Shown piece by piece: positions 1-64,000 of a stretch of DNA of 64,000 bases (its first letter is position 1; each line of letters starts with the position of its first letter). Below the pieces are notes generated by a model that saw only the letters and a program-made list of their open reading frames with translations, made no database searches and was not told the DNA's origin. Source of the DNA: Paracoccaceae bacterium (GTDB lineage Bacteria; Pseudomonadota; Alphaproteobacteria; Rhodobacterales; Rhodobacteraceae); NCBI GenBank assembly GCA_020446815.1, contig JAGRDY010000018.1:124001-188000 (forward strand), given 5' to 3'. The position numbers and the translations under genes are program-made.

Positions 1-99
1 ATAAGGAAATACATGGGAATGCAGATCGGTGGTTTCCATGATCCGGAGATGCGCCTGATTGGTGGCTGCAAAGGCAGAAAACGGATGACGTGCGATCAA
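1..99 (-). CDS. cpdB: CpdB-like 2',3'-cyclic-nucleotide phosphodiesterase/3'-nucleotidase, N-terminal fragment
   Basis: Partial gene reading off the left edge on the minus strand. The visible end translates to ...LRIMETTDLHSHVFPY. This is the N-terminal metal-binding motif of the calcineurin-like domain in CpdB/UshA nucleotidases (TTDLHxxxxPY; Asp and His are metal ligands). Family members hydrolyse 2',3'-cyclic nucleotides and 3'-nucleotides. I placed the start at a TTG (base 99) because AGGAG lies five bases before it. An in-frame ATG at 213 would give a proline-rich N-terminus without a Shine-Dalgarno. Neither start gives an obvious signal peptide. Only about 33 residues are visible, so the identity rests on one motif. 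Confidence 0.6.
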   Translation of the reverse strand, partial: MIARHPFSAFAATNQAHLRIMETTDLHSHVFPY

Positions 100-381
100 G
101 GAAGCTCCTGCGGCCGAGTCTGCCGGAAGCTCCGGCGGGACAGGTGGTGTCGTGTCGTTCGGGTCATGGCTGTTTCCGGTTGCCGGCCCATTGCCGTGCC
201 GGGAGGGTTGCATGCCGGGCCATGAATAGCGTGGAAAAACCGGATTTACTATCCCTTAAGTTGTATTCAATTGAGTGTTTCCCCAATAGAGACAGTAGAA
301 CGCCCCTGCATCCGCAGGGCATTGCCGGAATTGCAACCGCAGGGCGGACGTGCCACATCATCGCGCGGCAGGAGGCGGATC

Positions 382-1341
382 ATGCGGCTGGCAGAGACTG
401 TGACATTCGCGGCAGGCGGGCTCGACCGGGCTGCCTGGATGCGCGGCAAACCGGATGTCATCGCCGGCCATCTGGCGGATGCCACGGCAAGGGTGTTGCC
501 GGTATGGCGCGGCAAGCCGCTGTTCGCCGGGGACGGCGCGGGATGGCTGATGCCAGGCCATGCGGTGCTGCGCGAAGCGGCCGAGGCGCCGGTCTTTCTG
601 GGCCTGGCGCAGGGCCTGGCGCATTTTGCGGCGGATATCTCGGGCTGGGAGCCCCCGGCGGGCGAGGCGGCAGAGCCGGGCGGGTTCTTCGATGCCACCG
701 AACAGCACCATCCGGCGCTGCCCGGCGGCTACCGGTTCGGCGAATTGCGCGGTGTCATGGCGGCCCTGCCGCGGGCGGATGCGGAAATGGCGGCGACGGC
801 CCGCGCCATCCTGAACTGGCACCGCAGCCACCGGTTCTGTTCGTCCTGCGGTGCGCCAAGCGCGGTGAGCGAAGCCGGCTGGCAGCGCCGTTGCCCGCAA
901 TGCGCTGCGCAACATTTTCCGCGGACCGATCCGGTGGTCATCATGCTGGTCACACGGGGCGATTTCGCGTTGTTGGGGCGATCGCCGGGCTGGCCCGGGG
1001 GGATGTTTTCGCTTTTGGCGGGTTTCGTGGAGCCGGGTGAAACCATCGAGGCGGCGGTGCGCCGGGAAGTGGCCGAGGAAACCGGTGTCGGGATCGGGCA
1101 GGTGCGGTATCTGGCCAGCCAGCCCTGGCCGTTTCCCGCGTCGCTGATGATCGGCTGCGCCGCCGAGGCCATATCGGGCGAGATCACCCTCGATCCGGCC
1201 GAGCTTGACGCGGCGTTGTGGCTGAGCCGTGAGGAAATCGCGCAGGTCTTCATGGGCGATCACCCCGCCATCCGCCCGCCCCGCGAAGGCGCCATCGCGC
1301 GCTTTCTGCTGGCCAACTGGCTGCGCGGCAGCCTGGACTGA
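382..1341 (+). CDS. nudC: NAD+ diphosphatase / NADH pyrophosphatase (NudC)
   Basis: NUDIX hydrolase of the NudC group, 319 aa, which cleaves NAD(H) to NMN(H) and AMP and in other bacteria also removes NAD caps from RNA. Domain order fits the family. An N-terminal domain is followed by a four-cysteine zinc ribbon (C143, C146, C161, C164), a complete Nudix box around residues 204-226 (GFVEPGETIE...REVAEETGV), and the NudC-specific SQPWPFP motif at about 236-242. The frame is open upstream to 271, but ATG 382 is preceded by GGAGG at 371-375 and gives the usual length. Cytoplasmic, and apparently monocistronic. Confidence 0.93.
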   Translation: MRLAETVTFAAGGLDRAAWMRGKPDVIAGHLADATARVLPVWRGKPLFAGDGAGWLMPGHAVLREAAEAPVFLGLAQGLAHFAADISGWEPPAGEAAEPGGFFDATEQHHPALPGGYRFGELRGVMAALPRADAEMAATARAILNWHRSHRFCSSCGAPSAVSEAGWQRRCPQCAAQHFPRTDPVVIMLVTRGDFALLGRSPGWPGGMFSLLAGFVEPGETIEAAVRREVAEETGVGIGQVRYLASQPWPFPASLMIGCAAEAISGEITLDPAELDAALWLSREEIAQVFMGDHPAIRPPREGAIARFLLANWLRGSLD

Positions 1342-1431
1342 CGGCCTCGGGGCGTGTCAGAAAACGGTTGCATCCGAATGCGCTGCGCGGTTGTCTGTTG
1401 ATGTCGCCATCGCAGGCCGGAAGAGGGACGG

Positions 1432-1905
1432 GTGAAATTTTCCACCAAGGAAGACATTGAAGCGCCATCTGACGTTGTCTTTGCCGCGCTCACCGATTTT
1501 GCGCAGTTCGAACGGGCGGCCTTGCGGCGGGGCGCGCAACCGGTGCGGATGGACAGCCTTGACCAGCCCGGTGTCGGCATGGGGTGGAATGTCCGTTTTC
1601 GGATGCGCGGCAAGTGGCGGCGGGTGATCTGCGATCTGCGCGAATACGATTTTCCGTCGCGCATCGCGGTGTTCGCCGAAAGCGCCGGCTTCGACATGGT
1701 GCTTGAGCTGAACCTGCTGGCCCTGTCGCGCGGACGCACCCGTCTCGGGGTCGCATTCGACATCCGCCCGCGCACCTTGCCGGCGCGCATCAAGTTGCAG
1801 TCGGCGAAACTGATCAAGGCCAGTCTGAACCGCAAATTTGCCGGTCGCGTGCAAAAATTCGCGGCCGACCTTGAATTGCGGCACCTCAAGCCGCGGATAG
1901 GGTGA
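1432..1905 (+). CDS. SRPBCC (START-like) family protein
   Basis: 157 aa with a GTG start, preceded by AGAGGGA. The opening (MKFSTKEDIEAPSDVVFAAL) is the typical first strand and helix of the Bet v1/START-like SRPBCC fold, a hydrophobic-cavity ligand-binding fold. Similar short proteins in alphaproteobacteria are annotated only as SRPBCC family. There is no signal peptide or membrane segment. It lies 90 bp after nudC and ends six bases before the convergent prephenate dehydratase gene. The ligand cannot be deduced. Confidence 0.8.
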   Translation: MKFSTKEDIEAPSDVVFAALTDFAQFERAALRRGAQPVRMDSLDQPGVGMGWNVRFRMRGKWRRVICDLREYDFPSRIAVFAESAGFDMVLELNLLALSRGRTRLGVAFDIRPRTLPARIKLQSAKLIKASLNRKFAGRVQKFAADLELRHLKPRIG

Positions 1906-1911
1906 TGCGGT

Positions 1912-2745
1912 TCAGCGGCGGCTGGGATCGGCCGGATAGACCCCCAGCAGCGACATGGACGAGGTGAAGAATCCCAACTCCTCCAAGGCAAGCTGCACAT
2001 TGCGGTCGTCCGGGTGGCCTTCGATATCGGCATAGAACTGTGTCGCCGAAAACACACCGTCAACCATGTAGCTTTCCAGTTTCGTCATGTTGACGCCGTT
2101 GGTCGCAAAGCCCCCCATCGCCTTGAAAAGCGCCGCCGGGATATTGCGCACGCGAAAGACGAAAGTCGTCATCATCGGCCCGTCGCCGCGCCGTTTCAGG
2201 TCGGGTTCGCGCGACATGGCGAGAAAGCGGGTGGTGTTGTTCGATGTATCCTCGATGTGGCGGGCCAGAAGGTCGAGCCCATAGATCTCTCCGGCCAGTT
2301 CCGAGGCGAGCGCGGCCAGTTTCGGATCTCCCAGTTCGGCGACATGACGCGCCGAACCGGCCGTGTCGGCTCCTGTCACCGGGCTGAGGCCGTGGGCGCG
2401 CAGGAAGTTGCGGCACTGGCCCAGCAGGACGGTGTGACTGATGGCGCGTTCGACATCGTCAAGCCGTGTGCCGCGCACGCCCAGAAGGTTGATATGTACC
2501 CGCACGAAGGTTTCGCCGATGATATGCAGGCCGGATTCGGGCAAGAGGTGGTGAATGTCGGCGACGCGGCCGTAGGTCGAGTTTTCGACCGGCAGCATTG
2601 CCAGAAGGGCATTGCCCTTGCGCACGGTCTCGATCGTGTCCTCGAAAGTCGGGCAGGCGACGGCTTCCATTTCGGGATAGGCCTGGTGGCAGGCCTGGTG
2701 CGAATAGGCCCCCGGTTCCCCCTGAAATGCGATCCGATCCGCCAT
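1912..2745 (-). CDS. pheA: Prephenate dehydratase
   Basis: 277 aa monofunctional enzyme converting prephenate to phenylpyruvate for phenylalanine synthesis. The N-terminal catalytic PDT domain (IAFQGEPGAYSHQA, LPVENSTYGRV, SNNTTRFLAM) is followed by a C-terminal ACT domain (from about residue 195, NGVNMTKLESYMV), which in this family binds phenylalanine for feedback inhibition. The Thr-Arg pair of the substrate-binding TRF motif is present in NNTTRF. No chorismate mutase domain is fused, as is usual in alphaproteobacteria. Confidence 0.95.
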   Translation of the reverse strand: MADRIAFQGEPGAYSHQACHQAYPEMEAVACPTFEDTIETVRKGNALLAMLPVENSTYGRVADIHHLLPESGLHIIGETFVRVHINLLGVRGTRLDDVERAISHTVLLGQCRNFLRAHGLSPVTGADTAGSARHVAELGDPKLAALASELAGEIYGLDLLARHIEDTSNNTTRFLAMSREPDLKRRGDGPMMTTFVFRVRNIPAALFKAMGGFATNGVNMTKLESYMVDGVFSATQFYADIEGHPDDRNVQLALEELGFFTSSMSLLGVYPADPSRR

Positions 2746-2871
2746 GCGTTGTGCCCCCTTGCCAGCGCCCCGGAAGAAAAAGGGCGTTTGGCGGTGCTAA
2801 CTATACCTTGAAACCGGGTAGGGGAAGCGGGTAGATAGCCGCCAGACGATCAGGCAGGGTAGAGGCGCGAC

Positions 2872-3399
2872 ATGTTCGACACAATGACGATAACCAAGGC
2901 CGGCGGCGCGTTGTGCGGGGCCTTTCTGATTTTTCTGCTTTCGAAATGGGCCGCGGAAATGCTTTATCATACCGGCGCTTCGGGGCATGGTGGCGAAGAA
3001 ATGGCGCAGGCCTACACGATCGATACCGGTGACGCCGGAGGCGGCGCGGCCGCGCCAGCCGATGCCGGCCCGGATTTCGCGACGGTGTTTGCCTCGGCCG
3101 ATGCCGGCAAGGGCGAAAAGGTGTTCGGCAAGTGCAAGGCGTGCCACAAGATCGATGGCACCAACGCCACCGGCCCGCATTTGGACGGCGTCGTCGGGCG
3201 CGCCGTCGCTTCAGTCGCCGGGTTCGCTTATTCAGACGCGATGAAAGCCCATGGCGGCAACTGGGATCCGGAAAGCATCTCGCATTTTCTCGAGAACCCG
3301 AAGAAAGCCGTGCCGGGCACCAAGATGACCTTCGCGGGTCTGCCGAAACTGGAGGACCGGGCCAATCTGATCGCCTATTTGAAGTCGCTGGGCGGATGA
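2872..3399 (+). CDS. Membrane-anchored class I cytochrome c (cytochrome c552/CycM-like)
   Basis: 175 aa. An N-terminal hydrophobic helix (residues 8-30) acts as an uncleaved anchor, followed by a Gly/Ala-rich linker (about 35-70) and a cytochrome c domain with one CKACH haem site (C88, C91, H92). The Met ligand is likely in PGTKMTFAG. This matches the membrane-bound c552/CycM type that carries electrons from bc1 to terminal oxidases in Paracoccus and Rhodobacter, consistent with the cbb3 genes 10 kb away. It is divergent from prephenate dehydratase, and a strong terminator follows at 3423. Confidence 0.88.
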
Positions 3400-3422
3400 T
3401 CCGGGCAAATTGACGGAAATCG

Positions 3423-3449
3423 GGCCGTCCCGCGGGGGGCGGCCTTTTT
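3423..3449 (+). terminator. Intrinsic terminator after the cytochrome c gene
   Basis: A 9-bp stem (GGCCGTCCC at 3423-3431 with GGGGCGGCC at 3436-3444, one G-U pair) with a tetraloop is followed directly by TTTTT. It sits 24 bases after the cytochrome c stop codon. Confidence 0.85.
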
Positions 3450-3558
3450 CGTGGCCGGGTCACGCGCTATCACATAATCGCAACTTGATAGTGCCTGTGC
3501 TGGCGTTCTAGCCTGCCCTTGCGCGATATGTTCGTTGCGATACCGAAGGGAGACCGCC

Positions 3559-5460
3559 ATGCCGACACGGCAGCAAAGCGAAGCGTTGGCCGCAGATCGC
3601 CTGTCGGGCACAATGATCCGCCTTTTCCTGGCGATCGGTGCCGCGATCGCGGCGTTGTCGGTGACGTTTGCGCAGGCGCGCGCCGAAGAGATCATCACCG
3701 CGCATGGCATATCGACCTTCGGCGATCTGAAATATGCGGCGGATTTCAAACATCTCGATTATGTGAATCCGGATGCCCCGAAGGGCGGAGAGATTTCCGA
3801 ATGGACATCCGGCGGATTCGATTCGATGAACCCCTTCACGCTGAAGGGCCGTGCCGCCGCCTTGTCGACGATCATGCTGGAAGGGTTGATGGAAGGTGTG
3901 GCCGACGAAGTGGATTCGGTCTATTGCCTGCTGTGCGAAACCATCGAATACCCCGCGGACCGGTCCTGGGTGATCTTCAACATCCGGCCCGAGGCGCGGT
4001 TTTCCGATGGCAGCCCGGTGACGGCGGAAGATGTGCTGTTTTCCTACGACACGTTCCGCACCAAGGGATTGTCGAGCTACCGCACCGTCATTGCCCAGCA
4101 GGTCGAGAGCGCCGAGGTGCTGGACACGCGGCGGATCAGGTTCACCTTCAAGAAGGATTTTCCCAAACGCGATCTCATTCAGGTTGTCGGGGGGTTGCAG
4201 ATTTTTTCCAAGGCCGATTTCGAAAGGAACGGCCGCGATCTGGAGGCATCGTCGCTGGAGCCGTTTTTGGGGACCGGACCCTATATGCTTGACCGGATGG
4301 ATGTGGGTACGCGGATCGTCTACAAGCGCAACCCGGATTATTGGGGCAAGGATCTGCCGATCAATGTCGGTCGGCAGAATTTCGACAGCATCCGCATCGA
4401 ATACTTCGGCGATTATCAGGCGGCGTTCGAGGCGTTCAAATCAGGCGCCTATACGTTTCGCAACGAAGCGTCGTCGATCATCTGGGCGACGGGTTACGAT
4501 TTCCCGGCCTTTGTCAACGGCCAGGTCAAGAAGGACACGCCGCATAATGGCAATGTGGCCAGCGGCCAGGCATTCGTGATCAACCTGCGCCGGCCGCAGT
4601 TCCAGGATGTGCGGGTGCGCGAGGCCATCGGGTTGATGTTCAACTTCGAATGGTCGAATGCCTCGTTGTTTTACGGCCTTTATGCGCGGGTCAATTCGTT
4701 CTGGGAAAACAGCGATCTGGCGGCGACGGGGCTGCCTTCGGACGCGGAACTGGCGATCCTCGAGCCCTTGCGCGATCTTTTGCCGCCCGAAGTCTTTACC
4801 GAAGATCCGCCCGGCGGCGATGTGTCCGGCCCGCGCCAGCTTGACCGCAAGAACCTGCGCCGCGCCTCGGCGCTTCTTGATGAGGCGGGCTGGCCGGTGG
4901 GGCCGGACGGGATGCGCCACAACGACAAAGGCGATCTGCTGAAGGTCGAGTTTCTCAACGACAGCCAGAGCTTTGACCGGGTGATCAACCCCTATGTCGA
5001 AAACCTGCGCGCGCTGGGGGTCGATGCGGTGATGAACCGGGTTGACGACGCGCAGATGACCAACCGCGAGCGCAGCCATGATTTCGATATCATCACCGAT
5101 CATCTGGGCCAGGAACTGACGCCGGGATCGGGGTTGCAGCAGTATTTCGGATCGGCATCGGTTGACGACACGTTCAACGCCATGGGGTTGCAGAGCGAGG
5201 CGGTGGACAAGCTGATTTCGGTCGTCGAGGCGGCCAAGACCCGCTCGGATCTGAACGTCGCCGTGCGCGCGCTGGATAGGGTGCTGCGCCAGTACCGGTT
5301 CTGGGTGCCGCAATGGTACAAGGACAAGCATACCGTCGCCTATTTCGACATGTACGAGCGGCCCGAAACGCTGCCGCCCTATGCGCTGGGCGAGCTGGAT
5401 TTCTGGTGGTACAACGCCGAAAAGGCCGCGAAACTGAAAGCGGCGGGCGTGCTGGATTAA
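3559..5460 (+). CDS. yejA: Extracellular solute-binding protein, family 5 (YejA-like)
   Basis: 633 aa periplasmic binding protein of an oligopeptide-type ABC importer. After a cleavable signal (hydrophobic [19 protein letters not shown], cut near ARAEE) comes the SBP family 5 body. The opening [20 protein letters not shown] and the length are typical of YejA rather than OppA/DppA. In enterobacteria YejABEF imports microcin C and antimicrobial peptides. I chose ATG 3559 because GAAGGGA precedes it. The frame opens earlier, and a second ATG at 3613 immediately precedes the hydrophobic stretch. First gene of a four-gene operon. Confidence 0.9.
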
Positions 5461-5494
5461 GGCGCGCCGCGGCGGGGAAAGAGCAGAAAGACCC

Positions 5495-6580
5495 ATGGGC
5501 GCCTATATCCTGCGGCGATTGCTGTTGATCATTCCGACGCTGATCGGGATCATGGTGATCAATTTCACCCTGACACAGTTCGTGCCGGGCGGCCCGATCG
5601 AACAGATCATCGCCCAGATGGAAGGCCAGGGCGATGTGTTCCAGAACATCGCCGGCGGCGGCGACGCCGGGGCCCAACAGGCCGGTGTCGGCGATGAGCG
5701 CTATCTGGGTGCGCGCGGGTTGCCGCCGGAATTCATTGCCCAACTGGAAAAGCAGTTCGGTTTCGACAAGCCGCCTCTGGAACGGTTCCTGTCGATGATG
5801 TGGGGGTATCTGCGCTTCGATTTCGGCGAAAGCTGGTTCCGGTCGATTTCCGTGGTCGATCTGGTGATCGAAAAGATGCCCGTGTCGATCACGCTGGGCC
5901 TGTGGTCGACGCTCTTGGCCTATCTGATTTCCATCCCGCTGGGGATCCGCAAGGCGGTCAGGGACGGATCGAGATTCGATACCTGGACCTCGGGGGCGAT
6001 CATCGTCGGCTATGCCATTCCGGGGTTCTTGTTCGCGGTGCTGCTGATCGTGCTGTTTGCCGGCGGCAGTTTCTGGCGGATATTCCCGCTGCGCGGCCTG
6101 ACCTCGGACGACTGGGACCAGATGTCGCTGCTGGGCAAGGTGGGGGACTATTTCTGGCATATCACCCTGCCGGTCGTGGCCTCGACGATTTCGAGCTTCG
6201 CCACGCTGACGCTGCTGACCAAGAACAGCTTTCTTGACGAGATCAACAAGCAATATGTGCTGACCGCCAAGGCCAAGGGGCTGACGGAAGGCCGGGTGCT
6301 TTACGGCCATGTGTTCCGCAATGCGATGCTGATCGTCATCGCCGGCTTTCCGGGGCTGTTTCTGGCGGTGCTGTTCGGCGGCGGGCTGCTGATCGAGACG
6401 ATATTCTCGCTCGATGGGCTGGGGCGGCTGGGGTATGAGGCGGCGGTGGCGCGCGATTATCCGGTGGTGTTCGGCACGCTTTACGTCTTCGGGCTGCTGG
6501 GGCTTCTGATCGGGCTGCTGTCAGACATGATGTATGTATTCACCGATCCGCGCATCGACTTTGAAAAGCGGGCGGGGTGA
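5495..6580 (+). CDS. yejB: ABC transporter permease (YejB-like)
   Basis: 361 aa inner-membrane permease of the DppB/OppB class. It has an N-terminal helix ([18 protein letters not shown]), a periplasmic stretch containing a Gly-rich segment (about residues 50-70), and then five more membrane helices. The EAA loop that contacts the ATPase is visible (about residues 250-280: [17 protein letters not shown]). The gene lies 34 bp after the binding protein, and its stop overlaps the next start. Confidence 0.92.
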
Positions 6581-7683
6581 TGGCGCTTTCCCCGCTCAAC
6601 GCCCGCCGCTGGCGCAATTTCAAGGCCAATCGCCGCGCCTTCTGGTCGCTGTGGATATTTCTGGTGCTGTTCGCAGCGTCGCTGATGGCGGAGTTTCTGG
6701 CCAATGACAAACCGATCATCGTCAATTACCGGGGCGGCTACTTTTTCCCGATCTACAAGTTCTATCCCGAAACCGCGTTTGGCGGCGATTTCAAGACCGA
6801 AGCCAGTTACCGCGAGCCGGAAGTGCGCTGCCTGATCATCAGTGGCGGGTCGCAGGATTGCTTTGACGACCCCGATGCGGTGATGGCCGAGGCGGCGGGG
6901 GGCACCGTCGGGGGGCAGAAGATCGACAGGGGATGGATGCTCTGGCCGCCGATCCCCTATAGCTACAAGACCATCAACAATGTCGGCACCGCGCCTTCGC
7001 CGCCGGACCGGGACCATTGGCTGGGCACCGATGACACAACCCGCGATGTTCTGGCGCGGATCATCTACGGCTTTCGCCTTTCCATCGTCTTCACGCTTAT
7101 CGTGACCTCGATCTCCAGCCTGATCGGCATCGCGGCCGGGGCGGTTCAGGGCTATTTCGGCGGCTGGGTGGATTTGACCTTCCAGCGCCTGCTGGAGATC
7201 TGGGGATCGACGCCGGGCCTTTATGTCATCATCATCCTTTTCGCCATCCTGGGCCGAAGTTTCACGCTTCTGGTCCTTGTCACCATCCTGTTCGGCTGGC
7301 CGGCGCTGGTTCATCTGGTCAGGGCAGAGTTTCTCAGGGCGCGGAACTTCGAATATGTGCGCGCGGCCCGTGCCCTTGGGGTCAGCGACAGGGTGATCAT
7401 GTTCCGCCACATCCTGCCCAATGCGATGGTGGCGACGCTGACCATGCTGCCCTTCATCGTCACGGGCGCGATCGGCGGGCTGGCGGCGCTGGACTATCTG
7501 GGCTACGGGTTGCCGTCCTCGCTTCCGTCGCTGGGCGAATTGTCGTTGCAGGGAAAATCGAACTTGCAGGCGCCCTGGCTGGGATTTTCGGCATTCTTTA
7601 CCTTTGCCATCATGCTGTCGCTGCTGGTGTTCATCTTTGAAGGGGTGCGCGACGCCTTCGATCCCAGAAAGACCTTCCGATGA
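6580..7683 (+). CDS. yejE: ABC transporter permease (YejE-like)
   Basis: 367 aa second permease of the importer, OppC/DppC class. After an N-terminal helix (FWSLWIFLVLFAASLMAEF) there is a long periplasmic loop (about residues 45-150), as is characteristic of YejE. The transmembrane BPD domain follows, with the EAA loop (FEYVRAARALGVSDRVIMF). The start ATG overlaps the yejB stop by one base (TGATG); a GTG one codon upstream is also possible. The 3' end overlaps yejF as ATGA. Confidence 0.92.
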   Translation: MALSPLNARRWRNFKANRRAFWSLWIFLVLFAASLMAEFLANDKPIIVNYRGGYFFPIYKFYPETAFGGDFKTEASYREPEVRCLIISGGSQDCFDDPDAVMAEAAGGTVGGQKIDRGWMLWPPIPYSYKTINNVGTAPSPPDRDHWLGTDDTTRDVLARIIYGFRLSIVFTLIVTSISSLIGIAAGAVQGYFGGWVDLTFQRLLEIWGSTPGLYVIIILFAILGRSFTLLVLVTILFGWPALVHLVRAEFLRARNFEYVRAARALGVSDRVIMFRHILPNAMVATLTMLPFIVTGAIGGLAALDYLGYGLPSSLPSLGELSLQGKSNLQAPWLGFSAFFTFAIMLSLLVFIFEGVRDAFDPRKTFR

Positions 7684-9287
7684 AGCCGGTGCTGGAGGTC
7701 AGGGATCTGTCGGTGGCGTTTCGCCAGGATGGCCGGCGCATCGACGCGGTGCGCGGTGTTTCCTTTGCGGTGGGCAAGGGCGAAACCGTGGCGCTGGTCG
7801 GTGAAAGCGGGTCGGGCAAATCGGTGACGGCGCTGTCGACGGTGGGGTTGCTGGGCGGCAATGCGACGGTGAGCGGATCGGTCGCCTATCTGGGGCAGGA
7901 GATGATCGGCGCGCCGGAAACCTTGTTGCGGCAGGTGCGCGGCAATGACATCAGCTTCATCTTTCAGGAGCCGATGACCTCGCTCAACCCGCTGCACACG
8001 CTGGAAAGGCAACTGGCCGAAAGCCTGGCGCTGCATCAGGGATTGAGCGGTGGCGCGGCGCGGGCGCGGATCGTCGAGTTGTTGGAGAAAGTGGGCATCG
8101 ACCACCCCGAGCGGCGGCTGGCCGATTACCCGCACCAGTTGTCTGGCGGGCAGCGGCAAAGGGTGATGATCGCCATGGCACTGGCCAACGGGCCGGAACT
8201 GCTGATCGCTGACGAGCCGACGACGGCGCTGGACGTGACCATTCAGGCGCAGATACTCGACCTGCTGGCGGGGCTGAAGAAACGTGAAGGGCTGAGCCTG
8301 CTGTTCATCAGCCACGACCTGGGGATTGTGCGCCGCATTGCCGACCGGGTCTGCGTGATGCAGGGCGGCGAGATTGTCGAACAGGGGCCGGTGGCCGAAA
8401 TCTTTGCCAATCCGCAACATCCCTATACGCGCAAGCTTCTGGAGGCCGAACCGGCCGGCCGCCCCGACCCGGTGCCGGAAGGGGCCGAAGAGATCGTGCG
8501 GGCCAGCGGTCTGCGGGTCTGGTTTCCGATCCAGCGGGGGCTGCTGCGCAAGACGGTTGGCCATGTGAAGGCCGTCAATGCGGCGACGTTCTCGGTGCGC
8601 GCGGGCGAGACGCTGGGCATCGTCGGCGAAAGCGGGTCGGGCAAGACCACGCTGGCGCTGGCCATCATGCGGCTGATCGCGTCGGAGGGGCCGGTCGTTT
8701 ATCTGGGGCAGGACATATCGAGCTGGCGCCCGCGCCAGTTGCGGCGGCTCAGGCGGGACATGCAGATCGTGTTTCAGGATCCCTTCGGCAGCCTTTCGCC
8801 GCGGATGACCTGCGAACAGATCATCGCCGAGGGCCTGACCGTGCACGGGGTGGAGCCGGGCCGCGACAGGCGTGAAATGGTCAGCGAAATCATGGGCGAG
8901 GTCGGGCTCGACGCGGCGACGATGAGCCGTTATCCGCACGAGTTTTCCGGCGGCCAGCGCCAGCGCATCGCCATTGCCCGCGCGATGATCCTGCGCCCCA
9001 GGGTGGTGGTGCTGGATGAACCGACATCGGCGCTGGACATGACGGTGCAGGTACAGATTGTCGAGTTGTTGCGCGGGTTGCAGCGCAAGTACGGGCTGGC
9101 CTATCTGTTCATCAGCCATGATCTGCGGGTGGTGCGGGCATTGGCCCACAAGGTGATCGTGATGAAACAGGGCGATATCGTCGAGGAAGGCAACGGCCAG
9201 GTGATATTCGATGCACCGCAAACCGCCTATACGGGCGAACTGATGGCGGCGGCCTTTGGCGGCCATTCGCCCGCCGGCCCGTCATGA
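7680..9287 (+). CDS. yejF: ABC transporter ATP-binding protein with two fused nucleotide-binding domains (YejF-like)
   Basis: 535 aa with two complete ATPase domains in one chain. Domain 1 has Walker A GESGSGKS at about residue 40, signature LSGGQRQR and Walker B LLIADEP. Domain 2 has Walker A GESGSGKT at about 316, signature FSGGQRQR and Walker B VVVLDEP. Both carry oligopeptide-transporter features such as NPxHPYTR/K at the end of domain 1. The fusion supplies both ATPases for the YejB/YejE pair. Translation is coupled to yejE (ATGA) and to the downstream glycosyltransferase (ATGA). Confidence 0.94.
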
Positions 9288-10495
9288 AAATCCTTTTTGT
9301 CCATCAGAACTTTCCCGGCCAGTTCCTGCATCTGGCCCCGGCGCTGGCCGGGCGCGGGCACGATGTTCTGGCGCTGACCGCGCAGAACAACCGGCGCCCC
9401 GCGCCGGTCCGGGTATTGCGCTACCGGTTGCCGCCCGCGGTCGAGACCAAGGGGCTTGCCAGGACCTATGCCGAGGCGACCGAGCGCGCGGCTTCGGTGG
9501 CGCGGGCCTGCGCGCAGCTGGCGGCACAGGAAAACTATGCGCCCGATATCGTCTTTGGCCATGGCGGCTGGGGCGAGACGCTGTTTTTGCGTGAGGTATG
9601 GCCCGCGGCGCGGCATCTGAGCTATGCCGAGTTCTTCTACCACTCCACGGGGCTTGACACCGATTTCGACCCGGAGTTCCGGCGGCCTTCATTACCTGCG
9701 CAGATGGCGGTGACGGCACGGTCCGCCCATCTTGGGCAAAGCGTTCTGCAAGCCGACGCGGCGCTAGCGCCAACCGTCTGGCAGGCCTCGACCTTTCCCG
9801 CGGGGTTGCGTGAAAAGATCACGGTCATCCACGACGGCATAGATACCGACCGGGTACGCCCCGACGCCAGCGCGCGGCTGGATCTGCCCGATGGGCGGAT
9901 CCTGAGGGCCGGGGACGAGGTCATCAGCTTTGTCAATCGCAACCTTGAACCCTATCGCGGCTATCATGTCTTCATGCGCGCCCTGCCTGCGGTACTGGCG
10001 GCGCGCCCCGAGGCACAGGTGGTGATCGTCGGCGGCGAGGGGCAGAGTTACGGGCCGCGCCCCGCCGGGCCGCTGAGCTGGAAGCGGAAATTCCTTGATG
10101 AGGTGGCCGGGCGGATCGATCCGGCGCGTGTGCATTTTCTGGGGCGGGTGCCCTATGCGCAATATCTGTCCTTGATCCAGCTTGCCCGGGTTCACGCCTA
10201 TCTGAGCTATCCTTTCGTTCTGTCCTGGTCGCTGCTCGAGGCGATGAGCGCCGGCGCCTGTGTGATCGGTTCGCGCACCCCGCCCGTCGAAGAAGTGATC
10301 GAAGACGGCAGGAATGGTCGCCTGGTGGATTTCTTCGATATTGCCGGATGGTCGGCCGCGCTGATCGACGCGCTGGAAAATCCGGCGCGTGCCGATCCGA
10401 TGCGCCTTGCCGCCCGCGCGACGGTCGTGGAAAGGTACGATCTGAAACGGATCTGCCTGCCGCGGCTTGTCGATTTCGTGGAAGCAACCGGCTGA
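9284..10495 (+). CDS. Glycosyltransferase family 4 (GT-B, group 1)
   Basis: 403 aa cytoplasmic GT-B fold protein. The N-terminal half opens [20 protein letters not shown], a form frequent in GT4 proteins of unknown acceptor. The C-terminal half has the nucleotide-sugar site with an E-x7-E-like element (SWSLLEAMSAGACVIGSRTP, then EEV). Its start overlaps the yejF stop by four bases, so it is probably co-transcribed with the transporter although no functional link is evident. It ends six bases from the convergent hemN. Confidence 0.85.
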   Translation: MKILFVHQNFPGQFLHLAPALAGRGHDVLALTAQNNRRPAPVRVLRYRLPPAVETKGLARTYAEATERAASVARACAQLAAQENYAPDIVFGHGGWGETLFLREVWPAARHLSYAEFFYHSTGLDTDFDPEFRRPSLPAQMAVTARSAHLGQSVLQADAALAPTVWQASTFPAGLREKITVIHDGIDTDRVRPDASARLDLPDGRILRAGDEVISFVNRNLEPYRGYHVFMRALPAVLAARPEAQVVIVGGEGQSYGPRPAGPLSWKRKFLDEVAGRIDPARVHFLGRVPYAQYLSLIQLARVHAYLSYPFVLSWSLLEAMSAGACVIGSRTPPVEEVIEDGRNGRLVDFFDIAGWSAALIDALENPARADPMRLAARATVVERYDLKRICLPRLVDFVEATG

Positions 10496-10501
10496 AATCG
10501 C

Positions 10502-11857
10502 TCAGACGGCCGAACTGTGGCCGGTTTCGGCCAGGGCGTAGGTGTCGAAACTGCGGGCGATGATCCGGGTCAGGGGTCTGGCGTGGTCGGGGATGGTCAG
10601 GCTGTTGGCCGTCACGCCGACGAAATCGCCGAATTCGGTGCGGGTCTGGGCGAAGAGGGATAGGATGCCGTCCCGGCTGGTGCCGAAATCGCGGGCAAGC
10701 TCGTCGGCGTCGATACGGAAATCGCACATCAGTGCCTCGATCATGCGGGCGCGCAGGCGGTCGTCGCCGCCAAAGACATGGCCGCGCGCCGTCGCGAACC
10801 GGCCTTCGCGCACGGCCTTGATATACAGCGATGTCGCCGAGGCATTCTGTGCATAGCCCTGGGGAAAGCGCGAAATGGACGAGGCCCCCAGGCCGACAAG
10901 AACCGGCGCCGTGTCATCGGTATAGCCCTGAAAATTGCGTTTGAGCCGCCCTTCCCGCGCCGCCACAGCCAGACCGTCTTCGGGCCGGGCGAAGTGGTCG
11001 ATGCCGATTTCCGAATAGCCGTCCCAGGTGAAAAGGTCGCGGGCGGTTTCAAACAGCGTCAGCCGTTCTTCCGGTCGCGGCAGCGCGTCGGTCGGGATCA
11101 TCTGCTGCCGCCGCGCCATCCAGGGAACATGGGCATAGCCATAAAGCGCCACACGGTCCGGCGACAGGGACAGAAGCTGCTGGACCGAAGTGGCAATCCC
11201 GGTGCGGGTCTGTCCCGGCAGCCCGTAAAGGATATCGGCGTTCAGCGACTTGATGCCGCGCGCCCTGATCTTGTCGATGGCGGATTTGGTGGTCGCATAG
11301 CTTTGGATGCGGCCGATGGTTTTTTGAATGTCGGGGTCGAAATCCTGAACGCCGATGGAGGCGCGCGTCAGCCCTGCCTCGGCCAGCGCGTCAAGCCGCG
11401 CATCGTCGATTTCATTGGGGTCGATTTCGACCGAGAATTCGGCGTTCTTTCCCAATGGGACAACAGAAAAGATCGCGTCCGCCAGTTCGCGCATCAGTTC
11501 CGCGGGGATCAGAGTGGGTGTGCCGCCGCCCCAATGCAGGCGCGAAAGGCTGACCCCCGCCGGCAGGTTGTCGCGCAACAGTTCCAGCTCTGCCTTCAGG
11601 ACATCGGTATAGGCGCGCACGGGCGCGTCGCTGCTGGTGCCCTGGGTGCGACAGGCGCAGAACCAGCAAAGGCGGCGGCAAAACGGAACATGAAGGTAAA
11701 GGGATATCCGCGAATCGGCTGGAATTGCGCGCAGCCAGTCCCGGAAATCTTCACCGTCCACACGGTTGGAGAAATGAGGCGCCGTCGGGTAACTGGTGTA
11801 ACGGGGTACACGCGCGTCAAAAAGCCCGAGCCGCCGGAGTTGCGATTCTGTTTCCAT
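10502..11857 (-). CDS. hemN: Oxygen-independent coproporphyrinogen III oxidase (radical SAM)
   Basis: 451 aa enzyme oxidising coproporphyrinogen III to protoporphyrinogen IX without O2, for haem and (bacterio)chlorophyll synthesis. The radical-SAM cluster motif CxxxCxxC is at C60, C64, C67, with the extra cysteine C69 found in true HemN. The N-terminus (RVPRYTSYPTAPHF) and the GGGTPT segment are also characteristic. ATG 11857 is used; an upstream in-frame TTG at 11881 adds only eight residues. It is divergent from fnrL, with an exact FNR box between them (11893-11906). The aerobic counterpart hemF is also in this window. Confidence 0.95.
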   Translation of the reverse strand: METESQLRRLGLFDARVPRYTSYPTAPHFSNRVDGEDFRDWLRAIPADSRISLYLHVPFCRRLCWFCACRTQGTSSDAPVRAYTDVLKAELELLRDNLPAGVSLSRLHWGGGTPTLIPAELMRELADAIFSVVPLGKNAEFSVEIDPNEIDDARLDALAEAGLTRASIGVQDFDPDIQKTIGRIQSYATTKSAIDKIRARGIKSLNADILYGLPGQTRTGIATSVQQLLSLSPDRVALYGYAHVPWMARRQQMIPTDALPRPEERLTLFETARDLFTWDGYSEIGIDHFARPEDGLAVAAREGRLKRNFQGYTDDTAPVLVGLGASSISRFPQGYAQNASATSLYIKAVREGRFATARGHVFGGDDRLRARMIEALMCDFRIDADELARDFGTSRDGILSLFAQTRTEFGDFVGVTANSLTIPDHARPLTRIIARSFDTYALAETGHSSAV

Positions 11858-11892
11858 GCGATTACCTAATGACACGAGCAAAATTCGCGACC

Positions 11893-11906
11893 TTGATCCA
11901 AATCAA
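11893..11906. promoter_or_regulatory. FNR/FnrL box between hemN and fnrL
   Basis: TTGATCCAAATCAA, an exact match to TTGAT-N4-ATCAA. It starts 36 bases from the hemN ATG and ends 9 bases before the fnrL ATG. The latter geometry cannot activate fnrL from the usual -41.5 position and points to autorepression. For hemN, -41.5 activation would place the transcript start almost at the start codon. Confidence 0.85.
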
Positions 11907-11915
11907 AGAACGGAA

Positions 11916-12662
11916 ATGCCGGTACTTTACGCCTCGAGAAATTTGACCGAATGCGGCGACTGTCCGATCCGCCACCGTGCTGTCTGCGCACATTGCGAGA
12001 AGGATGAACTGGCCGAGCTTGACGCGATCAAGTATTACCGCAGTTTCGAGGCCGGTCAGGTTCTGGTCTGGTCCGGCGATCACATGGATTTCGTCGCCTC
12101 GGTCGTGTCTGGCGTGGCGACGTTGTCGCAGGTGATGGAGGATGGGCGCACCCAAACGGTGGGGATGCTGTTTCCTTCGGATTTTGTCGGCCGTCCGGGG
12201 CGCGACCGGGCGCCCTACAATGTGGTCGCGACAACCGATCTCGTGATGTGCTGTTTTCGCAAGAAGCCGTTCGAGGAACTTATGGCGCGAACCCACAACA
12301 TCGGTGTGCGGTTGCTGGAGATGACGCTGGACGAGCTTGATGCGGCGCGCGAATGGATGTTGCTGTTGGGGCGCAAGACCGCAAGGGAAAAGATCGCCAG
12401 CCTGCTGGTGATCATCGCCCAAAGGGATGCGTCACTGAAGATGTGCGTGCCTAAGGGAAAGGTGGTTTTCGACCTGCCGCTGACCCGTGAGGCGATGGCG
12501 GATTACCTGGGGCTGACGCTGGAAACGGTCAGCCGCCAGATTTCCGCGCTCAGGCGCGAGGGGCTGGTCTCGCTCGAGGGAAAGCGGCATGTGACCGTGC
12601 CCGATTTCGACCGGTTGCAGGAAGTGTCGGGCGATGACGCCGATGGCGGGTTCCTGGCCTGA
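11916..12662 (+). CDS. fnrL: FnrL, oxygen-responsive CRP/FNR-family regulator
   Basis: 248 aa, the length typical of Rhodobacter FnrL. N-terminal cysteines C13, C16, C24 and C27 (CGDCPIRHRAVCAHC) plus a central cysteine (C112/C113) supply the [4Fe-4S] ligands that sense O2. The cyclic-nucleotide-like beta-barrel is followed by a helix-turn-helix whose recognition helix ETVSR (203-207) carries the Glu, Ser and Arg that in FNR read TTGAT. The frame is open from 11856, but ATG 11916 gives 12 residues before the first cysteine, as in characterised FnrL. Four matching boxes stand at hemN/fnrL, uspA/ccoN and ccoG. Confidence 0.95.
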   Translation: MPVLYASRNLTECGDCPIRHRAVCAHCEKDELAELDAIKYYRSFEAGQVLVWSGDHMDFVASVVSGVATLSQVMEDGRTQTVGMLFPSDFVGRPGRDRAPYNVVATTDLVMCCFRKKPFEELMARTHNIGVRLLEMTLDELDAAREWMLLLGRKTAREKIASLLVIIAQRDASLKMCVPKGKVVFDLPLTREAMADYLGLTLETVSRQISALRREGLVSLEGKRHVTVPDFDRLQEVSGDDADGGFLA

Positions 12663-12712
12663 GATCCGAGCCGGAAAGAGCCGCGTAAGGGCGTTTTGCA
12701 TCCGCGACCGCC

Positions 12713-13552
12713 TCAATGGGCCATGAACACCGGCAGATCGGCGGCCTCGAGCATGTTGCGCGTGGCACCGCCGAGAATGGCCTCGCGAAAGCGCGAATGC
12801 CCGTATGCCCCCATCACCACCATGTCCGCGTTTATGTCGCGCGCGTGCCGGCAGAGGATTTCCGAGGTGTGCGGCAATGTGCGCGCCAGCACCGAAACCT
12901 CGGCGCGAACGCCGTGGCGTGCAAGGAGTTGCGACAAAAGCCCACCGGGGTCGGAACGTTCGAGGCCATGCGCGGGCGGGTCGATCACGGTAATGTCGAC
13001 CAGCGAAGCCGCCTTGAGCATCGGCAAGGCCGCCCGCATTGCCCGCAGCGCCTCGTTGCTTCGGTTCCACGCCAGGATGATGCGTTTTCCGTATTCGACG
13101 GACGGCTCAGCCTGGGGCACGACCAGAACCGGGGCTCCGGCTTCGAACAGGCAGGCTTCCAATATGGTTTCGGTGGCCTGGTTTCCGTGTGGGCCGTAGG
13201 GCTTGTGCAGGATGACAAGGTCGGAAAACCGGGCGTATTGCGCAATCACACCGCCGACGGCCCCGATGATGGCGACATTGGATTCGACTGACCAGCGGAT
13301 ATCTTCCCGCGCCAGCCGCTGGCGCACCGCTTCTTCGGTCTTGTTGGCCACGGCGCGCGCTTCGTCATAGGCGATCTGGCTTATGGTTGCGCCCGCGGCA
13401 TCGTAATAATAGCCGGTCAAAGTGGCATCCACCCCGATGCACAGGACATCGAGATGGGCATCCTCGCGGCGGGCCAGGGCGATGGCCGTCTCGATCTGCG
13501 CGCTTGAATGCGTGGGGTCGGTCACCACGGTCAGTATTGATTTGTAGGCCAT
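12713..13552 (-). CDS. Universal stress protein with two UspA domains
   Basis: 279 aa tandem UspA protein. The first domain starts MAYKSILTVVTDPTHSSAQIETAI. The second (from about residue 150) ends with an ATP-binding-type loop MGAYGHSRFREAILGGATRNML. It is divergent from ccoN across an intergenic region containing two FNR boxes. The one at 13621 lies about 75 bp upstream of this start, a position suitable for activation of this gene. UspA proteins beside fnr-controlled genes are common in alphaproteobacteria; the physiological role is unknown. Confidence 0.88.
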   Translation of the reverse strand: MAYKSILTVVTDPTHSSAQIETAIALARREDAHLDVLCIGVDATLTGYYYDAAGATISQIAYDEARAVANKTEEAVRQRLAREDIRWSVESNVAIIGAVGGVIAQYARFSDLVILHKPYGPHGNQATETILEACLFEAGAPVLVVPQAEPSVEYGKRIILAWNRSNEALRAMRAALPMLKAASLVDITVIDPPAHGLERSDPGGLLSQLLARHGVRAEVSVLARTLPHTSEILCRHARDINADMVVMGAYGHSRFREAILGGATRNMLEAADLPVFMAH

Positions 13553-13620
13553 TTCTCATCTCCTGAACGACAAAACCCGGGTTTTGCCCGATATCTAGAC
13601 CGAATGATGCATCCTGGTCA

Positions 13621-13634
13621 TTGATTCGGATCAA
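13621..13634. promoter_or_regulatory. FNR/FnrL box 1 in the uspA-ccoN intergenic region
   Basis: TTGATTCGGATCAA, an exact TTGAT-N4-ATCAA palindrome. Its centre is about 75 bp from the uspA start and 133 bp from the ccoN start. Activation of uspA from -41.5 would put the transcript start near 13586, leaving a 34-base leader. Confidence 0.85.
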
Positions 13635-13652
13635 GAAATGTCGGCAGCAAAA

Positions 13653-13666
13653 TTGACCCAGATCAA
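13653..13666. promoter_or_regulatory. FNR/FnrL box 2 in the uspA-ccoN intergenic region
   Basis: TTGACCCAGATCAA matches the consensus except one base (TTGAC for TTGAT). Its centre is 32 bp, about three helical turns, from box 1. Activation of ccoN from -41.5 would give a transcript start near 13701 and a leader of about 60 bases. Confidence 0.8.
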
Positions 13667-13760
13667 GGCAGGCATGGCCCCGCCCCTGCAAAAGCGGTCG
13701 GGCGAGAGCCCTGCCGATCAAGTGATTCGTGCGGGGTAAGGACGACGAGGGAACGAAAAA

Positions 13761-15365
13761 ATGTGGAATTACTTCAAGCTGGCGCTGTTGGCCGTCATTG
13801 CCGTGGCGGCGGCGATCGCCGCCAATTACGCGCGCGATCTGGCCTATCTGGTCAACGCGCTTACCATCATGCTGGCAGCCGCCGCGCTTTTCCTATGGGT
13901 CTTGCGCCGCACCGATGAACCGGTCCGGGCCGAGCCGATGCACGAATACAATGACGGCGTAATCCGCGCCGGGGTCATCGCGACGGCGCTTTGGGGTGTA
14001 GTCGGCTTTCTCGTCGGTGTCACGATCGCCTTTCAACTGGCCTATCCAGCGCTCAATCTTTCCGATCTCACGCATGGCTACATGAACTTCGGCAAGCTGC
14101 GGCCGCTTCACACCTCGGCGGTGATCTTTGCCTTCGGGGGCAACGCGCTGATCGCGACGTCGTTTTATGTGGTCCAGCGGACCTCGGCCGCGCGGCTGTG
14201 GGGCGGGAACCTCGCCTGGTTCGTGTTCTGGGGCTACCAGCTTGTCATCGTGCTGGCGGCGACAGGGTATATCCTGGGGGCCACGCAATCCAAGGAATAT
14301 GCCGAACCGGAATGGCTGACGGACTGGTGGCTGACCGTTGTCTGGGTTGCCTATCTGGTGGTGTTCCTCGGCACGATCGTCAAGCGCAAGGAGCCGCATA
14401 TCTATGTGGCGAACTGGTTTTACCTGTCGTTCATCGTGACTATCGCGATGCTGCATCTGATCAACAACATTTCGATCCCGGTATCGCTTTTCGGCTCGAA
14501 ATCGGTGCAGCTTTTCTCGGGCGTGCAGGATGCGATGACCCAGTGGTGGTACGGCCACAATGCGGTCGGATTCTTTCTGACGGCGGGTTTTCTTGGCATG
14601 ATGTACTATTTCGTGCCCAAACAGGCCGAACGCCCGATCTATAGCTACAAACTCTCGATCATCCATTTCTGGGCGCTGATCTTCCTTTATATCTGGGCGG
14701 GTCCGCACCATTTGCACTATACCGCGCTGCCCGACTGGGCGGCGACGCTGGGCATGGTGTTTTCCGTGATCCTGTGGATGCCGAGCTGGGGCGGCATGAT
14801 CAACGGCTTGATGACCGTATCCGGGGCATGGGACAAGCTGCGTACCGATCCGATCCTGCGCATGATGGTGGTGTCCATCGGCTTTTACGGCATGTCGACC
14901 TTCGAAGGCCCGATGATGTCGATCCGGGCGGTCAATTCGCTGTCGCATTACACCGACTGGACAATTGGCCACGTTCATTCCGGCGCCCTGGGCTGGAACG
15001 GCATGATCACCTTCGGCGCGCTCTATTATCTTGTGCCGAAGCTGTGGAACCGCGAGCGGCTTTATTCCCTGTCGCTGGTCAGCTGGCATTTCTGGCTCGC
15101 CACGATCGGTATCGTGCTTTACGCATCCTCGATGTGGGTGTCGGGGATCATGGAAGGCCTGATGTGGCGCGAAGTTGACAGCCAGGGCTTTCTCGTCAAC
15201 GCCTTTGCCGACACCGTGGCGGCGAAACATCCGATGAACGTGGTGCGCGCCTTGGGCGGCGTTCTGTTCCTCGCCGGAGCCTGCATCATGGCCTTCAACC
15301 TCTGGGCGACAGTGGCCAGGCAAGCGGGGCCTGCGCCCCGGTCCGCCGCCGTCCCGGCCGAATAA
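13761..15365 (+). CDS. ccoN: cbb3-type cytochrome c oxidase subunit I
   Basis: 534 aa catalytic haem-copper subunit of the high-affinity oxidase used at low O2, with about 12-14 membrane helices. Visible ligand regions are the early low-spin haem histidine ([11 protein letters not shown]), the CuB/cross-link histidine region ([15 protein letters not shown]), the HH pair ([11 protein letters not shown]), and the haem b3/b histidines ([13 protein letters not shown]). As in other cbb3 oxidases the tyrosine of the cross-link lies in a later helix than in aa3 types. The start ATG follows a GAGG. First gene of ccoNOQP under two FNR boxes. Confidence 0.97.
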
Positions 15366-15378
15366 GGAGACCGGGCCC

Positions 15379-16104
15379 ATGGGAATTCTGGACAAGCACC
15401 AGGTACTGGAAAAGAATGCGTCGCTGTTGCTGGCAGGTTCGTTTCTGGTCGTGACAATCGGTGGCGCGGTCGAAATCGCGCCGCTGTTCTACCTGGAAAA
15501 CACCATCGAGAAGGTGGAAGGGATGCGCCCCTACACACCGCTGGAACTGACCGGCCGCGATATCTATGTTCGCGAGGGCTGCTATGTCTGCCACAGCCAG
15601 ATGATCCGCCCGATGCGCGACGAGGTGGAACGCTATGGCCACTATTCGCTGGCGGCCGAATCGATGTATGACCATCCGTTCCAGTGGGGATCGAAACGTA
15701 CCGGCCCCGATCTGGCGCGGGTCGGCGGGCGCTATTCTGACGAATGGCATGTCGACCATCTGACCGATCCGCAATCGGTGGTGCCTGTGTCGGTGATGCC
15801 GAAATACGGGTTTCTGGCCAACCGCCATATCGACGCCGAACATATCGGCGACCGGTTGTCGACGGATGCGCTGGTAGGCGTGCCCTACACAGACGACATG
15901 ATCGCGCAGGGCGCGGCGGATTTTGCCGCGCAGGCCGATCCAGACGCCGACACCGACGGGCTTCTGGAGCGCTATCCCGGCGCGGTTGTGTCCAACTTCG
16001 ACGGACAGCCCGGGATCACCGAAATGGATGCGCTGATCGCCTATTTGCAGGTGTTGGGCACGTTGGTCGATTTTTCGACCTTCCAGCCCGATGCCAGCCG
16101 CTGA
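15379..16104 (+). CDS. ccoO: cbb3-type cytochrome c oxidase subunit II, mono-haem
   Basis: 241 aa. One N-terminal membrane anchor (about residues 14-38) is followed by a periplasmic cytochrome c domain with a single haem site CYVCH (C68, C71, H72). The [14 protein letters not shown] and [20 protein letters not shown] segments are diagnostic of CcoO. A later Met (VSVMPKYGF) is the likely axial ligand. It lies 13 bp after ccoN with AAGGAG before the start. Confidence 0.97.
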
Positions 16105-16113
16105 GGTACTGTC

Positions 16114-16308
16114 ATGGATTTTTATTCCCTGTTGAGAGAATTCGCCGACAGTTGGGTGCTTCTGGCGCTGGCGGGCTTTTTCCTTGCCGTGGTCATCTGG
16201 GCGTTCCGTCCCGGTTCGCGGGCCATCCACAAGGATGAGGCCGGCATCCCCTTTCGTCACGAAGACAGGCCGGCCCGCGACGATTCGGCAAAGGAGGCGC
16301 GGAAATGA
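16114..16308 (+). CDS. ccoQ: cbb3-type oxidase small subunit CcoQ/FixQ
   Basis: 64 aa with one transmembrane helix ([17 protein letters not shown]) followed by a cytosolic tail rich in charged residues ([15 protein letters not shown]). This is the standard CcoQ pattern; the subunit stabilises the assembled oxidase. Its stop overlaps the ccoP start by ATGA. Confidence 0.92.
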
Positions 16309-17168
16309 GCAGAAAGCCAGTTAAGGTCAAAGCCGATCCGGAAACCACCGGCCATGTCTGGGACGGCATACAGGAATTCAACAATCCCCTGCCGCGCTGG
16401 TGGCTCTGGGCGCTTTACCTGACCATCATCTGGGGTATCGGCTATGTCATCGCCTACCCGGCATGGCCGCTGATTTCGGGGGCGACGCCGGGACTTCTGG
16501 GTTATTCGACGCGGGCCAATGTCGCCAAGGAAATCCAGCGCTTCGAAGACGCCAACGCGCCGGTCGAGGCGAAACTGGTGGCGGCCGATCTGCCGGCCAT
16601 CGCTACCGACCCGGAACTGGCCAACTTTGCCAAGAACGCGGGTGGCGCGGTTTTCCGGACCCGCTGCGCACCATGCCACGGCGCGGGGGGTGCCGGGGCC
16701 AGGGGATACCCCAATCTGCTGGACAATGACTGGCTTTGGGGCGGGACGATGGAGGATATCCATCAGACCGTCAGCCACGGCATCCGCAATACCACCGATC
16801 CGGATGCGCGGTATTCGCAGATGCCGGCTTTCGGCGAGTTTCTGGAGCCGGAAGAAATCGATGCGGTCGTCAACTATGTGCTGGCCATTTCTGGACAGGA
16901 CCATGACGCGGGGCTGGCCGAAGCCGGGGCCGTCGTCTTTGCCGACAATTGCGCCGCGTGCCACGGCGAAGACGGCACAGGCGACCGCGAGCAGGGCGCC
17001 CCGAACCTGACCGACGCCATCTGGCTTTACGGAGGCGACCCCGCGACCTTGACCGAGACCGTCACCAAGGCGCGGTTCGGTGTGATGCCGGCATGGGCGG
17101 GGCGCCTGTCGGAATCCGATATCCGCGCCGTCACCGCCTATGTCCACGGCCAGGGAGGCGGAGAATGA
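16305..17168 (+). CDS. ccoP: cbb3-type cytochrome c oxidase subunit III, di-haem
   Basis: 287 aa. A cytosolic N-terminus, one to two membrane segments (about residues 32-60) and two periplasmic cytochrome c modules with haem sites CAPCH (121-125) and CAACH (216-220). The N-terminal segment ([20 protein letters not shown]) is a signature of CcoP. It passes electrons from soluble or membrane cytochrome c to CcoO/CcoN. Translation is coupled to ccoQ. A long-stem terminator follows. Confidence 0.97.
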
Positions 17169-17204
17169 ATTGAGATCCGAAGGGCCAAAACCCTTCGGGT
17201 AGAG

Positions 17205-17263
17205 AGCACCGGCGCCCCGTCCTGTTCGCGCGTTTCCTGGGGGTGCCGGTGCTTGATTTTTCC
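17205..17263 (+). terminator. Intrinsic terminator after ccoNOQP
   Basis: A 14-bp stem (AGCACCGGCGCCCC at 17205-17218 with GGGGTGCCGGTGCT at 17240-17253, one G-U pair) is followed by TGATTTTT. A smaller hairpin, CCGAAGGG/CCCTTCGG, lies just before it at 17177-17198. Confidence 0.8.
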
Positions 17264-17355
17264 GATGCAAATCCGGCACGCCGTAAGCGCCGGGTTCGCG
17301 TTCAAGGAAATAGCCGCAGCGCCGGAACAAAAAAGGCGAAAACCTCGAAATAACG

Positions 17356-18666
17356 TTAATTTGAACCGCTGGCGTCACAATTCCTGTCGGCGATGGCGCG
17401 ATAGCTGTCGGGGAAGCGGGCCGCATCCATGATCCAGCCGACATGGGTATCGTCCCAGCCGTTGACGAATGACCAGACGACATCGCCGTTCGGCGTGACC
17501 TCGAAAGCCCGGCCCGCATCCGTCTCGGCGATCAGGATATTGCCGTTCGCCAGCAACTGGTGCTTGCCGCGCTGGTTCGTATAAAACCTGTTCCTGGCGT
17601 CGGATTTGTAAAGGGTCCGAAACGCCCCGGTACCCGGGCTGATGGAACGAATGCGACTGCCGCCAAGCTTTCCGGCAAAGCCGTTTTCCGCGCTGGGTTT
17701 TCCCGAAGCGCCATTGTCGAGCACACTGATCGAGCCGTCCGGGTTGAAATCCGGGTCGTGCTGTCCGTGCATCGGCCCGCCGAACCGCCATTTGATCGTG
17801 AAATCCGCCCCGTCGAGCACCCAGATCTGCTGCAACGCGCGCGATGACAGCAGGATGTCGCCCTCGTTGAACATCGGGAAGGCGGGGGCAAGATCGTGGC
17901 CGAGTATTTCCACATCATTGAGGTGGATGAGATCGTCGGGCTTGCGGTTGTAGTGTTGCACAAGCCCGGTAAGGCCGGAATCGACCAGAGTTTTCACCAG
18001 GTTGATTTCGCTCAGCTTCCGCCCCGTGCCGGGGTCGAACGTCTTGATGGAGTCGAAGGGGAAGGCAACCCTTGCGATGCCGGGCTCATTGTACATCGGC
18101 CCGCGCGACGGGGCCCAGATCACGCTGCTGTCGTCGATATGAATGGAATGATGGGTTTTTTCCCGGTTGCGCCAGAGCACCCTGCCGCAGACATCAAAGC
18201 GCACCGTGCCACGATCGACAAGATTGGCGACAATATCGCCGTTTTCATATAGGTGGGTGCCGTGCATCAGCGCGTGAAACTTGTGGCGCATGTCGTCGGG
18301 GGCCACTTCGAAAAAGTCGATCGGCCATTCATGGAGCAACGTGCCATCCGCGGCATAAAGCCGAAAGCCTAGCTTGTTGCCGAACAGGCCGGCCAGAAAG
18401 GTGATGCCGGGCTGCATGCGCGCCGGGTCGGAAACGACGACGCCGTTGCCGGGGTGCGAGCGGGTCTGCAAATGTTCGAGCGGCGTGTCGGACAGCGTGT
18501 TGACGATGTTGCTTCGCAGTTCGCGCGCGGAATTGATCACGTCGCGCAACAGGGGCGCGGGCTGCCAGGACAATACCCCGAGGCTCAGACCGGCAAGGAA
18601 CACCAAAAACAGGATCCCGAGGATGTTGAACAGATACGCGGCGTGTTTTCTGATAAATGCGAACAT
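17356..18666 (-). CDS. Arylsulfotransferase (ASST)-like beta-propeller protein, membrane-anchored
   Basis: 436 aa from ATG 18666, which has GGAGGGA about 13 bases upstream; alternative starts at 18702 and 18792 lack one. An N-terminal hydrophobic helix (YLFNILGILFLVFLAGLSLG) serves as anchor or signal. The rest looks like the ASST family: repeated blade motifs with HEW, HDPDFNPDGSISVLDNG, HQLLANGNILIAETDAGRAFEVTPNGDVVWSF. Classical ASSTs are periplasmic and transfer sulfate between phenols; many homologues in Rhodobacteraceae have no known activity. It lies alone between the two cco operons, transcribed against both. Confidence 0.8.
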   Translation of the reverse strand: MFAFIRKHAAYLFNILGILFLVFLAGLSLGVLSWQPAPLLRDVINSARELRSNIVNTLSDTPLEHLQTRSHPGNGVVVSDPARMQPGITFLAGLFGNKLGFRLYAADGTLLHEWPIDFFEVAPDDMRHKFHALMHGTHLYENGDIVANLVDRGTVRFDVCGRVLWRNREKTHHSIHIDDSSVIWAPSRGPMYNEPGIARVAFPFDSIKTFDPGTGRKLSEINLVKTLVDSGLTGLVQHYNRKPDDLIHLNDVEILGHDLAPAFPMFNEGDILLSSRALQQIWVLDGADFTIKWRFGGPMHGQHDPDFNPDGSISVLDNGASGKPSAENGFAGKLGGSRIRSISPGTGAFRTLYKSDARNRFYTNQRGKHQLLANGNILIAETDAGRAFEVTPNGDVVWSFVNGWDDTHVGWIMDAARFPDSYRAIADRNCDASGSN

Positions 18667-18818
18667 TGCCGTCCGGGACTCCCTCCAGGTAAACCGTGGC
18701 ATGCTGTCGGGCGCCAGGGCCGGTGAATACGACACCAATAGGCTTGTATCGCCAAAGGCTTGGCCGGCACAAATGGATGGCGTCGCGCCCATCGGGGGCG
18801 CCGCCGATCACCCGACAA

Positions 18819-18832
18819 TTGATCTGCATCAA
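18819..18832. promoter_or_regulatory. FNR/FnrL box upstream of ccoG
   Basis: TTGATCTGCATCAA is an exact match to the FNR consensus. Activation from -41.5 would start transcription near 18867, leaving a leader of about 25 bases with GGAG at 18881. The box also lies upstream of the divergent ASST-like gene, about 150 bp away. Confidence 0.87.
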
Positions 18833-18891
18833 GGCGCTTTGTCGTCGCTTTTGCGACAGAGCGCGGGCAACAGGACGAACGGAGCAAGAAA

Positions 18892-20313
18892 TTGAGCGAT
18901 TCCGGGACCGGGCTATATGCAGCCCGGGAACCCATCTTTCCGCGTCGCGTGAAGGGGGTTTTTCGCAATCTGAAATGGGTGATCATGATCGTCACCCTGG
19001 GCATCTACTATGTCACGCCGTGGCTGCGCTGGGACCGTGGGCCGAACCTGCCCGATCAGGCGGTTCTGGTCGATCTGGCCAACCGGCGGTTCTTCTTTTT
19101 CATGATCGAGATCTGGCCCGACGAGTTCTATTTTGTCGCCGGTCTGCTGATCATGGCGGGGCTGGGTCTGTTCCTGTTTACCTCGGCGCTGGGCCGGGTC
19201 TGGTGCGGCTATGCCTGCCCGCAGACCGTCTGGACCGATCTCTACATCCTTGTGGAACGCTGGATCGAAGGCGACCGCAATGCGCGTGTCCGGCTCTGGA
19301 AGGCCAGATGGGATCTGCGCAAATGGCGGTTGCGGCTGGTCAAGTGGTTCCTGTGGTTGCTGATCGGGCTGGCAACCGGCGGTGCCTGGGTGTTCTATTT
19401 CACCGATGCGCCGACATTGCTGCACGATCTTGTCGCCGGAACAGCCCATCCGGTGGCCTATGTCACGATCGCGGTGATGACGCTGACAACCTTTGTCTTC
19501 GGCGGCTTTGCGCGCGAACAGATTTGCATCTACGCCTGCCCATGGCCGCGCATCCAGTCGGCGATGATGGACGAGGACACGCTGGTTGTCGCCTATCGCG
19601 AATGGCGCGGCGAACCGCGCGGAAAGCTCAGGAAAGGCGAGCTTGCCGAAGGGCAGGGTGACTGCATCGACTGCATGGCCTGTGTCAATGTCTGCCCGAT
19701 GGGCATTGACATCCGCGAAGGCCAGCAGATGGAATGCATCACCTGCGCATTGTGCATCGATGCCTGCGACGAGGTGATGGACCGCATCGGCAAGCCGCGC
19801 GGCCTGATCGACTACATGGCGCTGAAGGACGAGGCTGCCGAACGGGCCGGTGAAAAGCCCAAGAATGTCTGGAAGCACATCCTGCGCCCGCGCACGATCC
19901 TTTACACGGTGCTGTGGTCCGGCGTCGGAATCGCCCTGATCGTCGCGCTGTTCATCCGTTCGCCGATCGACGTGAATGTGACACCGGTGCGTAACCCGCT
20001 TTATGTGACGCTTTCGGACGGGGCGATCCGCAATACCTACGAATTGCGGCTGCGCAACAAATTCGCCGACGACCGGCTGTTCGAGATTTCCCAGACATCG
20101 GATGCACCGTTGCAGATAAGTCTTGAAGGAACCGACGGCACGACGGTAAATGTCCCCGCCGATGCGACCCGGACCCAGCGGGTCTATATCGTCGCGCCCA
20201 AGGGCAGTGCGGCGGCGGTGGCGAAACGTACTCCGGTTCGCTTGTGGATCGAGGATGTCAAGGGCGGCGACCGCATTCACGTCGATACGATCTTCAACGG
20301 AAAGGGACAGTGA
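18892..20313 (+). CDS. ccoG: cbb3 oxidase assembly ferredoxin CcoG/FixG (RdxB)
   Basis: 473 aa membrane protein with several helices and a bacterial ferredoxin domain with two [4Fe-4S] motifs (C258, C261, C264, C268 and C282, C285, C288, C292), then a C-terminal Ig-like periplasmic domain (from about residue 360). CcoG reduces copper for delivery to the CuB site of CcoN. There is no ATG near the conserved N-terminus. The start is a TTG at 18892 with GGAG seven bases upstream. First gene of ccoGHIS. Confidence 0.95.
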   Translation: MSDSGTGLYAAREPIFPRRVKGVFRNLKWVIMIVTLGIYYVTPWLRWDRGPNLPDQAVLVDLANRRFFFFMIEIWPDEFYFVAGLLIMAGLGLFLFTSALGRVWCGYACPQTVWTDLYILVERWIEGDRNARVRLWKARWDLRKWRLRLVKWFLWLLIGLATGGAWVFYFTDAPTLLHDLVAGTAHPVAYVTIAVMTLTTFVFGGFAREQICIYACPWPRIQSAMMDEDTLVVAYREWRGEPRGKLRKGELAEGQGDCIDCMACVNVCPMGIDIREGQQMECITCALCIDACDEVMDRIGKPRGLIDYMALKDEAAERAGEKPKNVWKHILRPRTILYTVLWSGVGIALIVALFIRSPIDVNVTPVRNPLYVTLSDGAIRNTYELRLRNKFADDRLFEISQTSDAPLQISLEGTDGTTVNVPADATRTQRVYIVAPKGSAAAVAKRTPVRLWIEDVKGGDRIHVDTIFNGKGQ

Positions 20314-20314
20314 C

Positions 20315-20770
20315 ATGGCAAGGGAGCTGACCGGGCGCAAGGTTTTCGTGATCGCGGCTTCGGCGTTTGCGGTGATCATCGGCGTCAATCTTACGATGGC
20401 GTTTCAGGCAGTGCGCACCTTTCCGGGGCTGGAAGTCAGGAATTCCTATGTGGCCAGCCAGGTTTTCGATGCCGAAAGGGCGGCGCAGCAGAAACTGGGC
20501 TGGACGCTGGATCCGGGCTATGCGCAAGGCCGGCTGACGCTGGTCTTTCGCGATGCTGCGGGCCGTCCGGCCGATGTCGAACGCCTGACGGCGACGGTTG
20601 GGCGGACCACCGAGGCGGCCGACGATGTGACGCCGGAATTTACCTATTCGGGCGGGGTGTTTTCGGCGCCCGTCGCGCTCGAACCGGGCAAGTGGATGCT
20701 GCTGCTGGAGGCTTTCGCGCCCGATGGCACCCGGTTTCATCAGCGTATCGACCTGTTCGTGAAGGGCTAG
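20315..20770 (+). CDS. ccoH: cbb3 oxidase assembly protein CcoH/FixH
   Basis: 151 aa with one N-terminal membrane helix (KVFVIAASAFAVIIGVNLTMAF) and a periplasmic FixH domain (FPGLEVRNSYVASQVFD..., AQQKLGW). It is needed for stable assembly of cbb3 subunits. The frame is open upstream into ccoG, but ATG 20315 lies one base after the ccoG stop and has AAAGGGA before it. Confidence 0.93.
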   Translation: MARELTGRKVFVIAASAFAVIIGVNLTMAFQAVRTFPGLEVRNSYVASQVFDAERAAQQKLGWTLDPGYAQGRLTLVFRDAAGRPADVERLTATVGRTTEAADDVTPEFTYSGGVFSAPVALEPGKWMLLLEAFAPDGTRFHQRIDLFVKG

Positions 20771-20774
20771 CGCC

Positions 20775-22958
20775 ATGGAGGCGATGCCGGCATCGGTTTC
20801 GGCCTGCCCGGCCTGTGTGGCGGCGCCGGCGGCCGAGGCCGTGGCGGCGCGGGCGAAAGGCCGGGCGGGCATCGTGCTGACACTGCCTACCGCCCATTGC
20901 GCGGCCTGCATCGCCGATGTGGAACGCGTTCTTGGCCGTTACCCCGGTGTGCGTTCGGCGCGGGTCAACCTTACCCGGCGCCGCGTCAGTGTCGATGCGT
21001 CCCCCGATGTGACCGCCGACGAGCTGATCGCCTGCCTTGCGGGCATCGGTTATCCCGCGCATGAGCTGGACCCCGGTCTTTTGAACGTCACCGAAACCGA
21101 CCGGCAGGGGCGCGATCTGTTGATGCGCCTCGGGGTCGCCGGTTTCGCCATGATGAATGTCATGCTCTTGTCGGTTGCGGTATGGTCGGGCGCCGAAGCG
21201 GCGACACGCGACCTTTTCCACTGGATTTCGGCGATGATCGCCCTTCCGGTACTGGCCTTTGCGGGCCAGCCATTCTTTGCCTCGGCATGGGCGTCGCTAA
21301 AGGCGCGGCGGCTGGGAATGGATGTGCCGATCTCGCTGGCGCTGATCCTGTCGGCGGCCATGTCGCTTTACGAGACTTTCGCGCATGGCCAGCACGCCTA
21401 TTTCGATGCGGCGGTTTCGCTGTGCTTTTTCCTGCTGGCCGGGCGCTATCTCGATTTTCGCAGCCGGGCGGCGGCGCGGTCGGCGGCCGAGGAACTCGCC
21501 GCGCTCGAAGTGCCGCGCGCGATCCGGCTGGGAATGGATGGCGAAGCGGTGGTGCCGGTCGCCGAACTGGTGGCGGGCGATCGTGTGCGGGTCATGCCGG
21601 GTGCGCGGATGCCGGTCGACGGGGTCGTCACCGAGGGCGCGTCAGAGCTTGACCGGTCGCTGCTGACCGGCGAAACCCTGCCGGTCTGGGCCGGGGCCGG
21701 ATCGGTGGTCAGCGCAGGCGAGGTCAACCTGACCGGCCCCCTGACGGTGCGCGTCACGGCAGCGGGACAGGACAGTTCCCTGCACCGCATGGCCAGCCTT
21801 GTGGCCGTCGCCGAAGGGGCGCGGACTCGTTATACATCGCTGGCCGACCGGATGGCGCGGGCCTATGCACCGGCGGTGCATGTTCTGGCGCTGGCGGCGT
21901 TGTGCTTCTGGTTGTGGCAAACCGGCGGCGATCTGCGGTTGTCGCTGAACATCGCGGCGGCGGTGCTGATCATCACCTGCCCCTGTGCGCTTGCGCTGGC
22001 GGTTCCGGCAGTGGTGACATCGGCTTCGGGGCGGCTGTTTCGCAAGGGCCTTCTGGTCAAGAACGGCACCGCGCTGGAACGGCTGGCCGAGGTTGACATG
22101 GTGGTGTTCGACAAGACCGGAACGCTGACGCTGGGCGCGCCCGAACCGGCCGATCTGCGCGATCATTCGCCAACCGATCTGAGCCTGGCCGCCGCGCTGG
22201 CCGGGGCGTCGGCGCATCCCTTGTCGCGCGCCCTGGCCGAGGCGCTGGCCGTGGCCGGGGTCAGGCCGGCCAGGCTCAGCGATATCCGCGAAGTGCCGGG
22301 GCAGGGCGTCGAAGGTGTCTGCAAGGGGGGGCGTGTCCGGCTGGGGCGGGCGCAATGGCTGGGGGCGCAAGCCGGCGACATGACGGCAACCTGGTTGAAA
22401 ACGGACCAAGGCCCGGCGCGCGCCTTCACCTTTACCGACCGTCTGCGGCCGGGTGCCGAGGCATTGGTGGCCGATATCGCAAGGCAGGGCAAATCGGTGG
22501 CGATCCTTTCTGGCGACAGCGACGCGCCGGTGGGCGCGATTGCGGCGCAATTGGGGGTGAAGGATTGGCGGGCCGGCATGCACCCGGCCGAAAAGGCAGC
22601 GGCGATCGCCACCCTGACCGAGGCAGGGCATCGGGTCTTGATGGTCGGCGACGGTCTCAATGATACCGCCGCACTCGCGGGCGCGCATGTGTCGATCTCG
22701 CCCGCATCGGCGCTCGATGCGGCGCGGGTGGCTTCCGATATCGTGCTTTTGGGGCAGGACATGCAGCCGATTGCCGCCGCCATGCGTATCGCGCTACAGG
22801 CGCGGCGGCGGATCAAGCAGAATTTCGCACTCTCCATCGCCTACAACCTTCTGGCGGTGCCCGTGGCTTTCGCCGGGCTGGCGACACCGCTGATCGCGGC
22901 GCTGGCGATGTCGGCCTCGTCGGTAACGGTATCGCTGAATGCGCTGCGCCTGAAATAG
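20775..22958 (+). CDS. ccoI: Copper-transporting P1B-type ATPase CcoI/FixI
   Basis: 727 aa heavy-metal P-type ATPase that supplies copper for cbb3 oxidase maturation. The N-terminus carries CPAC (11-14) and an HMA domain with CAAC (42-45). Further motifs are TGE (298-300), the intramembrane CPC site (402-404), DKTGTLT with phosphorylated D446, the HP motif (SAHPLSRA) and GDGLNDTAALAGA. It lies four bases after ccoH. The neighbouring ccoGHS genes identify it as the CcoI/CopA2 type rather than the detoxifying CopA1. Confidence 0.95.
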   Translation: MEAMPASVSACPACVAAPAAEAVAARAKGRAGIVLTLPTAHCAACIADVERVLGRYPGVRSARVNLTRRRVSVDASPDVTADELIACLAGIGYPAHELDPGLLNVTETDRQGRDLLMRLGVAGFAMMNVMLLSVAVWSGAEAATRDLFHWISAMIALPVLAFAGQPFFASAWASLKARRLGMDVPISLALILSAAMSLYETFAHGQHAYFDAAVSLCFFLLAGRYLDFRSRAAARSAAEELAALEVPRAIRLGMDGEAVVPVAELVAGDRVRVMPGARMPVDGVVTEGASELDRSLLTGETLPVWAGAGSVVSAGEVNLTGPLTVRVTAAGQDSSLHRMASLVAVAEGARTRYTSLADRMARAYAPAVHVLALAALCFWLWQTGGDLRLSLNIAAAVLIITCPCALALAVPAVVTSASGRLFRKGLLVKNGTALERLAEVDMVVFDKTGTLTLGAPEPADLRDHSPTDLSLAAALAGASAHPLSRALAEALAVAGVRPARLSDIREVPGQGVEGVCKGGRVRLGRAQWLGAQAGDMTATWLKTDQGPARAFTFTDRLRPGAEALVADIARQGKSVAILSGDSDAPVGAIAAQLGVKDWRAGMHPAEKAAAIATLTEAGHRVLMVGDGLNDTAALAGAHVSISPASALDAARVASDIVLLGQDMQPIAAAMRIALQARRRIKQNFALSIAYNLLAVPVAFAGLATPLIAALAMSASSVTVSLNALRLK

Positions 22959-22969
22959 GAGAAAGCGCA

Positions 22970-23128
22970 ATGGATGTGCTGGTCTATCTCATTCCCGTAT
23001 CGCTCGTGTTGGGCGGCATAGGGTTGCTGGCCTTTCTGTGGACGCTCAAACACAGGCAATACGACGATCCCGAAGGTGACGGGCAGCGCATTCTTTCAAA
23101 GGAATGGGATGACCATCCGCGGCCCTGA
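22970..23128 (+). CDS. ccoS: cbb3 oxidase assembly protein CcoS/FixS
   Basis: 52 aa: MDVLVYLIPVSLVLGGIGLL, then AFLWTLKHRQYDDPEGDGQR, then ILSKEWDDHPRP. A single N-terminal membrane helix followed by the conserved aromatic/acidic segment (FLWTLKxxQYDDPxGxxxRIL) is diagnostic of CcoS, required to insert cofactors into CcoN. Start ATG 22970 has AGGAGAAAG upstream and lies 11 bases after ccoI. It closes the ccoGHIS operon. Confidence 0.95.
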   Translation: MDVLVYLIPVSLVLGGIGLLAFLWTLKHRQYDDPEGDGQRILSKEWDDHPRP

Positions 23129-23135
23129 CCGTCGA

Positions 23136-24899
23136 TCAGGGGCCGATCACCTTGCATTCGGTCTGGCGCGCTTGCAGCCGGCGGCAGGCCAGCTCGGCCA
23201 TCTCATGGGTCATGCCGACGAAATTCGCGTCAAATCCGCCCTTGCGGTTGACCACCTTGCGCAGCGCTTCGTCCAGCGTATTCAGTTCGATCAGCGCGGT
23301 GCGCAACAGCATCCGTTCGGCGTTGTAACGGCTGTCGAAACGACCGACATTGATCGCCCATTCGCGCCCGCCCGAGGTCGAAACACGGGTGACGGTTTCG
23401 AGATGCTCCACCTCTGGCTCGGGTGCTGAATAGGCGACAAGAACCACCTGCTCGGGGCGGGGTTCCGGCAGGGGCGTTGTGTTGGGCCCGGCCGGGGTGG
23501 TGACGGCGGTTTCGGTCGTTGCGGGAAGGGTTGCCGGGATGGCCGTAGGACCGGCCACGGCAACCGTGCCCGTTTCGGCGGGCATTTCGGCAGGTGTTGC
23601 GGCGGGTGTCTCGGCCAGCGCCAGGCGAAGTGGCGCAGCGGCGGGCCGGGGGGATTCTGCGGGCGCCAGGGCCGAAGCGATCGCCGCGATGACGGGGTCG
23701 GGCGCCGGCGCGGTTTCGATTTCAAGTATATCGGGGCCGGTCGCGGCCTGTTTGGCCCGGGCCAGAATCGTTTCAGGTTGTGGCGCCGTGGTCTGCTCGA
23801 AAACCGGCGGTTCGGTCACGTCCTCCGCTGCCCCGGCATTGGCCTCGAGCACGGCCGCATTGATGTCCTCGCGCATGGCGATGAGCATTGGTTCGGGTGT
23901 TTTTCGCGGGCGCGCAAGGGGGCGTGGGCTTTGGGCGACGGCACGCACCAGGCGCAGGGTCTTGCCCGCCGATGTCGTGCCGATCCCCGAAACGACGGTA
24001 TCGGAATCGTCGGGTGCCGACCGGGCAATATAGGCGGGCAATGCGGGCTTTTGTACGATGGCCCTGCGCGGCGCTTTCCCGAAGCCCAAGTCAAGCAGTT
24101 CGGCGACCCGGGCGTTGCGCGATGCGGTGGACTTGCCGCCAAAGACCGTTGCGATGATGCGCTTGTCGCCGCGTTCCGCCGAGGCCACGAGATTGAAGCC
24201 CGCCGGTGTCGTATAACCGGTCTTGATGCCATCGGCGCCCTTGTAGCTGTCCAGAAACCGGCGATTGGTCGAATTCACATGCTTCATGCCGGCATCGGCA
24301 GACCGGCGAGAGAAGAGATTGTAATATTGCGGATAATCGAAAAACAGCCGCCGACCGAGCGTGGTCATGTCGCGCGCGGTCGACATATGCCCCTCGGCGG
24401 TCAGGCCGTTGGCGTTGCGAAAAGTGGTCCGGGTCATCCCGAGCGCCTTGGCGGTTCGGTTCATTCGGGCGGCAAAGGCACTTTCGGATCCTCCGATGGC
24501 TTCGCCGATCGCGGTCGCCGCATCGTTGGCCGATTTGACCGCTGCGGCACGGATGAGATATCTCAGGGCGATTTTCTGACCTGCCTTCAGGCCCAGTTTC
24601 GACGGCGGCTCGGCGGCCGCGTTTTGCGAAACCGTCACTTTCTGGTCAAGCGAGATTTCGCCATGCTCGATGGCCTCGAAGGCGATGTAAAGCGTCATCA
24701 TCTTGGTCAGCGAGGCCGGGTGCAGCCGGGTATCGGCATTGGTTTCGTGCAACACCTCTCCGGTTCGCGCATCAATCACCATGTCGGCGTAGGGGGCAGC
24801 AATGGCCACGATGGGCACGGCCAAAATTGCCAGCGCCATGATTGTCAGTACATATCCCTTCAGGACGTACTGCCCTAGACGAGCGGTCACGTTCTTCAC
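23136..24899 (-). CDS. D-alanyl-D-alanine carboxypeptidase (PBP5/6 type) with SPOR domain
   Basis: 587 aa peptidoglycan enzyme. A signal segment (YVLTIMALAILAVPIVAIAAP) is followed by a peptidase S11 domain with all three catalytic motifs: S63-L-T-K66, S123-A-N and K226-TG. A long Pro/Ala/Thr-rich linker (about 300-490) leads to a C-terminal SPOR domain (from about 510) that binds denuded septal glycan. The linker explains the extra length over DacA (about 400 aa). It ends seven bases from the convergent ccoS. Confidence 0.9.
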   Translation of the reverse strand: MKNVTARLGQYVLKGYVLTIMALAILAVPIVAIAAPYADMVIDARTGEVLHETNADTRLHPASLTKMMTLYIAFEAIEHGEISLDQKVTVSQNAAAEPPSKLGLKAGQKIALRYLIRAAAVKSANDAATAIGEAIGGSESAFAARMNRTAKALGMTRTTFRNANGLTAEGHMSTARDMTTLGRRLFFDYPQYYNLFSRRSADAGMKHVNSTNRRFLDSYKGADGIKTGYTTPAGFNLVASAERGDKRIIATVFGGKSTASRNARVAELLDLGFGKAPRRAIVQKPALPAYIARSAPDDSDTVVSGIGTTSAGKTLRLVRAVAQSPRPLARPRKTPEPMLIAMREDINAAVLEANAGAAEDVTEPPVFEQTTAPQPETILARAKQAATGPDILEIETAPAPDPVIAAIASALAPAESPRPAAAPLRLALAETPAATPAEMPAETGTVAVAGPTAIPATLPATTETAVTTPAGPNTTPLPEPRPEQVVLVAYSAPEPEVEHLETVTRVSTSGGREWAINVGRFDSRYNAERMLLRTALIELNTLDEALRKVVNRKGGFDANFVGMTHEMAELACRRLQARQTECKVIGP

Positions 24900-25093
24900 C
24901 TTGGTCCTGCCTCATCACCCCGATCTTTGCGCCGGGACTTTTCGATTGCTGTCACGTTAGCACAAGGGATCGACTCGGAAAACACCCTAATTTCAATACC
25001 TTTCATGCCATTGCTCTGCCAGGTGACAATTGTTGCGCGATTGCCACCTTCGACCGCGCGCACCGCGCCCGGCAAATCACCGGGACAGGCGCG

Positions 25094-25792
25094 TCATTCA
25101 AGCCCGCGAACCAGCGCCGCAAGATCCCCCAGATCGAAGATTTCATGGAACCTGTGATGGCCGTCGGGGGCGGTATCGTGTTCCGGTTCCCAGGTCAGGT
25201 CATGCGGCACATGGACCCCCCACCCGCCAATTTCGAGAACCGGTAAAATATCTGATTTCAAGGAGTTGCCGACCATCATTGCGCGATCCGCACCATCGCC
25301 GCGGCGGGTGAAAATATCCCTGTAGATGCCCGGCGTCTTGTGTGAGACGATCTCCACCCCGTCGAAAAGATCGCCCAGCCCGGATTGCGCCAGTTTGCGT
25401 TCCTGATCCAGAAGATCGCCTTTGGTGATCAGCAACAACCGGTAGTCGGGGGCCAGGGTCTCGACCGCCGCGCGGGCATTGGGCAAAAGCTCGATCGGAT
25501 GCGCCAGCATTTCCTGCCCGGCGGCAATCAGATCGCCGATGACCGTTGCCGGCACACGGCCTTCGGTGGCCTCGATGGCAGTTTCGATCATCGACAGAAC
25601 AAAGCCCTTTATGCCATAGCCGTACTGGCCCAGGTTGCGGCGTTCGGCCGCCAACAGGCGCTCGGCGAGATGATCGCGGGCGGCGTAATCGGCCAGCAGC
25701 GCCGCGAAACGGTCCTGCGTCAGGCGAAAGAACCGCTCATTGTGCCAAAGCGTGTCATCGGCATCGAAACCGATGGTGGTGATGCTGGGCAT
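25094..25792 (-). CDS. HAD-superfamily hydrolase
   Basis: 232 aa haloacid-dehalogenase-like phosphatase. Motif I is DADDTLW (residues 9-15, nucleophile Asp9), motif II LLITKGD, and motif [14 protein letters not shown] and [12 protein letters not shown]. The cap is helical (about residues 18-90). ATG 25792 has a perfect AGGAGGT upstream. The substrate is not deducible. It ends 194 bp downstream of the D-Ala-D-Ala carboxypeptidase start, on the same strand, and is divergent from clpS. Confidence 0.88.
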
Positions 25793-25900
25793 GAAACCTC
25801 CTGGGCCAAATCTGCCGGTCGCACGCGACGGGATCAATTGATTTGCTCGCAACTCTTTTCTCATCCGCCATTGGGGCTATATTGGAGGAGTAGGTTTAAT

Positions 25901-26269
25901 ATGTCCGATTCTTTCGGAGAATTCTGTTTGTCCTGGCGCCCGATCATCATGTCCGACCGCAAGAGCGACAATGACGATGAAGCGTCTGTCGCCACCAGGA
26001 CACGTCCGAAGACCCAGCGCCCGCCATTCTACAAAGTGATGATCCTCAACGACGATTACACGCCGATGGAATTCGTGGTGCATGTGCTGGAGCGGTTTTT
26101 CGGGCTGGGTCACAGCCAGGCATTCGAGGTCATGCTGACCGTACATAAAAAGGGTCTGGCGGTCGTCGGCGTCTTTTCCTTCGAGGTGGCCGAGACCAAG
26201 GTGGCGCAGGTGATGGATTTCGCCCGCCGCCACCAGCATCCGCTGCAATGCACGATGGAAAAGGAATAG
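25901..26269 (+). CDS. clpS: ATP-dependent Clp protease adaptor ClpS
   Basis: 122 aa adaptor that delivers N-degron substrates to ClpAP. The unstructured N-terminus is followed by the ClpS core: [20 protein letters not shown], where [10 protein letters not shown] contains the N-end-rule pocket residues, and [19 protein letters not shown]. Start 25901 is preceded by GGAGGAGTAGGT. A second ATG at 25949 would give the more usual length (106 aa), so the exact N-terminus is uncertain. Confidence 0.95.
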
Positions 26270-26296
26270 GGGCCCGGTGCGCCCCGAAGTTTCAAG

Positions 26297-27316
26297 ATGA
26301 ACGCTCGTCTGTCGCTCGCCCTCGAAGGCGCCGATGCCATGCCGTCGTCGGGGCGGATCCTGGTTTTGAACGCCGGTGCTGCGGCGGATCTGTCGCTGTT
26401 GCCGCAAGACCGGGTGACCATCGTGCAGGGGTTTCGCCCCGATCACGATGCGCTGGCCGCGCGCGGCTACGCGGTGACACCTGAAACGGGCGGCCCGGAC
26501 GGGGAACTGGCGGCGGCGATCGTGTTCTTGCCGCGCGCGCGGGCCGAAGCGCGTGCGCTGGTCGCCGAGGCCGCACGGCAGGTTTCCCCCGGCGGGCCGG
26601 TCTGGGTCGACGGGCAGAAAACCGACGGCATCGAATCGATGGCAAGGGACGTGCGGTCGCGCGTGGCGATTTCGGCGCCGGTGGCAAAGGCGCATGGCAA
26701 GATATTCAGATTCGACGCGCCCGATGGCCCGGCTTTCGCCGACTGGCGGGCGGCAGAATCCGTTCCCGCGCCCGGCTTTGTCACCCTGCCGGGGATGTTT
26801 TCCGCCGACAAGCCCGATGCAGGCTCGGCGCTGCTGGCGGGCGCGCTGCCCGGCGATCTGTCGGGGCGGGGGGCCGACCTCGGGGCTGGTTGGGGGTGGC
26901 TGTCGGCGCAGATACTGGCGCAGGGCAGGGTTGGCGGCCTGCATCTGGTGGAGGCGAACCATTCGGCCCTTGCCTGTGCGCGACGCAACATCGCCGATCT
27001 GCGCGCGCAGTTTCACTGGGCCGACGTGGCTCTCTTCGAACCGGGCGGAAAGCTCGATTTTGTCGTCACCAATCCCCCCTTTCACACCACCCGCGCGGCG
27101 GACACGAAGCTCGGGGAGGCCTTTGTCCGGGCGGCGGGCAGGATGCTGAAGCCTTCGGGGCAAATGCTGATGGTGGCCAACCGGCATCTGCCCTATGAAA
27201 CGGTTCTGGCCGAAACCTTTCGCGACTTCGACGAGATAAAAGGCAATGCCGGCTACAAGGTTTTTCGCGCCGCGCGGCCGCGGGTTTCGCCCCGGAGCGT
27301 TGCGGCGCGAAATTGA
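26297..27316 (+). CDS. rsmC: Class I SAM-dependent methyltransferase, RsmC-like
   Basis: 339 aa with the RsmC architecture of two tandem methyltransferase-like domains. The N-terminal one is degenerate; the C-terminal one is active, with SAM-binding GADLGAGWGWLSA and the catalytic NPPF motif in FVVTNPPFHTTR (about residue 255), typical of enzymes modifying exocyclic amino groups. RsmC makes m2G1207 in 16S rRNA. It starts 27 bp after clpS and may share its transcript. Confidence 0.87.
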   Translation: MNARLSLALEGADAMPSSGRILVLNAGAAADLSLLPQDRVTIVQGFRPDHDALAARGYAVTPETGGPDGELAAAIVFLPRARAEARALVAEAARQVSPGGPVWVDGQKTDGIESMARDVRSRVAISAPVAKAHGKIFRFDAPDGPAFADWRAAESVPAPGFVTLPGMFSADKPDAGSALLAGALPGDLSGRGADLGAGWGWLSAQILAQGRVGGLHLVEANHSALACARRNIADLRAQFHWADVALFEPGGKLDFVVTNPPFHTTRAADTKLGEAFVRAAGRMLKPSGQMLMVANRHLPYETVLAETFRDFDEIKGNAGYKVFRAARPRVSPRSVAARN

Positions 27317-27469
27317 AGCATCGGGTATCGCCTTTCGCGTTCAACTGAAACGAGTGACGGCGGACAAGCGATTCAAGGCCCGGCCGATACGCGACGGCCT
27401 TCATCGGCGTCTCGCCCAGGGCGCCGAATTCGGCTAGTCTGCACGGGCAGAATCAGCCCCGGAAATCCC

Positions 27470-28279
27470 ATGTCCCTGAACATTGCCGGCAAAACCGCCA
27501 TTGTCACCGGTGCCGCGAATGGTATCGGACTGGCTATCGCGCGCCATTTCGTCGACTGCGGCGCCAAGGTCATGTTCGCCGATAGTGACGAGGCGCGGCT
27601 ATCGGCGGAAATCAGCGAAGAGGCGGGCGACGATAGCCCGATACGGTATTTTGGCGGCGACCTGAGCCAGAAACTGACATTGACCAACCTCTTGTCGGCG
27701 ACGGTCGACGCCTTTGAGCGGATCGATATTCTGGTCAATGCCAGCCGCCAGGTAGCCACTTCCGACCCGCTCGATCCCGACAATGAGATGTTGAATTCGC
27801 TGCTGAGCAAAAACCTGATGTCCACCCTGCGCCTGAGCCAGATGGCCGCGCGGCGGATGATTGCCCAGGCAGAAAAAGACGGTCAGGAAGAGGGGCAGGT
27901 CGGCTCGATCATCAATTTTTCGACCCTGGCCGCGGTCCGGGCGCAGCCCGAATTGCTGGCCTATTCGGTGACAGGCGCCGCGGTTGAACAGGCGACGCGG
28001 TCGCTGGCCGTGGTGCTGGCGCCTCACAGGATACGGGTCAATGGCATCTCCGTGGCCAGCATGATGAGCGCGAGCATGCAGGCGACGCTCAAGACCAACC
28101 CGGAATGGCGCGAGCCGATCACCTCGGGCACGCCCATGGGGCGGATCGCGTCAGCCTCTGAACTGGCCGATACGGTGCAGTTTCTGGCATCCGAAGGATC
28201 GGGGTTCATGACCGGCCAGATTTTGACCGTCGATGGCGGCCGCAGCCTGATTGATGCGGTTTCAGAGCCGGCCTACTGA
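27470..28279 (+). CDS. Short-chain dehydrogenase/reductase family protein with degenerate catalytic site
   Basis: 269 aa Rossmann-fold SDR. The cofactor motif TGAANGIG (13-20) is intact, and N115 and S151 are in the right places. The catalytic YxxxK is Y165-SVT-G169: the lysine is replaced by glycine, and the NNAG structural motif reads VNAS. C-terminal DGG (TVDGGRSL) is kept. The loss of Lys suggests a non-canonical reaction, a binding role, or a relocated base. It lies upstream of hemF, but on the other side of two lipoprotein genes. Confidence 0.85.
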   Translation: MSLNIAGKTAIVTGAANGIGLAIARHFVDCGAKVMFADSDEARLSAEISEEAGDDSPIRYFGGDLSQKLTLTNLLSATVDAFERIDILVNASRQVATSDPLDPDNEMLNSLLSKNLMSTLRLSQMAARRMIAQAEKDGQEEGQVGSIINFSTLAAVRAQPELLAYSVTGAAVEQATRSLAVVLAPHRIRVNGISVASMMSASMQATLKTNPEWREPITSGTPMGRIASASELADTVQFLASEGSGFMTGQILTVDGGRSLIDAVSEPAY

Positions 28280-28304
28280 TCCGGGCCACGCGCTGCGCGG
28301 CGCG

Positions 28305-28718
28305 TCACTTTGGTTCGGGAAACCGGGCGCGGCAATCGGAAATCTGTGCATTCGCTTGTGTTTGCAGGATTTTCTGGCGCGATTTCAAAGCGGAGAGCTT
28401 TCGCGCCTCGACGGCCGGGTCAATTGCGACCGGGCGGCGAATGGTATCGGAATAGGGTTCCCAGCACATGGGCGCGGGTCCGATCGCGTCGTGGTCGAAA
28501 CGGTCGAAATCGCATCTGACCCAGGCCCAGCGGGTGATTTCTTCGCTCTGGTATCCATAGCCGCGGGCGATGGTGGCCTCGGTTTCGGCGATCAGGCCGG
28601 TGACAGTGCGCAGCTCTCGCGTTGCGGCGCGAATGCATTGTTCCTGCGGGGTTCCGCAGGATGTCAGGAGCATCGCGGCAAGGGTAGACCCGATCAATAT
28701 GGCGCTGCGGCTGTTCAT
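28305..28718 (-). CDS. Small lipoprotein, paralogue of its upstream neighbour
   Basis: 137 aa. A lipoprotein signal with lipobox LLTSC (Cys at about 21) is followed by a charged mature part with further cysteines. It shares a scheme with the next gene: CIRAATRELRTVTGLIA..., ARGY, then AIDPAVEARKLSALKSRQ and a late cysteine. I do not recognise the family. The two genes are seven bases apart and read on the same strand, suggesting a recent or maintained duplication. Confidence 0.7.
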   Translation of the reverse strand: MNSRSAILIGSTLAAMLLTSCGTPQEQCIRAATRELRTVTGLIAETEATIARGYGYQSEEITRWAWVRCDFDRFDHDAIGPAPMCWEPYSDTIRRPVAIDPAVEARKLSALKSRQKILQTQANAQISDCRARFPEPK

Positions 28719-28725
28719 CGCGACG

Positions 28726-29106
28726 TCAGCTCCTTTGCCCGCAGGCCGCCATCCTGGCGTTTATCGTGGCAAGCAGAGCGTCGCGCCGGGCCTCGAGCGA
28801 GGCGAGCTTGCGCTTTTCGGCGGCGCTGTCGATGGCGACCGCTTCGCGGCGCCCGGCGGGGTCGGTGCAAAAGCTGAGGCCGACATGGGATTGACGCCCG
28901 CCCAGGCAGAAGTTGACACCCGAGCCTTCGGTTTGCCGCATGACGTAGCCGCGTTCAAGTGCCGTCTGGCTTTGCGCGATGAGCTTGTCGATGGTTTTCA
29001 GGTCTCGTGTCTCGGGAATGGTGCATCGGGGTGCCGGATCGGTGCAGCCGCACAGCGCCAGCAAAAGCGCACCGACGGGCAGGGTGGCGGGCGTGATTTC
29101 CGGCAT
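28726..29106 (-). CDS. Small lipoprotein, paralogue of its downstream neighbour
   Basis: 126 aa from ATG 29106; a GTG at 29133 would add nine residues. The N-terminus ends in a lipobox-like ALCGC. The mature region matches the downstream paralogue: CTIPETRDLKTIDKLIAQSQ, ERGY, AIDSAAEKRKLASLEARR, final Ala-Ala-Cys. Conserved cysteines at both ends hint at a disulfide in the periplasm. Function unknown. It is divergent from hemF. Confidence 0.68.
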   Translation of the reverse strand: MPEITPATLPVGALLLALCGCTDPAPRCTIPETRDLKTIDKLIAQSQTALERGYVMRQTEGSGVNFCLGGRQSHVGLSFCTDPAGRREAVAIDSAAEKRKLASLEARRDALLATINARMAACGQRS

Positions 29107-29261
29107 GAGGCGACTCGGCGGCAATGGTGACACCGGGCCGAGTATAGCGGCTTTGCCGGGTGGCGCCAGACGGGCAGGGCCGCGCCGGTTTTCACGATCT
29201 GGCGAGACGGGCGCAAAGCTGTTAGGCAGGCGCGAAGGGGCCTTTGGGAGCTGGCAGCATC

Positions 29262-30152
29262 ATGCATGACGATTTCGAAGACAGGAAACTGCGGGTATCG
29301 GCATGGCTCAGGGAGCTGCGCGACGACATTGTCGAAAGCTTCGAAACCCTTGAAAGAAGGCATGAAACCGGCCCTTTGGCAGAGCTTTCGGCGGGCCGGT
29401 TCGAGGTAAGCGAAACACGCAGGGCGGCGGCGGGCGGCGTCGATGCCGGGGGCGGCCTCATGAGCGTGATGCGTGGCGGCCGGGTCTTTGAGAAGGTCGG
29501 GGTGAACGTATCGACGGTTTACGGGGAACTGGGGCAAAAGGCGCAGGCGGCGATGGCGGCGCGCGGAGTGCCGGGGATGCAACGGGACCCGCGATTCTGG
29601 GCCTCGGGCATTTCGCTGGTCGCGCATATGCAAAACCCGCATGTCCCGGCGGTGCATATGAACACGCGGATGTTCTGGACCCCGGCGGCCTGGTGGTTCG
29701 GCGGCGGCTCCGACCTGAACCCCTGTATCGAATTCGCCGATGACACGGCCGAATTCCATGCGGTTCTGGCGGCGGCCTGCACCGCGCACGACCCCGATTA
29801 TTACCCGAGATTCAAGGCCTGGGCGGATGAATATTTCTTCGTCTCGCATCGGGGCCGCGCGCGCGGAGTGGGCGGGATATTCTTTGACGATCTGAATACC
29901 GGCGACTGGGAGGCGGATTTCGCCTTTACCAAAGCCGTGGGCCGCGCCTTTTTGCCGGCTTTCGTGCCGTTGGTGGACCGCCGCCGTACCCTGCCCTGGG
30001 GTGAACCCGAGCGCGAAACCCAGCTTGTCCACCGCGGGCTTTATGCCGAATACAACCTTGTTTATGACAGGGGCACCAGGTTCGGGCTGGAAACCGGGCA
30101 TGACGCCAACGCGGTCTTGATGAGCCTGCCGCCCCTGGCGAAATGGGTTTGA
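29262..30152 (+). CDS. hemF: Oxygen-dependent coproporphyrinogen III oxidase
   Basis: 296 aa aerobic enzyme for the step HemN performs without O2. Conserved segments are GGGLMSVMRGGRVFEKVGVN, PHVPAVHMNTRMF (metal/substrate His), WWFGGGSDLNP, RGIGG-like RGVGGIFFDDL and EYNLVYDRGTRFGL. ATG 29262 is chosen over a TTG six codons upstream; GGGAG lies 11 bases before it. A bidirectional hairpin follows. Confidence 0.97.
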   Translation: MHDDFEDRKLRVSAWLRELRDDIVESFETLERRHETGPLAELSAGRFEVSETRRAAAGGVDAGGGLMSVMRGGRVFEKVGVNVSTVYGELGQKAQAAMAARGVPGMQRDPRFWASGISLVAHMQNPHVPAVHMNTRMFWTPAAWWFGGGSDLNPCIEFADDTAEFHAVLAAACTAHDPDYYPRFKAWADEYFFVSHRGRARGVGGIFFDDLNTGDWEADFAFTKAVGRAFLPAFVPLVDRRRTLPWGEPERETQLVHRGLYAEYNLVYDRGTRFGLETGHDANAVLMSLPPLAKWV

Positions 30153-30164
30153 TGGGCAGCGAAA

Positions 30165-30195
30165 GGCCCGCGAAATTATCTATAAAGCGCGGGCC
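30165..30195. terminator. Hairpin between convergent hemF and DMT transporter genes
   Basis: An 8-bp perfect stem (GGCCCGCG at 30165-30172, CGCGGGCC at 30188-30195) encloses an AT-rich loop, located between two convergent stop codons. The flanking T-tracts are weak (TGCCTTGTT on plus, TTTCG on minus), so termination may be partial in either direction. Confidence 0.6.
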
Positions 30196-30203
30196 TGCCT
30201 TGT

Positions 30204-31049
30204 TCACGCTGCCAGATAACCGACCCCGGAAAAGACCAGCAGGATGGCCCCCCATTGCAGCGGGGCCACCCTTTCCTTCAGGAATGCCCAGGCCAGCAGG
30301 ATCGTCACCACACCGAATATCGACGCGGTGACGGAGGCGAATTCGGGGTGCGTCATCGAGCCTGCGCGCAACACCAGGCCCAGCGCCAATGCATCAAGGC
30401 ACCCCATCGCGGCAAGCCATTTCCAGGGGCCGTCACGCCCCGGAATTGCCGGGCGCAAGACCGCGATCAGGAACAGGACCACACCAATCGCAACGATGCG
30501 GGTGAGCGTCAGTGCGGCCAAGCCGCCCCCCGCTTTTTCGGCCGCCTGGCCCAAGGCGAAGGTTGCGGCAAACCCCACCGCCGCGATCGCCGCCCAGAAC
30601 ACCGCCGGGCCTCGTGTGCCGGTTTGCGTATCGGCCTTGCGTGACAGGACCGCGATCATGGCGACCCCGCCGATGATCGCCAGAACCGCGGCCGCCTGCA
30701 TCCGGCTCGGGGGCTGGCCCTGCAAGGCGGCCCAGCCGACCGACAGCGCCGGGAAGGCCGCGACGATCGGCGCCACCAGCCGCACCGGGCCAATGGCAAA
30801 AGCGCTGTAAAGCCCGAAGCCCGCGCCGAAAAAGGTCAATCCGGCAAGACCTGCCAGCCATCCGCCTGGCCCTTTCAAGGCCGGCCAGTCCCCCAGAGCC
30901 AGGCCAAAAGGCAGCAAGGCCAGAAGCCCTGCGCCAAGAATGGCCGCCATCATCGGCAATATCGCCACCCGCTGGCTGACATGACGGATGCAGACATCGT
31001 GGATGCCCCAGGCCAGGGCCGCCGCAAGCCCGAAAACCAGCGAATTCAT
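30204..31049 (-). CDS. EamA/DMT-family transporter
   Basis: 281 aa integral membrane protein with about ten hydrophobic helices in two repeated halves. The first half begins LVFGLAAALAWGIHDVCIRH; the second contains LTRIVAIGVVLFLIAV and ends in SIFGVVTILLAWAFLKERV-APLQW, the conserved end of EamA repeats. Such proteins export metabolites or amino acids; the substrate is unknown. The frame is open much further upstream, but ATG 31049 follows AAGGA and starts the first helix. Confidence 0.85.
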   Translation of the reverse strand: MNSLVFGLAAALAWGIHDVCIRHVSQRVAILPMMAAILGAGLLALLPFGLALGDWPALKGPGGWLAGLAGLTFFGAGFGLYSAFAIGPVRLVAPIVAAFPALSVGWAALQGQPPSRMQAAAVLAIIGGVAMIAVLSRKADTQTGTRGPAVFWAAIAAVGFAATFALGQAAEKAGGGLAALTLTRIVAIGVVLFLIAVLRPAIPGRDGPWKWLAAMGCLDALALGLVLRAGSMTHPEFASVTASIFGVVTILLAWAFLKERVAPLQWGAILLVFSGVGYLAA

Positions 31050-31218
31050 GGCTGCGTCCTTGTGGTGTCGCGAAAGGGTGCCGGCGCTTTCATGGGGTCG
31101 GCCGGGCGGGTCGATCCTCGGCCCGTGATGCGAGGCCCGGACGGGTCGGCTCCGATATCGGATATTGCCCGGCGCACCCCGGGTGCGCGTGCCGAAAGCG
31201 ATATGCCGATGAGCGGGC

Positions 31219-32493
31219 TCACCCGCCCTGGCGCAGAAAGATCTGCACATCGGCGACATTGGTGCCCGATGCCCCGGTGATCAGCAGATCGCCCGCCGCG
31301 GCAAGGGCGGCATTGCTGTCGTTATTGGCCAAAAGCGCTTCAGGGTCGGCGCCGGCGGCGCGTATCCGCGCCACAGTACCTTCGTCGACAAGGCCGCCCG
31401 CCGCGTCGGTCGGCCCGTCGCGTCCGTCGGTGCCGCCCGACAGGAAGACCCAGTTCGTTTCGGTTTCAGGCATGGCCATCGCGACCCGCAGGGCAAGCTC
31501 CTGGTTGCGCCCGCCAAGCCCGCTGCCGCGCAATGTCACCGTCGTTTCGCCACCGAAGATCAGGCAGATCGGCTGGTCGCGCGGGGCCTCATCGGCCGCC
31601 GCGAGAATCTCGGCGGCGGCCTTGGCGACATCGCCGGTCAGATTGCCGGTAACGATGCGCGTCAGACAGCCCGGCCCGGCATCGCGGATCGCGGCGAGGC
31701 TCTGGCCGTTGCTGCCGATCAGGTGGTTCGACGCAGGCGGCGGGGGGGGCTTCTGGCTCTGGTCGCCAAGATGCGCCTGGACCGCGGGGGGCAGGCCGGC
31801 CCAGATACCGCGCGCGCGTAACAGGCGCGCCGCCTCGGCGGGCGTGCCGAGCGGCGCACAGGTGGGGCCGCTGGCGATGACCCGCAGATCGTCGCCGATC
31901 ACATCCGAAAGGATATAGCCGCTGACCGGGGCCGGCGCCGCCAGGCGGTTCATGCCGCCGCCCTTGAGCGCGGAAAGCTGCTGGCGGATCAGGTTCATTT
32001 CAGTGATATCGGCGCCCGCGGCCAGCAGAAGCTGGTTGACCCTGGCCTTGTCATCCAGGGTCAGCCCCTCGGCCGGGGCGGGCAACAGGGCCGATCCGCC
32101 GCCCGAGATCAGCGCGATGACGCGATCCTGAGCACCGGCGGCAGCAAGCGCCGCGATGACGGCTTGCCCGGCGCGAAGGCCGTTTTCGTCAGGCACCGGA
32201 TGGCCGGCGGCAAAGCAGGTGCAGCCGTCGATTTCGCGAAAATTCTCATAATTGGTGACGGCGATGGCCCGGGTCTCCGGAACCGGAGGAAGGTGGCGCA
32301 ACGCCTCTGCCATCATGGTCATCGCGGCCTTGCCGACGGCGATGACAACATGCCTGCCGCCCGGCCCGGCGCTGCGCAACGGCGCCTTGGCAAGCGCGTG
32401 GCGCAGCGCCGCGGCCGGGTCGGCCGCCCGCACCGCCCGATCAAACAGATCGCGCGCCGTCTTGCGCAGGTCTTCGGTTCCGGCCCTTTTCAT
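31219..32493 (-). CDS. Glycerate 2-kinase (MOFRL family; formerly hydroxypyruvate reductase TtuD)
   Basis: 424 aa. An N-terminal DUF4147 domain with the nucleotide-binding ISGGGSALLPAP motif (about residues 127-138) is followed by the C-terminal MOFRL domain (from about 310: GGETTVTLRGSGLGGRNQELALRVA, SGGTDGRDGPTDAAGG). These enzymes phosphorylate D-glycerate to 2-phosphoglycerate, for instance in the serine cycle and photorespiration-type salvage. It is upstream of, and on the same strand as, the DMT transporter. Confidence 0.92.
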   Translation of the reverse strand: MKRAGTEDLRKTARDLFDRAVRAADPAAALRHALAKAPLRSAGPGGRHVVIAVGKAAMTMMAEALRHLPPVPETRAIAVTNYENFREIDGCTCFAAGHPVPDENGLRAGQAVIAALAAAGAQDRVIALISGGGSALLPAPAEGLTLDDKARVNQLLLAAGADITEMNLIRQQLSALKGGGMNRLAAPAPVSGYILSDVIGDDLRVIASGPTCAPLGTPAEAARLLRARGIWAGLPPAVQAHLGDQSQKPPPPPASNHLIGSNGQSLAAIRDAGPGCLTRIVTGNLTGDVAKAAAEILAAADEAPRDQPICLIFGGETTVTLRGSGLGGRNQELALRVAMAMPETETNWVFLSGGTDGRDGPTDAAGGLVDEGTVARIRAAGADPEALLANNDSNAALAAAGDLLITGASGTNVADVQIFLRQGG

Positions 32494-32520
32494 TGCGGGG
32501 ATCGTCCCTGGCGAAGGTGA

Positions 32521-33027
32521 TTATCTGACGATGAATTCCAGCGGGTCATAGCGGGCCGGTGCGTCTGGCGCAAACGCTATGGCGGGCAGGCTGTCGGGTT
32601 TCAGACGAATCGCCGGAATTTCGCTGCGGGCAAAAAACCTGCGGCTTGTCACGACGTGCTCCGGGTCGCGCCAGTTGTGGTCGATCTTTCCGGCCGCGAC
32701 GGCACAGCGAAAGAACACCTCAACCTGATGAAATCCCGATTTCGGGTCGTGGAATTCGTTGATCAGGGCGACGGAACCGACGGAAATCTCCAGCCCGGTC
32801 TCTTCATGGACCTCGCGCATCAGATTGTCGGGCAGGGAACGTCCGGCCACGACCCCGCCGCCGGGCGCACACCAGAGGTCGGATGTGCCGCCGCGAAAGG
32901 CATTGACCAGCAGCAGCCGGTTGTCTTGCACGATGATGGCGCGTGCGGCCAGGCGCGGGATGCGGGCTTTCATGTGGGAAACAGTGGCAAACTGTGTGAC
33001 GAGGGGCAAGGGATGGACGGTGTTCAT
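32521..33027 (-). CDS. NUDIX hydrolase
   Basis: 168 aa. The Nudix core REVHEETGLEI is intact, but the first Glu of the box (G-x5-E) is Arg in this protein (GVVAGRSLPDNLM). The rest resembles small NUDIX proteins acting on nucleotides: GVALINEFHDPKSGFHQVEVFF. ATG 33027 is chosen because AAGGAA lies nine bases upstream; ATG 32973 (MKARIPRL) is the alternative. It lies 27 bp upstream of glycerate kinase and may be co-transcribed. Confidence 0.83.
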   Translation of the reverse strand: MNTVHPLPLVTQFATVSHMKARIPRLAARAIIVQDNRLLLVNAFRGGTSDLWCAPGGGVVAGRSLPDNLMREVHEETGLEISVGSVALINEFHDPKSGFHQVEVFFRCAVAAGKIDHNWRDPEHVVTSRRFFARSEIPAIRLKPDSLPAIAFAPDAPARYDPLEFIVR

Positions 33028-33203
33028 GCGCAAATTCCTTGGCTCCAGGGTTTGCCGAAACCGGCTCTTGCGCGGCTGTCGCGGTGGCCTTTTCCTTGCA
33101 GGCAAAGCCAATGGCGTTGCAGGGCAATCGTTCGCGATGGGGTTTCCTCATCAATCGGGATCGCCTTATGCTGCCATCGGGCGGAAAAACCGGGAGCCCC
33201 ACC

Positions 33204-34211
33204 ATGAAGGCGATCGTTTTCACCCGCTATGGGCCGCCCGATGTCCTGCGCCTGGCAGAGGTCGATACCCCCCGCCCGGGTGCGACCGAGGTGCTTATAA
33301 AGGTTCACGCAAGTTCGGTTTCCACCGCCGACTGGCGCATCCGCGCATCGGCCTTTCCGGGTATCCTGTGGCTGCCGGGGCGCTTGATGATGGGGCTGTT
33401 TCGCCCCAGAAACCCGATACCCGGCGTCGATTTCGCCGGTGAGGTCACAGGCACGGGCGAAGCCGTGACACGATTTGCGCCCGGTGACCGGGTTTTCGGC
33501 TTCAAGGGGCATGGCGGCAACGCCGAATATCTGGTGATGGATCAGGACGCCGCGATCGTGCCGATGCCCGAAGGCATGGGCTATCGCGCGGCTGCGGCCC
33601 TGCCGTTCGGCGGGCTGTCGGCGCTGGTGTTCATGCGCGATATCGCCAGGGTGACACCGGGGATGGAGGTGCTTGTTTTGGGCGCTTCCGGCGGTGTGGG
33701 CATCTATGCGGTACAGATCGCCCACGCCATGGGGGCAAAGGTGACAGGTGTTTGCAGCGCCGCGAATGCCCCGCTGGTGCGCGATCACGGGGCCGCCGAG
33801 GTGATCGACTATCAAAAAGACGATGCGACCCGTCCGGGCCGCTTCTTCGACGTGGTCTTCGACACGGTCGGGGCCGCGACATTTGCGCAGGCGCGCCGTG
33901 TCTTGCGGCGGTCCGGCGCCTTCGTGCCGCTCAATTTCAAGGGGCGCGAGATGGTCCAGTCGCTTGTCGCGAAACTCACCGGGGGGCCGCGCCTTGTCAT
34001 CGCCGTAAGCGGCGATACGGCCGCCGATCTGCAAGAGTTGAGCCAGATGGTGAACACGGGCCGGTTGCGCGCGGTGATCGACCGAACCTATCCGCTGGCT
34101 CGTGTTCCCGAGGCCCATGGCTATGTGCAGATGCGCCGGCGGCGCGGTGCGGTCATCGTTGACGTGATCGCAGGCGGTGATACCGGCGCATCGGTCACAG
34201 CCGCCCGGTGA
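33204..34211 (+). CDS. MDR-superfamily NAD(P)H-dependent oxidoreductase (quinone reductase-like)
   Basis: 335 aa zinc-independent medium-chain dehydrogenase/reductase. The N-terminal GroES-like domain (MKAIVFTRYGPPDVLRLAEV, GVDFAGEV, FAPGDRVFGF) precedes a Rossmann domain with LVLGASGGVGIYAVQIA at about residue 150. No structural zinc cysteines are seen. This resembles quinone oxidoreductase or reticulon-4-interacting-protein-like reductases. ATG 33204 follows GGGAG. Its 3' end overlaps the convergent purK by 17 bp. Confidence 0.87.
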   Translation: MKAIVFTRYGPPDVLRLAEVDTPRPGATEVLIKVHASSVSTADWRIRASAFPGILWLPGRLMMGLFRPRNPIPGVDFAGEVTGTGEAVTRFAPGDRVFGFKGHGGNAEYLVMDQDAAIVPMPEGMGYRAAAALPFGGLSALVFMRDIARVTPGMEVLVLGASGGVGIYAVQIAHAMGAKVTGVCSAANAPLVRDHGAAEVIDYQKDDATRPGRFFDVVFDTVGAATFAQARRVLRRSGAFVPLNFKGREMVQSLVAKLTGGPRLVIAVSGDTAADLQELSQMVNTGRLRAVIDRTYPLARVPEAHGYVQMRRRRGAVIVDVIAGGDTGASVTAAR

Positions 34212-35271
34212 TCCGGTTCACATGCCCCATCTTGCGGCCGGGGCGCGCCTCGGCCTTGCCATAAAGATGGATGGCGGTCCGTGACTCCGCGGCCAGCGCC
34301 GGAACGCGCCCGATGTCGTCGCCGATCAGGTTTTCCATTGTCACATCGGCATGGCGCGATCCGTCGCCGAGCGGCCAGCCCGCAATGGCGCGGATATGCT
34401 GTTCGAATTGATCGACGGTGCAGCCGTTCTGCGTCCAGTGCCCCGAATTATGCACGCGCGGGGCGATTTCGTTGACGATCAGCCCCGCGGGTGTGACGAA
34501 CAGCTCCACCCCCAGCACGCCGACATAATCGAGCGCATCGAGAATGCGCGCCGCCAGAAGCACCGCATCTGTCCTGTGCCCCGCTGTCAGGTTGGCGGGG
34601 ACGGTGGTGGTTCGCAAGATGCCGTCCCGGTGGGTGTTTTCACCGGGATCATAGGCCGCGATCTCGCCATTCAGGCCGCGCGCCGCGATCACCGAAATCT
34701 CGTGGCTGAAGGGGATGAAACCTTCGAGGATGGCGGCGGCGCCCTGCATGGCTGCCAATGCCCCGGCCGCATCGGCGGGCGAATCAAGGCGTGCCTGGCC
34801 CTTGCCGTCATATCCGAGCCGCGTGGTTTTCAGGATCGCCGGGGTGCCGATAGTCGCCAGCGCGGCATCGAGCCCGGCCCGGTCGCCGACGGCGGCATAG
34901 GGTGCGGTACGCAGGCCGAGCCCGGTCAGGAAATCCTTTTCGGCGATACGGTCCTGGCTGATCGCCAGCGCGCGGCGTCCGGGCCGGATCGGGCGGTGTG
35001 CCTCAAGCAGGTCAAGGGCCTCGGTGGGCACGTTCTCGAATTCATAGGTGATGATGTCGACCGCCCCGGCAAAGGCGGCGAGGGCAACGGTATCGTCATA
35101 GCCGGCGGTGGTCACGGCATCGGCCACGGCCCCGGCCGGCGGATTGGCGCCGGGTTCATAGACGTGGGTCTTGTAGCCAAGGCGGGCTGCCGCGACCGAG
35201 AGCATCCGGCCCAGTTGGCCGCCGCCAAGGATGCCGATGGTGGCGCCGGGGCGAAGAAGGCTGTCGGTCAT
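34195..35271 (-). CDS. purK: N5-carboxyaminoimidazole ribonucleotide synthase
   Basis: 358 aa ATP-grasp enzyme converting AIR, ATP and bicarbonate to N5-CAIR in purine synthesis. Motifs: GATIGILGGGQLGRMLSVAA (Rossmann-like N-domain), ITYEFENVP, LKTTRLGYDGKGQ (ATP-grasp glycine loop) and VNEIAPRVHNSGHWT. The start overlaps the stop of the ProC-like gene (ATGA). The frame stays open far upstream without meaning; the conserved N-terminus fixes the start. Confidence 0.95.
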   Translation of the reverse strand: MTDSLLRPGATIGILGGGQLGRMLSVAAARLGYKTHVYEPGANPPAGAVADAVTTAGYDDTVALAAFAGAVDIITYEFENVPTEALDLLEAHRPIRPGRRALAISQDRIAEKDFLTGLGLRTAPYAAVGDRAGLDAALATIGTPAILKTTRLGYDGKGQARLDSPADAAGALAAMQGAAAILEGFIPFSHEISVIAARGLNGEIAAYDPGENTHRDGILRTTTVPANLTAGHRTDAVLLAARILDALDYVGVLGVELFVTPAGLIVNEIAPRVHNSGHWTQNGCTVDQFEQHIRAIAGWPLGDGSRHADVTMENLIGDDIGRVPALAAESRTAIHLYGKAEARPGRKMGHVNRITGRL

Positions 35272-36026
35272 GTCGGCTCCAGTCGTTTGCCGATGGCATC
35301 GAGGGCGCAGCGCAGCGCATCGTGGGCGCCCTGCGCGCGCAATGTGTCGGTCATTTGCAGGCTGAGCGTGCCGGGGGTGGCCAGCGCGTCCCTTTCGCCC
35401 GCGAGCCGGCCCGCCCGGTCCTTCGGCATTGCGGCAAGAAATCCGCTGGCAAGCTGGGTGGTGTAGAATTCCGCACCGGCGGCGTCGCCGGTGTGCGCGG
35501 CCAGCCAGCCCGCACCGGTGGCGAGCAGATCGAGCAGCCCCGGCACCAATGCGCAGATCGCGAAATGGGCGTTCAGGGCGGATTCGCTGGTGACATTCAC
35601 CACCGGATTTTCCGGTGAAAAAAGGCTTTCCAGCAGCGCTGTGTCGCCGAGGACGGCGAGCGGGCAGCCCCCCTGTTCGAGAAAGCCCAAGGGAATGATC
35701 CGGGTGAAATCGCGGGCCGGGCGGCAAAGGTCTTGCAAGCGATCGCGCCCGATGCCCGCCATGACGGAAATGATCCGATGACCGGCGCGGAAGTTCAGCG
35801 GGCGAAGCCCCCCCTCGGCCTGATGCGGGCGCAGGCAGAGAAAGACGATTTCGCTGGCATCGAGAACCGATTGGGCGTCGAGGGCAGTGGCGGCGCGACC
35901 GCGGACCAGTTCGGCTGAAACCGTTTCGCTGCGCCGGGTTACCGCGATCCGGTGGCCCTTGCGCGCCAGCAGCCGCACCATCGGCGCGGCGATATGGCCG
36001 GTGCCGATGACACCGATCCGGCTCAT
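35268..36026 (-). CDS. ProC-like NAD(P)-binding protein between purE and purK
   Basis: 252 aa. The N-terminal Rossmann motif ([20 protein letters not shown]) and later elements ([37 protein letters not shown]) follow pyrroline-5-carboxylate reductase. The C-terminal dimerisation part is only loosely similar ([12 protein letters not shown] in place of the usual VSGSGPAY). A canonical proC exists at 46857, so this copy probably does something else. It overlaps purE and purK by four bases on each side, meaning translational coupling within a purine operon. Confidence 0.82.
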
Positions 36027-36505
36027 GTCTGCGGCGCCTCTGGGATGGAGGCGGAAAGGGCGGCGCGCCACTGGTCGAGCCGTTCGGCCAGGCCCGCATC
36101 GCCAAGCGCCAGGATGCCCGCGGCCATCAGCCCCGCATTGGCCGCCCCGGCTGCGCCGATGGCCATGGTGGCGACGGGAAAGCCCCTGGGCATCTGCACG
36201 ATCGAATAGAGGCTGTCGAGCCCGCCGAGCGCTTTGGTCTGGACCGGCACGCCGATGACCGGCAGCCGGGTTTTCGAGGCCATCATGCCGGGCAGATGCG
36301 CGGCGCCGCCGGCCCCGGCGATGATCACCGAAAGGCCGCGCTCGACGGCGGTCTTGCCATAGGCCCAGAGCCGGTCGGGGGTGCGGTGGGCAGAGACGAT
36401 CCTGGTTTCATAGGCCAGCCCGAGATCGTCGAGAACCGCCGCTGCCTCCCGCATCGTCGCCCAGTCGGATTGCGAGCCCATGATGATGCCGATCTTCACG
36501 TCCAT
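36023..36505 (-). CDS. purE: N5-carboxyaminoimidazole ribonucleotide mutase
   Basis: 160 aa class I PurE converting N5-CAIR to CAIR. Motifs [13 protein letters not shown] (substrate loop), SAHRTPDR and [12 protein letters not shown] are complete. First gene of the purE - ProC-like - purK unit; it overlaps the next start by ATGA. The upstream intergenic region carries tandem repeats. Confidence 0.96.
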
Positions 36506-36635
36506 GGCCCGTCCCTTTGTTGCGGCTCCGCCAGGGCGCGCACTATAGCGAAGGGACGGAAGGGGGCAAGGCGCAGCGGGGCGGGCGGCGGTCATTATTC
36601 GCAGCGCCAGGGGGCCGGAGGCGCCGCAAGACCGT

Positions 36636-36690
36636 GTCCCGCAACCGTCCCGCCCGCGTCCCGCATCCGTCCCGCATCCGTCCCGACAGG
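36636..36690. repeat. Five 11-bp tandem units (GTCCCGCATCC)
   Basis: Consecutive units GTCCCGCAACC, GTCCCGCCCGC, GTCCCGCATCC, GTCCCGCATCC, GTCCCGACAGG. Units 3 and 4 are identical and the outer ones degenerate, a pattern of slippage-driven expansion. Confidence 0.85.
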
Positions 36691-36758
36691 GCGTGCTGGG
36701 CGCAAACCGGCCGTTAAGGCGTTTCGGGTAAATTCCGATTCGTCAAATCCCCGCCAGA

Positions 36759-36820
36759 TCTGCGGTGCCCGTCTGCGATACCCGTCTGCGGTGCCGAATA
36801 TTTGATGCCGAATATATTGA
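36759..36820. repeat. Nested 13-bp and 14/15-bp tandem repeats
   Basis: Three units TCTGCGGTGCCCG / TCTGCGATACCCG / TCTGCGGTGCCG (36759-36796) run into two units TGCCGAATATTTGA / TGCCGAATATATTGA (36792-36820). The second set is AT-rich, unlike its surroundings. Confidence 0.8.
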
Positions 36821-36898
36821 CTGGCGCTGCAATCGCGGGCCTTCTGCGGGGGATGAATGGCGCTGGAACCTGCCGCGCATGAGTGAGACGAGGAAGAT

Positions 36899-37384
36899 AT
36901 GCCAAAGGCGACCGGCTACAGCCGCACACAGATCGCAATCCACTGGGGCATCGTCGCGTTGCTGGTGGTCAGTTATTTCAGCAGCGATGCAATGAAGGCG
37001 GCCTGGCGCGCGCTGCGCAAGGGCGGCGATGCCTTCGGACTGACCGCCGCCGCCCATGTCTGGGTCGGGGTGGCCATCCTTGCCCTGGCGATGCTGCGGT
37101 TGGTGATCCGGCGGCGCCGCGGCGCGCCCGCGCTGCCCGCCGGGGGGCATCCGATTGCCGACCTTGCCGCGAAGCTGACGCATCTGGGGCTTTACCTGCT
37201 GCTTGTGGCGATGCCGGTGCTGGGCCTTCTGGCCTGGTTCGGCGGCATCAAGGAAGCGGGCGAGGTTCACGAGGCCGTCTTCAACCTGCTGGTGGCCCTG
37301 GTGGGCCTGCATGTTCTGGGCGCGATCTACCACCAGTTCGTGCTGCGGGACGGGCTGATGGAGCGAATGCGGCGACCCGGCTGA
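36899..37384 (+). CDS. Cytochrome b561 family protein
   Basis: 161 aa membrane protein with four helices and likely b-haem ligand histidines in AIHWGIVALLVV, AAHVWVGVAILAL, LTHLGLYLLLVA and LHVLGAIYHQFVL. This is the YodB/CybB-type di-haem cytochrome that oxidises quinol or passes electrons to periplasmic partners. ATG 36899 is preceded by GAGGAAGAT. Confidence 0.9.
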   Translation: MPKATGYSRTQIAIHWGIVALLVVSYFSSDAMKAAWRALRKGGDAFGLTAAAHVWVGVAILALAMLRLVIRRRRGAPALPAGGHPIADLAAKLTHLGLYLLLVAMPVLGLLAWFGGIKEAGEVHEAVFNLLVALVGLHVLGAIYHQFVLRDGLMERMRRPG

Positions 37385-37541
37385 GGCGGGCGGGCCGCCC
37401 ATCTGCCGCCACCGGCAAGGCGGCCGGGCGGGGCAATGCGCGCAGCGCAGCACTGCGCGCCACGCACGCACCGCGCCGTATGCACCGCCCCTTACCCTGT
37501 AAGCACCGCCGCGTTTGTACCGCCGCGCGGGTGCCGGCCGG

Positions 37542-39248
<1,707 letters not shown>

Positions 39249-39503
39249 CGGAAAACAAACCTCTGATTGAAATAGGCGCGGACAAAGCGTGCCGCATTGG
39301 CGCGCGGGATAGACCTTAACCGGGGGGAAATTCAAGCGGTGACGGGCGTTTTGGCGAAACAGCGGGGGTTTTGACGGATTCGGGAAACAGTGCCGCGCCA
39401 TTTCCGCCCAAAGGTGCGCGATTGCAAAAGAAAGGGGGCGGCCGGTGCTAGGGTGCGGTGCAAGGGTGGCGGTCGGCGCGCCGGTCGTTGCCGCAAGCCC
39501 GCC

Positions 39504-40598
<1,095 letters not shown>

Positions 40599-40615
40599 CT
40601 AGCGGAGAATGAGAG

Positions 40616-41116
40616 ATGAGCGCCAACAGGCTGGACGAAATCGACCGCAGGATTCTAGCCGAGTTGCAGGCCGACGGGCGGATGACCAATGTCGAGCTGG
40701 CGCGCCGGGTGGGGATTTCCGCGCCGCCCTGTTTGCGCCGGGTGCGTACATTGGAGGAAGCCGGCTACATTCGCGGCTATCATGCCGATGTCAATCCGCG
40801 CGAGCTGGGCTTTGAAGTGCAGGTTTTCGCGCTGGTGGGGCTGCACAGCCAGGCCGAGGCGGATCTTTCCGGCTTCGAGAAGCGTTGCCGCGAACTGCCC
40901 TTCGTGCGCGAATGCCACATGCTGAACGGCGAGATCGACTTTATCCTGAAATGCGTGGCCCCCGATCTGTCGTCGTTCCAGACCTTTCTGACCGAAGAAC
41001 TGACTTCGGCGCCGAATGTGGCCAGCGTCAAGACTTCGCTGGTGATCCGCTGCGCCAAGGATCAGCCCGGCGTGCCCTTCGACGTTCTGGAAGAGCGCAT
41101 CGCGCACCGCGCCTGA
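40616..41116 (+). CDS. Lrp/AsnC-family transcriptional regulator
   Basis: 166 aa. The N-terminal winged helix-turn-helix (LDEIDRRILAELQADGRMTN, VGISAPPCLRRVRTLEEAG) precedes the C-terminal RAM/ACT-like effector domain (about 75-150). ATG 40616 has GGAGAATGAG upstream. Lies 168 bp from the divergent trxB and is likely to control it or itself; the ligand is unknown. Confidence 0.92.
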   Translation: MSANRLDEIDRRILAELQADGRMTNVELARRVGISAPPCLRRVRTLEEAGYIRGYHADVNPRELGFEVQVFALVGLHSQAEADLSGFEKRCRELPFVRECHMLNGEIDFILKCVAPDLSSFQTFLTEELTSAPNVASVKTSLVIRCAKDQPGVPFDVLEERIAHRA

Positions 41117-41173
41117 GGAACTCGCCTGGGGGGGTGCCCCGGACGCGGTGAGCCATCGGTCGGGCCGCCGGCC

Positions 41174-41986
41174 TTATCCGAGCAGGACCTGTTCGACTTC
41201 TTCGCCGGTCATGCGGGGAAACGCCACGGGGCCGAATTCGGCGAACGACCGGAACTGGGGAAACATGTCGAGCAACTGCGCCGAAAGCTGCGGTTCCATC
41301 CGGTCGGGAATGGTGCTGCCCGGATGGTAGCTTTCGATTTCGAGCCCCGCCGCGCGCAGCGATCCATGCCGCCGCAGCACGACGTTGAAGACGGTGATCG
41401 GGGCGGCGGGGGTTACCTCGATGATGCTGACACCGTCGATGAAGCTGGCGGCGGGCGCATAAGCCGCTTCGGCGCCGGTGATGCGGTGGCACCGCGAATC
41501 GCGCAGCAGCAGATGCGCCCGATTGCCCAGCATCAGATCGGGCGTCGGCCTGCCGACACCGAAAGCCTCGGCGGTGATGCGCGTCAGCTTGCTCGCCTCA
41601 AGCCCGATCGAGGCGCGGCTGGGATAATGGGTCATCGACCCGATCCAGATGATCTGTTCGGTGCGGCCCTCGGCGGTCAGTGCCTCCATGCCCGGAACCA
41701 GATCTTCGATGGCCACTGGGCCTTCGCTGGTGGCGATGACCGTGCCACGCGCAAAGCTGGAGAAAGCCTCTTCGAATTCGGGGATCGCCGGTGCCAGATG
41801 CATCGCCATTTCCACCGTTCCCGACCGGGAAAGATAGGCGGTTTCGTAGCGTCGGCTGAGATGGGTGGGGCGGGCGTAGTTGCGCGCGGGTTGGGGTGAA
41901 TAAAGAACAGGGGTACCTGGAGTCGGAACCGGAGTTGAAAAAACATCCGTTTCGACCCCCGAAATCATACGCTGGGGGTAAGACAC
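41174..41986 (-). CDS. Hint (hedgehog/intein) domain protein with Ser at the nucleophile position
   Basis: 270 aa from a GTG at 41986 (AAAGG about 10 bases upstream); ATG 41968 is the alternative. A low-complexity N-terminus (TPVPTPGTPVLYSPQP) precedes a Hint domain: SFARGTVIATSEGPVAIEDL, then PGMEALTAEGRTEQIIWIG and LLLRDSRCHRITG. In autoprocessing Hint domains the first residue is Cys in CFxxGT; here it is Ser (SSFARGT), which is possible chemically but less common. Similar proteins in marine Rhodobacteraceae are uncharacterised. Confidence 0.8.
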   Translation of the reverse strand: MSYPQRMISGVETDVFSTPVPTPGTPVLYSPQPARNYARPTHLSRRYETAYLSRSGTVEMAMHLAPAIPEFEEAFSSFARGTVIATSEGPVAIEDLVPGMEALTAEGRTEQIIWIGSMTHYPSRASIGLEASKLTRITAEAFGVGRPTPDLMLGNRAHLLLRDSRCHRITGAEAAYAPAASFIDGVSIIEVTPAAPITVFNVVLRRHGSLRAAGLEIESYHPGSTIPDRMEPQLSAQLLDMFPQFRSFAEFGPVAFPRMTGEEVEQVLLG

Positions 41987-42501
41987 ACTAAAACAGCCTT
42001 TCGGTCTGTCATCTCTGCCGGGCGCCCCCACCCGAAAGGTGCAGATTGACTGCGTATACAAATACCCGGTTTCGACGGGTTCTGTCAAAATCCGGCAACG
42101 ATTCAATCGGCGCCCGGGCCCAATCGGCGGCGCGGCGCGGGTTTTGTTTCAACCGGCGCGACAAGGGCGCAGGATGGACACATTGCCGGCAAAGAGCTGT
42201 CGCGAATCATCGGGGCGCCAGGGATGCCGCCGGCCGGCCGCGGGAATGCTCGGGAAGAAAAAACGTTTTTCAACAATAGGTTGAAGTGTGGTGGCGCAAT
42301 AAAACCCTTGATTTCACGCCGCGACGGCGGGTGATCGGGGCGCGGGGCGCAATGCCAGGGTTGGCGGACCGGCCTGGCGGGGAGGAGCCGGTCCGCCAAT
42401 CTTCATGCCCGCGCCGAGAGGAGGCCAGCGCGGAACAGAAAAGGGGCAACGAGGTGATCAGTAAGGGGTGCTCTGGCGGTTCGGGAAAACCCCGAAACGC
42501 C
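41987..42501. other. Gene-free region upstream of the Hint gene, with a long inverted repeat
   Basis: About 515 bp without a convincing coding frame. It contains a perfect 13-bp inverted repeat (42361-42373 with 42387-42399) and the promoter side of the Hint gene. Short open frames here lack Shine-Dalgarno sequences and protein-like composition. Confidence 0.6.
42361..42399. repeat. Perfect 13-bp inverted repeat
   Basis: TTGGCGGACCGGC (42361-42373) and GCCGGTCCGCCAA (42387-42399) flank a 13-base spacer. A hairpin of this strength could terminate transcription or end a small RNA, but the following T-run (TCTTCAT) is poor. It lies about 100 bp beyond the end of the 43-residue ORF. Confidence 0.7.
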
Positions 42502-42633
42502 TCATTCGGCGGCGGTTGCGACGCGGCGGGTTCTGTCGGCGATCCGGCGGGTGCCGCGCTGCCAGGGTAACGCGACCCCAGGCTTTGCGCTTTCTGCCAG
42601 AACCCATTTCATCCAACGGCGTTCCGAATGCAT
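42502..42633 (-). CDS. 43-residue basic protein, probable conserved small ORF
   Basis: MHSERRWMKWVLAESAKPGV, then ALPWQRGTRRIADRTRRVAT, then AAE. A strong AAAGGAG sits seven bases before the ATG, which is the main reason to call it. The C-terminal half is Arg-rich and the N-terminus is amphipathic, with WMKWVL and ALPWQRG as recognisable landmarks. I have the impression that short proteins with LPWxRGxRR occur in other Rhodobacteraceae, but I cannot verify this. No function can be assigned. Confidence 0.6.
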   Translation of the reverse strand: MHSERRWMKWVLAESAKPGVALPWQRGTRRIADRTRRVATAAE

Positions 42634-42800
42634 CTGACTGCTCCTTTGCCACAATTCGCGGCCTCTTCGGGCCGCTTTCGCTTTCACCGGTTCTTGGCGA
42701 CCGGATAGTGAAGTGTTGCCCCGGCAATGCGGCAGGTTCAGGGCAAGACCGGAGTGTTTCTGGGGCAGGGCGCGAAAATGGTGCTTCGCGGCGGTGAAAA

Positions 42801-42831
42801 AGCCCGGTGTCCGATATGCCGGGCGCATTTT
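42801..42831. terminator. Bidirectional intrinsic terminator downstream of pgeF
   Basis: Stem GCCCGG (42802-42807) / CCGGGC (42819-42824). On the minus strand it is followed by TTTTTC, 41 bases after the pgeF stop; on the plus strand by GCATTTTTT. Both directions look like intrinsic terminators. Confidence 0.75.
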
Positions 42832-42864
42832 TTGCTGGCGGCGTGACTGCCGCAGGATGCGCCG

Positions 42865-43620
42865 TTACAGGCGAATCGCCGAGATGAGGCGCCCGAAGTC
42901 GGCTTCGTGGCGGTGTACCGAACGGCGGTAGGAATAATAGCGCTCCGGGTCCGAATAGGTGCAACCGTGGGTCCATTCGGCCCGCCCGATTCCGGCTTCG
43001 CGCAACCGGTGCAGCCCGAAGCCGGGCAGATCGAAATGCATCCGGTCATCTTCGCCACCGGCGAAAAAGCGGCTGTAGGCGGGATCTTCGGCAAGGAATG
43101 TGTCGAGAAACTCGGGGCCGACCTCATAGGCGCGCTGGCTGATCGACGGGCCGATGACGGCGACGGTATTGGCGCGCCGCGCGCCAAGGGTTTCCATAGC
43201 ATCGAGCGTGGCCTCGAGAATCCCCGACAGCGCCCCCCGCCATCCGGCATGGGCCGCCCCCACCACCCTGGCCGTGGGGTCGGCGAAAAGCACCGGCTGA
43301 CAGTCGGCGGTCAGAATGCCGAGCACGAGACCCGGGGTCGCCGTGACCAGCCCGTCGGCCCGCGCGGGCGCCCCGGGCGGGCGGGTGACGCTGACGACAT
43401 CGGCCGAATGGATCTGATGGACGCAGGCCAGATCGTCTGGCGTCGCGCCCATGGCCGCGGCCGCGCGGGCGCGGTTGATGGCGACGGCCTCGGTCTGGTC
43501 GGAAGAGCCGTGGCCGCAGTTCAGACCCGCGAATATCCCCGACGAAGCGCCGCCCTTGCGGGTGAAGAACCCGTGCCGGATCGGCAGCAATGCCTCATGG
43601 GTGATAATCTCGAGCGTCAT
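42865..43620 (-). CDS. pgeF: Peptidoglycan editing factor PgeF / multicopper polyphenol oxidase-like (YfiH)
   Basis: 251 aa protein of the DUF152/YfiH family. The active-site zinc ligands are visible in VHQIHSADV (His), LTADCQPVLF (Cys) and GAAHAGWRG (His). Members are reported as peptidoglycan editing factors and as purine nucleoside phosphorylase/adenosine deaminases (LACC1 family). ATG 43620 begins the conserved part. It overlaps the upstream methyltransferase gene by 26 bp, so the lgt - methyltransferase - pgeF set is one operon. Confidence 0.92.
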   Translation of the reverse strand: MTLEIITHEALLPIRHGFFTRKGGASSGIFAGLNCGHGSSDQTEAVAINRARAAAAMGATPDDLACVHQIHSADVVSVTRPPGAPARADGLVTATPGLVLGILTADCQPVLFADPTARVVGAAHAGWRGALSGILEATLDAMETLGARRANTVAVIGPSISQRAYEVGPEFLDTFLAEDPAYSRFFAGGEDDRMHFDLPGFGLHRLREAGIGRAEWTHGCTYSDPERYYSYRRSVHRHEADFGRLISAIRL

Positions 43621-44698
43621 CTTTGTTGGATATGTCCAGTCCGGGGGGGGGCGTCGCGCCAAATGGATGGCAGGCAATTACCTTGAACAGCTTTCCCATT
43701 TCTTCGGGATGGGTCAAGCGCCGATGGGCAGCGACATGGGAATCGAGTGCCGTGCCGCGCAGTTGTTCGGCGAGCGCGTTGGCGCGGGCGGTGATGCCCA
43801 GCCGTTCGAGAAACACGCCCTGGGGCGTCATCGCGGTGGCGGCCGCGCCGCTTGCGCGAAACGCGGCGGCGAGGGCGGCGAAATCGACATGGGCGGTCAG
43901 ATCGGCCAGCCCCGGTTCGGCAAGGGGATCGACCGGCCGATGCGCCTTGAGCGCCTGGAACGTGTCGCCGAGCCCGCGCCAGCCGCCATAGTCGACGATC
44001 AGCGCCGCGCCGCCGTCGGTGGCGATGCGGGTGCCGATTTCGCCGGCGATGGCGGGCAGCGCGGGGCAATGTTCGACGATATCACCGGGGCGGGTGCCAT
44101 CGAGCCGATGGGCGAGCGCGCCAAAGGGTCCGGCGGGGGCGAGGCCCAGCGCCAGTTTGCCGTCGCGGATGCTGACCTGGCGTTCCGCCCAGCCCTTTTC
44201 GTGGCGCAGGAACTGGCGGATCGGCAGGGCGTCGAAGAATTCGTTGGCCAGCACAAAGAGCGGCCCGTCGGGAAGGTCGGACGGCTGATCGTGCCAGTGA
44301 ACGGGCCGGCCTTCGAGCGCCTCGCGCTGGCGGGCGCGCAGCGCTGGCGATGCCTCGATCAGATGGACGGATGCGGCCGCCGTCATGCCCGGAACTGATT
44401 TAAGGGTGCGCAGCACATCGGCCATCAGGGTGCCGCGGCCGGGGCCGATTTCGGCCAGCACGATGCGGCCGGGCGCGCCCTGATCGAGCCAGCTTTGCGC
44501 GAGACACAGCGCCAGCATTTCGCCGAACATCTGGCTGATTTCCGGCGCGGTGGTGAAATCGCCGGATGCGCCGAAGGGATCGCGGCCGCGATAATAGCCG
44601 TGCCGGGGGTGCAGCAGGCACGCGGCCATGTAATCGGCCAGGGTGATCGGCCCCTCGGCGGCGATGCGCGCCGCGAGGATCCGCCCCAGCGGCGTCAT
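43595..44698 (-). CDS. SAM-dependent methyltransferase of the MidA/NDUFAF7 family
   Basis: 367 aa. The N-terminus ([35 protein letters not shown]), SAM motif [17 protein letters not shown], and [16 protein letters not shown] are characteristic of DUF185/MidA. The mitochondrial member symmetrically dimethylates an arginine in complex I. Its start overlaps the end of lgt by four bases; the lgt - midA-like - pgeF order is common in alphaproteobacteria. Confidence 0.92.
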
Positions 44699-45573
44699 CC
44701 GCGCGCCCGCCGCACCAGCCAGAGCCCCGCGACGATCATCGGCAGCGACAGAAGCTGGCCCATCGACAGGCCGAGGCCGGCGAACCGGATCACATGGCCC
44801 AGCGGGTTGTCCGGGGTGATGAACTGCGCATCGGCCTGGCGGAAGAATTCGACAAGAAAGCGCGACAGCCCGTAGCCGGTCAGAAAAAGGCCGGTCATCA
44901 GGCCGGGGGATTTCAGCGCGCCCCGGCGCAGGGCCACGAACAGCACCAGCCCGAGCAGCAGCCCTTCCAGGCCGGCCTCGTACAGCTGGCTGGGGTGGCG
45001 GGCGCAAGACCCCGGCGCGATTCCGGGGCAATCCTGAGCGGCATCGCCGGGAAAGATCACCGCCCAGGGCAGATCGGAGGGCCGCCCCCAGAGTTCGGCA
45101 TTGATGAAATTGGCGATCCGGCCGAGGAAAAGCCCGATGGGGGCGACCAGCGCCATCGCATCGGCAAGCTGCAGCGCCGGCACCCGGTGGCGTCTGCAAA
45201 ACCACAGGCCCGCGAAGATCACCCCCAGAAAACCGCCGTGAAACGACATGCCGCCTTCCCAGATCTTGAGAATGTCGCCGGGATGGGCAAGGTAATGATC
45301 GGGCCGGTAGAACAGCACGAAGCCGAGCCTGCCGCCGACGATCACCCCGAGGATGATCGCGGACAGCAGATCCTCGACCCGTTTCGGATCCATCGGCGCG
45401 GTGCCGCCGGGCCAGAGGTGCGCTCGGCGCATCAGCGCCACGATGATCCGCCAGCCGGCGATCAGCCCGACAAGATAGGCCACCGCGTACCAGCGCAGCG
45501 CGACGTGAAAACCGAAGATCGGAAACGAGAAGATTTCGTTCGAGATGTCGGGAAACGGCATGATGGCCTGCAT
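44695..45573 (-). CDS. lgt: Prolipoprotein diacylglyceryl transferase
   Basis: 292 aa inner-membrane enzyme transferring diacylglycerol from phosphatidylglycerol to the lipobox cysteine, the first step of lipoprotein maturation. The Lgt signature [11 protein letters not shown]...[11 protein letters not shown] and [17 protein letters not shown] are complete, and [13 protein letters not shown] follows. About seven membrane helices are apparent. Start 45573, or 45561 where MPFPDIS begins. The two lipoproteins at 28.3-29.1 kb would be among its substrates. Confidence 0.96.
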
Positions 45574-45701
45574 GGATGCTTCTCTGGCGCCCCAAAGACC
45601 GTGGGATCGCGGTGAAGTCAACCTTGAGCTTTGGCGGCGTGACGGCCATATAGGGCGCAGACCGGCGCCCGGGCCGGCGCAAGGAATGAAGGAGCCTGAC
45701 A

Positions 45702-46025
45702 ATGCAGGGTTCGAACCGTTTTCTCGACGACATGTCGAAGTTGATGACCAATGCGATGGGCGTGGCGCAAGGCGCCAGGACCGAGGCCGAGACGGCGATG
45801 AAGGGCTTTGTCGATCGCTGGCTGGCCGACCGCGATCTGGTGACCCGCGAGGAATTCGACGCCGTGCGCGCCATGGCCCTGAAGGCGCGCGAGGAAAATG
45901 CCGCCCTTGCCGCGCGGATCGCGGTTCTGGAGTCCGCCGCAGAACCTGACGCCAAGCCTGCCGCCAAGCCCGCCGCCAAACCTGCCGCCAAACCTGCCGC
46001 TGCCCGGCGCGGCAAGAAGGCCTGA
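45702..46025 (+). CDS. ubiK: UbiK family ubiquinone accessory factor (BMFP/YqiC)
   Basis: 107 aa. The N-terminal amphipathic helix ([20 protein letters not shown]) and the coiled-coil segment ([20 protein letters not shown] ... LAARIAVLE) are the BMFP fold; UbiK assists ubiquinone synthesis with UbiJ. The C-terminus is a repeated [10 protein letters not shown] low-complexity tail ending RRGKKA, probably disordered. ATG 45702 follows GAAGGAG. It is divergent from lgt. Confidence 0.9.
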
Positions 46026-46275
46026 CACCGGCCCGGATCTGTTGCGGGCGACCTTGTGGACGACTCTGTGGACAGTCTTCTGGCTGCGCGCCGGTCAGTT
46101 CTGCGTCAAGCCATGCTTTGCGCGCAGCACGCAAAAATAATGCTTTACAGCCACCCCCCTTGTCCTACACCATATGTTGTGAGGGCTTAAGCAGGCAAAC
46201 GCTCGCCCTTGTAGGCTCACCCAGCTGCTAGTGGGTTTCGGCCCACTTAAGGCAAAAAAGAACCGAGGCCGGGCA

Positions 46276-46779
46276 ATGTCACTATCTGAAACTTTCCTCG
46301 ATACCGAGGATCTGCACCCTATCGACATCGTGCAAACCCTGGCGACCCGTCACGAATGGGATTTCGACCGGGTGGCGGACGACCAGATTTCCATGGTCGT
46401 CGAGGGCCAGTGGCGGACCTATTCGATCACGCTGGCATGGTCGGGATACGATGAGACCCTGCGGCTGATCTGCACCTTCGAGATGGACCCGCCGGAAGAA
46501 AAGCTGCCGGCGCTTTACGATACGCTGAACCGGGCCAATGACCTGGTCTGGGCGGGGGCGTTCACCTTCTGGCGCGAACAGCGCCTGATGGTCTGGCGTT
46601 ACGGGCTGGTGCTGACCGGCGGGCAGATCGCCGGGCCCGAACAGATCGACCGGCTGATCTCTGACGCCGTTTCGTCCGCCGAACGGTTCTATCCGGCGTT
46701 CCAGCTGGTTTGCTGGGGCGATGACTGCCCGGAAAAGGCGATGGACGTGGCGATGGGCCGGGCCTACGGGCGCGCGTGA
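46276..46779 (+). CDS. YbjN domain-containing protein
   Basis: 167 aa. YbjN fold: HPIDIVQTLATRHEWDFDRV, VVEGQWRTYSITLAW, LRLICTFEMDPPEEKLPALY, FWREQRLMVWRYGLVL. YbjN proteins are implicated in stress and motility regulation, mechanism unknown. ATG 46276 is used; the frame opens 45 bases earlier. The leader contains a small hairpin AGTGGG-TTTCGG-CCCACT (46230-46247). It is 77 bp upstream of proC. Confidence 0.88.
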   Translation: MSLSETFLDTEDLHPIDIVQTLATRHEWDFDRVADDQISMVVEGQWRTYSITLAWSGYDETLRLICTFEMDPPEEKLPALYDTLNRANDLVWAGAFTFWREQRLMVWRYGLVLTGGQIAGPEQIDRLISDAVSSAERFYPAFQLVCWGDDCPEKAMDVAMGRAYGRA

Positions 46780-46856
46780 CCGGATTTTTGCGGGCCGGGG
46801 TTTGACGCCGCGCGGATCAGGGCTAATCTCTGCCTTCGCGGTCAGGAGGCGGGACG

Positions 46857-47699
46857 ATGGACATGGATACGGTGCGGCGGCGGGGGCTGGTGCTTCTGGG
46901 GTGCGGCAAGATGGGCTCGGCGATGCTGGCGGGCTGGCTGAAGCGCGGGTTGGCACCGCCTTCGGTCTGGGTCATCGACCCGGAACCCTCGGACTGGCTG
47001 AAGGCGCAGGGCGTGCATCTCAATGCGGCGCTGCCCGCAGACCCGGCGATCGTTCTGATCGCGGTCAAGCCGCAGATCATGGCCCAGGCCCTGCCGGCGC
47101 TGGCCGCGACGGGCGGGGGGGATACGCTGTTCGTGTCGGTCGCGGCGGGCACCACGATCGCCTTTTACGAAAGCGTTCTGGGGGCGGCGACGCCGATCGT
47201 CCGGGCGATGCCCAACACCCCCGCCGCCATCGGCAGGGGAATCACCGCGATAACCGGCAACGCCCGCGCCACGGCGGGCCATCTGGACCTGGCCGAGGCG
47301 CTCTTGTCGGCGGTGGGTCAGGTCGTCCGTCTTGACGGCGAACATCAGATGGATGCGGTCACGGCGGTGTCCGGTTCGGGCCCGGCCTATGTCTTTCACC
47401 TGATCGAGGCTCTGGCGGCGGCCGGAGAGGCCGAAGGCCTGTCCGCCGCGCTGGCGATGCGTCTGGCCAAGGCCACTGTCGGCGGGGCCGGGGCGCTTGC
47501 CGAAGCCGCCGAAGAAGACCCCGGACAACTGCGCGTCAATGTCACCTCGCCGGGCGGAACCACGGCGGCGGCGCTTGCGGTGCTGATGGATGACAGGCAG
47601 GGTTTCGCGCCGCTGTTGCGCCGGGCGGTGCATGCGGCGGCGCAACGGGGGCAGGAACTGGGGGGGCAGGAACTGGGGGGGCAGGAACTGGGCAAATGA
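46857..47699 (+). CDS. proC: Pyrroline-5-carboxylate reductase
   Basis: 280 aa proline synthesis enzyme reducing P5C with NADPH. The Rossmann motif VLLGCGKMGSAMLAGWLKRG, VLIAVKPQIMAQAL, MPNTPAAIGRGIT, and the C-terminal signature AVSGSGPAYVFHLIEAL...EAGV-type stretch ending NVTSPGGTTAAAL are present. The last 15 residues are three GQELG copies encoded by a 15-bp tandem repeat, an expansion of the C-terminus not typical of ProC. The stop overlaps the csaA start (ATGA). Confidence 0.95.
   Translation: MDMDTVRRRGLVLLGCGKMGSAMLAGWLKRGLAPPSVWVIDPEPSDWLKAQGVHLNAALPADPAIVLIAVKPQIMAQALPALAATGGGDTLFVSVAAGTTIAFYESVLGAATPIVRAMPNTPAAIGRGITAITGNARATAGHLDLAEALLSAVGQVVRLDGEHQMDAVTAVSGSGPAYVFHLIEALAAAGEAEGLSAALAMRLAKATVGGAGALAEAAEEDPGQLRVNVTSPGGTTAAALAVLMDDRQGFAPLLRRAVHAAAQRGQELGGQELGGQELGK
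47649..47693 (+). repeat. Three 15-bp tandem repeats at the 3' end of proC
   Basis: Unit GGGCAGGAACTGGGG is repeated three times in frame (last base of the third differs: GGC), encoding GQELG-GQELG-GQELG just before the terminal Lys. Slippage changes here would stay in frame. Confidence 0.92.
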
Positions 47700-48031
47700 C
47701 CATATCCTTCGACGATTTTCTGAAGGTCGATATCCGGGTGGGCCGGATCACCCGCGCCGAGCCTTTCCCGCAGGCGCGCAAGCCGGCGCTGAAGCTCTGG
47801 GTGGATTTTGGCGGCGACATCGGCGAAAAGCGGTCATCGGCGCAGATCACCCGGCATTATCAGCCCGAAAAGCTGGTCGGCCGTCAGGTTCTGGCCGTCG
47901 TCAACTTTCCGCCCCGGCAGATCGGGCCGGTGATGTCGGAAGTGCTGGTTCTGGGGGTTCCTGACGATGCGGGCGAGGTGGTGCTGATCGGGCCGGGGCA
48001 GGAGGTGCCTGTGGGCGGCAGGCTTTATTGA
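47696..48031 (+). CDS. csaA: tRNA-binding domain protein, CsaA-like
   Basis: 111 aa single OB-fold protein. FLKVDIRVGRI, then ALKLWVDFGGDIGEKRSSAQI and NFPPRQIGPVMSEVLVLGV are the conserved strands of the CsaA/Arc1p-like tRNA-binding domain, a putative secretion chaperone in Bacillus. Translation is coupled to proC. Confidence 0.92.
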   Translation: MTISFDDFLKVDIRVGRITRAEPFPQARKPALKLWVDFGGDIGEKRSSAQITRHYQPEKLVGRQVLAVVNFPPRQIGPVMSEVLVLGVPDDAGEVVLIGPGQEVPVGGRLY

Positions 48032-48350
48032 CCATCCGGCGGCGCGGGCAATGCCGGACATGAACCGCGCTGCGGCCTTCGCCTGGCCGGGCGTGCCGCG
48101 GGCATCGAAAAGCGCCTTGCCCGGACAGCTGACAGTACCGTTGTCGAAACCCCTGCGCCGCTGCCCAAGCCCCGGCCGCCAGGCCGCGAAAAGGGCGCCC
48201 TGGGGCGCGAAATCATGAAGACTGTGACAAAAAGACCTGTAGCGGGTTTGTTGCTTTGTTGCAAATTGCAGGTGCCCACCGCAAGATCGCGGCCGAATTC
48301 GAAAAGGCCGGTCGCGTTTTTGGCGTCCGGTTTCCAGCAAGGGTGACGAC
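48032..48350. other. Gene-free region between csaA and the GATase-like gene
   Basis: 319 bp. A 55-codon frame at 48051-48218 has no Shine-Dalgarno and an unconvincing composition. The downstream part (48230-48300) contains repeated TTGC words (TTGCTTTGTTGCAAATTGCA at 48251-48270), perhaps promoter or operator sequence for the next gene. Nothing else was recognised. Confidence 0.55.
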
Positions 48351-49037
48351 ATGCGCATTTTGATACTTCAGCAATCGCCGGGAATAGATGCCGGTTTTCT
48401 GAAGGGTTTTCTGGATGAAGAAGGCCATGAGTGGACGCAGGTCGATCCGGGCGGGGACATGCAGGGCGTCTCGAAGGAAGGTTACGATGCCTTGTGGGCG
48501 ATCGGCGGCGGTGCCGTCATGCCTTCCGCCCCGGCCGGGGCGGCGGCCGATCTGGTGCGCGAGCTGGTGGCCGAAAACGGCCTGCCCTATCTGGGGATCG
48601 GCTTCGGGCATCACCTGCTTGCGATGGCGCTGGGGGGCGAGGTTGGCCCATCCCGGGCACCGGATGCCGGCGTCGCGGATGTACAACTGACCGAAGCCGG
48701 GGCGACGGGCGTGTTGTTCGACGACTTCCCGGAAGTGTTTCCGGCGTTCCAGTGCCATGAAGCCGAAATCACCCGCCTGCCCGAAGGCGCGCAGGTTCTT
48801 GTCACATCGCCCGACACCGCCGTGCAGGCGATGCGGTGGGGGACAAGGGCGCATTCCTTGCAGTTTCATCTTGACGCCGATGCCGCGGGCAAGACCCTGG
48901 CCGCGCAAGGCATTGAAGCGTCGCCCGATGAGCGTGCGCGCCTGCTGGCCGATTGTGAGAGACATCGCGAAACCTTTGTGCGGCTTGCCGAACGGCTTCT
49001 CATCAACTGGATGCAGACCGCGGCGCGAACGCGGTAA
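48351..49037 (+). CDS. Class I glutamine amidotransferase-like protein lacking the catalytic cysteine
   Basis: 228 aa with the class I GATase (GuaA-like) fold: MRILILQQSPGIDAGFLKGF, ALWAIGGGAVMP and the nucleophile elbow. The elbow, normally GICxGxQ, reads GIGFGHHL, with Gly84 where the Cys should be. The His region is QFHLD (171-175) in place of QFHPE. Without the Cys it cannot release ammonia from glutamine by the known mechanism; a binding or regulatory role is more likely. It is convergent with the GntR gene of the amine island. Confidence 0.8.
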   Translation: MRILILQQSPGIDAGFLKGFLDEEGHEWTQVDPGGDMQGVSKEGYDALWAIGGGAVMPSAPAGAAADLVRELVAENGLPYLGIGFGHHLLAMALGGEVGPSRAPDAGVADVQLTEAGATGVLFDDFPEVFPAFQCHEAEITRLPEGAQVLVTSPDTAVQAMRWGTRAHSLQFHLDADAAGKTLAAQGIEASPDERARLLADCERHRETFVRLAERLLINWMQTAARTR

Positions 49038-49114
49038 GGCGCGGTTCGGCGCGCGGCCCTTCGCCGAAGGCGGCGCGGGGCGGATTTGCGAACACCCTCC
49101 GGGCCGGCGCCGCC

Positions 49115-49807
49115 TCAGGTCTGGGCAGCGCGCGTCAGGGTAAGGCGCGCCGTTTCGAGGTGCCGCTTCATCAGTTCCGCGGCCCTTTCGGGCTCCCTTT
49201 CCCGGATGGCGGTCAACACCTGGCGGTGCTGGGTGTTATAGGTGCGGATGATCGATTCATTGAGCGTCAGGTTGCGCATCTGCTTCCATTCGTCGAGGCT
49301 GCGCGCCAGGGTGATCTGCTCCATCATCCAGGCCAGCATCCCGTTATGGGCGCTTTCGGTCAGGCAGATGTGAAATTCGGTATCGGCGGTGGAAAAGGCG
49401 TTGGGATCATCGACGCTCTGTTCCATGACGGCGCAGAGATCTTCGAGGCGGTCGAAGTCGCTCTGGCGCCCGTGAAGAACCGCGAGGCGGCAGCAATGCG
49501 GCTCGATCGCGAACCGCGCATCCATCAGTTCGAGCGGTCTGGTATTGGTCAGTACCGCATTCGCCGCCGTTGGCGTATTGCCGACCACATATGTACCGCT
49601 TCCGGCTCTGGTCTCGACCAGATTCTGACGCTCAAGCAAGTTCAGGGCGTGCCGGACCGTACCACGGGCAACGGAATATTGCACCGACAACTGGCGTTCA
49701 GGCGGCAGCCGATCGCCCGGAGCCAGGGTTCCCGAAGTGATTTGCCCACGAATCGATGCCGCGACTTGCGCGGAATTGGCCTTTCGCGGAGGGGTTTTTG
49801 CCGTCAT
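49115..49807 (-). CDS. GntR-family regulator (FadR/FCD type)
   Basis: 230 aa from ATG 49807 (CCGGAAA seven bases upstream). The N-terminal winged helix (VAASIRGQITSGTLAPGDRL, PPERQLSVQYSVARGTVRHAL, LVETRAGSGTYV) precedes an all-helical FCD effector domain (MDARFAIEPHCCRLAVLH, FHICLTESAHNGML, HRQVLTAIREREPERAAELM) with the His/Asp metal-site pattern. It is divergent from the FAD oxidoreductase. Two copies of a TTGGT-type motif lie between them and are its most likely operators. Confidence 0.9.
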   Translation of the reverse strand: MTAKTPPRKANSAQVAASIRGQITSGTLAPGDRLPPERQLSVQYSVARGTVRHALNLLERQNLVETRAGSGTYVVGNTPTAANAVLTNTRPLELMDARFAIEPHCCRLAVLHGRQSDFDRLEDLCAVMEQSVDDPNAFSTADTEFHICLTESAHNGMLAWMMEQITLARSLDEWKQMRNLTLNESIIRTYNTQHRQVLTAIREREPERAAELMKRHLETARLTLTRAAQT

Positions 49808-49820
49808 TGTATTTCCGGTC

Positions 49821-49840
49821 TGATCCAAATCTAAACCAAT
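49821..49840 (-). promoter_or_regulatory. TTGGT-N6-TTGG motif, copy 1 (regulator side)
   Basis: On the minus strand the sequence reads ATTGGTTTAGATTTGGATCA. It lies 13 bp upstream of the GntR start codon, where a bound repressor would block its own gene. It matches copy 2 at 16 of 20 positions in opposite orientation. Confidence 0.6.
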
Positions 49841-49952
49841 ATCATTATTCCCTAACATATTTTGCGCTGCTTCACCATTAATCTTGACAGAAAGTCAAAA
49901 ACATCGCCAGATCAGATCGCGAAACAGCACGAGTCGTTACAATCAGCTGTAA

Positions 49953-49972
49953 TTTGGTCTGGATTTGGTTCA
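49953..49972 (+). promoter_or_regulatory. TTGGT-N6-TTGG motif, copy 2 (oxidoreductase side)
   Basis: TTTGGTCTGGATTTGGTTCA lies 24 bp before the FAD oxidoreductase start codon. Two TTGGT half-sites are spaced 11 bp, one helical turn. Related copies occur at 49821 and in the second divergent region (62021, 62203). Confidence 0.6.
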
Positions 49973-49996
49973 ATAATCGCGCGCTAGGAGTTTTGG

Positions 49997-51340
49997 ATGG
50001 CTTTGCCCGTACATGCGGATTTTCTGATCATCGGGGCCGGGATACATGGCTTGTCGACGGCCTGGCGGCTTGCTGATAGGCTGATTGCGAAAGGTGAGAC
50101 CGTCGAGGGGCGAATCGTCGTTCTTGACAAGTCCGGAATCGCGTCGGGGGCGTCGGGCATTGCCTGCGGCGTGGTGCGCAACAACTATTTCCAGCCGGCG
50201 ATGCGCAAGCTGATGGCGCATTCGGTCGGCATCTGGGAAAGCGACCCCGAAGGGCTGAGCTATCACCCGGTCGGCTACATGCAGATTTCCAGCGAATCCA
50301 TGCACGAGGATGTGGCCACGATCCATGCCCAGCAGCAGGCGATCGGCTATGAGAGCAGCTTCATCGAGGGCGCGGCCGCCTGCGACGCCTACATGAAGAA
50401 CATGTTCAGCGACTGGCAGGCCAAGAACATCACTTCGGTGCTTCATGAAAAACGCGGCGGCTATTCGAACAACACCAAGGCGATGTACGGCCTTGCCCGC
50501 AAGGTCGAAGAGCGCGGCGTGCGCATCGTCACCGGTGTGACGGTCAAGGCGCTGCACAGCGAATCCGGATCGGGCAGCATCAAGTCGGCCGAGACGGACC
50601 GCGGCACCGTCACCTGCGACAGGCTCGTGATCGCGCCCGGCCCCTGGGCGCGCGATTTCTGGGACATGCTGGCATTGCCCAAGAAGATCACCGTCAAGGA
50701 CCGCGACGGATCGGTGCATGACGATATCGAGATGTGGCGTTACTGGCAGCTGGAGGAAGGCGTTCTGGGCATTCCGCCGGAGACGCTGACCACCAATGAC
50801 GGAAAGGTGCCGCCGGTCCTGCATGTGGATACCGACGCGCCGCTTCATTCCTGTGTCGACGGATCGCTGATCACCGACAAGATGTGGGGGATCTACTACA
50901 AGCCCGACTGGCATTTCGGCGGCATCCAGGGCGGCGCGTCGCCCTACAAGGTGGATACCCCGGTCGACGAAGTGGCGATCGACCCCTACGGGCCGTCTTC
51001 GCCCGAATTCGTGTCCTCGGACGAATTTGCGCATATGTGGGTATCGGCGCTTGCCCATTGCCATGCGCGGTTCGAGGGCATGATGGACAAATACCACAAG
51101 GAACCGTCTGGCGGGATCGGGTGTTTTACTGCCGACAGCTTCCCGGTCTTCGATCATTTCCATGAAAACACAGCCTTGATCGCGGATTCGAACCATGGCT
51201 GGAAAATGCTGGGTGTCGGCCATCTGATCGCCGACGAGGTGCTGGGCGAAAAGCAGGAGTTGCTGGAACCGTTCCGCTTTGCCCGCTTCGCGAAGGGTGA
51301 ATTGCACCCGGTATCACACAGCCCCTATCCGTGGAGCTGA
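49997..51340 (+). CDS. FAD-dependent oxidoreductase (DAO family, sarcosine oxidase beta-like)
   Basis: 447 aa. The N-terminal dinucleotide-binding motif FLIIGAGIHGLSTAWRLADR, then SGIASGASGIACGVVRNNYF, and a C-terminal GHLIADEV near FAD-binding ADSNHGWKMLGV place it in the D-amino-acid-oxidase fold group, like the beta subunit of sarcosine oxidase and a subunit of N-methylglutamate dehydrogenase. Those enzymes oxidise N-alkyl amino acids to the amino acid plus aldehyde. No alpha, gamma or delta subunits are nearby, so it would act alone. CTAGGAG precedes ATG 49997. First gene of the island operon. Confidence 0.87.
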   Translation: MALPVHADFLIIGAGIHGLSTAWRLADRLIAKGETVEGRIVVLDKSGIASGASGIACGVVRNNYFQPAMRKLMAHSVGIWESDPEGLSYHPVGYMQISSESMHEDVATIHAQQQAIGYESSFIEGAAACDAYMKNMFSDWQAKNITSVLHEKRGGYSNNTKAMYGLARKVEERGVRIVTGVTVKALHSESGSGSIKSAETDRGTVTCDRLVIAPGPWARDFWDMLALPKKITVKDRDGSVHDDIEMWRYWQLEEGVLGIPPETLTTNDGKVPPVLHVDTDAPLHSCVDGSLITDKMWGIYYKPDWHFGGIQGGASPYKVDTPVDEVAIDPYGPSSPEFVSSDEFAHMWVSALAHCHARFEGMMDKYHKEPSGGIGCFTADSFPVFDHFHENTALIADSNHGWKMLGVGHLIADEVLGEKQELLEPFRFARFAKGELHPVSHSPYPWS

Positions 51341-51389
51341 TGAACCAAGACAAGAAACGCCGGAAACAAGACTATCAGGGAGAGAGAAC

Positions 51390-52868
51390 GTGCCGGAAAT
51401 GGATATCGAAAGGTTTGTGGAAACCAAGGGCCGCGACGAAAAGATCAAGGAAGTACGCAAGAAGATAGACCAGTTGGGGATCGAGTATCTCTATCTTCAG
51501 TTCGTGTCGGTAACCGGCAAGATCATGGGCAAGGGCATCCCCGCCGATCACTGGGAAAGCGTCGCCAAGAAGGGTTTTCAGCTGGTCTATGGCTCGACGG
51601 TCAACCTTTTCACCAACCGCGCTGGCAACTATATCGGCTATGGCCCGGAGGCCGCCGAACTGGTCGGTATTCCTGAACCCGAAACCTTCATGCAACTGCC
51701 CTGGGCGCCGGAAATCGGGCGATTTTACTGCACCTTGTTCCGCAACCGCGAGGAAAAGGTCAATCCGGGCGGCTATCTGACCGCCGATTGCCGCGGAAAC
51801 CTGCGGCGGATGCATGACGAATTCACCAAGAAGCACGGCACCAAGCTGCGCATCGGCACCGAACCCGAGATGATGTGGCTGAAGTTCGACGAGAACGGCA
51901 AGCCCCGCGACGGCTTTTCCAGGCCCTACTGCTATCACATCGACCAGTTCGAAAGCCTGCGCCCGGTGTCGTTGCAGGTGATCCGCTATTCCCGCAAGAT
52001 GGGGCTCGACATGATCCAGGGCGATCACGAGGATGCGCCGGGGCAGCTCGAGCTCAACTGGATGTTCGACGATGTCCTGCGCAATGCCGACCGCCTGACG
52101 ACCTACCGGCAGATCTGTGCGCAGGTCGCCCGCGAACACGGGATTTTCGCCTGCTTCATGACCAAGCCGTTCATGGGTGTGTCGGCCTCGGGCTGCCATC
52201 ACAACATGAGCCTGTGGTCGGGCGGCGAGGATCACTTTGTCAAATGCGGCAACGACCCGGACAACCTGCCGGGCATGGCCGACAATTACATGTATGTACG
52301 GGGCGGCAAGAACACCTTCATGCCCGACACCGACGACCCGCAGATGCCGGGCAAGGAAGGGCTGAAGGCGATCGGCGGCGTGGTGCATCACCTTCAGGCG
52401 CTGACCGCCATCGGCTGTTCGACGGTCAACTCCTACCGCCGCCTTTGGGATACCGGTTTCTGGGCACCGGTCTTTGCCGACTGGGGCTTCCAGAACCGGA
52501 CGACGGGTCTGCGGGTATCGGCGCCGGGGCGGTTCGAATACCGTTCGGTCGATTCGATGGTGAACCCCTACCTGATGGGCACGACCCTGCTGGCCGCCAT
52601 GGACGACGGGCTGGACAACAGCCTTGATCCGGGCGAGCCGGAAGAGCGCAACATCTATGCCGCGATGGCCGAGGGCAAGCAGGTCAAGAAGCTTCCAATG
52701 TCGCTTGGCGAGGCACTTGATCACCTGTCCCGAAGCAAGGTTGTGCAGCGAGGGATGCCGGGCGAAATGTACCGGCTTTACGATGAATACAAGCGTGACG
52801 AATGGGCGCGCTTCATGTCGACGGTCACCGAATGGGACAAGGATACCTATATGGAATGCCTGCCCTGA
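51390..52868 (+). CDS. Glutamine synthetase-like ligase (GlnT/GmaS-type)
   Basis: 492 aa from GTG 51390 (GGGAGAGA eight bases upstream); ATG 51399 follows. Beta-grasp domain FVSVTGKIMGKGIP, metal and glutamate site GTEPEMMWLKFD and DHEDAPGQLELN, ammonia/ATP site CHHNMSLW, and NSYRRL...NRTTGLRVSAPGRFEYRSVDSMVNPYL are all retained, so it should be an active ATP-dependent gamma-glutamyl ligase. It is longer than type III GlnT or GmaS (about 440 aa). Between a flavoprotein and MgsABC-like genes, an amine is a more likely co-substrate than ammonia. It is followed by a strong terminator. Confidence 0.88.
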   Translation: MPEMDIERFVETKGRDEKIKEVRKKIDQLGIEYLYLQFVSVTGKIMGKGIPADHWESVAKKGFQLVYGSTVNLFTNRAGNYIGYGPEAAELVGIPEPETFMQLPWAPEIGRFYCTLFRNREEKVNPGGYLTADCRGNLRRMHDEFTKKHGTKLRIGTEPEMMWLKFDENGKPRDGFSRPYCYHIDQFESLRPVSLQVIRYSRKMGLDMIQGDHEDAPGQLELNWMFDDVLRNADRLTTYRQICAQVAREHGIFACFMTKPFMGVSASGCHHNMSLWSGGEDHFVKCGNDPDNLPGMADNYMYVRGGKNTFMPDTDDPQMPGKEGLKAIGGVVHHLQALTAIGCSTVNSYRRLWDTGFWAPVFADWGFQNRTTGLRVSAPGRFEYRSVDSMVNPYLMGTTLLAAMDDGLDNSLDPGEPEERNIYAAMAEGKQVKKLPMSLGEALDHLSRSKVVQRGMPGEMYRLYDEYKRDEWARFMSTVTEWDKDTYMECLP

Positions 52869-52881
52869 TTTATCCCCGACT

Positions 52882-52922
52882 GGCGGCAGGCCTTGCTCTC
52901 TCTGATCCTGCCGCCGTTTTTT
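52882..52922 (+). terminator. Intrinsic terminator between the ligase and glxB
   Basis: A 9-bp perfect stem (GGCGGCAGG 52882-52890, CCTGCCGCC 52907-52915) is followed by G and six T (52917-52922), 23 bases before the next start codon. It would separate or attenuate expression of the downstream glxBCD genes, although they clearly belong to the same functional group. Confidence 0.85.
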
Positions 52923-52944
52923 CAACCTAAGGAGGCGCATCGAA

Positions 52945-53883
52945 ATGTGCGGAATTGCAGGAATTATCCACAGGGGCAAAAGCTCCAACGTGGGCGGTGA
53001 GATGACCGCGATGCTGCAGGCGCTGAAACACCGCGGGCCGGATTCGACCGGCTATGCGGTTTATGCAACCAGCAAGAACCCCGAAGACTACATCATGCGG
53101 ATCAAGGTCGCCGAGGCCGAGGATCGTGCCGTGGGCCACGGCGTTCACAAACTGATCGCCGAGCGGATAGCGCGTGTCGATGCGATCCTGAAAGAACATG
53201 GCGCCAAGGTGAAATCCAAGGAGGCGGCGCGCGAATATGCGCTGCGCTACGTGTTGACCCATGACGGCGACACGGCGGCGATGGCCACCCATATCGAGGA
53301 GGACAAGGGCACGGAAATCCTCTCGATGGGCAACGGGCTCGAACTGATCAAGGATCTGGGCGATGCGAGCGATGTCGCGGGCGCTTATGGTCTGAACGAT
53401 TTTCAGGGCACCCACGGGATCGGCCATACCCGGATGGCCACCGAATCCGATGTCGACATCAAGTCGGCCCACCCCTACTGGGCCTTTCCCTATAATGACA
53501 TCAGCGTCGTTCACAACGGCCAGATCACCAATTACTGGCTGATGCGCCGCCAGATGGAAAAAAAGGGTCACCGGTTCCAGTCGAACTGCGACAGCGAACT
53601 GCTTGCGGTCTATACGGCGCACAATCTGTCCAACGGCGTTTCGCTGGAGGAATCGCTGCGCCGCTCGATTAGCGAGATCGACGGTGTGTTCACCTATCTG
53701 GTGGCGACCAAGGATCAGCTGGGCATGGCCAAGGATACAATGGCCGCCAAGCCGCTGGTGCTTTACGAAAGTGACGACCTGATCGCCATGGCTTCGGAAG
53801 AGGTCGCGATACGGGCGATCCTTCCCCAGGAAATCGACACTTATGACCCCTATGACGAGGAGGTGCGGGTATGGCAGGCGTGA
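52945..53883 (+). CDS. glxB: Class II glutamine amidotransferase GlxB (MgsA-like)
   Basis: 312 aa. The N-terminal nucleophile Cys2 (MCGIAGIIHRGK) and the GATase II core (LKHRGPDSTGYAVY, GIGHTRMATESDVDIKSAHP, SVVHNGQITNYWLMR, SNCDSELLAVY) are complete. An insertion of about 100 residues (60-160) separates the first elements, as in GlxB. It is homologous to the amidotransferase part of GltB and to N-methylglutamate synthase subunit A; there it releases ammonia or amine from a gamma-glutamyl amide. AAGGAGG precedes the start. The 3' end overlaps glxC. Confidence 0.92.
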   Translation: MCGIAGIIHRGKSSNVGGEMTAMLQALKHRGPDSTGYAVYATSKNPEDYIMRIKVAEAEDRAVGHGVHKLIAERIARVDAILKEHGAKVKSKEAAREYALRYVLTHDGDTAAMATHIEEDKGTEILSMGNGLELIKDLGDASDVAGAYGLNDFQGTHGIGHTRMATESDVDIKSAHPYWAFPYNDISVVHNGQITNYWLMRRQMEKKGHRFQSNCDSELLAVYTAHNLSNGVSLEESLRRSISEIDGVFTYLVATKDQLGMAKDTMAAKPLVLYESDDLIAMASEEVAIRAILPQEIDTYDPYDEEVRVWQA

Positions 53884-54740
53884 GCGATGCCGAACTGAAG
53901 AAGATGACGCAGGAAGAGCGCGTTACCGCGCTTGGAATGCGCACCGAGCAGTTGACGGGCAAGAGCCTCTATATCGAGTTCGACCCCGATGCGACCGAAC
54001 GGTTCACCTACCCCTGGGCGCCCGATGTCGACTTCAACAAGCGCATCGAAGTCGATACCGACAACATGACGTCAACCGAGGTGAACGCGAAGATCCGCGG
54101 CCTGATGAACGAAGGCTACGGAACCATCGTTCTGAAGAACCCGCGCGGCAAGCATTCCATCGGTGTCGGCATCCTCAGCCGTCTGAACCTGATCATCGAA
54201 GGTTCCACCGGTTATTTCGGGGTGGGGCTCATCGATGGGCCGAACGTGCGGATCACCGGGCGCGTCGGCTGGTCGTGCGGCGAAAACATGATGTCAGGGA
54301 CCATCGTCGTCGAAAAGAACGCCGGTTCGACGTTCGGCGCGGCGATCCGCGGGGGCGATCTGGTCTGCCGCGGCTCGGTCGGGTCGCGTACCGGCATCGA
54401 CATGAAGGGGGGCACGATCCTCGTCGGCGGAAATACCGGCGCTCTTTCGGGGTTCATGATGCAGCGCGGCAGGATGGTTGTCTGCGGCAATGCCGGCAAG
54501 AACCTTGGCGACTCGATGTATGACGGCACGATCTATATCGGCGGCACCATCCAGTCGCTCGGCGTCGATGCCGTAAAGGCCGAGCTGACCGACTTCGACA
54601 AGAAATGGCTGACCCGCAAGCTGACGCAACATGGACTGATGCCGGAAAAGGGTGTCGATCATTTCACCAAGATCGTCGCGGGCAAACAGCTCTGGAACTA
54701 CGACAATCTCGAACCCACCGAAAAGAAAATCATCCTCTGA
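53871..54740 (+). CDS. glxC: Glutamate synthase GXGXG-domain protein GlxC (MgsB-like)
   Basis: 289 aa, the stand-alone equivalent of the C-terminal beta-helix of GltB. Repeated G-x-x-G rungs are evident: GYGTIVLKNPRGKHSIGVGI, GSTGYFGVGLIDGPNVRITG, GGTILVGGNTGALSGF, NAGKNLGDSMYDGTIYIGG. In GltB this domain holds the ammonia channel together. It overlaps the end of glxB by 13 bp. It corresponds to the middle subunit of MgsABC. Confidence 0.92.
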   Translation: MAGVSDAELKKMTQEERVTALGMRTEQLTGKSLYIEFDPDATERFTYPWAPDVDFNKRIEVDTDNMTSTEVNAKIRGLMNEGYGTIVLKNPRGKHSIGVGILSRLNLIIEGSTGYFGVGLIDGPNVRITGRVGWSCGENMMSGTIVVEKNAGSTFGAAIRGGDLVCRGSVGSRTGIDMKGGTILVGGNTGALSGFMMQRGRMVVCGNAGKNLGDSMYDGTIYIGGTIQSLGVDAVKAELTDFDKKWLTRKLTQHGLMPEKGVDHFTKIVAGKQLWNYDNLEPTEKKIIL

Positions 54741-54761
54741 GTCACCGGAAAGGACCAAACC

Positions 54762-56126
54762 ATGGCTGACGGCGACATGCCCAAAAAACCAGCACTCGCG
54801 CGGGACACCAGCCGCATAGGCGACAGCTTCATCTTCCCGCCGCGGGTCATCGACGACATCCACATCAAGTCCGAGCTTGGACGCTACCGGATGCGCGGTT
54901 TCTCGCTTTTCAAGAAAATCCCGCATTGGGACGACCTGACCTTCCTGCCCGGCACCCTGACCCGGTTCGTGATCGAAGGCTATCGCGAAAAATGCGAGAC
55001 AAAGACGGTGATCGGCCCCAGGGCGAAGCGCCCGCTTGAGCTGGATATTCCGATCTACATCACCGGCATGTCGTTCGGGGCGCTGAGCTACGAGGCGAAA
55101 ACCGCGCTGGCGCGGGGCGCCACCATGGCCGGCACCGCGACCTGTTCGGGCGAGGGTGGCATGATTCCGGACGAACGGCGTTATTCCTCCAAGTGGTTTT
55201 ACCAGTGCATCCAGTCGCGCTATGGCTTCAACCCCAATCACCTCGTGCTTGCCGACGGTTGCGAATTCTTCATTGGCCAGGGGTGCAAGGTCGGCCTTGG
55301 CGGCCACCTGATGGGCCAGAAGGTCACCGACCAGGTGGCCGAGATGCGGTCGCTTCCGGCCGGGATCGACCAGCGGTCGCCCGCCCGCCACCCGGACTGG
55401 CTGGGGCCGGACGATCTGGCGCTGAAGATCCAGGAAATCCGCGAAGCCACGGACTGGCAGATACCGATCCAGCTCAAGCTCGGCGCGGCGCGCGTCTATG
55501 ACGATGTGCGCATGGCGGTGAAATGCGATCCCGATTCGATCTATATCGACGGGATGGAAGGGTCGACCGGCGCCGGCCCGCATCTGGCCACCGAAGAGAC
55601 CGGTGTGCCCGGCATGGCCGGCATCCGCCAGGCGCGCAAGGCCATCGACGATCTTGGCAAGCGCGGCGAGATCAGTCTCGTCTATGCCGGGGGTATCCGC
55701 AACGGCGCCGATGTGGCCAAGGCGATCGCGCTTGGCGCGGATGCCATCGCGATCGGGCATTCGGCGATGATGGCGCTGAACTGCAACAAGGATATTCCCG
55801 AGGCGAACTATCCCGAGGAAGTCGGGGCCGAGCCCGGGCATTGCTATCACTGCCATACCGGGCGCTGCCCGGTCGGGGTCGCGACCCAGGATCCGAGACT
55901 GCGCGCGCGCCTTGATCCCGACGAGGCCGCCGAGAGGGTCTATAATTTCCTGCATACCCTGACGATCGAGGCGCAGCTTTTCGCGCGGGCATGTGGCAAG
56001 ACCTATATCCATTCGCTGGAGCCCGAAGATCTTGCCGCCCTGACGATGGAGGCGTCGGCCCTGGCCGGTGTTCCGCTCGCCGGCACCAACCACACGGTTG
56101 GCGTCAAAGACTATCACCATCTGTAA
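54762..56126 (+). CDS. glxD: FMN-binding glutamate synthase-family protein GlxD (MgsC-like)
   Basis: 454 aa synthase subunit with an FMN TIM barrel (ITGMSFGALSYEAKTALARG, IPIQLKLGAARVYDDV, DGMEGSTGAGPHLATEETGV, VYAGGIRNGADVAKAIALGA) and an iron-sulfur motif C361-x2-C364-x4-C369 (CYHCHTGRCPVGVATQ). In MgsABC this subunit forms N-methylglutamate from the transferred amine and a 2-oxoglutarate/glutamate backbone. GGAAAGG precedes the ATG. It lies 21 bp after glxC. Confidence 0.93.
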   Translation: MADGDMPKKPALARDTSRIGDSFIFPPRVIDDIHIKSELGRYRMRGFSLFKKIPHWDDLTFLPGTLTRFVIEGYREKCETKTVIGPRAKRPLELDIPIYITGMSFGALSYEAKTALARGATMAGTATCSGEGGMIPDERRYSSKWFYQCIQSRYGFNPNHLVLADGCEFFIGQGCKVGLGGHLMGQKVTDQVAEMRSLPAGIDQRSPARHPDWLGPDDLALKIQEIREATDWQIPIQLKLGAARVYDDVRMAVKCDPDSIYIDGMEGSTGAGPHLATEETGVPGMAGIRQARKAIDDLGKRGEISLVYAGGIRNGADVAKAIALGADAIAIGHSAMMALNCNKDIPEANYPEEVGAEPGHCYHCHTGRCPVGVATQDPRLRARLDPDEAAERVYNFLHTLTIEAQLFARACGKTYIHSLEPEDLAALTMEASALAGVPLAGTNHTVGVKDYHHL

Positions 56127-56138
56127 GGAGGGATCGCA

Positions 56139-56552
56139 ATGGCTGGAACACAGTATCGCGGCTCCGAAATCAAGGACGTCGACCAGTTTCTCAAGGACTC
56201 CGCCGGGCTGGTCAGCAAGCGCGAAAAGGAGATCGGCCAGCATATCGGCTATCGCTACGATGTGAACCTGGTGCCCGATTACGACCGGATCACCCCGTTC
56301 TTGAAGAAATACATCGAGGTGATGGGCTGGGATGACCTGAACTGGCTCGAGGATGTCCACATGGGCTATGAGGAGGGCGCGCCGGCGGTCTTTGACCGGA
56401 ACAACAACGGCTGGGTCCGGGTTCCGTCGAGCATCGATTTGCCCGACAACCAGCAGGACCGGGACATGATCGCCCGTGAATTGCTGCTGAAGTTCCAGAT
56501 GTCGGATCGCCATCCGCTGGTAGCGCTGAGGAAAGCCTATATGAAATTCTGA
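56139..56552 (+). CDS. Unrecognised 137-residue protein following glxD
   Basis: No family recognised. The protein is soluble, acidic and aromatic, with no signal peptide and no cysteines. Landmarks are GSEIKDVDQFLKDSAGLVSK, YDVNLVPDYDRITPFLKKYI, GWDDLNWLEDVHMGYEEGAP and a C-terminal PLVALRKAYMKF. It starts 12 bp after glxD behind AAGGAGG, ends six bases before the amidase gene, and is therefore translated with the pathway. It may be an extra subunit of the synthase or a small enzyme; nothing in the sequence decides this. Confidence 0.75.
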   Translation: MAGTQYRGSEIKDVDQFLKDSAGLVSKREKEIGQHIGYRYDVNLVPDYDRITPFLKKYIEVMGWDDLNWLEDVHMGYEEGAPAVFDRNNNGWVRVPSSIDLPDNQQDRDMIARELLLKFQMSDRHPLVALRKAYMKF

Positions 56553-56558
56553 GAGCCC

Positions 56559-57386
56559 GTGCGCCCGTTAACCATCTCGTGCCTCCAGACAAGGCCGCAA
56601 CCCGATTTCGATCTGGCCTTGGCTGAGGCGATGCCGCTTGCCCGGCAAGCTGTTGACGCGGGCGCACAAATCCTTTTTCTTCCGGAATATTGCGGCGGGC
56701 TGCGGACCGTCGGGGCGGCGTTCGCGCCGCCCTTCGAGCGCGAAGAAGACCACCCCTTCATCCGGGCTTTTCAAGACCTTGCCGCCGAACGATCGGTCTG
56801 GATCGTTCTTGGATCCGTCGCCGTCAGCGGACCGGGCAGCAAATACCGCAACCGCGGCATCCTGATCGACGCCCAAGGCAGGATCGGCGGTCGCTATGAC
56901 AAGCTGCATCTGTTCGATGTGACGCTCGCCGGCGGCGAGCAATATTGCGAAAGCCGTTCGGTCGAACCCGGCGACACGGCGGTAACATACAAGACGCCTT
57001 TTGGGGTGATCGGCCACACGATCTGCTATGATCTGCGCTTTCCCCTGCTGTATCATGACCTCGCCAAGGCGGGCGCCGACATCATCTGCTGCCCGGCCGC
57101 CTTCACGCGCCGGACCGGCGAGGCGCATTGGCATATTCTCAACCGGGCTCGCGCCATCGAGAACGGCTGTTTCATCGTCTCGCCCTGTGCGACCGGGCCT
57201 GTTCCGGGGGGCGGCGAGACATTCGGGCATTCTCTGATCGTGGACCCCTGGGGCAGGGTTCTCGCGGACGGCGGAACAAAGCCGGGCATTGCGACGGCGC
57301 TGATCGATCTCGATCAGGTGCAGGCAACCCGCGCAGCAATCCCCAACCTGACCAATGAAAGGAGTTATGGTATTGCGGCCCGGTAG
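56559..57386 (+). CDS. Carbon-nitrogen hydrolase (nitrilase superfamily, Nit1/Nit2-like)
   Basis: 275 aa from a GTG start. The Glu-Lys-Cys triad is visible: E43 (LPEYCGG), K115 (RYDKLHLFD) and C156 (TICYDLRFP). The sequence is closest in pattern to omega-amidase/deaminated-glutathione amidase branches, which hydrolyse short amides. In this operon it could cleave a gamma-glutamyl or omega-amide by-product such as 2-oxoglutaramate. No partner subunits needed. Confidence 0.9.
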   Translation: MRPLTISCLQTRPQPDFDLALAEAMPLARQAVDAGAQILFLPEYCGGLRTVGAAFAPPFEREEDHPFIRAFQDLAAERSVWIVLGSVAVSGPGSKYRNRGILIDAQGRIGGRYDKLHLFDVTLAGGEQYCESRSVEPGDTAVTYKTPFGVIGHTICYDLRFPLLYHDLAKAGADIICCPAAFTRRTGEAHWHILNRARAIENGCFIVSPCATGPVPGGGETFGHSLIVDPWGRVLADGGTKPGIATALIDLDQVQATRAAIPNLTNERSYGIAAR

Positions 57387-57440
57387 ATATCGGGGATGAT
57401 CATACGAATAATAATCTAGATAAAAATGGAGGAGGAGACG

Positions 57441-59060
57441 ATGCCTACAGATCGACTGGGTGCGACCCAGGCTAGTTTTGCAGAGAATTCCCTACACCGA
57501 ACGATCGGATGGCAACAGGGGTTCTGGTTGGCAAGCGGCGTTCCGGCGCTTGTGCTGTTTTCCATCGGAGGCATTGCCGCGACAATCGGCAACCCGTCCT
57601 GGGTGATCTGGATACTTTCCGTCAGCTTCGGCTTTCTGCAATCCTTCGTATATGCCGAGATTGCCGGCCTGTTCCCGTCAAAAAGCGGTGGCGCATCGGT
57701 CTATGGTGCGGCGGCATGGGTGCGCTACAGCCGATTGCTCGCGCCCTTGTCGGTATGGTGCAACTGGCTGGCCTGGACTCCGGTGCTCGCCATCGGCGGC
57801 GGACTTGCGGCGGGCTACATCCTCAGTGTGTTTTTCGATGCCGATGCGGCGATCCGGACCTGGCAGATCACCCTGGTCAATCTCGATTCGCTGAAAGAGG
57901 GGCTGACGCTGCGCATCGACGCGACATTCATTCTGGGCGCGTTGATCCTGCTGGTGGTTTTCGCGATCCAGCATGGCGGGGTATTGCGCGCCGCGAAATT
58001 CCAGATGATCGTCGGTCTGGCCGTCGTGATCCCGCTTCTGATCGTGGGGATCGTGCCGTTGATCAGCGGTGACGTGCTGGCCTCGAACCTGTTGCCGCTG
58101 AAGCCTCTGGCCTTCGATGCGGACGGCAAGGTGATCGAGGGCGTTTGGAACATTCCCGGCTGGACGCTGTTTCTGGGCGGTCTCTTCATCGCCGCCTGGT
58201 CGGCCTATGCCTTCGAAACCGCGATCTGCTACACGTCGGAGTTCCAGAACCCCGCCAAGGACACCAGCCGGGCGATCCTGTCGGCCGGTCTTCTGTGCAT
58301 CCTGGTCTACACGCTGGTGCCGCTGACGTTTCAGGGCGTTCTCGGGGTCGAGGGCATGTTGCAGGATGGTATCGTCGACGGTTCGGCGGTGGCAGGTGCG
58401 ATGGCCGGCATGGTCGGCGGCAAGTCGTTTGTCTTCGCGCTCATGGTCATCATGCTGATCCTGGCGCTGCTGCTGGCGGTCATGACGTCGATGGCCGGTT
58501 CGTCGCGCACCCTCTATCAGGGTTCTGTCGACGGCTGGTTGCCGCGTTATCTGAGCCATGCCAACAGCCACGGCGCGCCGACCCGCGCGATGTGGACCGA
58601 TCTCACCTTCAACCTCATCCTGTTGATGATGTCGGACTATCTCTTCGTGCTGGCGGTGTCGAACTGCTGCTATCTGATCTTCAACTTCCTCAATCTGAAC
58701 GCAGGCTGGATTCACCGCGTCGACAGCCCCGACACGCCGCGCCCATGGCGCTGCCCGAATCCGCTGCTTGCGATCGGTGTCGTGCTGTCATTCGTGAACG
58801 CGCTGCTTCTGGGCGCGGGTGCCAATGTCTGGGGCGAGGGGACGCTGATGTCCGGTATCATCGCGGCGGCACTGATCATTCCGGTGTTCGCGTTCCGGCA
58901 CTTTGTCCAGGACAAGGGGAAATTCCCGCAGCAGATGCTGGATGACCTGCATGTGAACTCGCGTGATCTCTCGGTTCGCAAGGCAGGCATGTTGCCTTAC
59001 CTTGTGCTGGTTGCGGGCGTCGTCGTCGCGATTGCCGCCAACCAGATATTCCACCTGTGA
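57441..59060 (+). CDS. APC-superfamily amino acid/amine permease
   Basis: 539 aa with about 12-13 membrane helices. The first begins LHRTIGWQQGFWLASGVPAL, and helix 2 holds FVYAEIAGLFPSKSGGASVYGAA, the APC consensus region. FETAICYTSEFQNPAKDTSRA and MAGSSRTLYQGSVDGWLPRYL are conserved loops. It imports an amine or amino acid, probably the pathway substrate. ATG 57441 has GGAGGAGGAG upstream; it lies 54 bp after the amidase gene. Confidence 0.88.
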   Translation: MPTDRLGATQASFAENSLHRTIGWQQGFWLASGVPALVLFSIGGIAATIGNPSWVIWILSVSFGFLQSFVYAEIAGLFPSKSGGASVYGAAAWVRYSRLLAPLSVWCNWLAWTPVLAIGGGLAAGYILSVFFDADAAIRTWQITLVNLDSLKEGLTLRIDATFILGALILLVVFAIQHGGVLRAAKFQMIVGLAVVIPLLIVGIVPLISGDVLASNLLPLKPLAFDADGKVIEGVWNIPGWTLFLGGLFIAAWSAYAFETAICYTSEFQNPAKDTSRAILSAGLLCILVYTLVPLTFQGVLGVEGMLQDGIVDGSAVAGAMAGMVGGKSFVFALMVIMLILALLLAVMTSMAGSSRTLYQGSVDGWLPRYLSHANSHGAPTRAMWTDLTFNLILLMMSDYLFVLAVSNCCYLIFNFLNLNAGWIHRVDSPDTPRPWRCPNPLLAIGVVLSFVNALLLGAGANVWGEGTLMSGIIAAALIIPVFAFRHFVQDKGKFPQQMLDDLHVNSRDLSVRKAGMLPYLVLVAGVVVAIAANQIFHL

Positions 59061-59119
59061 CGAAATCCGCCGCCGCGCCCGATAACCGCGCGGCGGCGGC
59101 TCTTGACGAAAGGCCAGTC

Positions 59120-59701
59120 ATGTCATTGCTCGATCAGCAATTCGGGCTTCCGCCCGAACCCAATGCCAGGCGGCTGGCGTTCCTGAAATGGCAATGCCAT
59201 ACGCGCCAGATCGCGATGCGTGAAAATATGGGCCGCCCGGATGATGCCATCACGCCGGCCGTCACGCTGACGGGCGAAAGCGAACCGCTGGGCCATATCA
59301 TAACGCTGATCTGCAAATTGCCGGCCTATTCGGTCACGGCCGAACTCAATCATATTCTGGCCAAGACCCATGACCCGGCCCAGAGGCGCGAACAGGCGCT
59401 CCGGTTCCTTTCGGCGGCCCATTACCAGAAGGCGGCGGAATTTTCCGATGTTCTGGTTGCGACGTTTCCGCCGCGCTCGCCCGGTGCCGCCAAACTGCGC
59501 GAGGCAGAGGTGGTGCGGCTCGATTTCGAGGCCTATGCGCAGAAATACGCATTGCATTGCCGGGTATGGACCATTGCCCCGCACAATTTCCTGTATCAGA
59601 CCACCATGGCCCACAACCGGCTTTTCAACCCGGCGCTGCCGCCCGACACTGTTGTTCTGGGTTTTGAACCGGACTGGAAACTTTCGACATCGACCCCCTG
59701 A
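59120..59701 (+). CDS. Unrecognised 193-residue cytoplasmic protein
   Basis: No family recognised. ATG 59120 has AAAGG eight bases upstream; an in-frame GTG at 59057, overlapping the permease stop, is the alternative. It has no signal and no membrane helix. Features are WQCHTRQIAMRENMGRPDDA near the N-terminus, a helical middle (AELNHILAKTHDPAQRREQA, LRFLSAAHYQKAAEF), and a C-terminal half with several aromatic and histidine residues (YALHCRVWTIAPHNFLYQTT). It is translated after the permease. Role unknown. Confidence 0.72.
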   Translation: MSLLDQQFGLPPEPNARRLAFLKWQCHTRQIAMRENMGRPDDAITPAVTLTGESEPLGHIITLICKLPAYSVTAELNHILAKTHDPAQRREQALRFLSAAHYQKAAEFSDVLVATFPPRSPGAAKLREAEVVRLDFEAYAQKYALHCRVWTIAPHNFLYQTTMAHNRLFNPALPPDTVVLGFEPDWKLSTSTP

Positions 59702-59800
59702 CCGAAAGGGGTGGGTCCCGGTCCGGGGAAGTCTTCTGTTGACATTGCCGCAAAGCGGCAGGTGTAATTCGATCAGAACGGAATAAACGCCGAGAACGAG

Positions 59801-61111
59801 TTGAGCTCTTACAGATTCGGAGCGGAATTGGCCGTGACGGCACGCCTGCCCAAGATTGATTTCTTGGCCAGGGAAAAGGTGCGCATCGGCGTCCTGGCGC
59901 CCCTGTCGGGCGATTCCGCCGCATGGGGGCGGCCCGGCTACGAAGGCTGCCGGATCTGGGCTGACTGGCTGAACGCGAAGGGTGGTCTGCGGATCGGCAA
60001 TCAAAGGCGGCTGGTCGACATCGTGGCGTTCGACGACGAGTACGACCCTGTCCGGGCGGTGGTGGGCGCCAAACACCTGGTGCTTGAACAGAACGTCAAG
60101 ATCATCCTCATGCTGGGGGGGGATACTGTCCCTGCGATCACCGATATCCTTTCGCGCAACAAGATGCTTGCGACAACGCTGCTGCCCAGCGATCTGTCAC
60201 CGGACACGCCCTATCTGATCGCCCCCTGCGAGGTCCATCCGATCTATGTGGTCACCGGCGTGGCCTGGCTGGCGGAAAATTTCCCGAATTTGAAAACCGC
60301 CGCGATCTGCGCGCAAAAGGATGCGCTTGGCCTGCCCTCGGTGGCCTCCTACAAGGCCGCCTTCGAAGCCGCCGGAATTGAGATCGTCAAGGAGATACTC
60401 TTTCCCGCCCAGGAACAGGACATGGACAGCGTCGTCGAGGGAATGCTGAGCGAATGCCCCGACATCCTGTGTTGGGATACCGCGTATGAGCCCTATGTCC
60501 ACGCGCTTACCGAGGCGGCTTTCAAACGGGGGTTTCGCGGGCAAATCCTGTCCTGCACATGTGACAATTACCAAAGCCTGATCGCCAAGACGAGCAGCGA
60601 CTTCATGGAAGGGTTCACCTTTCAGTTTCCCGATTTCGATGATCCTGCGCTCAACGACGCGCAGATCAGTTTCAGGCGGCCGGCGGAATTCTTCGCTGAA
60701 TTCAACAGACGCTTTCCCGGTGAATGGAGCGCCGTGTCATGGGAATACTGCGCCATTCTCGAGATGTGGCGAAACGCGGTGGAAACCATCCAGACGGTCG
60801 AGCCGCTGCCGGTCCTGTCGGCGATCAAGATGGGCGGCTACAGCCGCAACGTGTTCGGCGCGGCCCGCTGGTGGGGCCGCGAACTGTTCGGTATCGACCA
60901 TGCGCTTGTGGGATCATGGCCGGTGGTCCGAATAAGGGAGGGCAGGGCGCGGATCGTGGAGTTTCGCTCGGTCCTCGACTGGTGGGACCGGCATGGCGAC
61001 ATTCTGAAAAACCACATGCGCGCCTATGGCCAGATGTGGGATCAGCGCCTGGACCAGCAGACGGTCATCGCCCGTTCCAGCGCCGGTCACAAACCTTTGG
61101 TCAGGTCCTGA
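59801..61111 (+). CDS. Signal-less Liv/AmiC-type ligand-binding protein (candidate intracellular sensor)
   Basis: 436 aa, closely similar over its whole length to the exported binding protein at 62293. Shared stretches include IGVLAPLSG, DEYDP, SDLSPDT, AAFEAAGIE, FMEGF-FQFPDFDDPA and AVSWEY; more than half of aligned residues look identical by eye. It lacks any hydrophobic leader: the N-terminus is MSSYRFGAELAVTARLPKID, so it should stay in the cytoplasm. The precedent is AmiC of Pseudomonas, a Liv-type fold that senses amides inside the cell. Start is TTG 59801; GTG 59834 (CGGAG upstream) is equally possible. It is convergent with the second GntR gene. Confidence 0.78.
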   Translation: MSSYRFGAELAVTARLPKIDFLAREKVRIGVLAPLSGDSAAWGRPGYEGCRIWADWLNAKGGLRIGNQRRLVDIVAFDDEYDPVRAVVGAKHLVLEQNVKIILMLGGDTVPAITDILSRNKMLATTLLPSDLSPDTPYLIAPCEVHPIYVVTGVAWLAENFPNLKTAAICAQKDALGLPSVASYKAAFEAAGIEIVKEILFPAQEQDMDSVVEGMLSECPDILCWDTAYEPYVHALTEAAFKRGFRGQILSCTCDNYQSLIAKTSSDFMEGFTFQFPDFDDPALNDAQISFRRPAEFFAEFNRRFPGEWSAVSWEYCAILEMWRNAVETIQTVEPLPVLSAIKMGGYSRNVFGAARWWGRELFGIDHALVGSWPVVRIREGRARIVEFRSVLDWWDRHGDILKNHMRAYGQMWDQRLDQQTVIARSSAGHKPLVRS

Positions 61112-61860
61112 TGAAACTCCGCCAGCGACAGTTTCAGGTTCTCGACCGTCGCCTCGATTTCCCGGTTGTTGATCGCGTCACAAAGGGCCTTGCTCTGCAA
61201 CTGGTATTCCTTGATCCGGCGCGGTGTGAGTGACTTGCGCCGCCGCGCCGCCCAATCGGCAGTCTGATTCACATGATTGATCATCTGATAGATGACAATC
61301 AGCATCGGGTTATGGGTGCCACGCGCGATCTGCATGCGCAGCTTGTCATCCAGGTCGCAATACTGTTCTCCGTCGATGGTTACCCGCTCGATCTGTTCCT
61401 GGATCCTGTTCATCTGCTGGATGTCGCGCGATGACATCGACAGGACGGCAAGCCGGGCAATTTCGGGTTCGACGATCGAGCGCACGACCCCGAGCTCCAG
61501 CGGGCTCATCAGTTCGCCGATCTCGCTCAGATCGAGCGAAGGCGCATTTTTTTCAATCACCGGCTCGGTCGGGACCGACACCGCCGTGTGCCGGTAGCAT
61601 ACCACCGAACCGCTTCCGGCGTGGCGCTTGATGACGTTATACTGATCCAGCAGATCGAGCGCCTGCCGGATCGTGTTGCGTGACATGGAATATTCCAGGC
61701 ACAGCGCACGTTCCGCCGGCAGCCGCGTCCCGAATCTGTAGACGCCTTCGCAGATCGCCGAAAAAAGGGAATCCGCCAGTTTGCGGGTCTTGGGGGTTAC
61801 CGGTTTGCGGATCTGTTCGTCGAGATCCCAGGGTGGTTGAACAGTCAAGTCCATCAACAT
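61087..61860 (-). CDS. GntR-family regulator (FadR/FCD type), second copy
   Basis: 257 aa. The winged helix (LADSLFSAICEGVYRFGTRL, PAERALCLEYSMSRNTIRQA, VIKRHAGSGSVVCY) precedes an FCD domain (SPLELGVVRSIVEPEIARLA, MQIARGTHNPMLIVIY, ALCDAINNREIEATVENLKL). It overlaps the convergent sensor gene by 25 bp and is divergent from the ABC transporter genes. It resembles the first regulator (49115) only at family level. It is the likely controller of the uptake system. Confidence 0.9.
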   Translation of the reverse strand: MLMDLTVQPPWDLDEQIRKPVTPKTRKLADSLFSAICEGVYRFGTRLPAERALCLEYSMSRNTIRQALDLLDQYNVIKRHAGSGSVVCYRHTAVSVPTEPVIEKNAPSLDLSEIGELMSPLELGVVRSIVEPEIARLAVLSMSSRDIQQMNRIQEQIERVTIDGEQYCDLDDKLRMQIARGTHNPMLIVIYQMINHVNQTADWAARRRKSLTPRRIKEYQLQSKALCDAINNREIEATVENLKLSLAEFHQDLTKGL

Positions 61861-62020
61861 TTTGCCTGTTTTATATCCGCACAGCTTCGCGCGATCTGTT
61901 TTTGACGCACGGGGGCCACCTGTCGTGTGGCAAGAGCGATTTGAAACCGCTCCGGTTCGAGGATGCGTTCGTGCAGAACCTGCCCAGCATCGTCAAGCCA
62001 AATCCGCTTGTCCGGAGTGC

Positions 62021-62040
62021 TGGGCCAAATCTGGACCAAC
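62021..62040 (-). promoter_or_regulatory. TTGGT-N6-TTGG motif, copy 3
   Basis: On the minus strand it reads GTTGGTCCAGATTTGGCCCA. It matches copy 1 (49821) at 15 of 20 positions. It lies 160 bp upstream of the GntR-2 start, pointing toward that gene. Confidence 0.5.
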
Positions 62041-62089
62041 CCACCCGTTCATCACAAATTATGCGCATTTTTAAACAGTAACAACCCAA

Positions 62090-62110
62090 AAAATACCAAA
62101 AAATACCTAA
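62090..62110. repeat. Two AAAATACC words, inverse of the downstream GGTATTTT
   Basis: AAAATACCAA (62090-62099) is followed directly by AAAATACCTAA (62100-62110). Their reverse complement TTGGTATTTT appears at 62142-62151 and 62204-62213, so the words form inverted pairs across the AT-rich segment. Confidence 0.65.
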
Positions 62111-62141
62111 ATAGCATTTTTATTTAACATTTCTTGCCATT

Positions 62142-62152
62142 TTGGTATTTTC
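62142..62152 (+). repeat. TTGGTATTTTC direct repeat, first copy
   Basis: TTGGTATTTTC here recurs exactly at 62204-62214, 62 bp downstream, within the AT-rich control region. The second copy is part of the longer TTGGT-N6-TTGG motif. Confidence 0.65.
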
Positions 62153-62202
62153 CGGCAATCATCGAGGCGTTGCTGGTGCAAGAATCATCACGTTTCAGCC
62201 GG

Positions 62203-62222
62203 ATTGGTATTTTCTTGGTTCA
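62203..62222 (+). promoter_or_regulatory. TTGGT-N6-TTGG motif, copy 4 (transporter side)
   Basis: ATTGGTATTTTCTTGGTTCA matches copy 2 (49953) at 14 of 20 positions, with both TTGGT half-sites and the TTCA tail identical. It ends 70 bp before the binding-protein start codon. Confidence 0.55.
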
Positions 62223-62292
62223 GAAAGTTCCGATCCGGTCAAAAACTGGAATTGCCTAAAAACCTAAAAAGAAGCGACATAGGGAGGAAAAA

Positions 62293-63600
62293 ATGAACCT
62301 GAAAAGTATGATTACCGGTCTGAGCCGCAGAGGCTTTCTGGGTTCGGTGGCGTCGTTTGCGGGGGTCAGTACGCTTGGCGCATCGCTGCCTGGCAGGGCG
62401 CTCGCCGCCGATGACAACGTGATCAAGATCGGCTTTCTGGCGCCTCTGACCGGGGCGGTTGCCGCCTGGGGCAAGCCTGGTCTCGATGGCTGTCAGATTT
62501 GGGCCGAATGGGTCAACAAGGCCGGCGGGATCAACATCGACGGAACCGCCCATACGGTCGAGTTTGTCAGCTATGACAATGAATACGATCCGGCCAAGGC
62601 GCGTACCGGTGCGACCAAGCTGATCCGCGAGGATGGCGTGAAGTTCATCATGATGCTCGGCGGCGACACCTGGCCGGGGGTCATGCCGGTGGCGGAGCAG
62701 ACGGGGATGTTGTTTTCCACGCTGTTGCCGTCGGATCTCTCGCCCGACACGACCACCCTTATCGCGCCCGCCGAAGTGCACCCGGTCTACAATGTCACGG
62801 GCGTCGAATGGCTGGCCGAAAACAAGCCGGAATTGAAAACCGCCGTGATGTGTGCGCAGGACGATGCGCTCGGGCTGCCATCGGTCGCGACCTATCTGGC
62901 CGCCTTCGAAGCCGCCGGGATCGAGATGCTGGACGAACCGCTGTTGTTCGACCCGGCGACGACGGACTTTGCGCCTGTGGTCACCCGCCTGATGTCCGGC
63001 AACCCGGATATCATCTGCCTTGACACCTGCTATTCGGATTATGTGCACCCGATCTGCGAACAGCTGTTCCAGCAAGGGTACAAGGGTCAGATCATTTCCT
63101 GCACGGCGGACTTCTACGACCAGATGATCGAAAAGACCTCGAAGGAGTTCATGGAAGGATTCATCTTCCAGTTCCCGGATTTCGACGATCCGGCAATGGA
63201 AGCCGAGGGCATCAACTTCAAGCACGCCAACGCCTTCTATGCGGAATACGCCAAGCGTTTTCCGGGCCAGTGGGGCGCGGTGAGTTGGGAATATGCGGCT
63301 GTCATGGATCTGTGGAAGGCGGCCGCCGAAACGGCGGGTTCCACCGAACCCGACGCGGTGCTTACGGCCATGCTCGACGATGGCAAGGGCATGCACGCCT
63401 TTGGCGAGGCCGATTGGTGGGGCAAGGATCTCTTTGGTATCGACCATGCCCTGGTCGGCAACTGGCCCGTCGTGGTCATCGAAGATGGCAAGGCGCATGT
63501 GAAGGCCCTGAAGTCGATCCCCGCCTGGTACGACAAGCATGGCGAATTGCTCAAGAAGTACATGTCGGACTACGGCCAGATGTGGAATCAGCGGACCTGA
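62293..63600 (+). CDS. Liv/HAAT-type ABC transporter substrate-binding protein, Tat-exported
   Basis: 435 aa periplasmic binding protein (type 1 fold). A twin-arginine signal (SRRGFLGSVASFAG) ends near ALAADD, indicating folded export. The mature protein begins VIKIGFLAPLTGAVAAWGKP and belongs to the branched-chain amino acid/amide/urea (LivK, AmiC, UrtA-like) group. AGGGAGG precedes ATG 62293. First gene of a Liv-type importer; a cytoplasmic paralogue is encoded at 59801. The ligand is likely the amine or amide handled by the island. Confidence 0.92.
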   Translation: MNLKSMITGLSRRGFLGSVASFAGVSTLGASLPGRALAADDNVIKIGFLAPLTGAVAAWGKPGLDGCQIWAEWVNKAGGINIDGTAHTVEFVSYDNEYDPAKARTGATKLIREDGVKFIMMLGGDTWPGVMPVAEQTGMLFSTLLPSDLSPDTTTLIAPAEVHPVYNVTGVEWLAENKPELKTAVMCAQDDALGLPSVATYLAAFEAAGIEMLDEPLLFDPATTDFAPVVTRLMSGNPDIICLDTCYSDYVHPICEQLFQQGYKGQIISCTADFYDQMIEKTSKEFMEGFIFQFPDFDDPAMEAEGINFKHANAFYAEYAKRFPGQWGAVSWEYAAVMDLWKAAAETAGSTEPDAVLTAMLDDGKGMHAFGEADWWGKDLFGIDHALVGNWPVVVIEDGKAHVKALKSIPAWYDKHGELLKKYMSDYGQMWNQRT

Positions 63601-63672
63601 CAGGCCTGCTTCCGAAGCGTCGCGGCGGCTGGTTCGCCGTGGCGTTCCCCCACAGTATAAATCGAGACATCC

Positions 63673-64000
63673 ATGTTTGACCTGCTTGCGCAAACGGTCC
63701 TTAACGCTTGCTATTCGGCCAGCTACATTTCTCTTGTCGCCGTCGGGCTGGTGCTGATCTTCGGCGTCATGGGCATCGTGAACTTTGCGCATGGCGAGCT
63801 GTTCATGGTCGGCGCCTATGTCGTGGTCGCCCTTTATTCGAACTACGACATCCCTTATGTGCTTGTCGCCGCGATCGGCCTTGTCTTTGTGGGCTGCATC
63901 GGCCTTCTGATGGAACGAACGATGTTCCGGCCGCTTCGCGACAACCCGCTTGGCGGGCTCGTGGCGTCGATCGGTTTCCTGATGATCCTTCAGGCGCTGG
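63673..64000 (+). CDS. Liv-type ABC transporter permease LivH, 5' part
   Basis: 109 codons are visible before the window ends. The start MFDLLAQTVLNACYSASYIS, then LVAVGLVLIFGVMGIVNFAH, GELFMVGAY and ERTMFRPLRDNPLGGLVASI are the hallmarks of LivH permeases. ATG 63673 lies 72 bp after the binding-protein stop. LivM and the ATPases LivG/LivF are expected beyond the edge. Confidence 0.93.
   Translation, partial: MFDLLAQTVLNACYSASYISLVAVGLVLIFGVMGIVNFAHGELFMVGAYVVVALYSNYDIPYVLVAAIGLVFVGCIGLLMERTMFRPLRDNPLGGLVASIGFLMILQAL

Follow-up and report, generated by a model that had tools for sequence, protein, structure and literature searches.

A conserved glutamine-synthetase-like ligase and GlxBCD-type synthase unit as a candidate dimethylamine utilisation system of Alphaproteobacteria

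Main finding

We propose that a conserved group of genes in the stretch of Paracoccaceae DNA analysed here (the window, 64,000 nucleotides) encodes a system for dimethylamine (DMA) utilisation, a non-orthologous replacement of the DMA monooxygenase DmmDABC; to this reading of the sequence data we assign a probability of about 70%. The unit comprises the glutamine-synthetase-like ligase GS490, the synthase GlxB'C'D' and the proteins U137 and U214, often with a DAO flavoprotein and a nitrilase. The first-pass annotation of this DNA had suggested a variant route for another amine or amide and named no substrate; the evidence now points to dimethylamine. The idea of a distinct ligase and GlxBCD route, separate from GmaS-MgsABC, is retained, but the substitution of the DAO protein for MgdABCD is not. 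The unit looks like an unrecognised means of DMA use in marine and other bacteria that lack the known marine DMA enzyme.

Gene content of the unit

The gene set and its linkage are read directly from the DNA. From position 49997 to the end of the window the genes discussed below are open reading frames (ORFs) on the plus strand with short gaps or none, apart from one regulator gene on the minus strand; the ORF list and the Pfam and NCBIfam profile matches agree on their families, which upholds the genes and families as originally placed. Upstream lie gat1 (48351..49037, plus strand), an accessory gene for a class-I glutamine amidotransferase-like protein (Pfam GATase), and the divergent GntR/FCD regulator gntR1 (49115..49858, minus strand; Pfam). 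They are followed by the DAO-type FAD enzyme (49997..51340, plus; Pfam DAO), a proposed N,N-dimethylglutamate demethylase distant from MgdA (22.5% over 200 aa), and by GS490 (51399..52868, plus), a proposed gamma-glutamyl-dimethylamide synthetase identified by profile, residues and tree; a GTG start at 51390 is also possible, and our analyses ran from 51396.

The three-subunit GlxBCD-type synthase is recognised from Pfam matches and sequence identity. GlxB' (52945..53883, plus; Pfam GATase_6/7) is a class-II amidotransferase subunit with an N-terminal Cys (MCGIAG) and 32% identity to MgsA; GlxC' (53871..54740, plus; Pfam GXGXG) is the GXGXG subunit, longer than MgsB and 37% identical to it; and GlxD' (54762..56126, plus; Pfam Glu_synthase), the FMN glutamate-synthase-like subunit and putative maker of N,N-dimethylglutamate, is 53% identical to canonical MgsC, from which it forms a separate score class. 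Next comes U137 (56139..56552, plus), a protein of 137 aa and the marker of the unit. Neither Pfam nor NCBIfam matches it at E 0.001, its best PDB match is unconvincing (E 0.026) and its structure model is poor (pLDDT 61.8); perhaps it is a fourth synthase subunit.

The accessory nitrilase-family, omega-amidase-like enzyme (56559..57386, plus; Pfam CN_hydrolase; PDB nitrilase homologue 2) precedes an APC permease (57426..59060, plus), which scores 865 bits against the 690-bit cut-off of NF053774, the NCBIfam model of the TMAO permease, a match missed in the first-pass annotation. U214 (59057..59701, plus), a conserved protein of 214 aa, gave a model of pLDDT 87 with no Foldseek match at E 0.001 (best match E 1.9e-3, TMq 0.42); the model weakly suggests an FMN-binding split-barrel-like fold, and U214 may perhaps be a flavin helper. 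Further downstream are SBP1 (59801..61111, plus; ORF and profile), a Liv-type binding-protein homologue 53% identical to SBP2, whose aligned part lacks the leader of SBP2; the second GntR/FCD regulator, gntR2 (61087..61860, minus; Pfam); the Liv-type substrate-binding protein SBP2 (62293..63600, plus; Pfam); and the LivH permease (63673..64000, plus; Pfam), which runs off the window. This Liv-type importer (SBP2, LivH) extends beyond the window, towards a homologue of trimethylamine dehydrogenase.

Conservation of the unit

The order GS490-GlxB'-GlxC'-GlxD'-U137 is kept in 63/63 near relatives with enough upstream DNA, and therefore the gene set goes beyond chance; the co-occurrence asked after in the first-pass annotation is that of a conserved unit. 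U137 is 80-93% identical among the 34 relatives aligned, and U214 was present in 57/57 near relatives, the nitrilase in 49/57, gntR1 in 61/63 and gat1 in 33/63. The APC permease was found in 0/57, with one such protein (55% identity) at a further locus, L217. The unit also occurs in AT-rich genomes of 1.2-1.4 Mb, the size of SAR11 genomes; the glxBCD/glnT genes of SAR11 HTCC1062 (SAR11_1313-1316) may represent either this unit or MgsABC. The pairing of ligase and synthase is not strict, because two genomes carry GS490 without GlxB'C'D' and U137, and because in the class genome G535 (locus L229) a GmaS-type ligase (59%) precedes GlxB'C'D'-U137, with no GS490 seen. A plasmid-borne unit was rejected, as U137 has no match in PLSDB and the best match of GS490 there reaches 50.5%.

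The ligase GS490

The active-site residues of GS490 are read directly from the alignment (GmaS numbering). They include the catalytic residues of GmaS (Asp177, Glu186, Arg312) and those of its methylamine (MMA) site (Tyr147, Gln175, Glu179, Asn188, Lys30), so that Gln175, Asp177, Glu179, Glu186 and Asn188 are all retained. GS490 has Trp at the position of GmaS Trp300, where the Glu-flap residue of ammonia-dependent glutamine synthetases is absent, and Val at the position of their Asp50'. The 175-188 motif and the Val and Trp motifs were present in 67/67 sequences. With 28% identity to GmaS and a score of 301.8, below the TIGR03105 cut-off of 469.6, GS490 forms a separate clade outside the GmaS/GlnT clade. 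Residues, score and tree thus agree in ruling out an ammonia-specific GlnT, which upholds this part of the first-pass annotation.

Co-occurrence with Tdm and exclusion of Dmm

In a family sample of 295 genomes (24 U137-positive, 271 U137-negative), the TMAO demethylase Tdm scored over the cut-off in 23/24 U137-positive and 45/271 U137-negative genomes; the p-values treat genomes as independent, and Tdm-like best matches of 987-1066 bits in 12 further genomes, none of them in the U137 or Dmm-grade lists, fell below the cut-off and were counted as Tdm-negative. The single U137-positive exception, G160, is 83% complete. Dmm-grade matches to PF11927 (215 bits or more) were found in 0/24 U137-positive genomes and in 39/45 genomes that are Tdm-positive and U137-negative, and in none of the 295 do U137 and a Dmm-grade match occur together. 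Thus, in the family sample and on inspection of PF11927, the unit both accompanies the DMA-producing enzyme and takes the place of Dmm. Weaker PF11927 matches occur in 16/24 U137-positive genomes; the 8/16 inspected show little similarity to DmmC (no match, or no more than 30% over no more than 65%), and DmmA/B were not found within about 5 kb of these genes. By comparison, all four dmm genes were present in each of three Dmm-grade genomes inspected, while matches to DmmA/B/C were found in 0/100 unit loci. The two sampled members of the host genus divide in the same manner, with the unit in G000 and dmmDABC in G024. Among the six Tdm-positive genomes with neither unit nor Dmm, a truncated unit is present in one and GS490 alone in two; G046, G097 and G285 are left unexplained.

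Trimethylamine (TMA) and TMAO genes, namely Tdm, the TMAO importer, Tmm and mgd genes, often adjoin the unit. In the loci fetched from near relatives, Tdm was present in 40/57 and not found in 17/57, TmoXWV occurred in 31 and Tmm in 25, and a mgdA homologue lay in the fetched stretch of 22/63; Tdm was also not found in 15/20 class-genome stretches, several of which stop at the end of a contig. A second genome set partly overlaps the family sample (same coordinates), and its counts were not merged.

The host itself carries Tdm, on a contig other than that of the unit, and the trimethylamine dehydrogenase homologue beside the window, which is full-length (1006.8 bits to 1djn), and thus both DMA-making enzymes. 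We found in it no PF11927 match and no dmmABC, no canonical MgsC and no canonical GmaS (best match 35%). MgdABCD is indeed absent within the window, as first noted, but SoxB/Mgd-type clusters lie elsewhere in the genome (80%, 69% and 47% identity to MgdA; contigs C36, at 33-38 kb, C17 and C32). With these clusters in the host, mgdA near the unit in relatives, and the DAO gene present in 30/63 near relatives and missing from 33/63, the earlier suggestion that a single DAO protein replaces MgdABCD had to be abandoned.

Proposed pathway and alternatives

We infer from the sequences the substrate and every intermediate, as well as the roles of U137, U214 and the nitrilase. GS490, with ATP, would couple DMA to glutamate, giving gamma-glutamyl-dimethylamide; GlxB'C'D', perhaps with U137, would free DMA inside the complex and join it reductively to 2-oxoglutarate, giving N,N-dimethylglutamate; DAO would strip one methyl group to leave N-methylglutamate; and MgdABCD, encoded elsewhere in the host genome and, in many relatives, close to the unit, would remove the second, regenerating glutamate and passing C1 units to folate. 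Since free methylamine would be bypassed, GmaS and MgsABC would be dispensable. Where DAO is missing, another enzyme must therefore carry out its step. A class-II amidotransferase would have to cleave a tertiary amide and the synthase to reduce an iminium; both demands count against the pathway. We consider it more probable than not that this N,N-dimethylglutamate pathway is spread across many alphaproteobacterial families (including relatives of Roseobacter as well as SAR116 and SAR11-like genomes) and accounts for DMA clearance in lineages without dmmDABC, so that the proposed marine DMA bottleneck would be smaller than thought.

The homology to GmaS and MgsABC also suggests a second MMA route, in which GS490 and GlxB'C'D' would make gamma-glutamylmethylamide and N-methylglutamate with different affinity or regulation. 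The GmaS-type ligase in front of GlxB'C'D'-U137 in G535 would suit it, as would the lack of canonical MgsC in 10/24 unit-positive genomes, the host included; however, the other 14/24 carry canonical MgsC as well, redundancy with MgsABC does not predict the exclusion of Dmm, and the DMA made by Tdm would have no known outlet, as no Dmm-grade match was found, so we regard this route as unlikely. Slightly less likely still is a unit that acts on DMA but ends in free methylamine, to be handled by GmaS and MgsABC. In its favour, canonical MgsC is kept in 10/13 DAO-negative and 4/11 DAO-positive units (raw counts of the family sample, where fragmentation or incompleteness affects G116, G160 and G209), yet the unit-positive genomes without it include the near-complete, few-contig G000, G073, G104 and G115, and no gene of the unit obviously cleaves a C-N bond to release free MMA.

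It is improbable that the unit serves a different N-methyl compound or secondary amine, e.g. one derived from homarine or betaines, and is merely clustered with the TMA/TMAO genes. Such a route would fit the P450 genes (L240, L243) and type-1 amidotransferases (L240, L241) beside some of the nearest relatives of GS490 outside the unit, and the activity of Mgd in homarine catabolism reported in PMC13390433, but it predicts neither the near-constant presence of Tdm nor the lack of Dmm, which together disfavour a homarine operon. The possibility that the unit is an ammonia-assimilating GlnT/GlxBCD bypass is close to negligible: the family names and an ORF near the unit in L211-L213, resembling an ammonium transporter as judged by its first residues, speak for it, whereas the low TIGR03105 score, the lack of Asp50' and the Glu flap, the conserved amine site of GmaS and the position outside the GmaS/GlnT clade speak against it.

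Relationship to known systems

The proposed DMA pathway shares its logic with the N-methylglutamate pathway (GmaS, MgsABC, MgdABCD), namely a glutamyl-amide ligase, a three-part GlxBCD-type synthase and flavin-dependent demethylation; ligase and synthase are homologous in the two, and Mgd genes occur in the host as well as close to the unit in relatives. However, identity is 28% for the ligase and 32%, 37% and 53% for the synthase subunits, the gene order differs, and the unit adds U137, U214, the nitrilase and DAO. Its identity with canonical gmaS-mgsABC was rejected, as relatives can carry both. With DmmDABC (Lidbury 2017, PMC5520151) the unit shares its proposed place in the pathway, following Tdm and handling DMA, but it has no homologous gene, and its predicted product is N-methylglutamate rather than methylamine. 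Both the host and G393 have a trimethylamine dehydrogenase homologue close to the unit. Trimethylamine and dimethylamine dehydrogenases oxidise the amine directly, whereas in the unit conjugation to glutamate would come first.

If the proposal is correct, the unit could fill a reported gap in ocean methylated-amine breakdown, and the picture drawn by Lidbury et al. would change through the addition of another widespread DMA system. The known chemistry of GS-like ligases and GlxBCD synthases would then reach beyond primary amines to secondary ones, and U137 and GS490 could serve as marker genes in metagenome and expression surveys. In the open-access literature searched, no paper matching dimethylglutamate or glutamyl-dimethylamide appeared, from its listed entry, to concern amine catabolism, and no work linked dimethylamine, SAR11, glutamine synthetase and tdm; publication elsewhere is possible.

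The closest clade to GS490 in the tree is formed by plasmid-borne GS-like ligases of Ruegeria SCSIO 43209, Paracoccus TOH, Rhodococcus opacus and Gordonia KTR9 (joint clade support 100/100). Unlike GS490, these four have no GlxBCD annotated around them; a P450 is annotated near 2/4, and aldehyde dehydrogenases and gamma-glutamyl hydrolases near the others. In Ruegeria conchae, gmaS is followed by a gene annotated as a type 1 glutamine amidotransferase, which may be compared with gat1.

Conservation of the gene set

The genes listed in the first-pass annotation were all recovered as open reading frames at the positions it had given and with the families it had assigned (Pfam/NCBIfam), and its suggestion that they form a unit is borne out by the neighborhoods of U137, the 137-residue protein encoded beside the glutamine-synthetase-like ligase (GS490) and the synthase subunits GlxB', GlxC' and GlxD'. 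A scan of named genomes confirmed at least 596 relatives of U137, the closest of which, among the matches listed, belong mostly to Roseovarius and other Rhodobacteraceae; the best 80 loci were kept, and since these are the ones nearest to the window, the conservation figures that follow are biased towards close kin. The order GS490-GlxB'-GlxC'-GlxD'-U137 is found in 63 of the 63 loci (from the best 80 of at least 596) that extend at least 6.5 kb upstream, where the partners are a divergent gntR regulator (61), the class-I glutamine amidotransferase-like gene gat1 (33), the DAO flavoprotein (30) and mgdA (22). The 57 loci of the same 80 with at least 9.5 kb downstream carry the gene of the 214-residue protein U214 (57), a nitrilase (49), the trimethylamine N-oxide (TMAO) demethylase Tdm (40), the TMAO importer genes TmoX, TmoW and TmoV (31 each) and Tmm (25), and none of these 57 has the APC permease, which in the window scores 865 bits against the NCBIfam cut-off of 690 for trimethylamine N-oxide permease. 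From these counts, we regard GS490, GlxB'C'D', U137 and U214 as the core, and DAO and the nitrilase as optional. At E 0.001, neither U137 nor U214 has a match among the families of Pfam or NCBIfam.

The unit is not the canonical gmaS-mgsABC set of the N-methylglutamate pathway, because two genomes carry both separately. On one contig of G014, mgd genes, an AraC-type regulator, gat1, gntR, DAO and the unit are followed by the genes of the TMAO importer and by Tdm (1200 bits against a cut-off of 1100), and beyond Tdm by a separate GmaS (TIGR03105, 634 bits, cut-off 469.6) with MgsC, MgsB and MgsA. The unit of Ruegeria arenilitoris has Tmm (809 bits against a cut-off of 675), the importer genes and Tdm behind it, with gmaS-mgsABC and the mgd genes on a different contig. 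GS490 shares 28% identity with GmaS, and GlxD' 53% with MgsC.

Co-occurrence with Tdm and exclusion of Dmm

The interpretation of the unit as a dimethylamine (DMA) system that would replace the DMA monooxygenase Dmm is well supported on genomic grounds. We searched 295 genomes of the family (294 genera) with U137, Tdm, PF11927 (DUF3445), canonical MgsC and DAO as queries; anticorrelation with Dmm had been set as the test ahead of the PF11927 search. U137 was found in 24 genomes, Tdm over its cut-off in 68, and PF11927 matches in 228, among which 41 genomes form a separate group scoring at least 215 bits (with 199 as the next value down) that we term Dmm-grade. In the trimethylamine cluster of Ruegeria conchae, an annotated DUF3445 gene adjoins the DmmA gene, and three Dmm-grade genomes inspected each contain all four dmm genes. 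Tdm accompanies 23 of the 24 U137-positive genomes, as against 45 of the 271 U137-negative ones (Fisher p 1.6e-15), and the 68 Tdm genomes comprise 23 with the unit only, 39 with Dmm only, six with neither and none with both (p 5.9e-13), both values presupposing an independence that the sampled genomes do not have. The same alternation is seen within the host's genus, with the unit in the host and dmmDABC in G024.

A weaker PF11927 match is present in 16 of the 24 U137-positive genomes. In the eight of these inspected, the best DmmC match reaches at most 30% identity over at most 65% of the length, or is absent, and no DmmA or DmmB lies nearby; homologs of DmmA, DmmB or DmmC were found in none of 100 unit loci. 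Among the six Tdm genomes with neither system, the unit of G174 is truncated; in G233 and G253 a Tmm-Tdm cluster contains GS490 (87% and 89%) but no GlxB'C'D'; and G046, G097 and G285 have neither the unit nor a Dmm-grade match. G100 and G170 are Dmm-grade without Tdm over the cut-off. The loci with GS490 alone (L250:3411-4898 and L251:4479-5948) lack U137, and the Tmm-Tdm clusters there also hold canonical MgsABC. The non-Dmm relative of PF11927 is common in the family (41 of the 228 matching genomes are Dmm-grade), and a glutamine synthetase homolog occurs within the 9-11 kb fetched around six of nine such copies inspected.

Amine genes of the host

The host assembly (3.47 Mb, 37 contigs) carries TmoXWV-Tdm on a contig other than that of the unit, and the Liv importer at the end of the window leads to a full-length trimethylamine dehydrogenase homolog (1006.8 bits to 1djn; with the genes that follow it, L088:5661-12111, on contig C36 past the window end), which keeps the residues we take to be Cys30, Tyr60, Trp264 and Trp355 of that enzyme. 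After it come a 1071-residue protein that combines Fe-S and ETF-beta-like regions and a protein resembling ETF-alpha; a GcvT-like protein is encoded in the same stretch. Both Tdm and trimethylamine dehydrogenase release DMA. The host has no PF11927 match, no canonical MgsC and no glutamine synthetase exceeding 35% identity to GmaS, which leaves the unit as the sole candidate observed for handling its DMA. Mgd-type clusters are present. A Liv importer and a trimethylamine dehydrogenase homolog likewise occur in the unit's stretch in L219.

SBP1 (window 59801-61111) shares 53% identity with SBP2, a Liv-type binding protein, in an alignment that begins at residue 2 of SBP1 and residue 18 of SBP2; SBP1 thus apparently lacks the leader of SBP2, and may be a cytoplasmic sensor.

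Proposed mechanism: ligase, synthase and flavoprotein

The most economical reading of these proteins is that DMA would be captured as gamma-glutamyl-dimethylamide, converted to N,N-dimethylglutamate, and demethylated by DAO to N-methylglutamate, the substrate of Mgd. Residues of GmaS (numbered as in the part of the structural study PMC7948447 that was available) that are retained in the GS490 alignment include Lys30, Tyr147, Gln175, Asp177, Glu179, Glu186, Asn188, Arg288 and Arg312, together with a Trp at Trp300, and Val occupies the Asp50' position of ammonia-specific enzymes. In contrast to GmaS, GS490 has Ile at Tyr174 and an extended N terminus, its gate loop is shorter by five residues, and it carries an insertion of about 25 residues. 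All 67 relatives contain the motifs KGFQLVYG, IQGDHEDAPGQLELN and GFWAP. GS490 forms a clade (100/97) in the 42-sequence tree, apart from the GmaS-GlnT clade (92/93, just below the mark for firm support), in line with the distinct ligase envisaged in the first-pass annotation.

Nearest to it in the tree are ligases encoded on plasmids of Ruegeria, Paracoccus and actinobacteria, which join GS490 in a clade with support of 100/100. A P450 lies near two of the four in annotated stretches (L240 and L243, of L240-L243); other neighbors there are aldehyde dehydrogenase, type-1 amidotransferase or gamma-glutamyl hydrolase genes. These relatives are perhaps ligases for other secondary amines; DMA is also a secondary amine, and a parallel that may serve as a lead is offered by a molinate degrader. 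In that organism glutamine synthetase genes and P450s are reported to be candidates for, or induced in, the degradation of a cyclic secondary amine, and in the available part of the report the authors link that synthetase to ammonium assimilation (PMC9477822).

GlxB' retains the N-terminal Cys. GlxD' (window 54762-56126) contains the motif CYHCHTGRC (CxxCxxxxC), also found in five of seven relatives inspected, whereas it is missing from all six canonical MgsC sequences aligned; an Fe-S centre may therefore be kept in GlxD', and the two synthases may differ in electron uptake. Among solved structures, DAO comes closest to sarcosine oxidases, L-amino acid deaminases and dimethylglycine dehydrogenases (best E 1.4e-17). 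A route yielding N-methylglutamate directly would make GmaS and MgsABC unnecessary in the host. DAO of this type occurs in 11 of the 24 unit genomes, and canonical MgsC in four of these 11 as against 10 of the 13 without DAO, which fits a role of DAO in making GmaS and MgsABC dispensable, small as the counts are and fragmented as some of the assemblies are. DAO of the unit's type is also found in L254 (contig C6 of G211), in a genome without U137 or Tdm over the cut-off.

Distribution across the class

Across the class, U137 was found in 37 of 385 genomes, from 21 families; the 20 loci fetched, several of them cut by contig ends, contain DAO in 15 cases, Tdm in five and GS490 in 19. In the remaining locus, L229:4659-10000, a GmaS-type ligase (59%) replaces GS490 ahead of GlxB'C'D'-U137. 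Three genomes of 1.2-1.4 Mb (G513, G337 and G641; 32-35% GC in the stretch) have the unit with GmaS and an ammonium-transporter-like frame, and in G513 Tdm adjoins the unit with one small frame between; their size and GC content suggest that they are of SAR11 type. The unit is also present in loci of named SAR116 (L073) and of Rhodobacteraceae SB2 (L031), which we take to be CHAB-I-5. As far as the consulted portions of these papers go, no dmm genes were found in the screened SAR11 representatives or CHAB-I-5 (Lidbury et al., PMC5520151), and SAR11 glxBCD/glnT was proposed to act on methylamine (Sun et al. 2011, PMC3160333). At two loci from genomes of SAR11 size, U214 lies directly 3' of GmaS rather than of the unit (L211:11526-12116 and L213:8762-9316), so that U214 may serve the methylamine and DMA routes alike.
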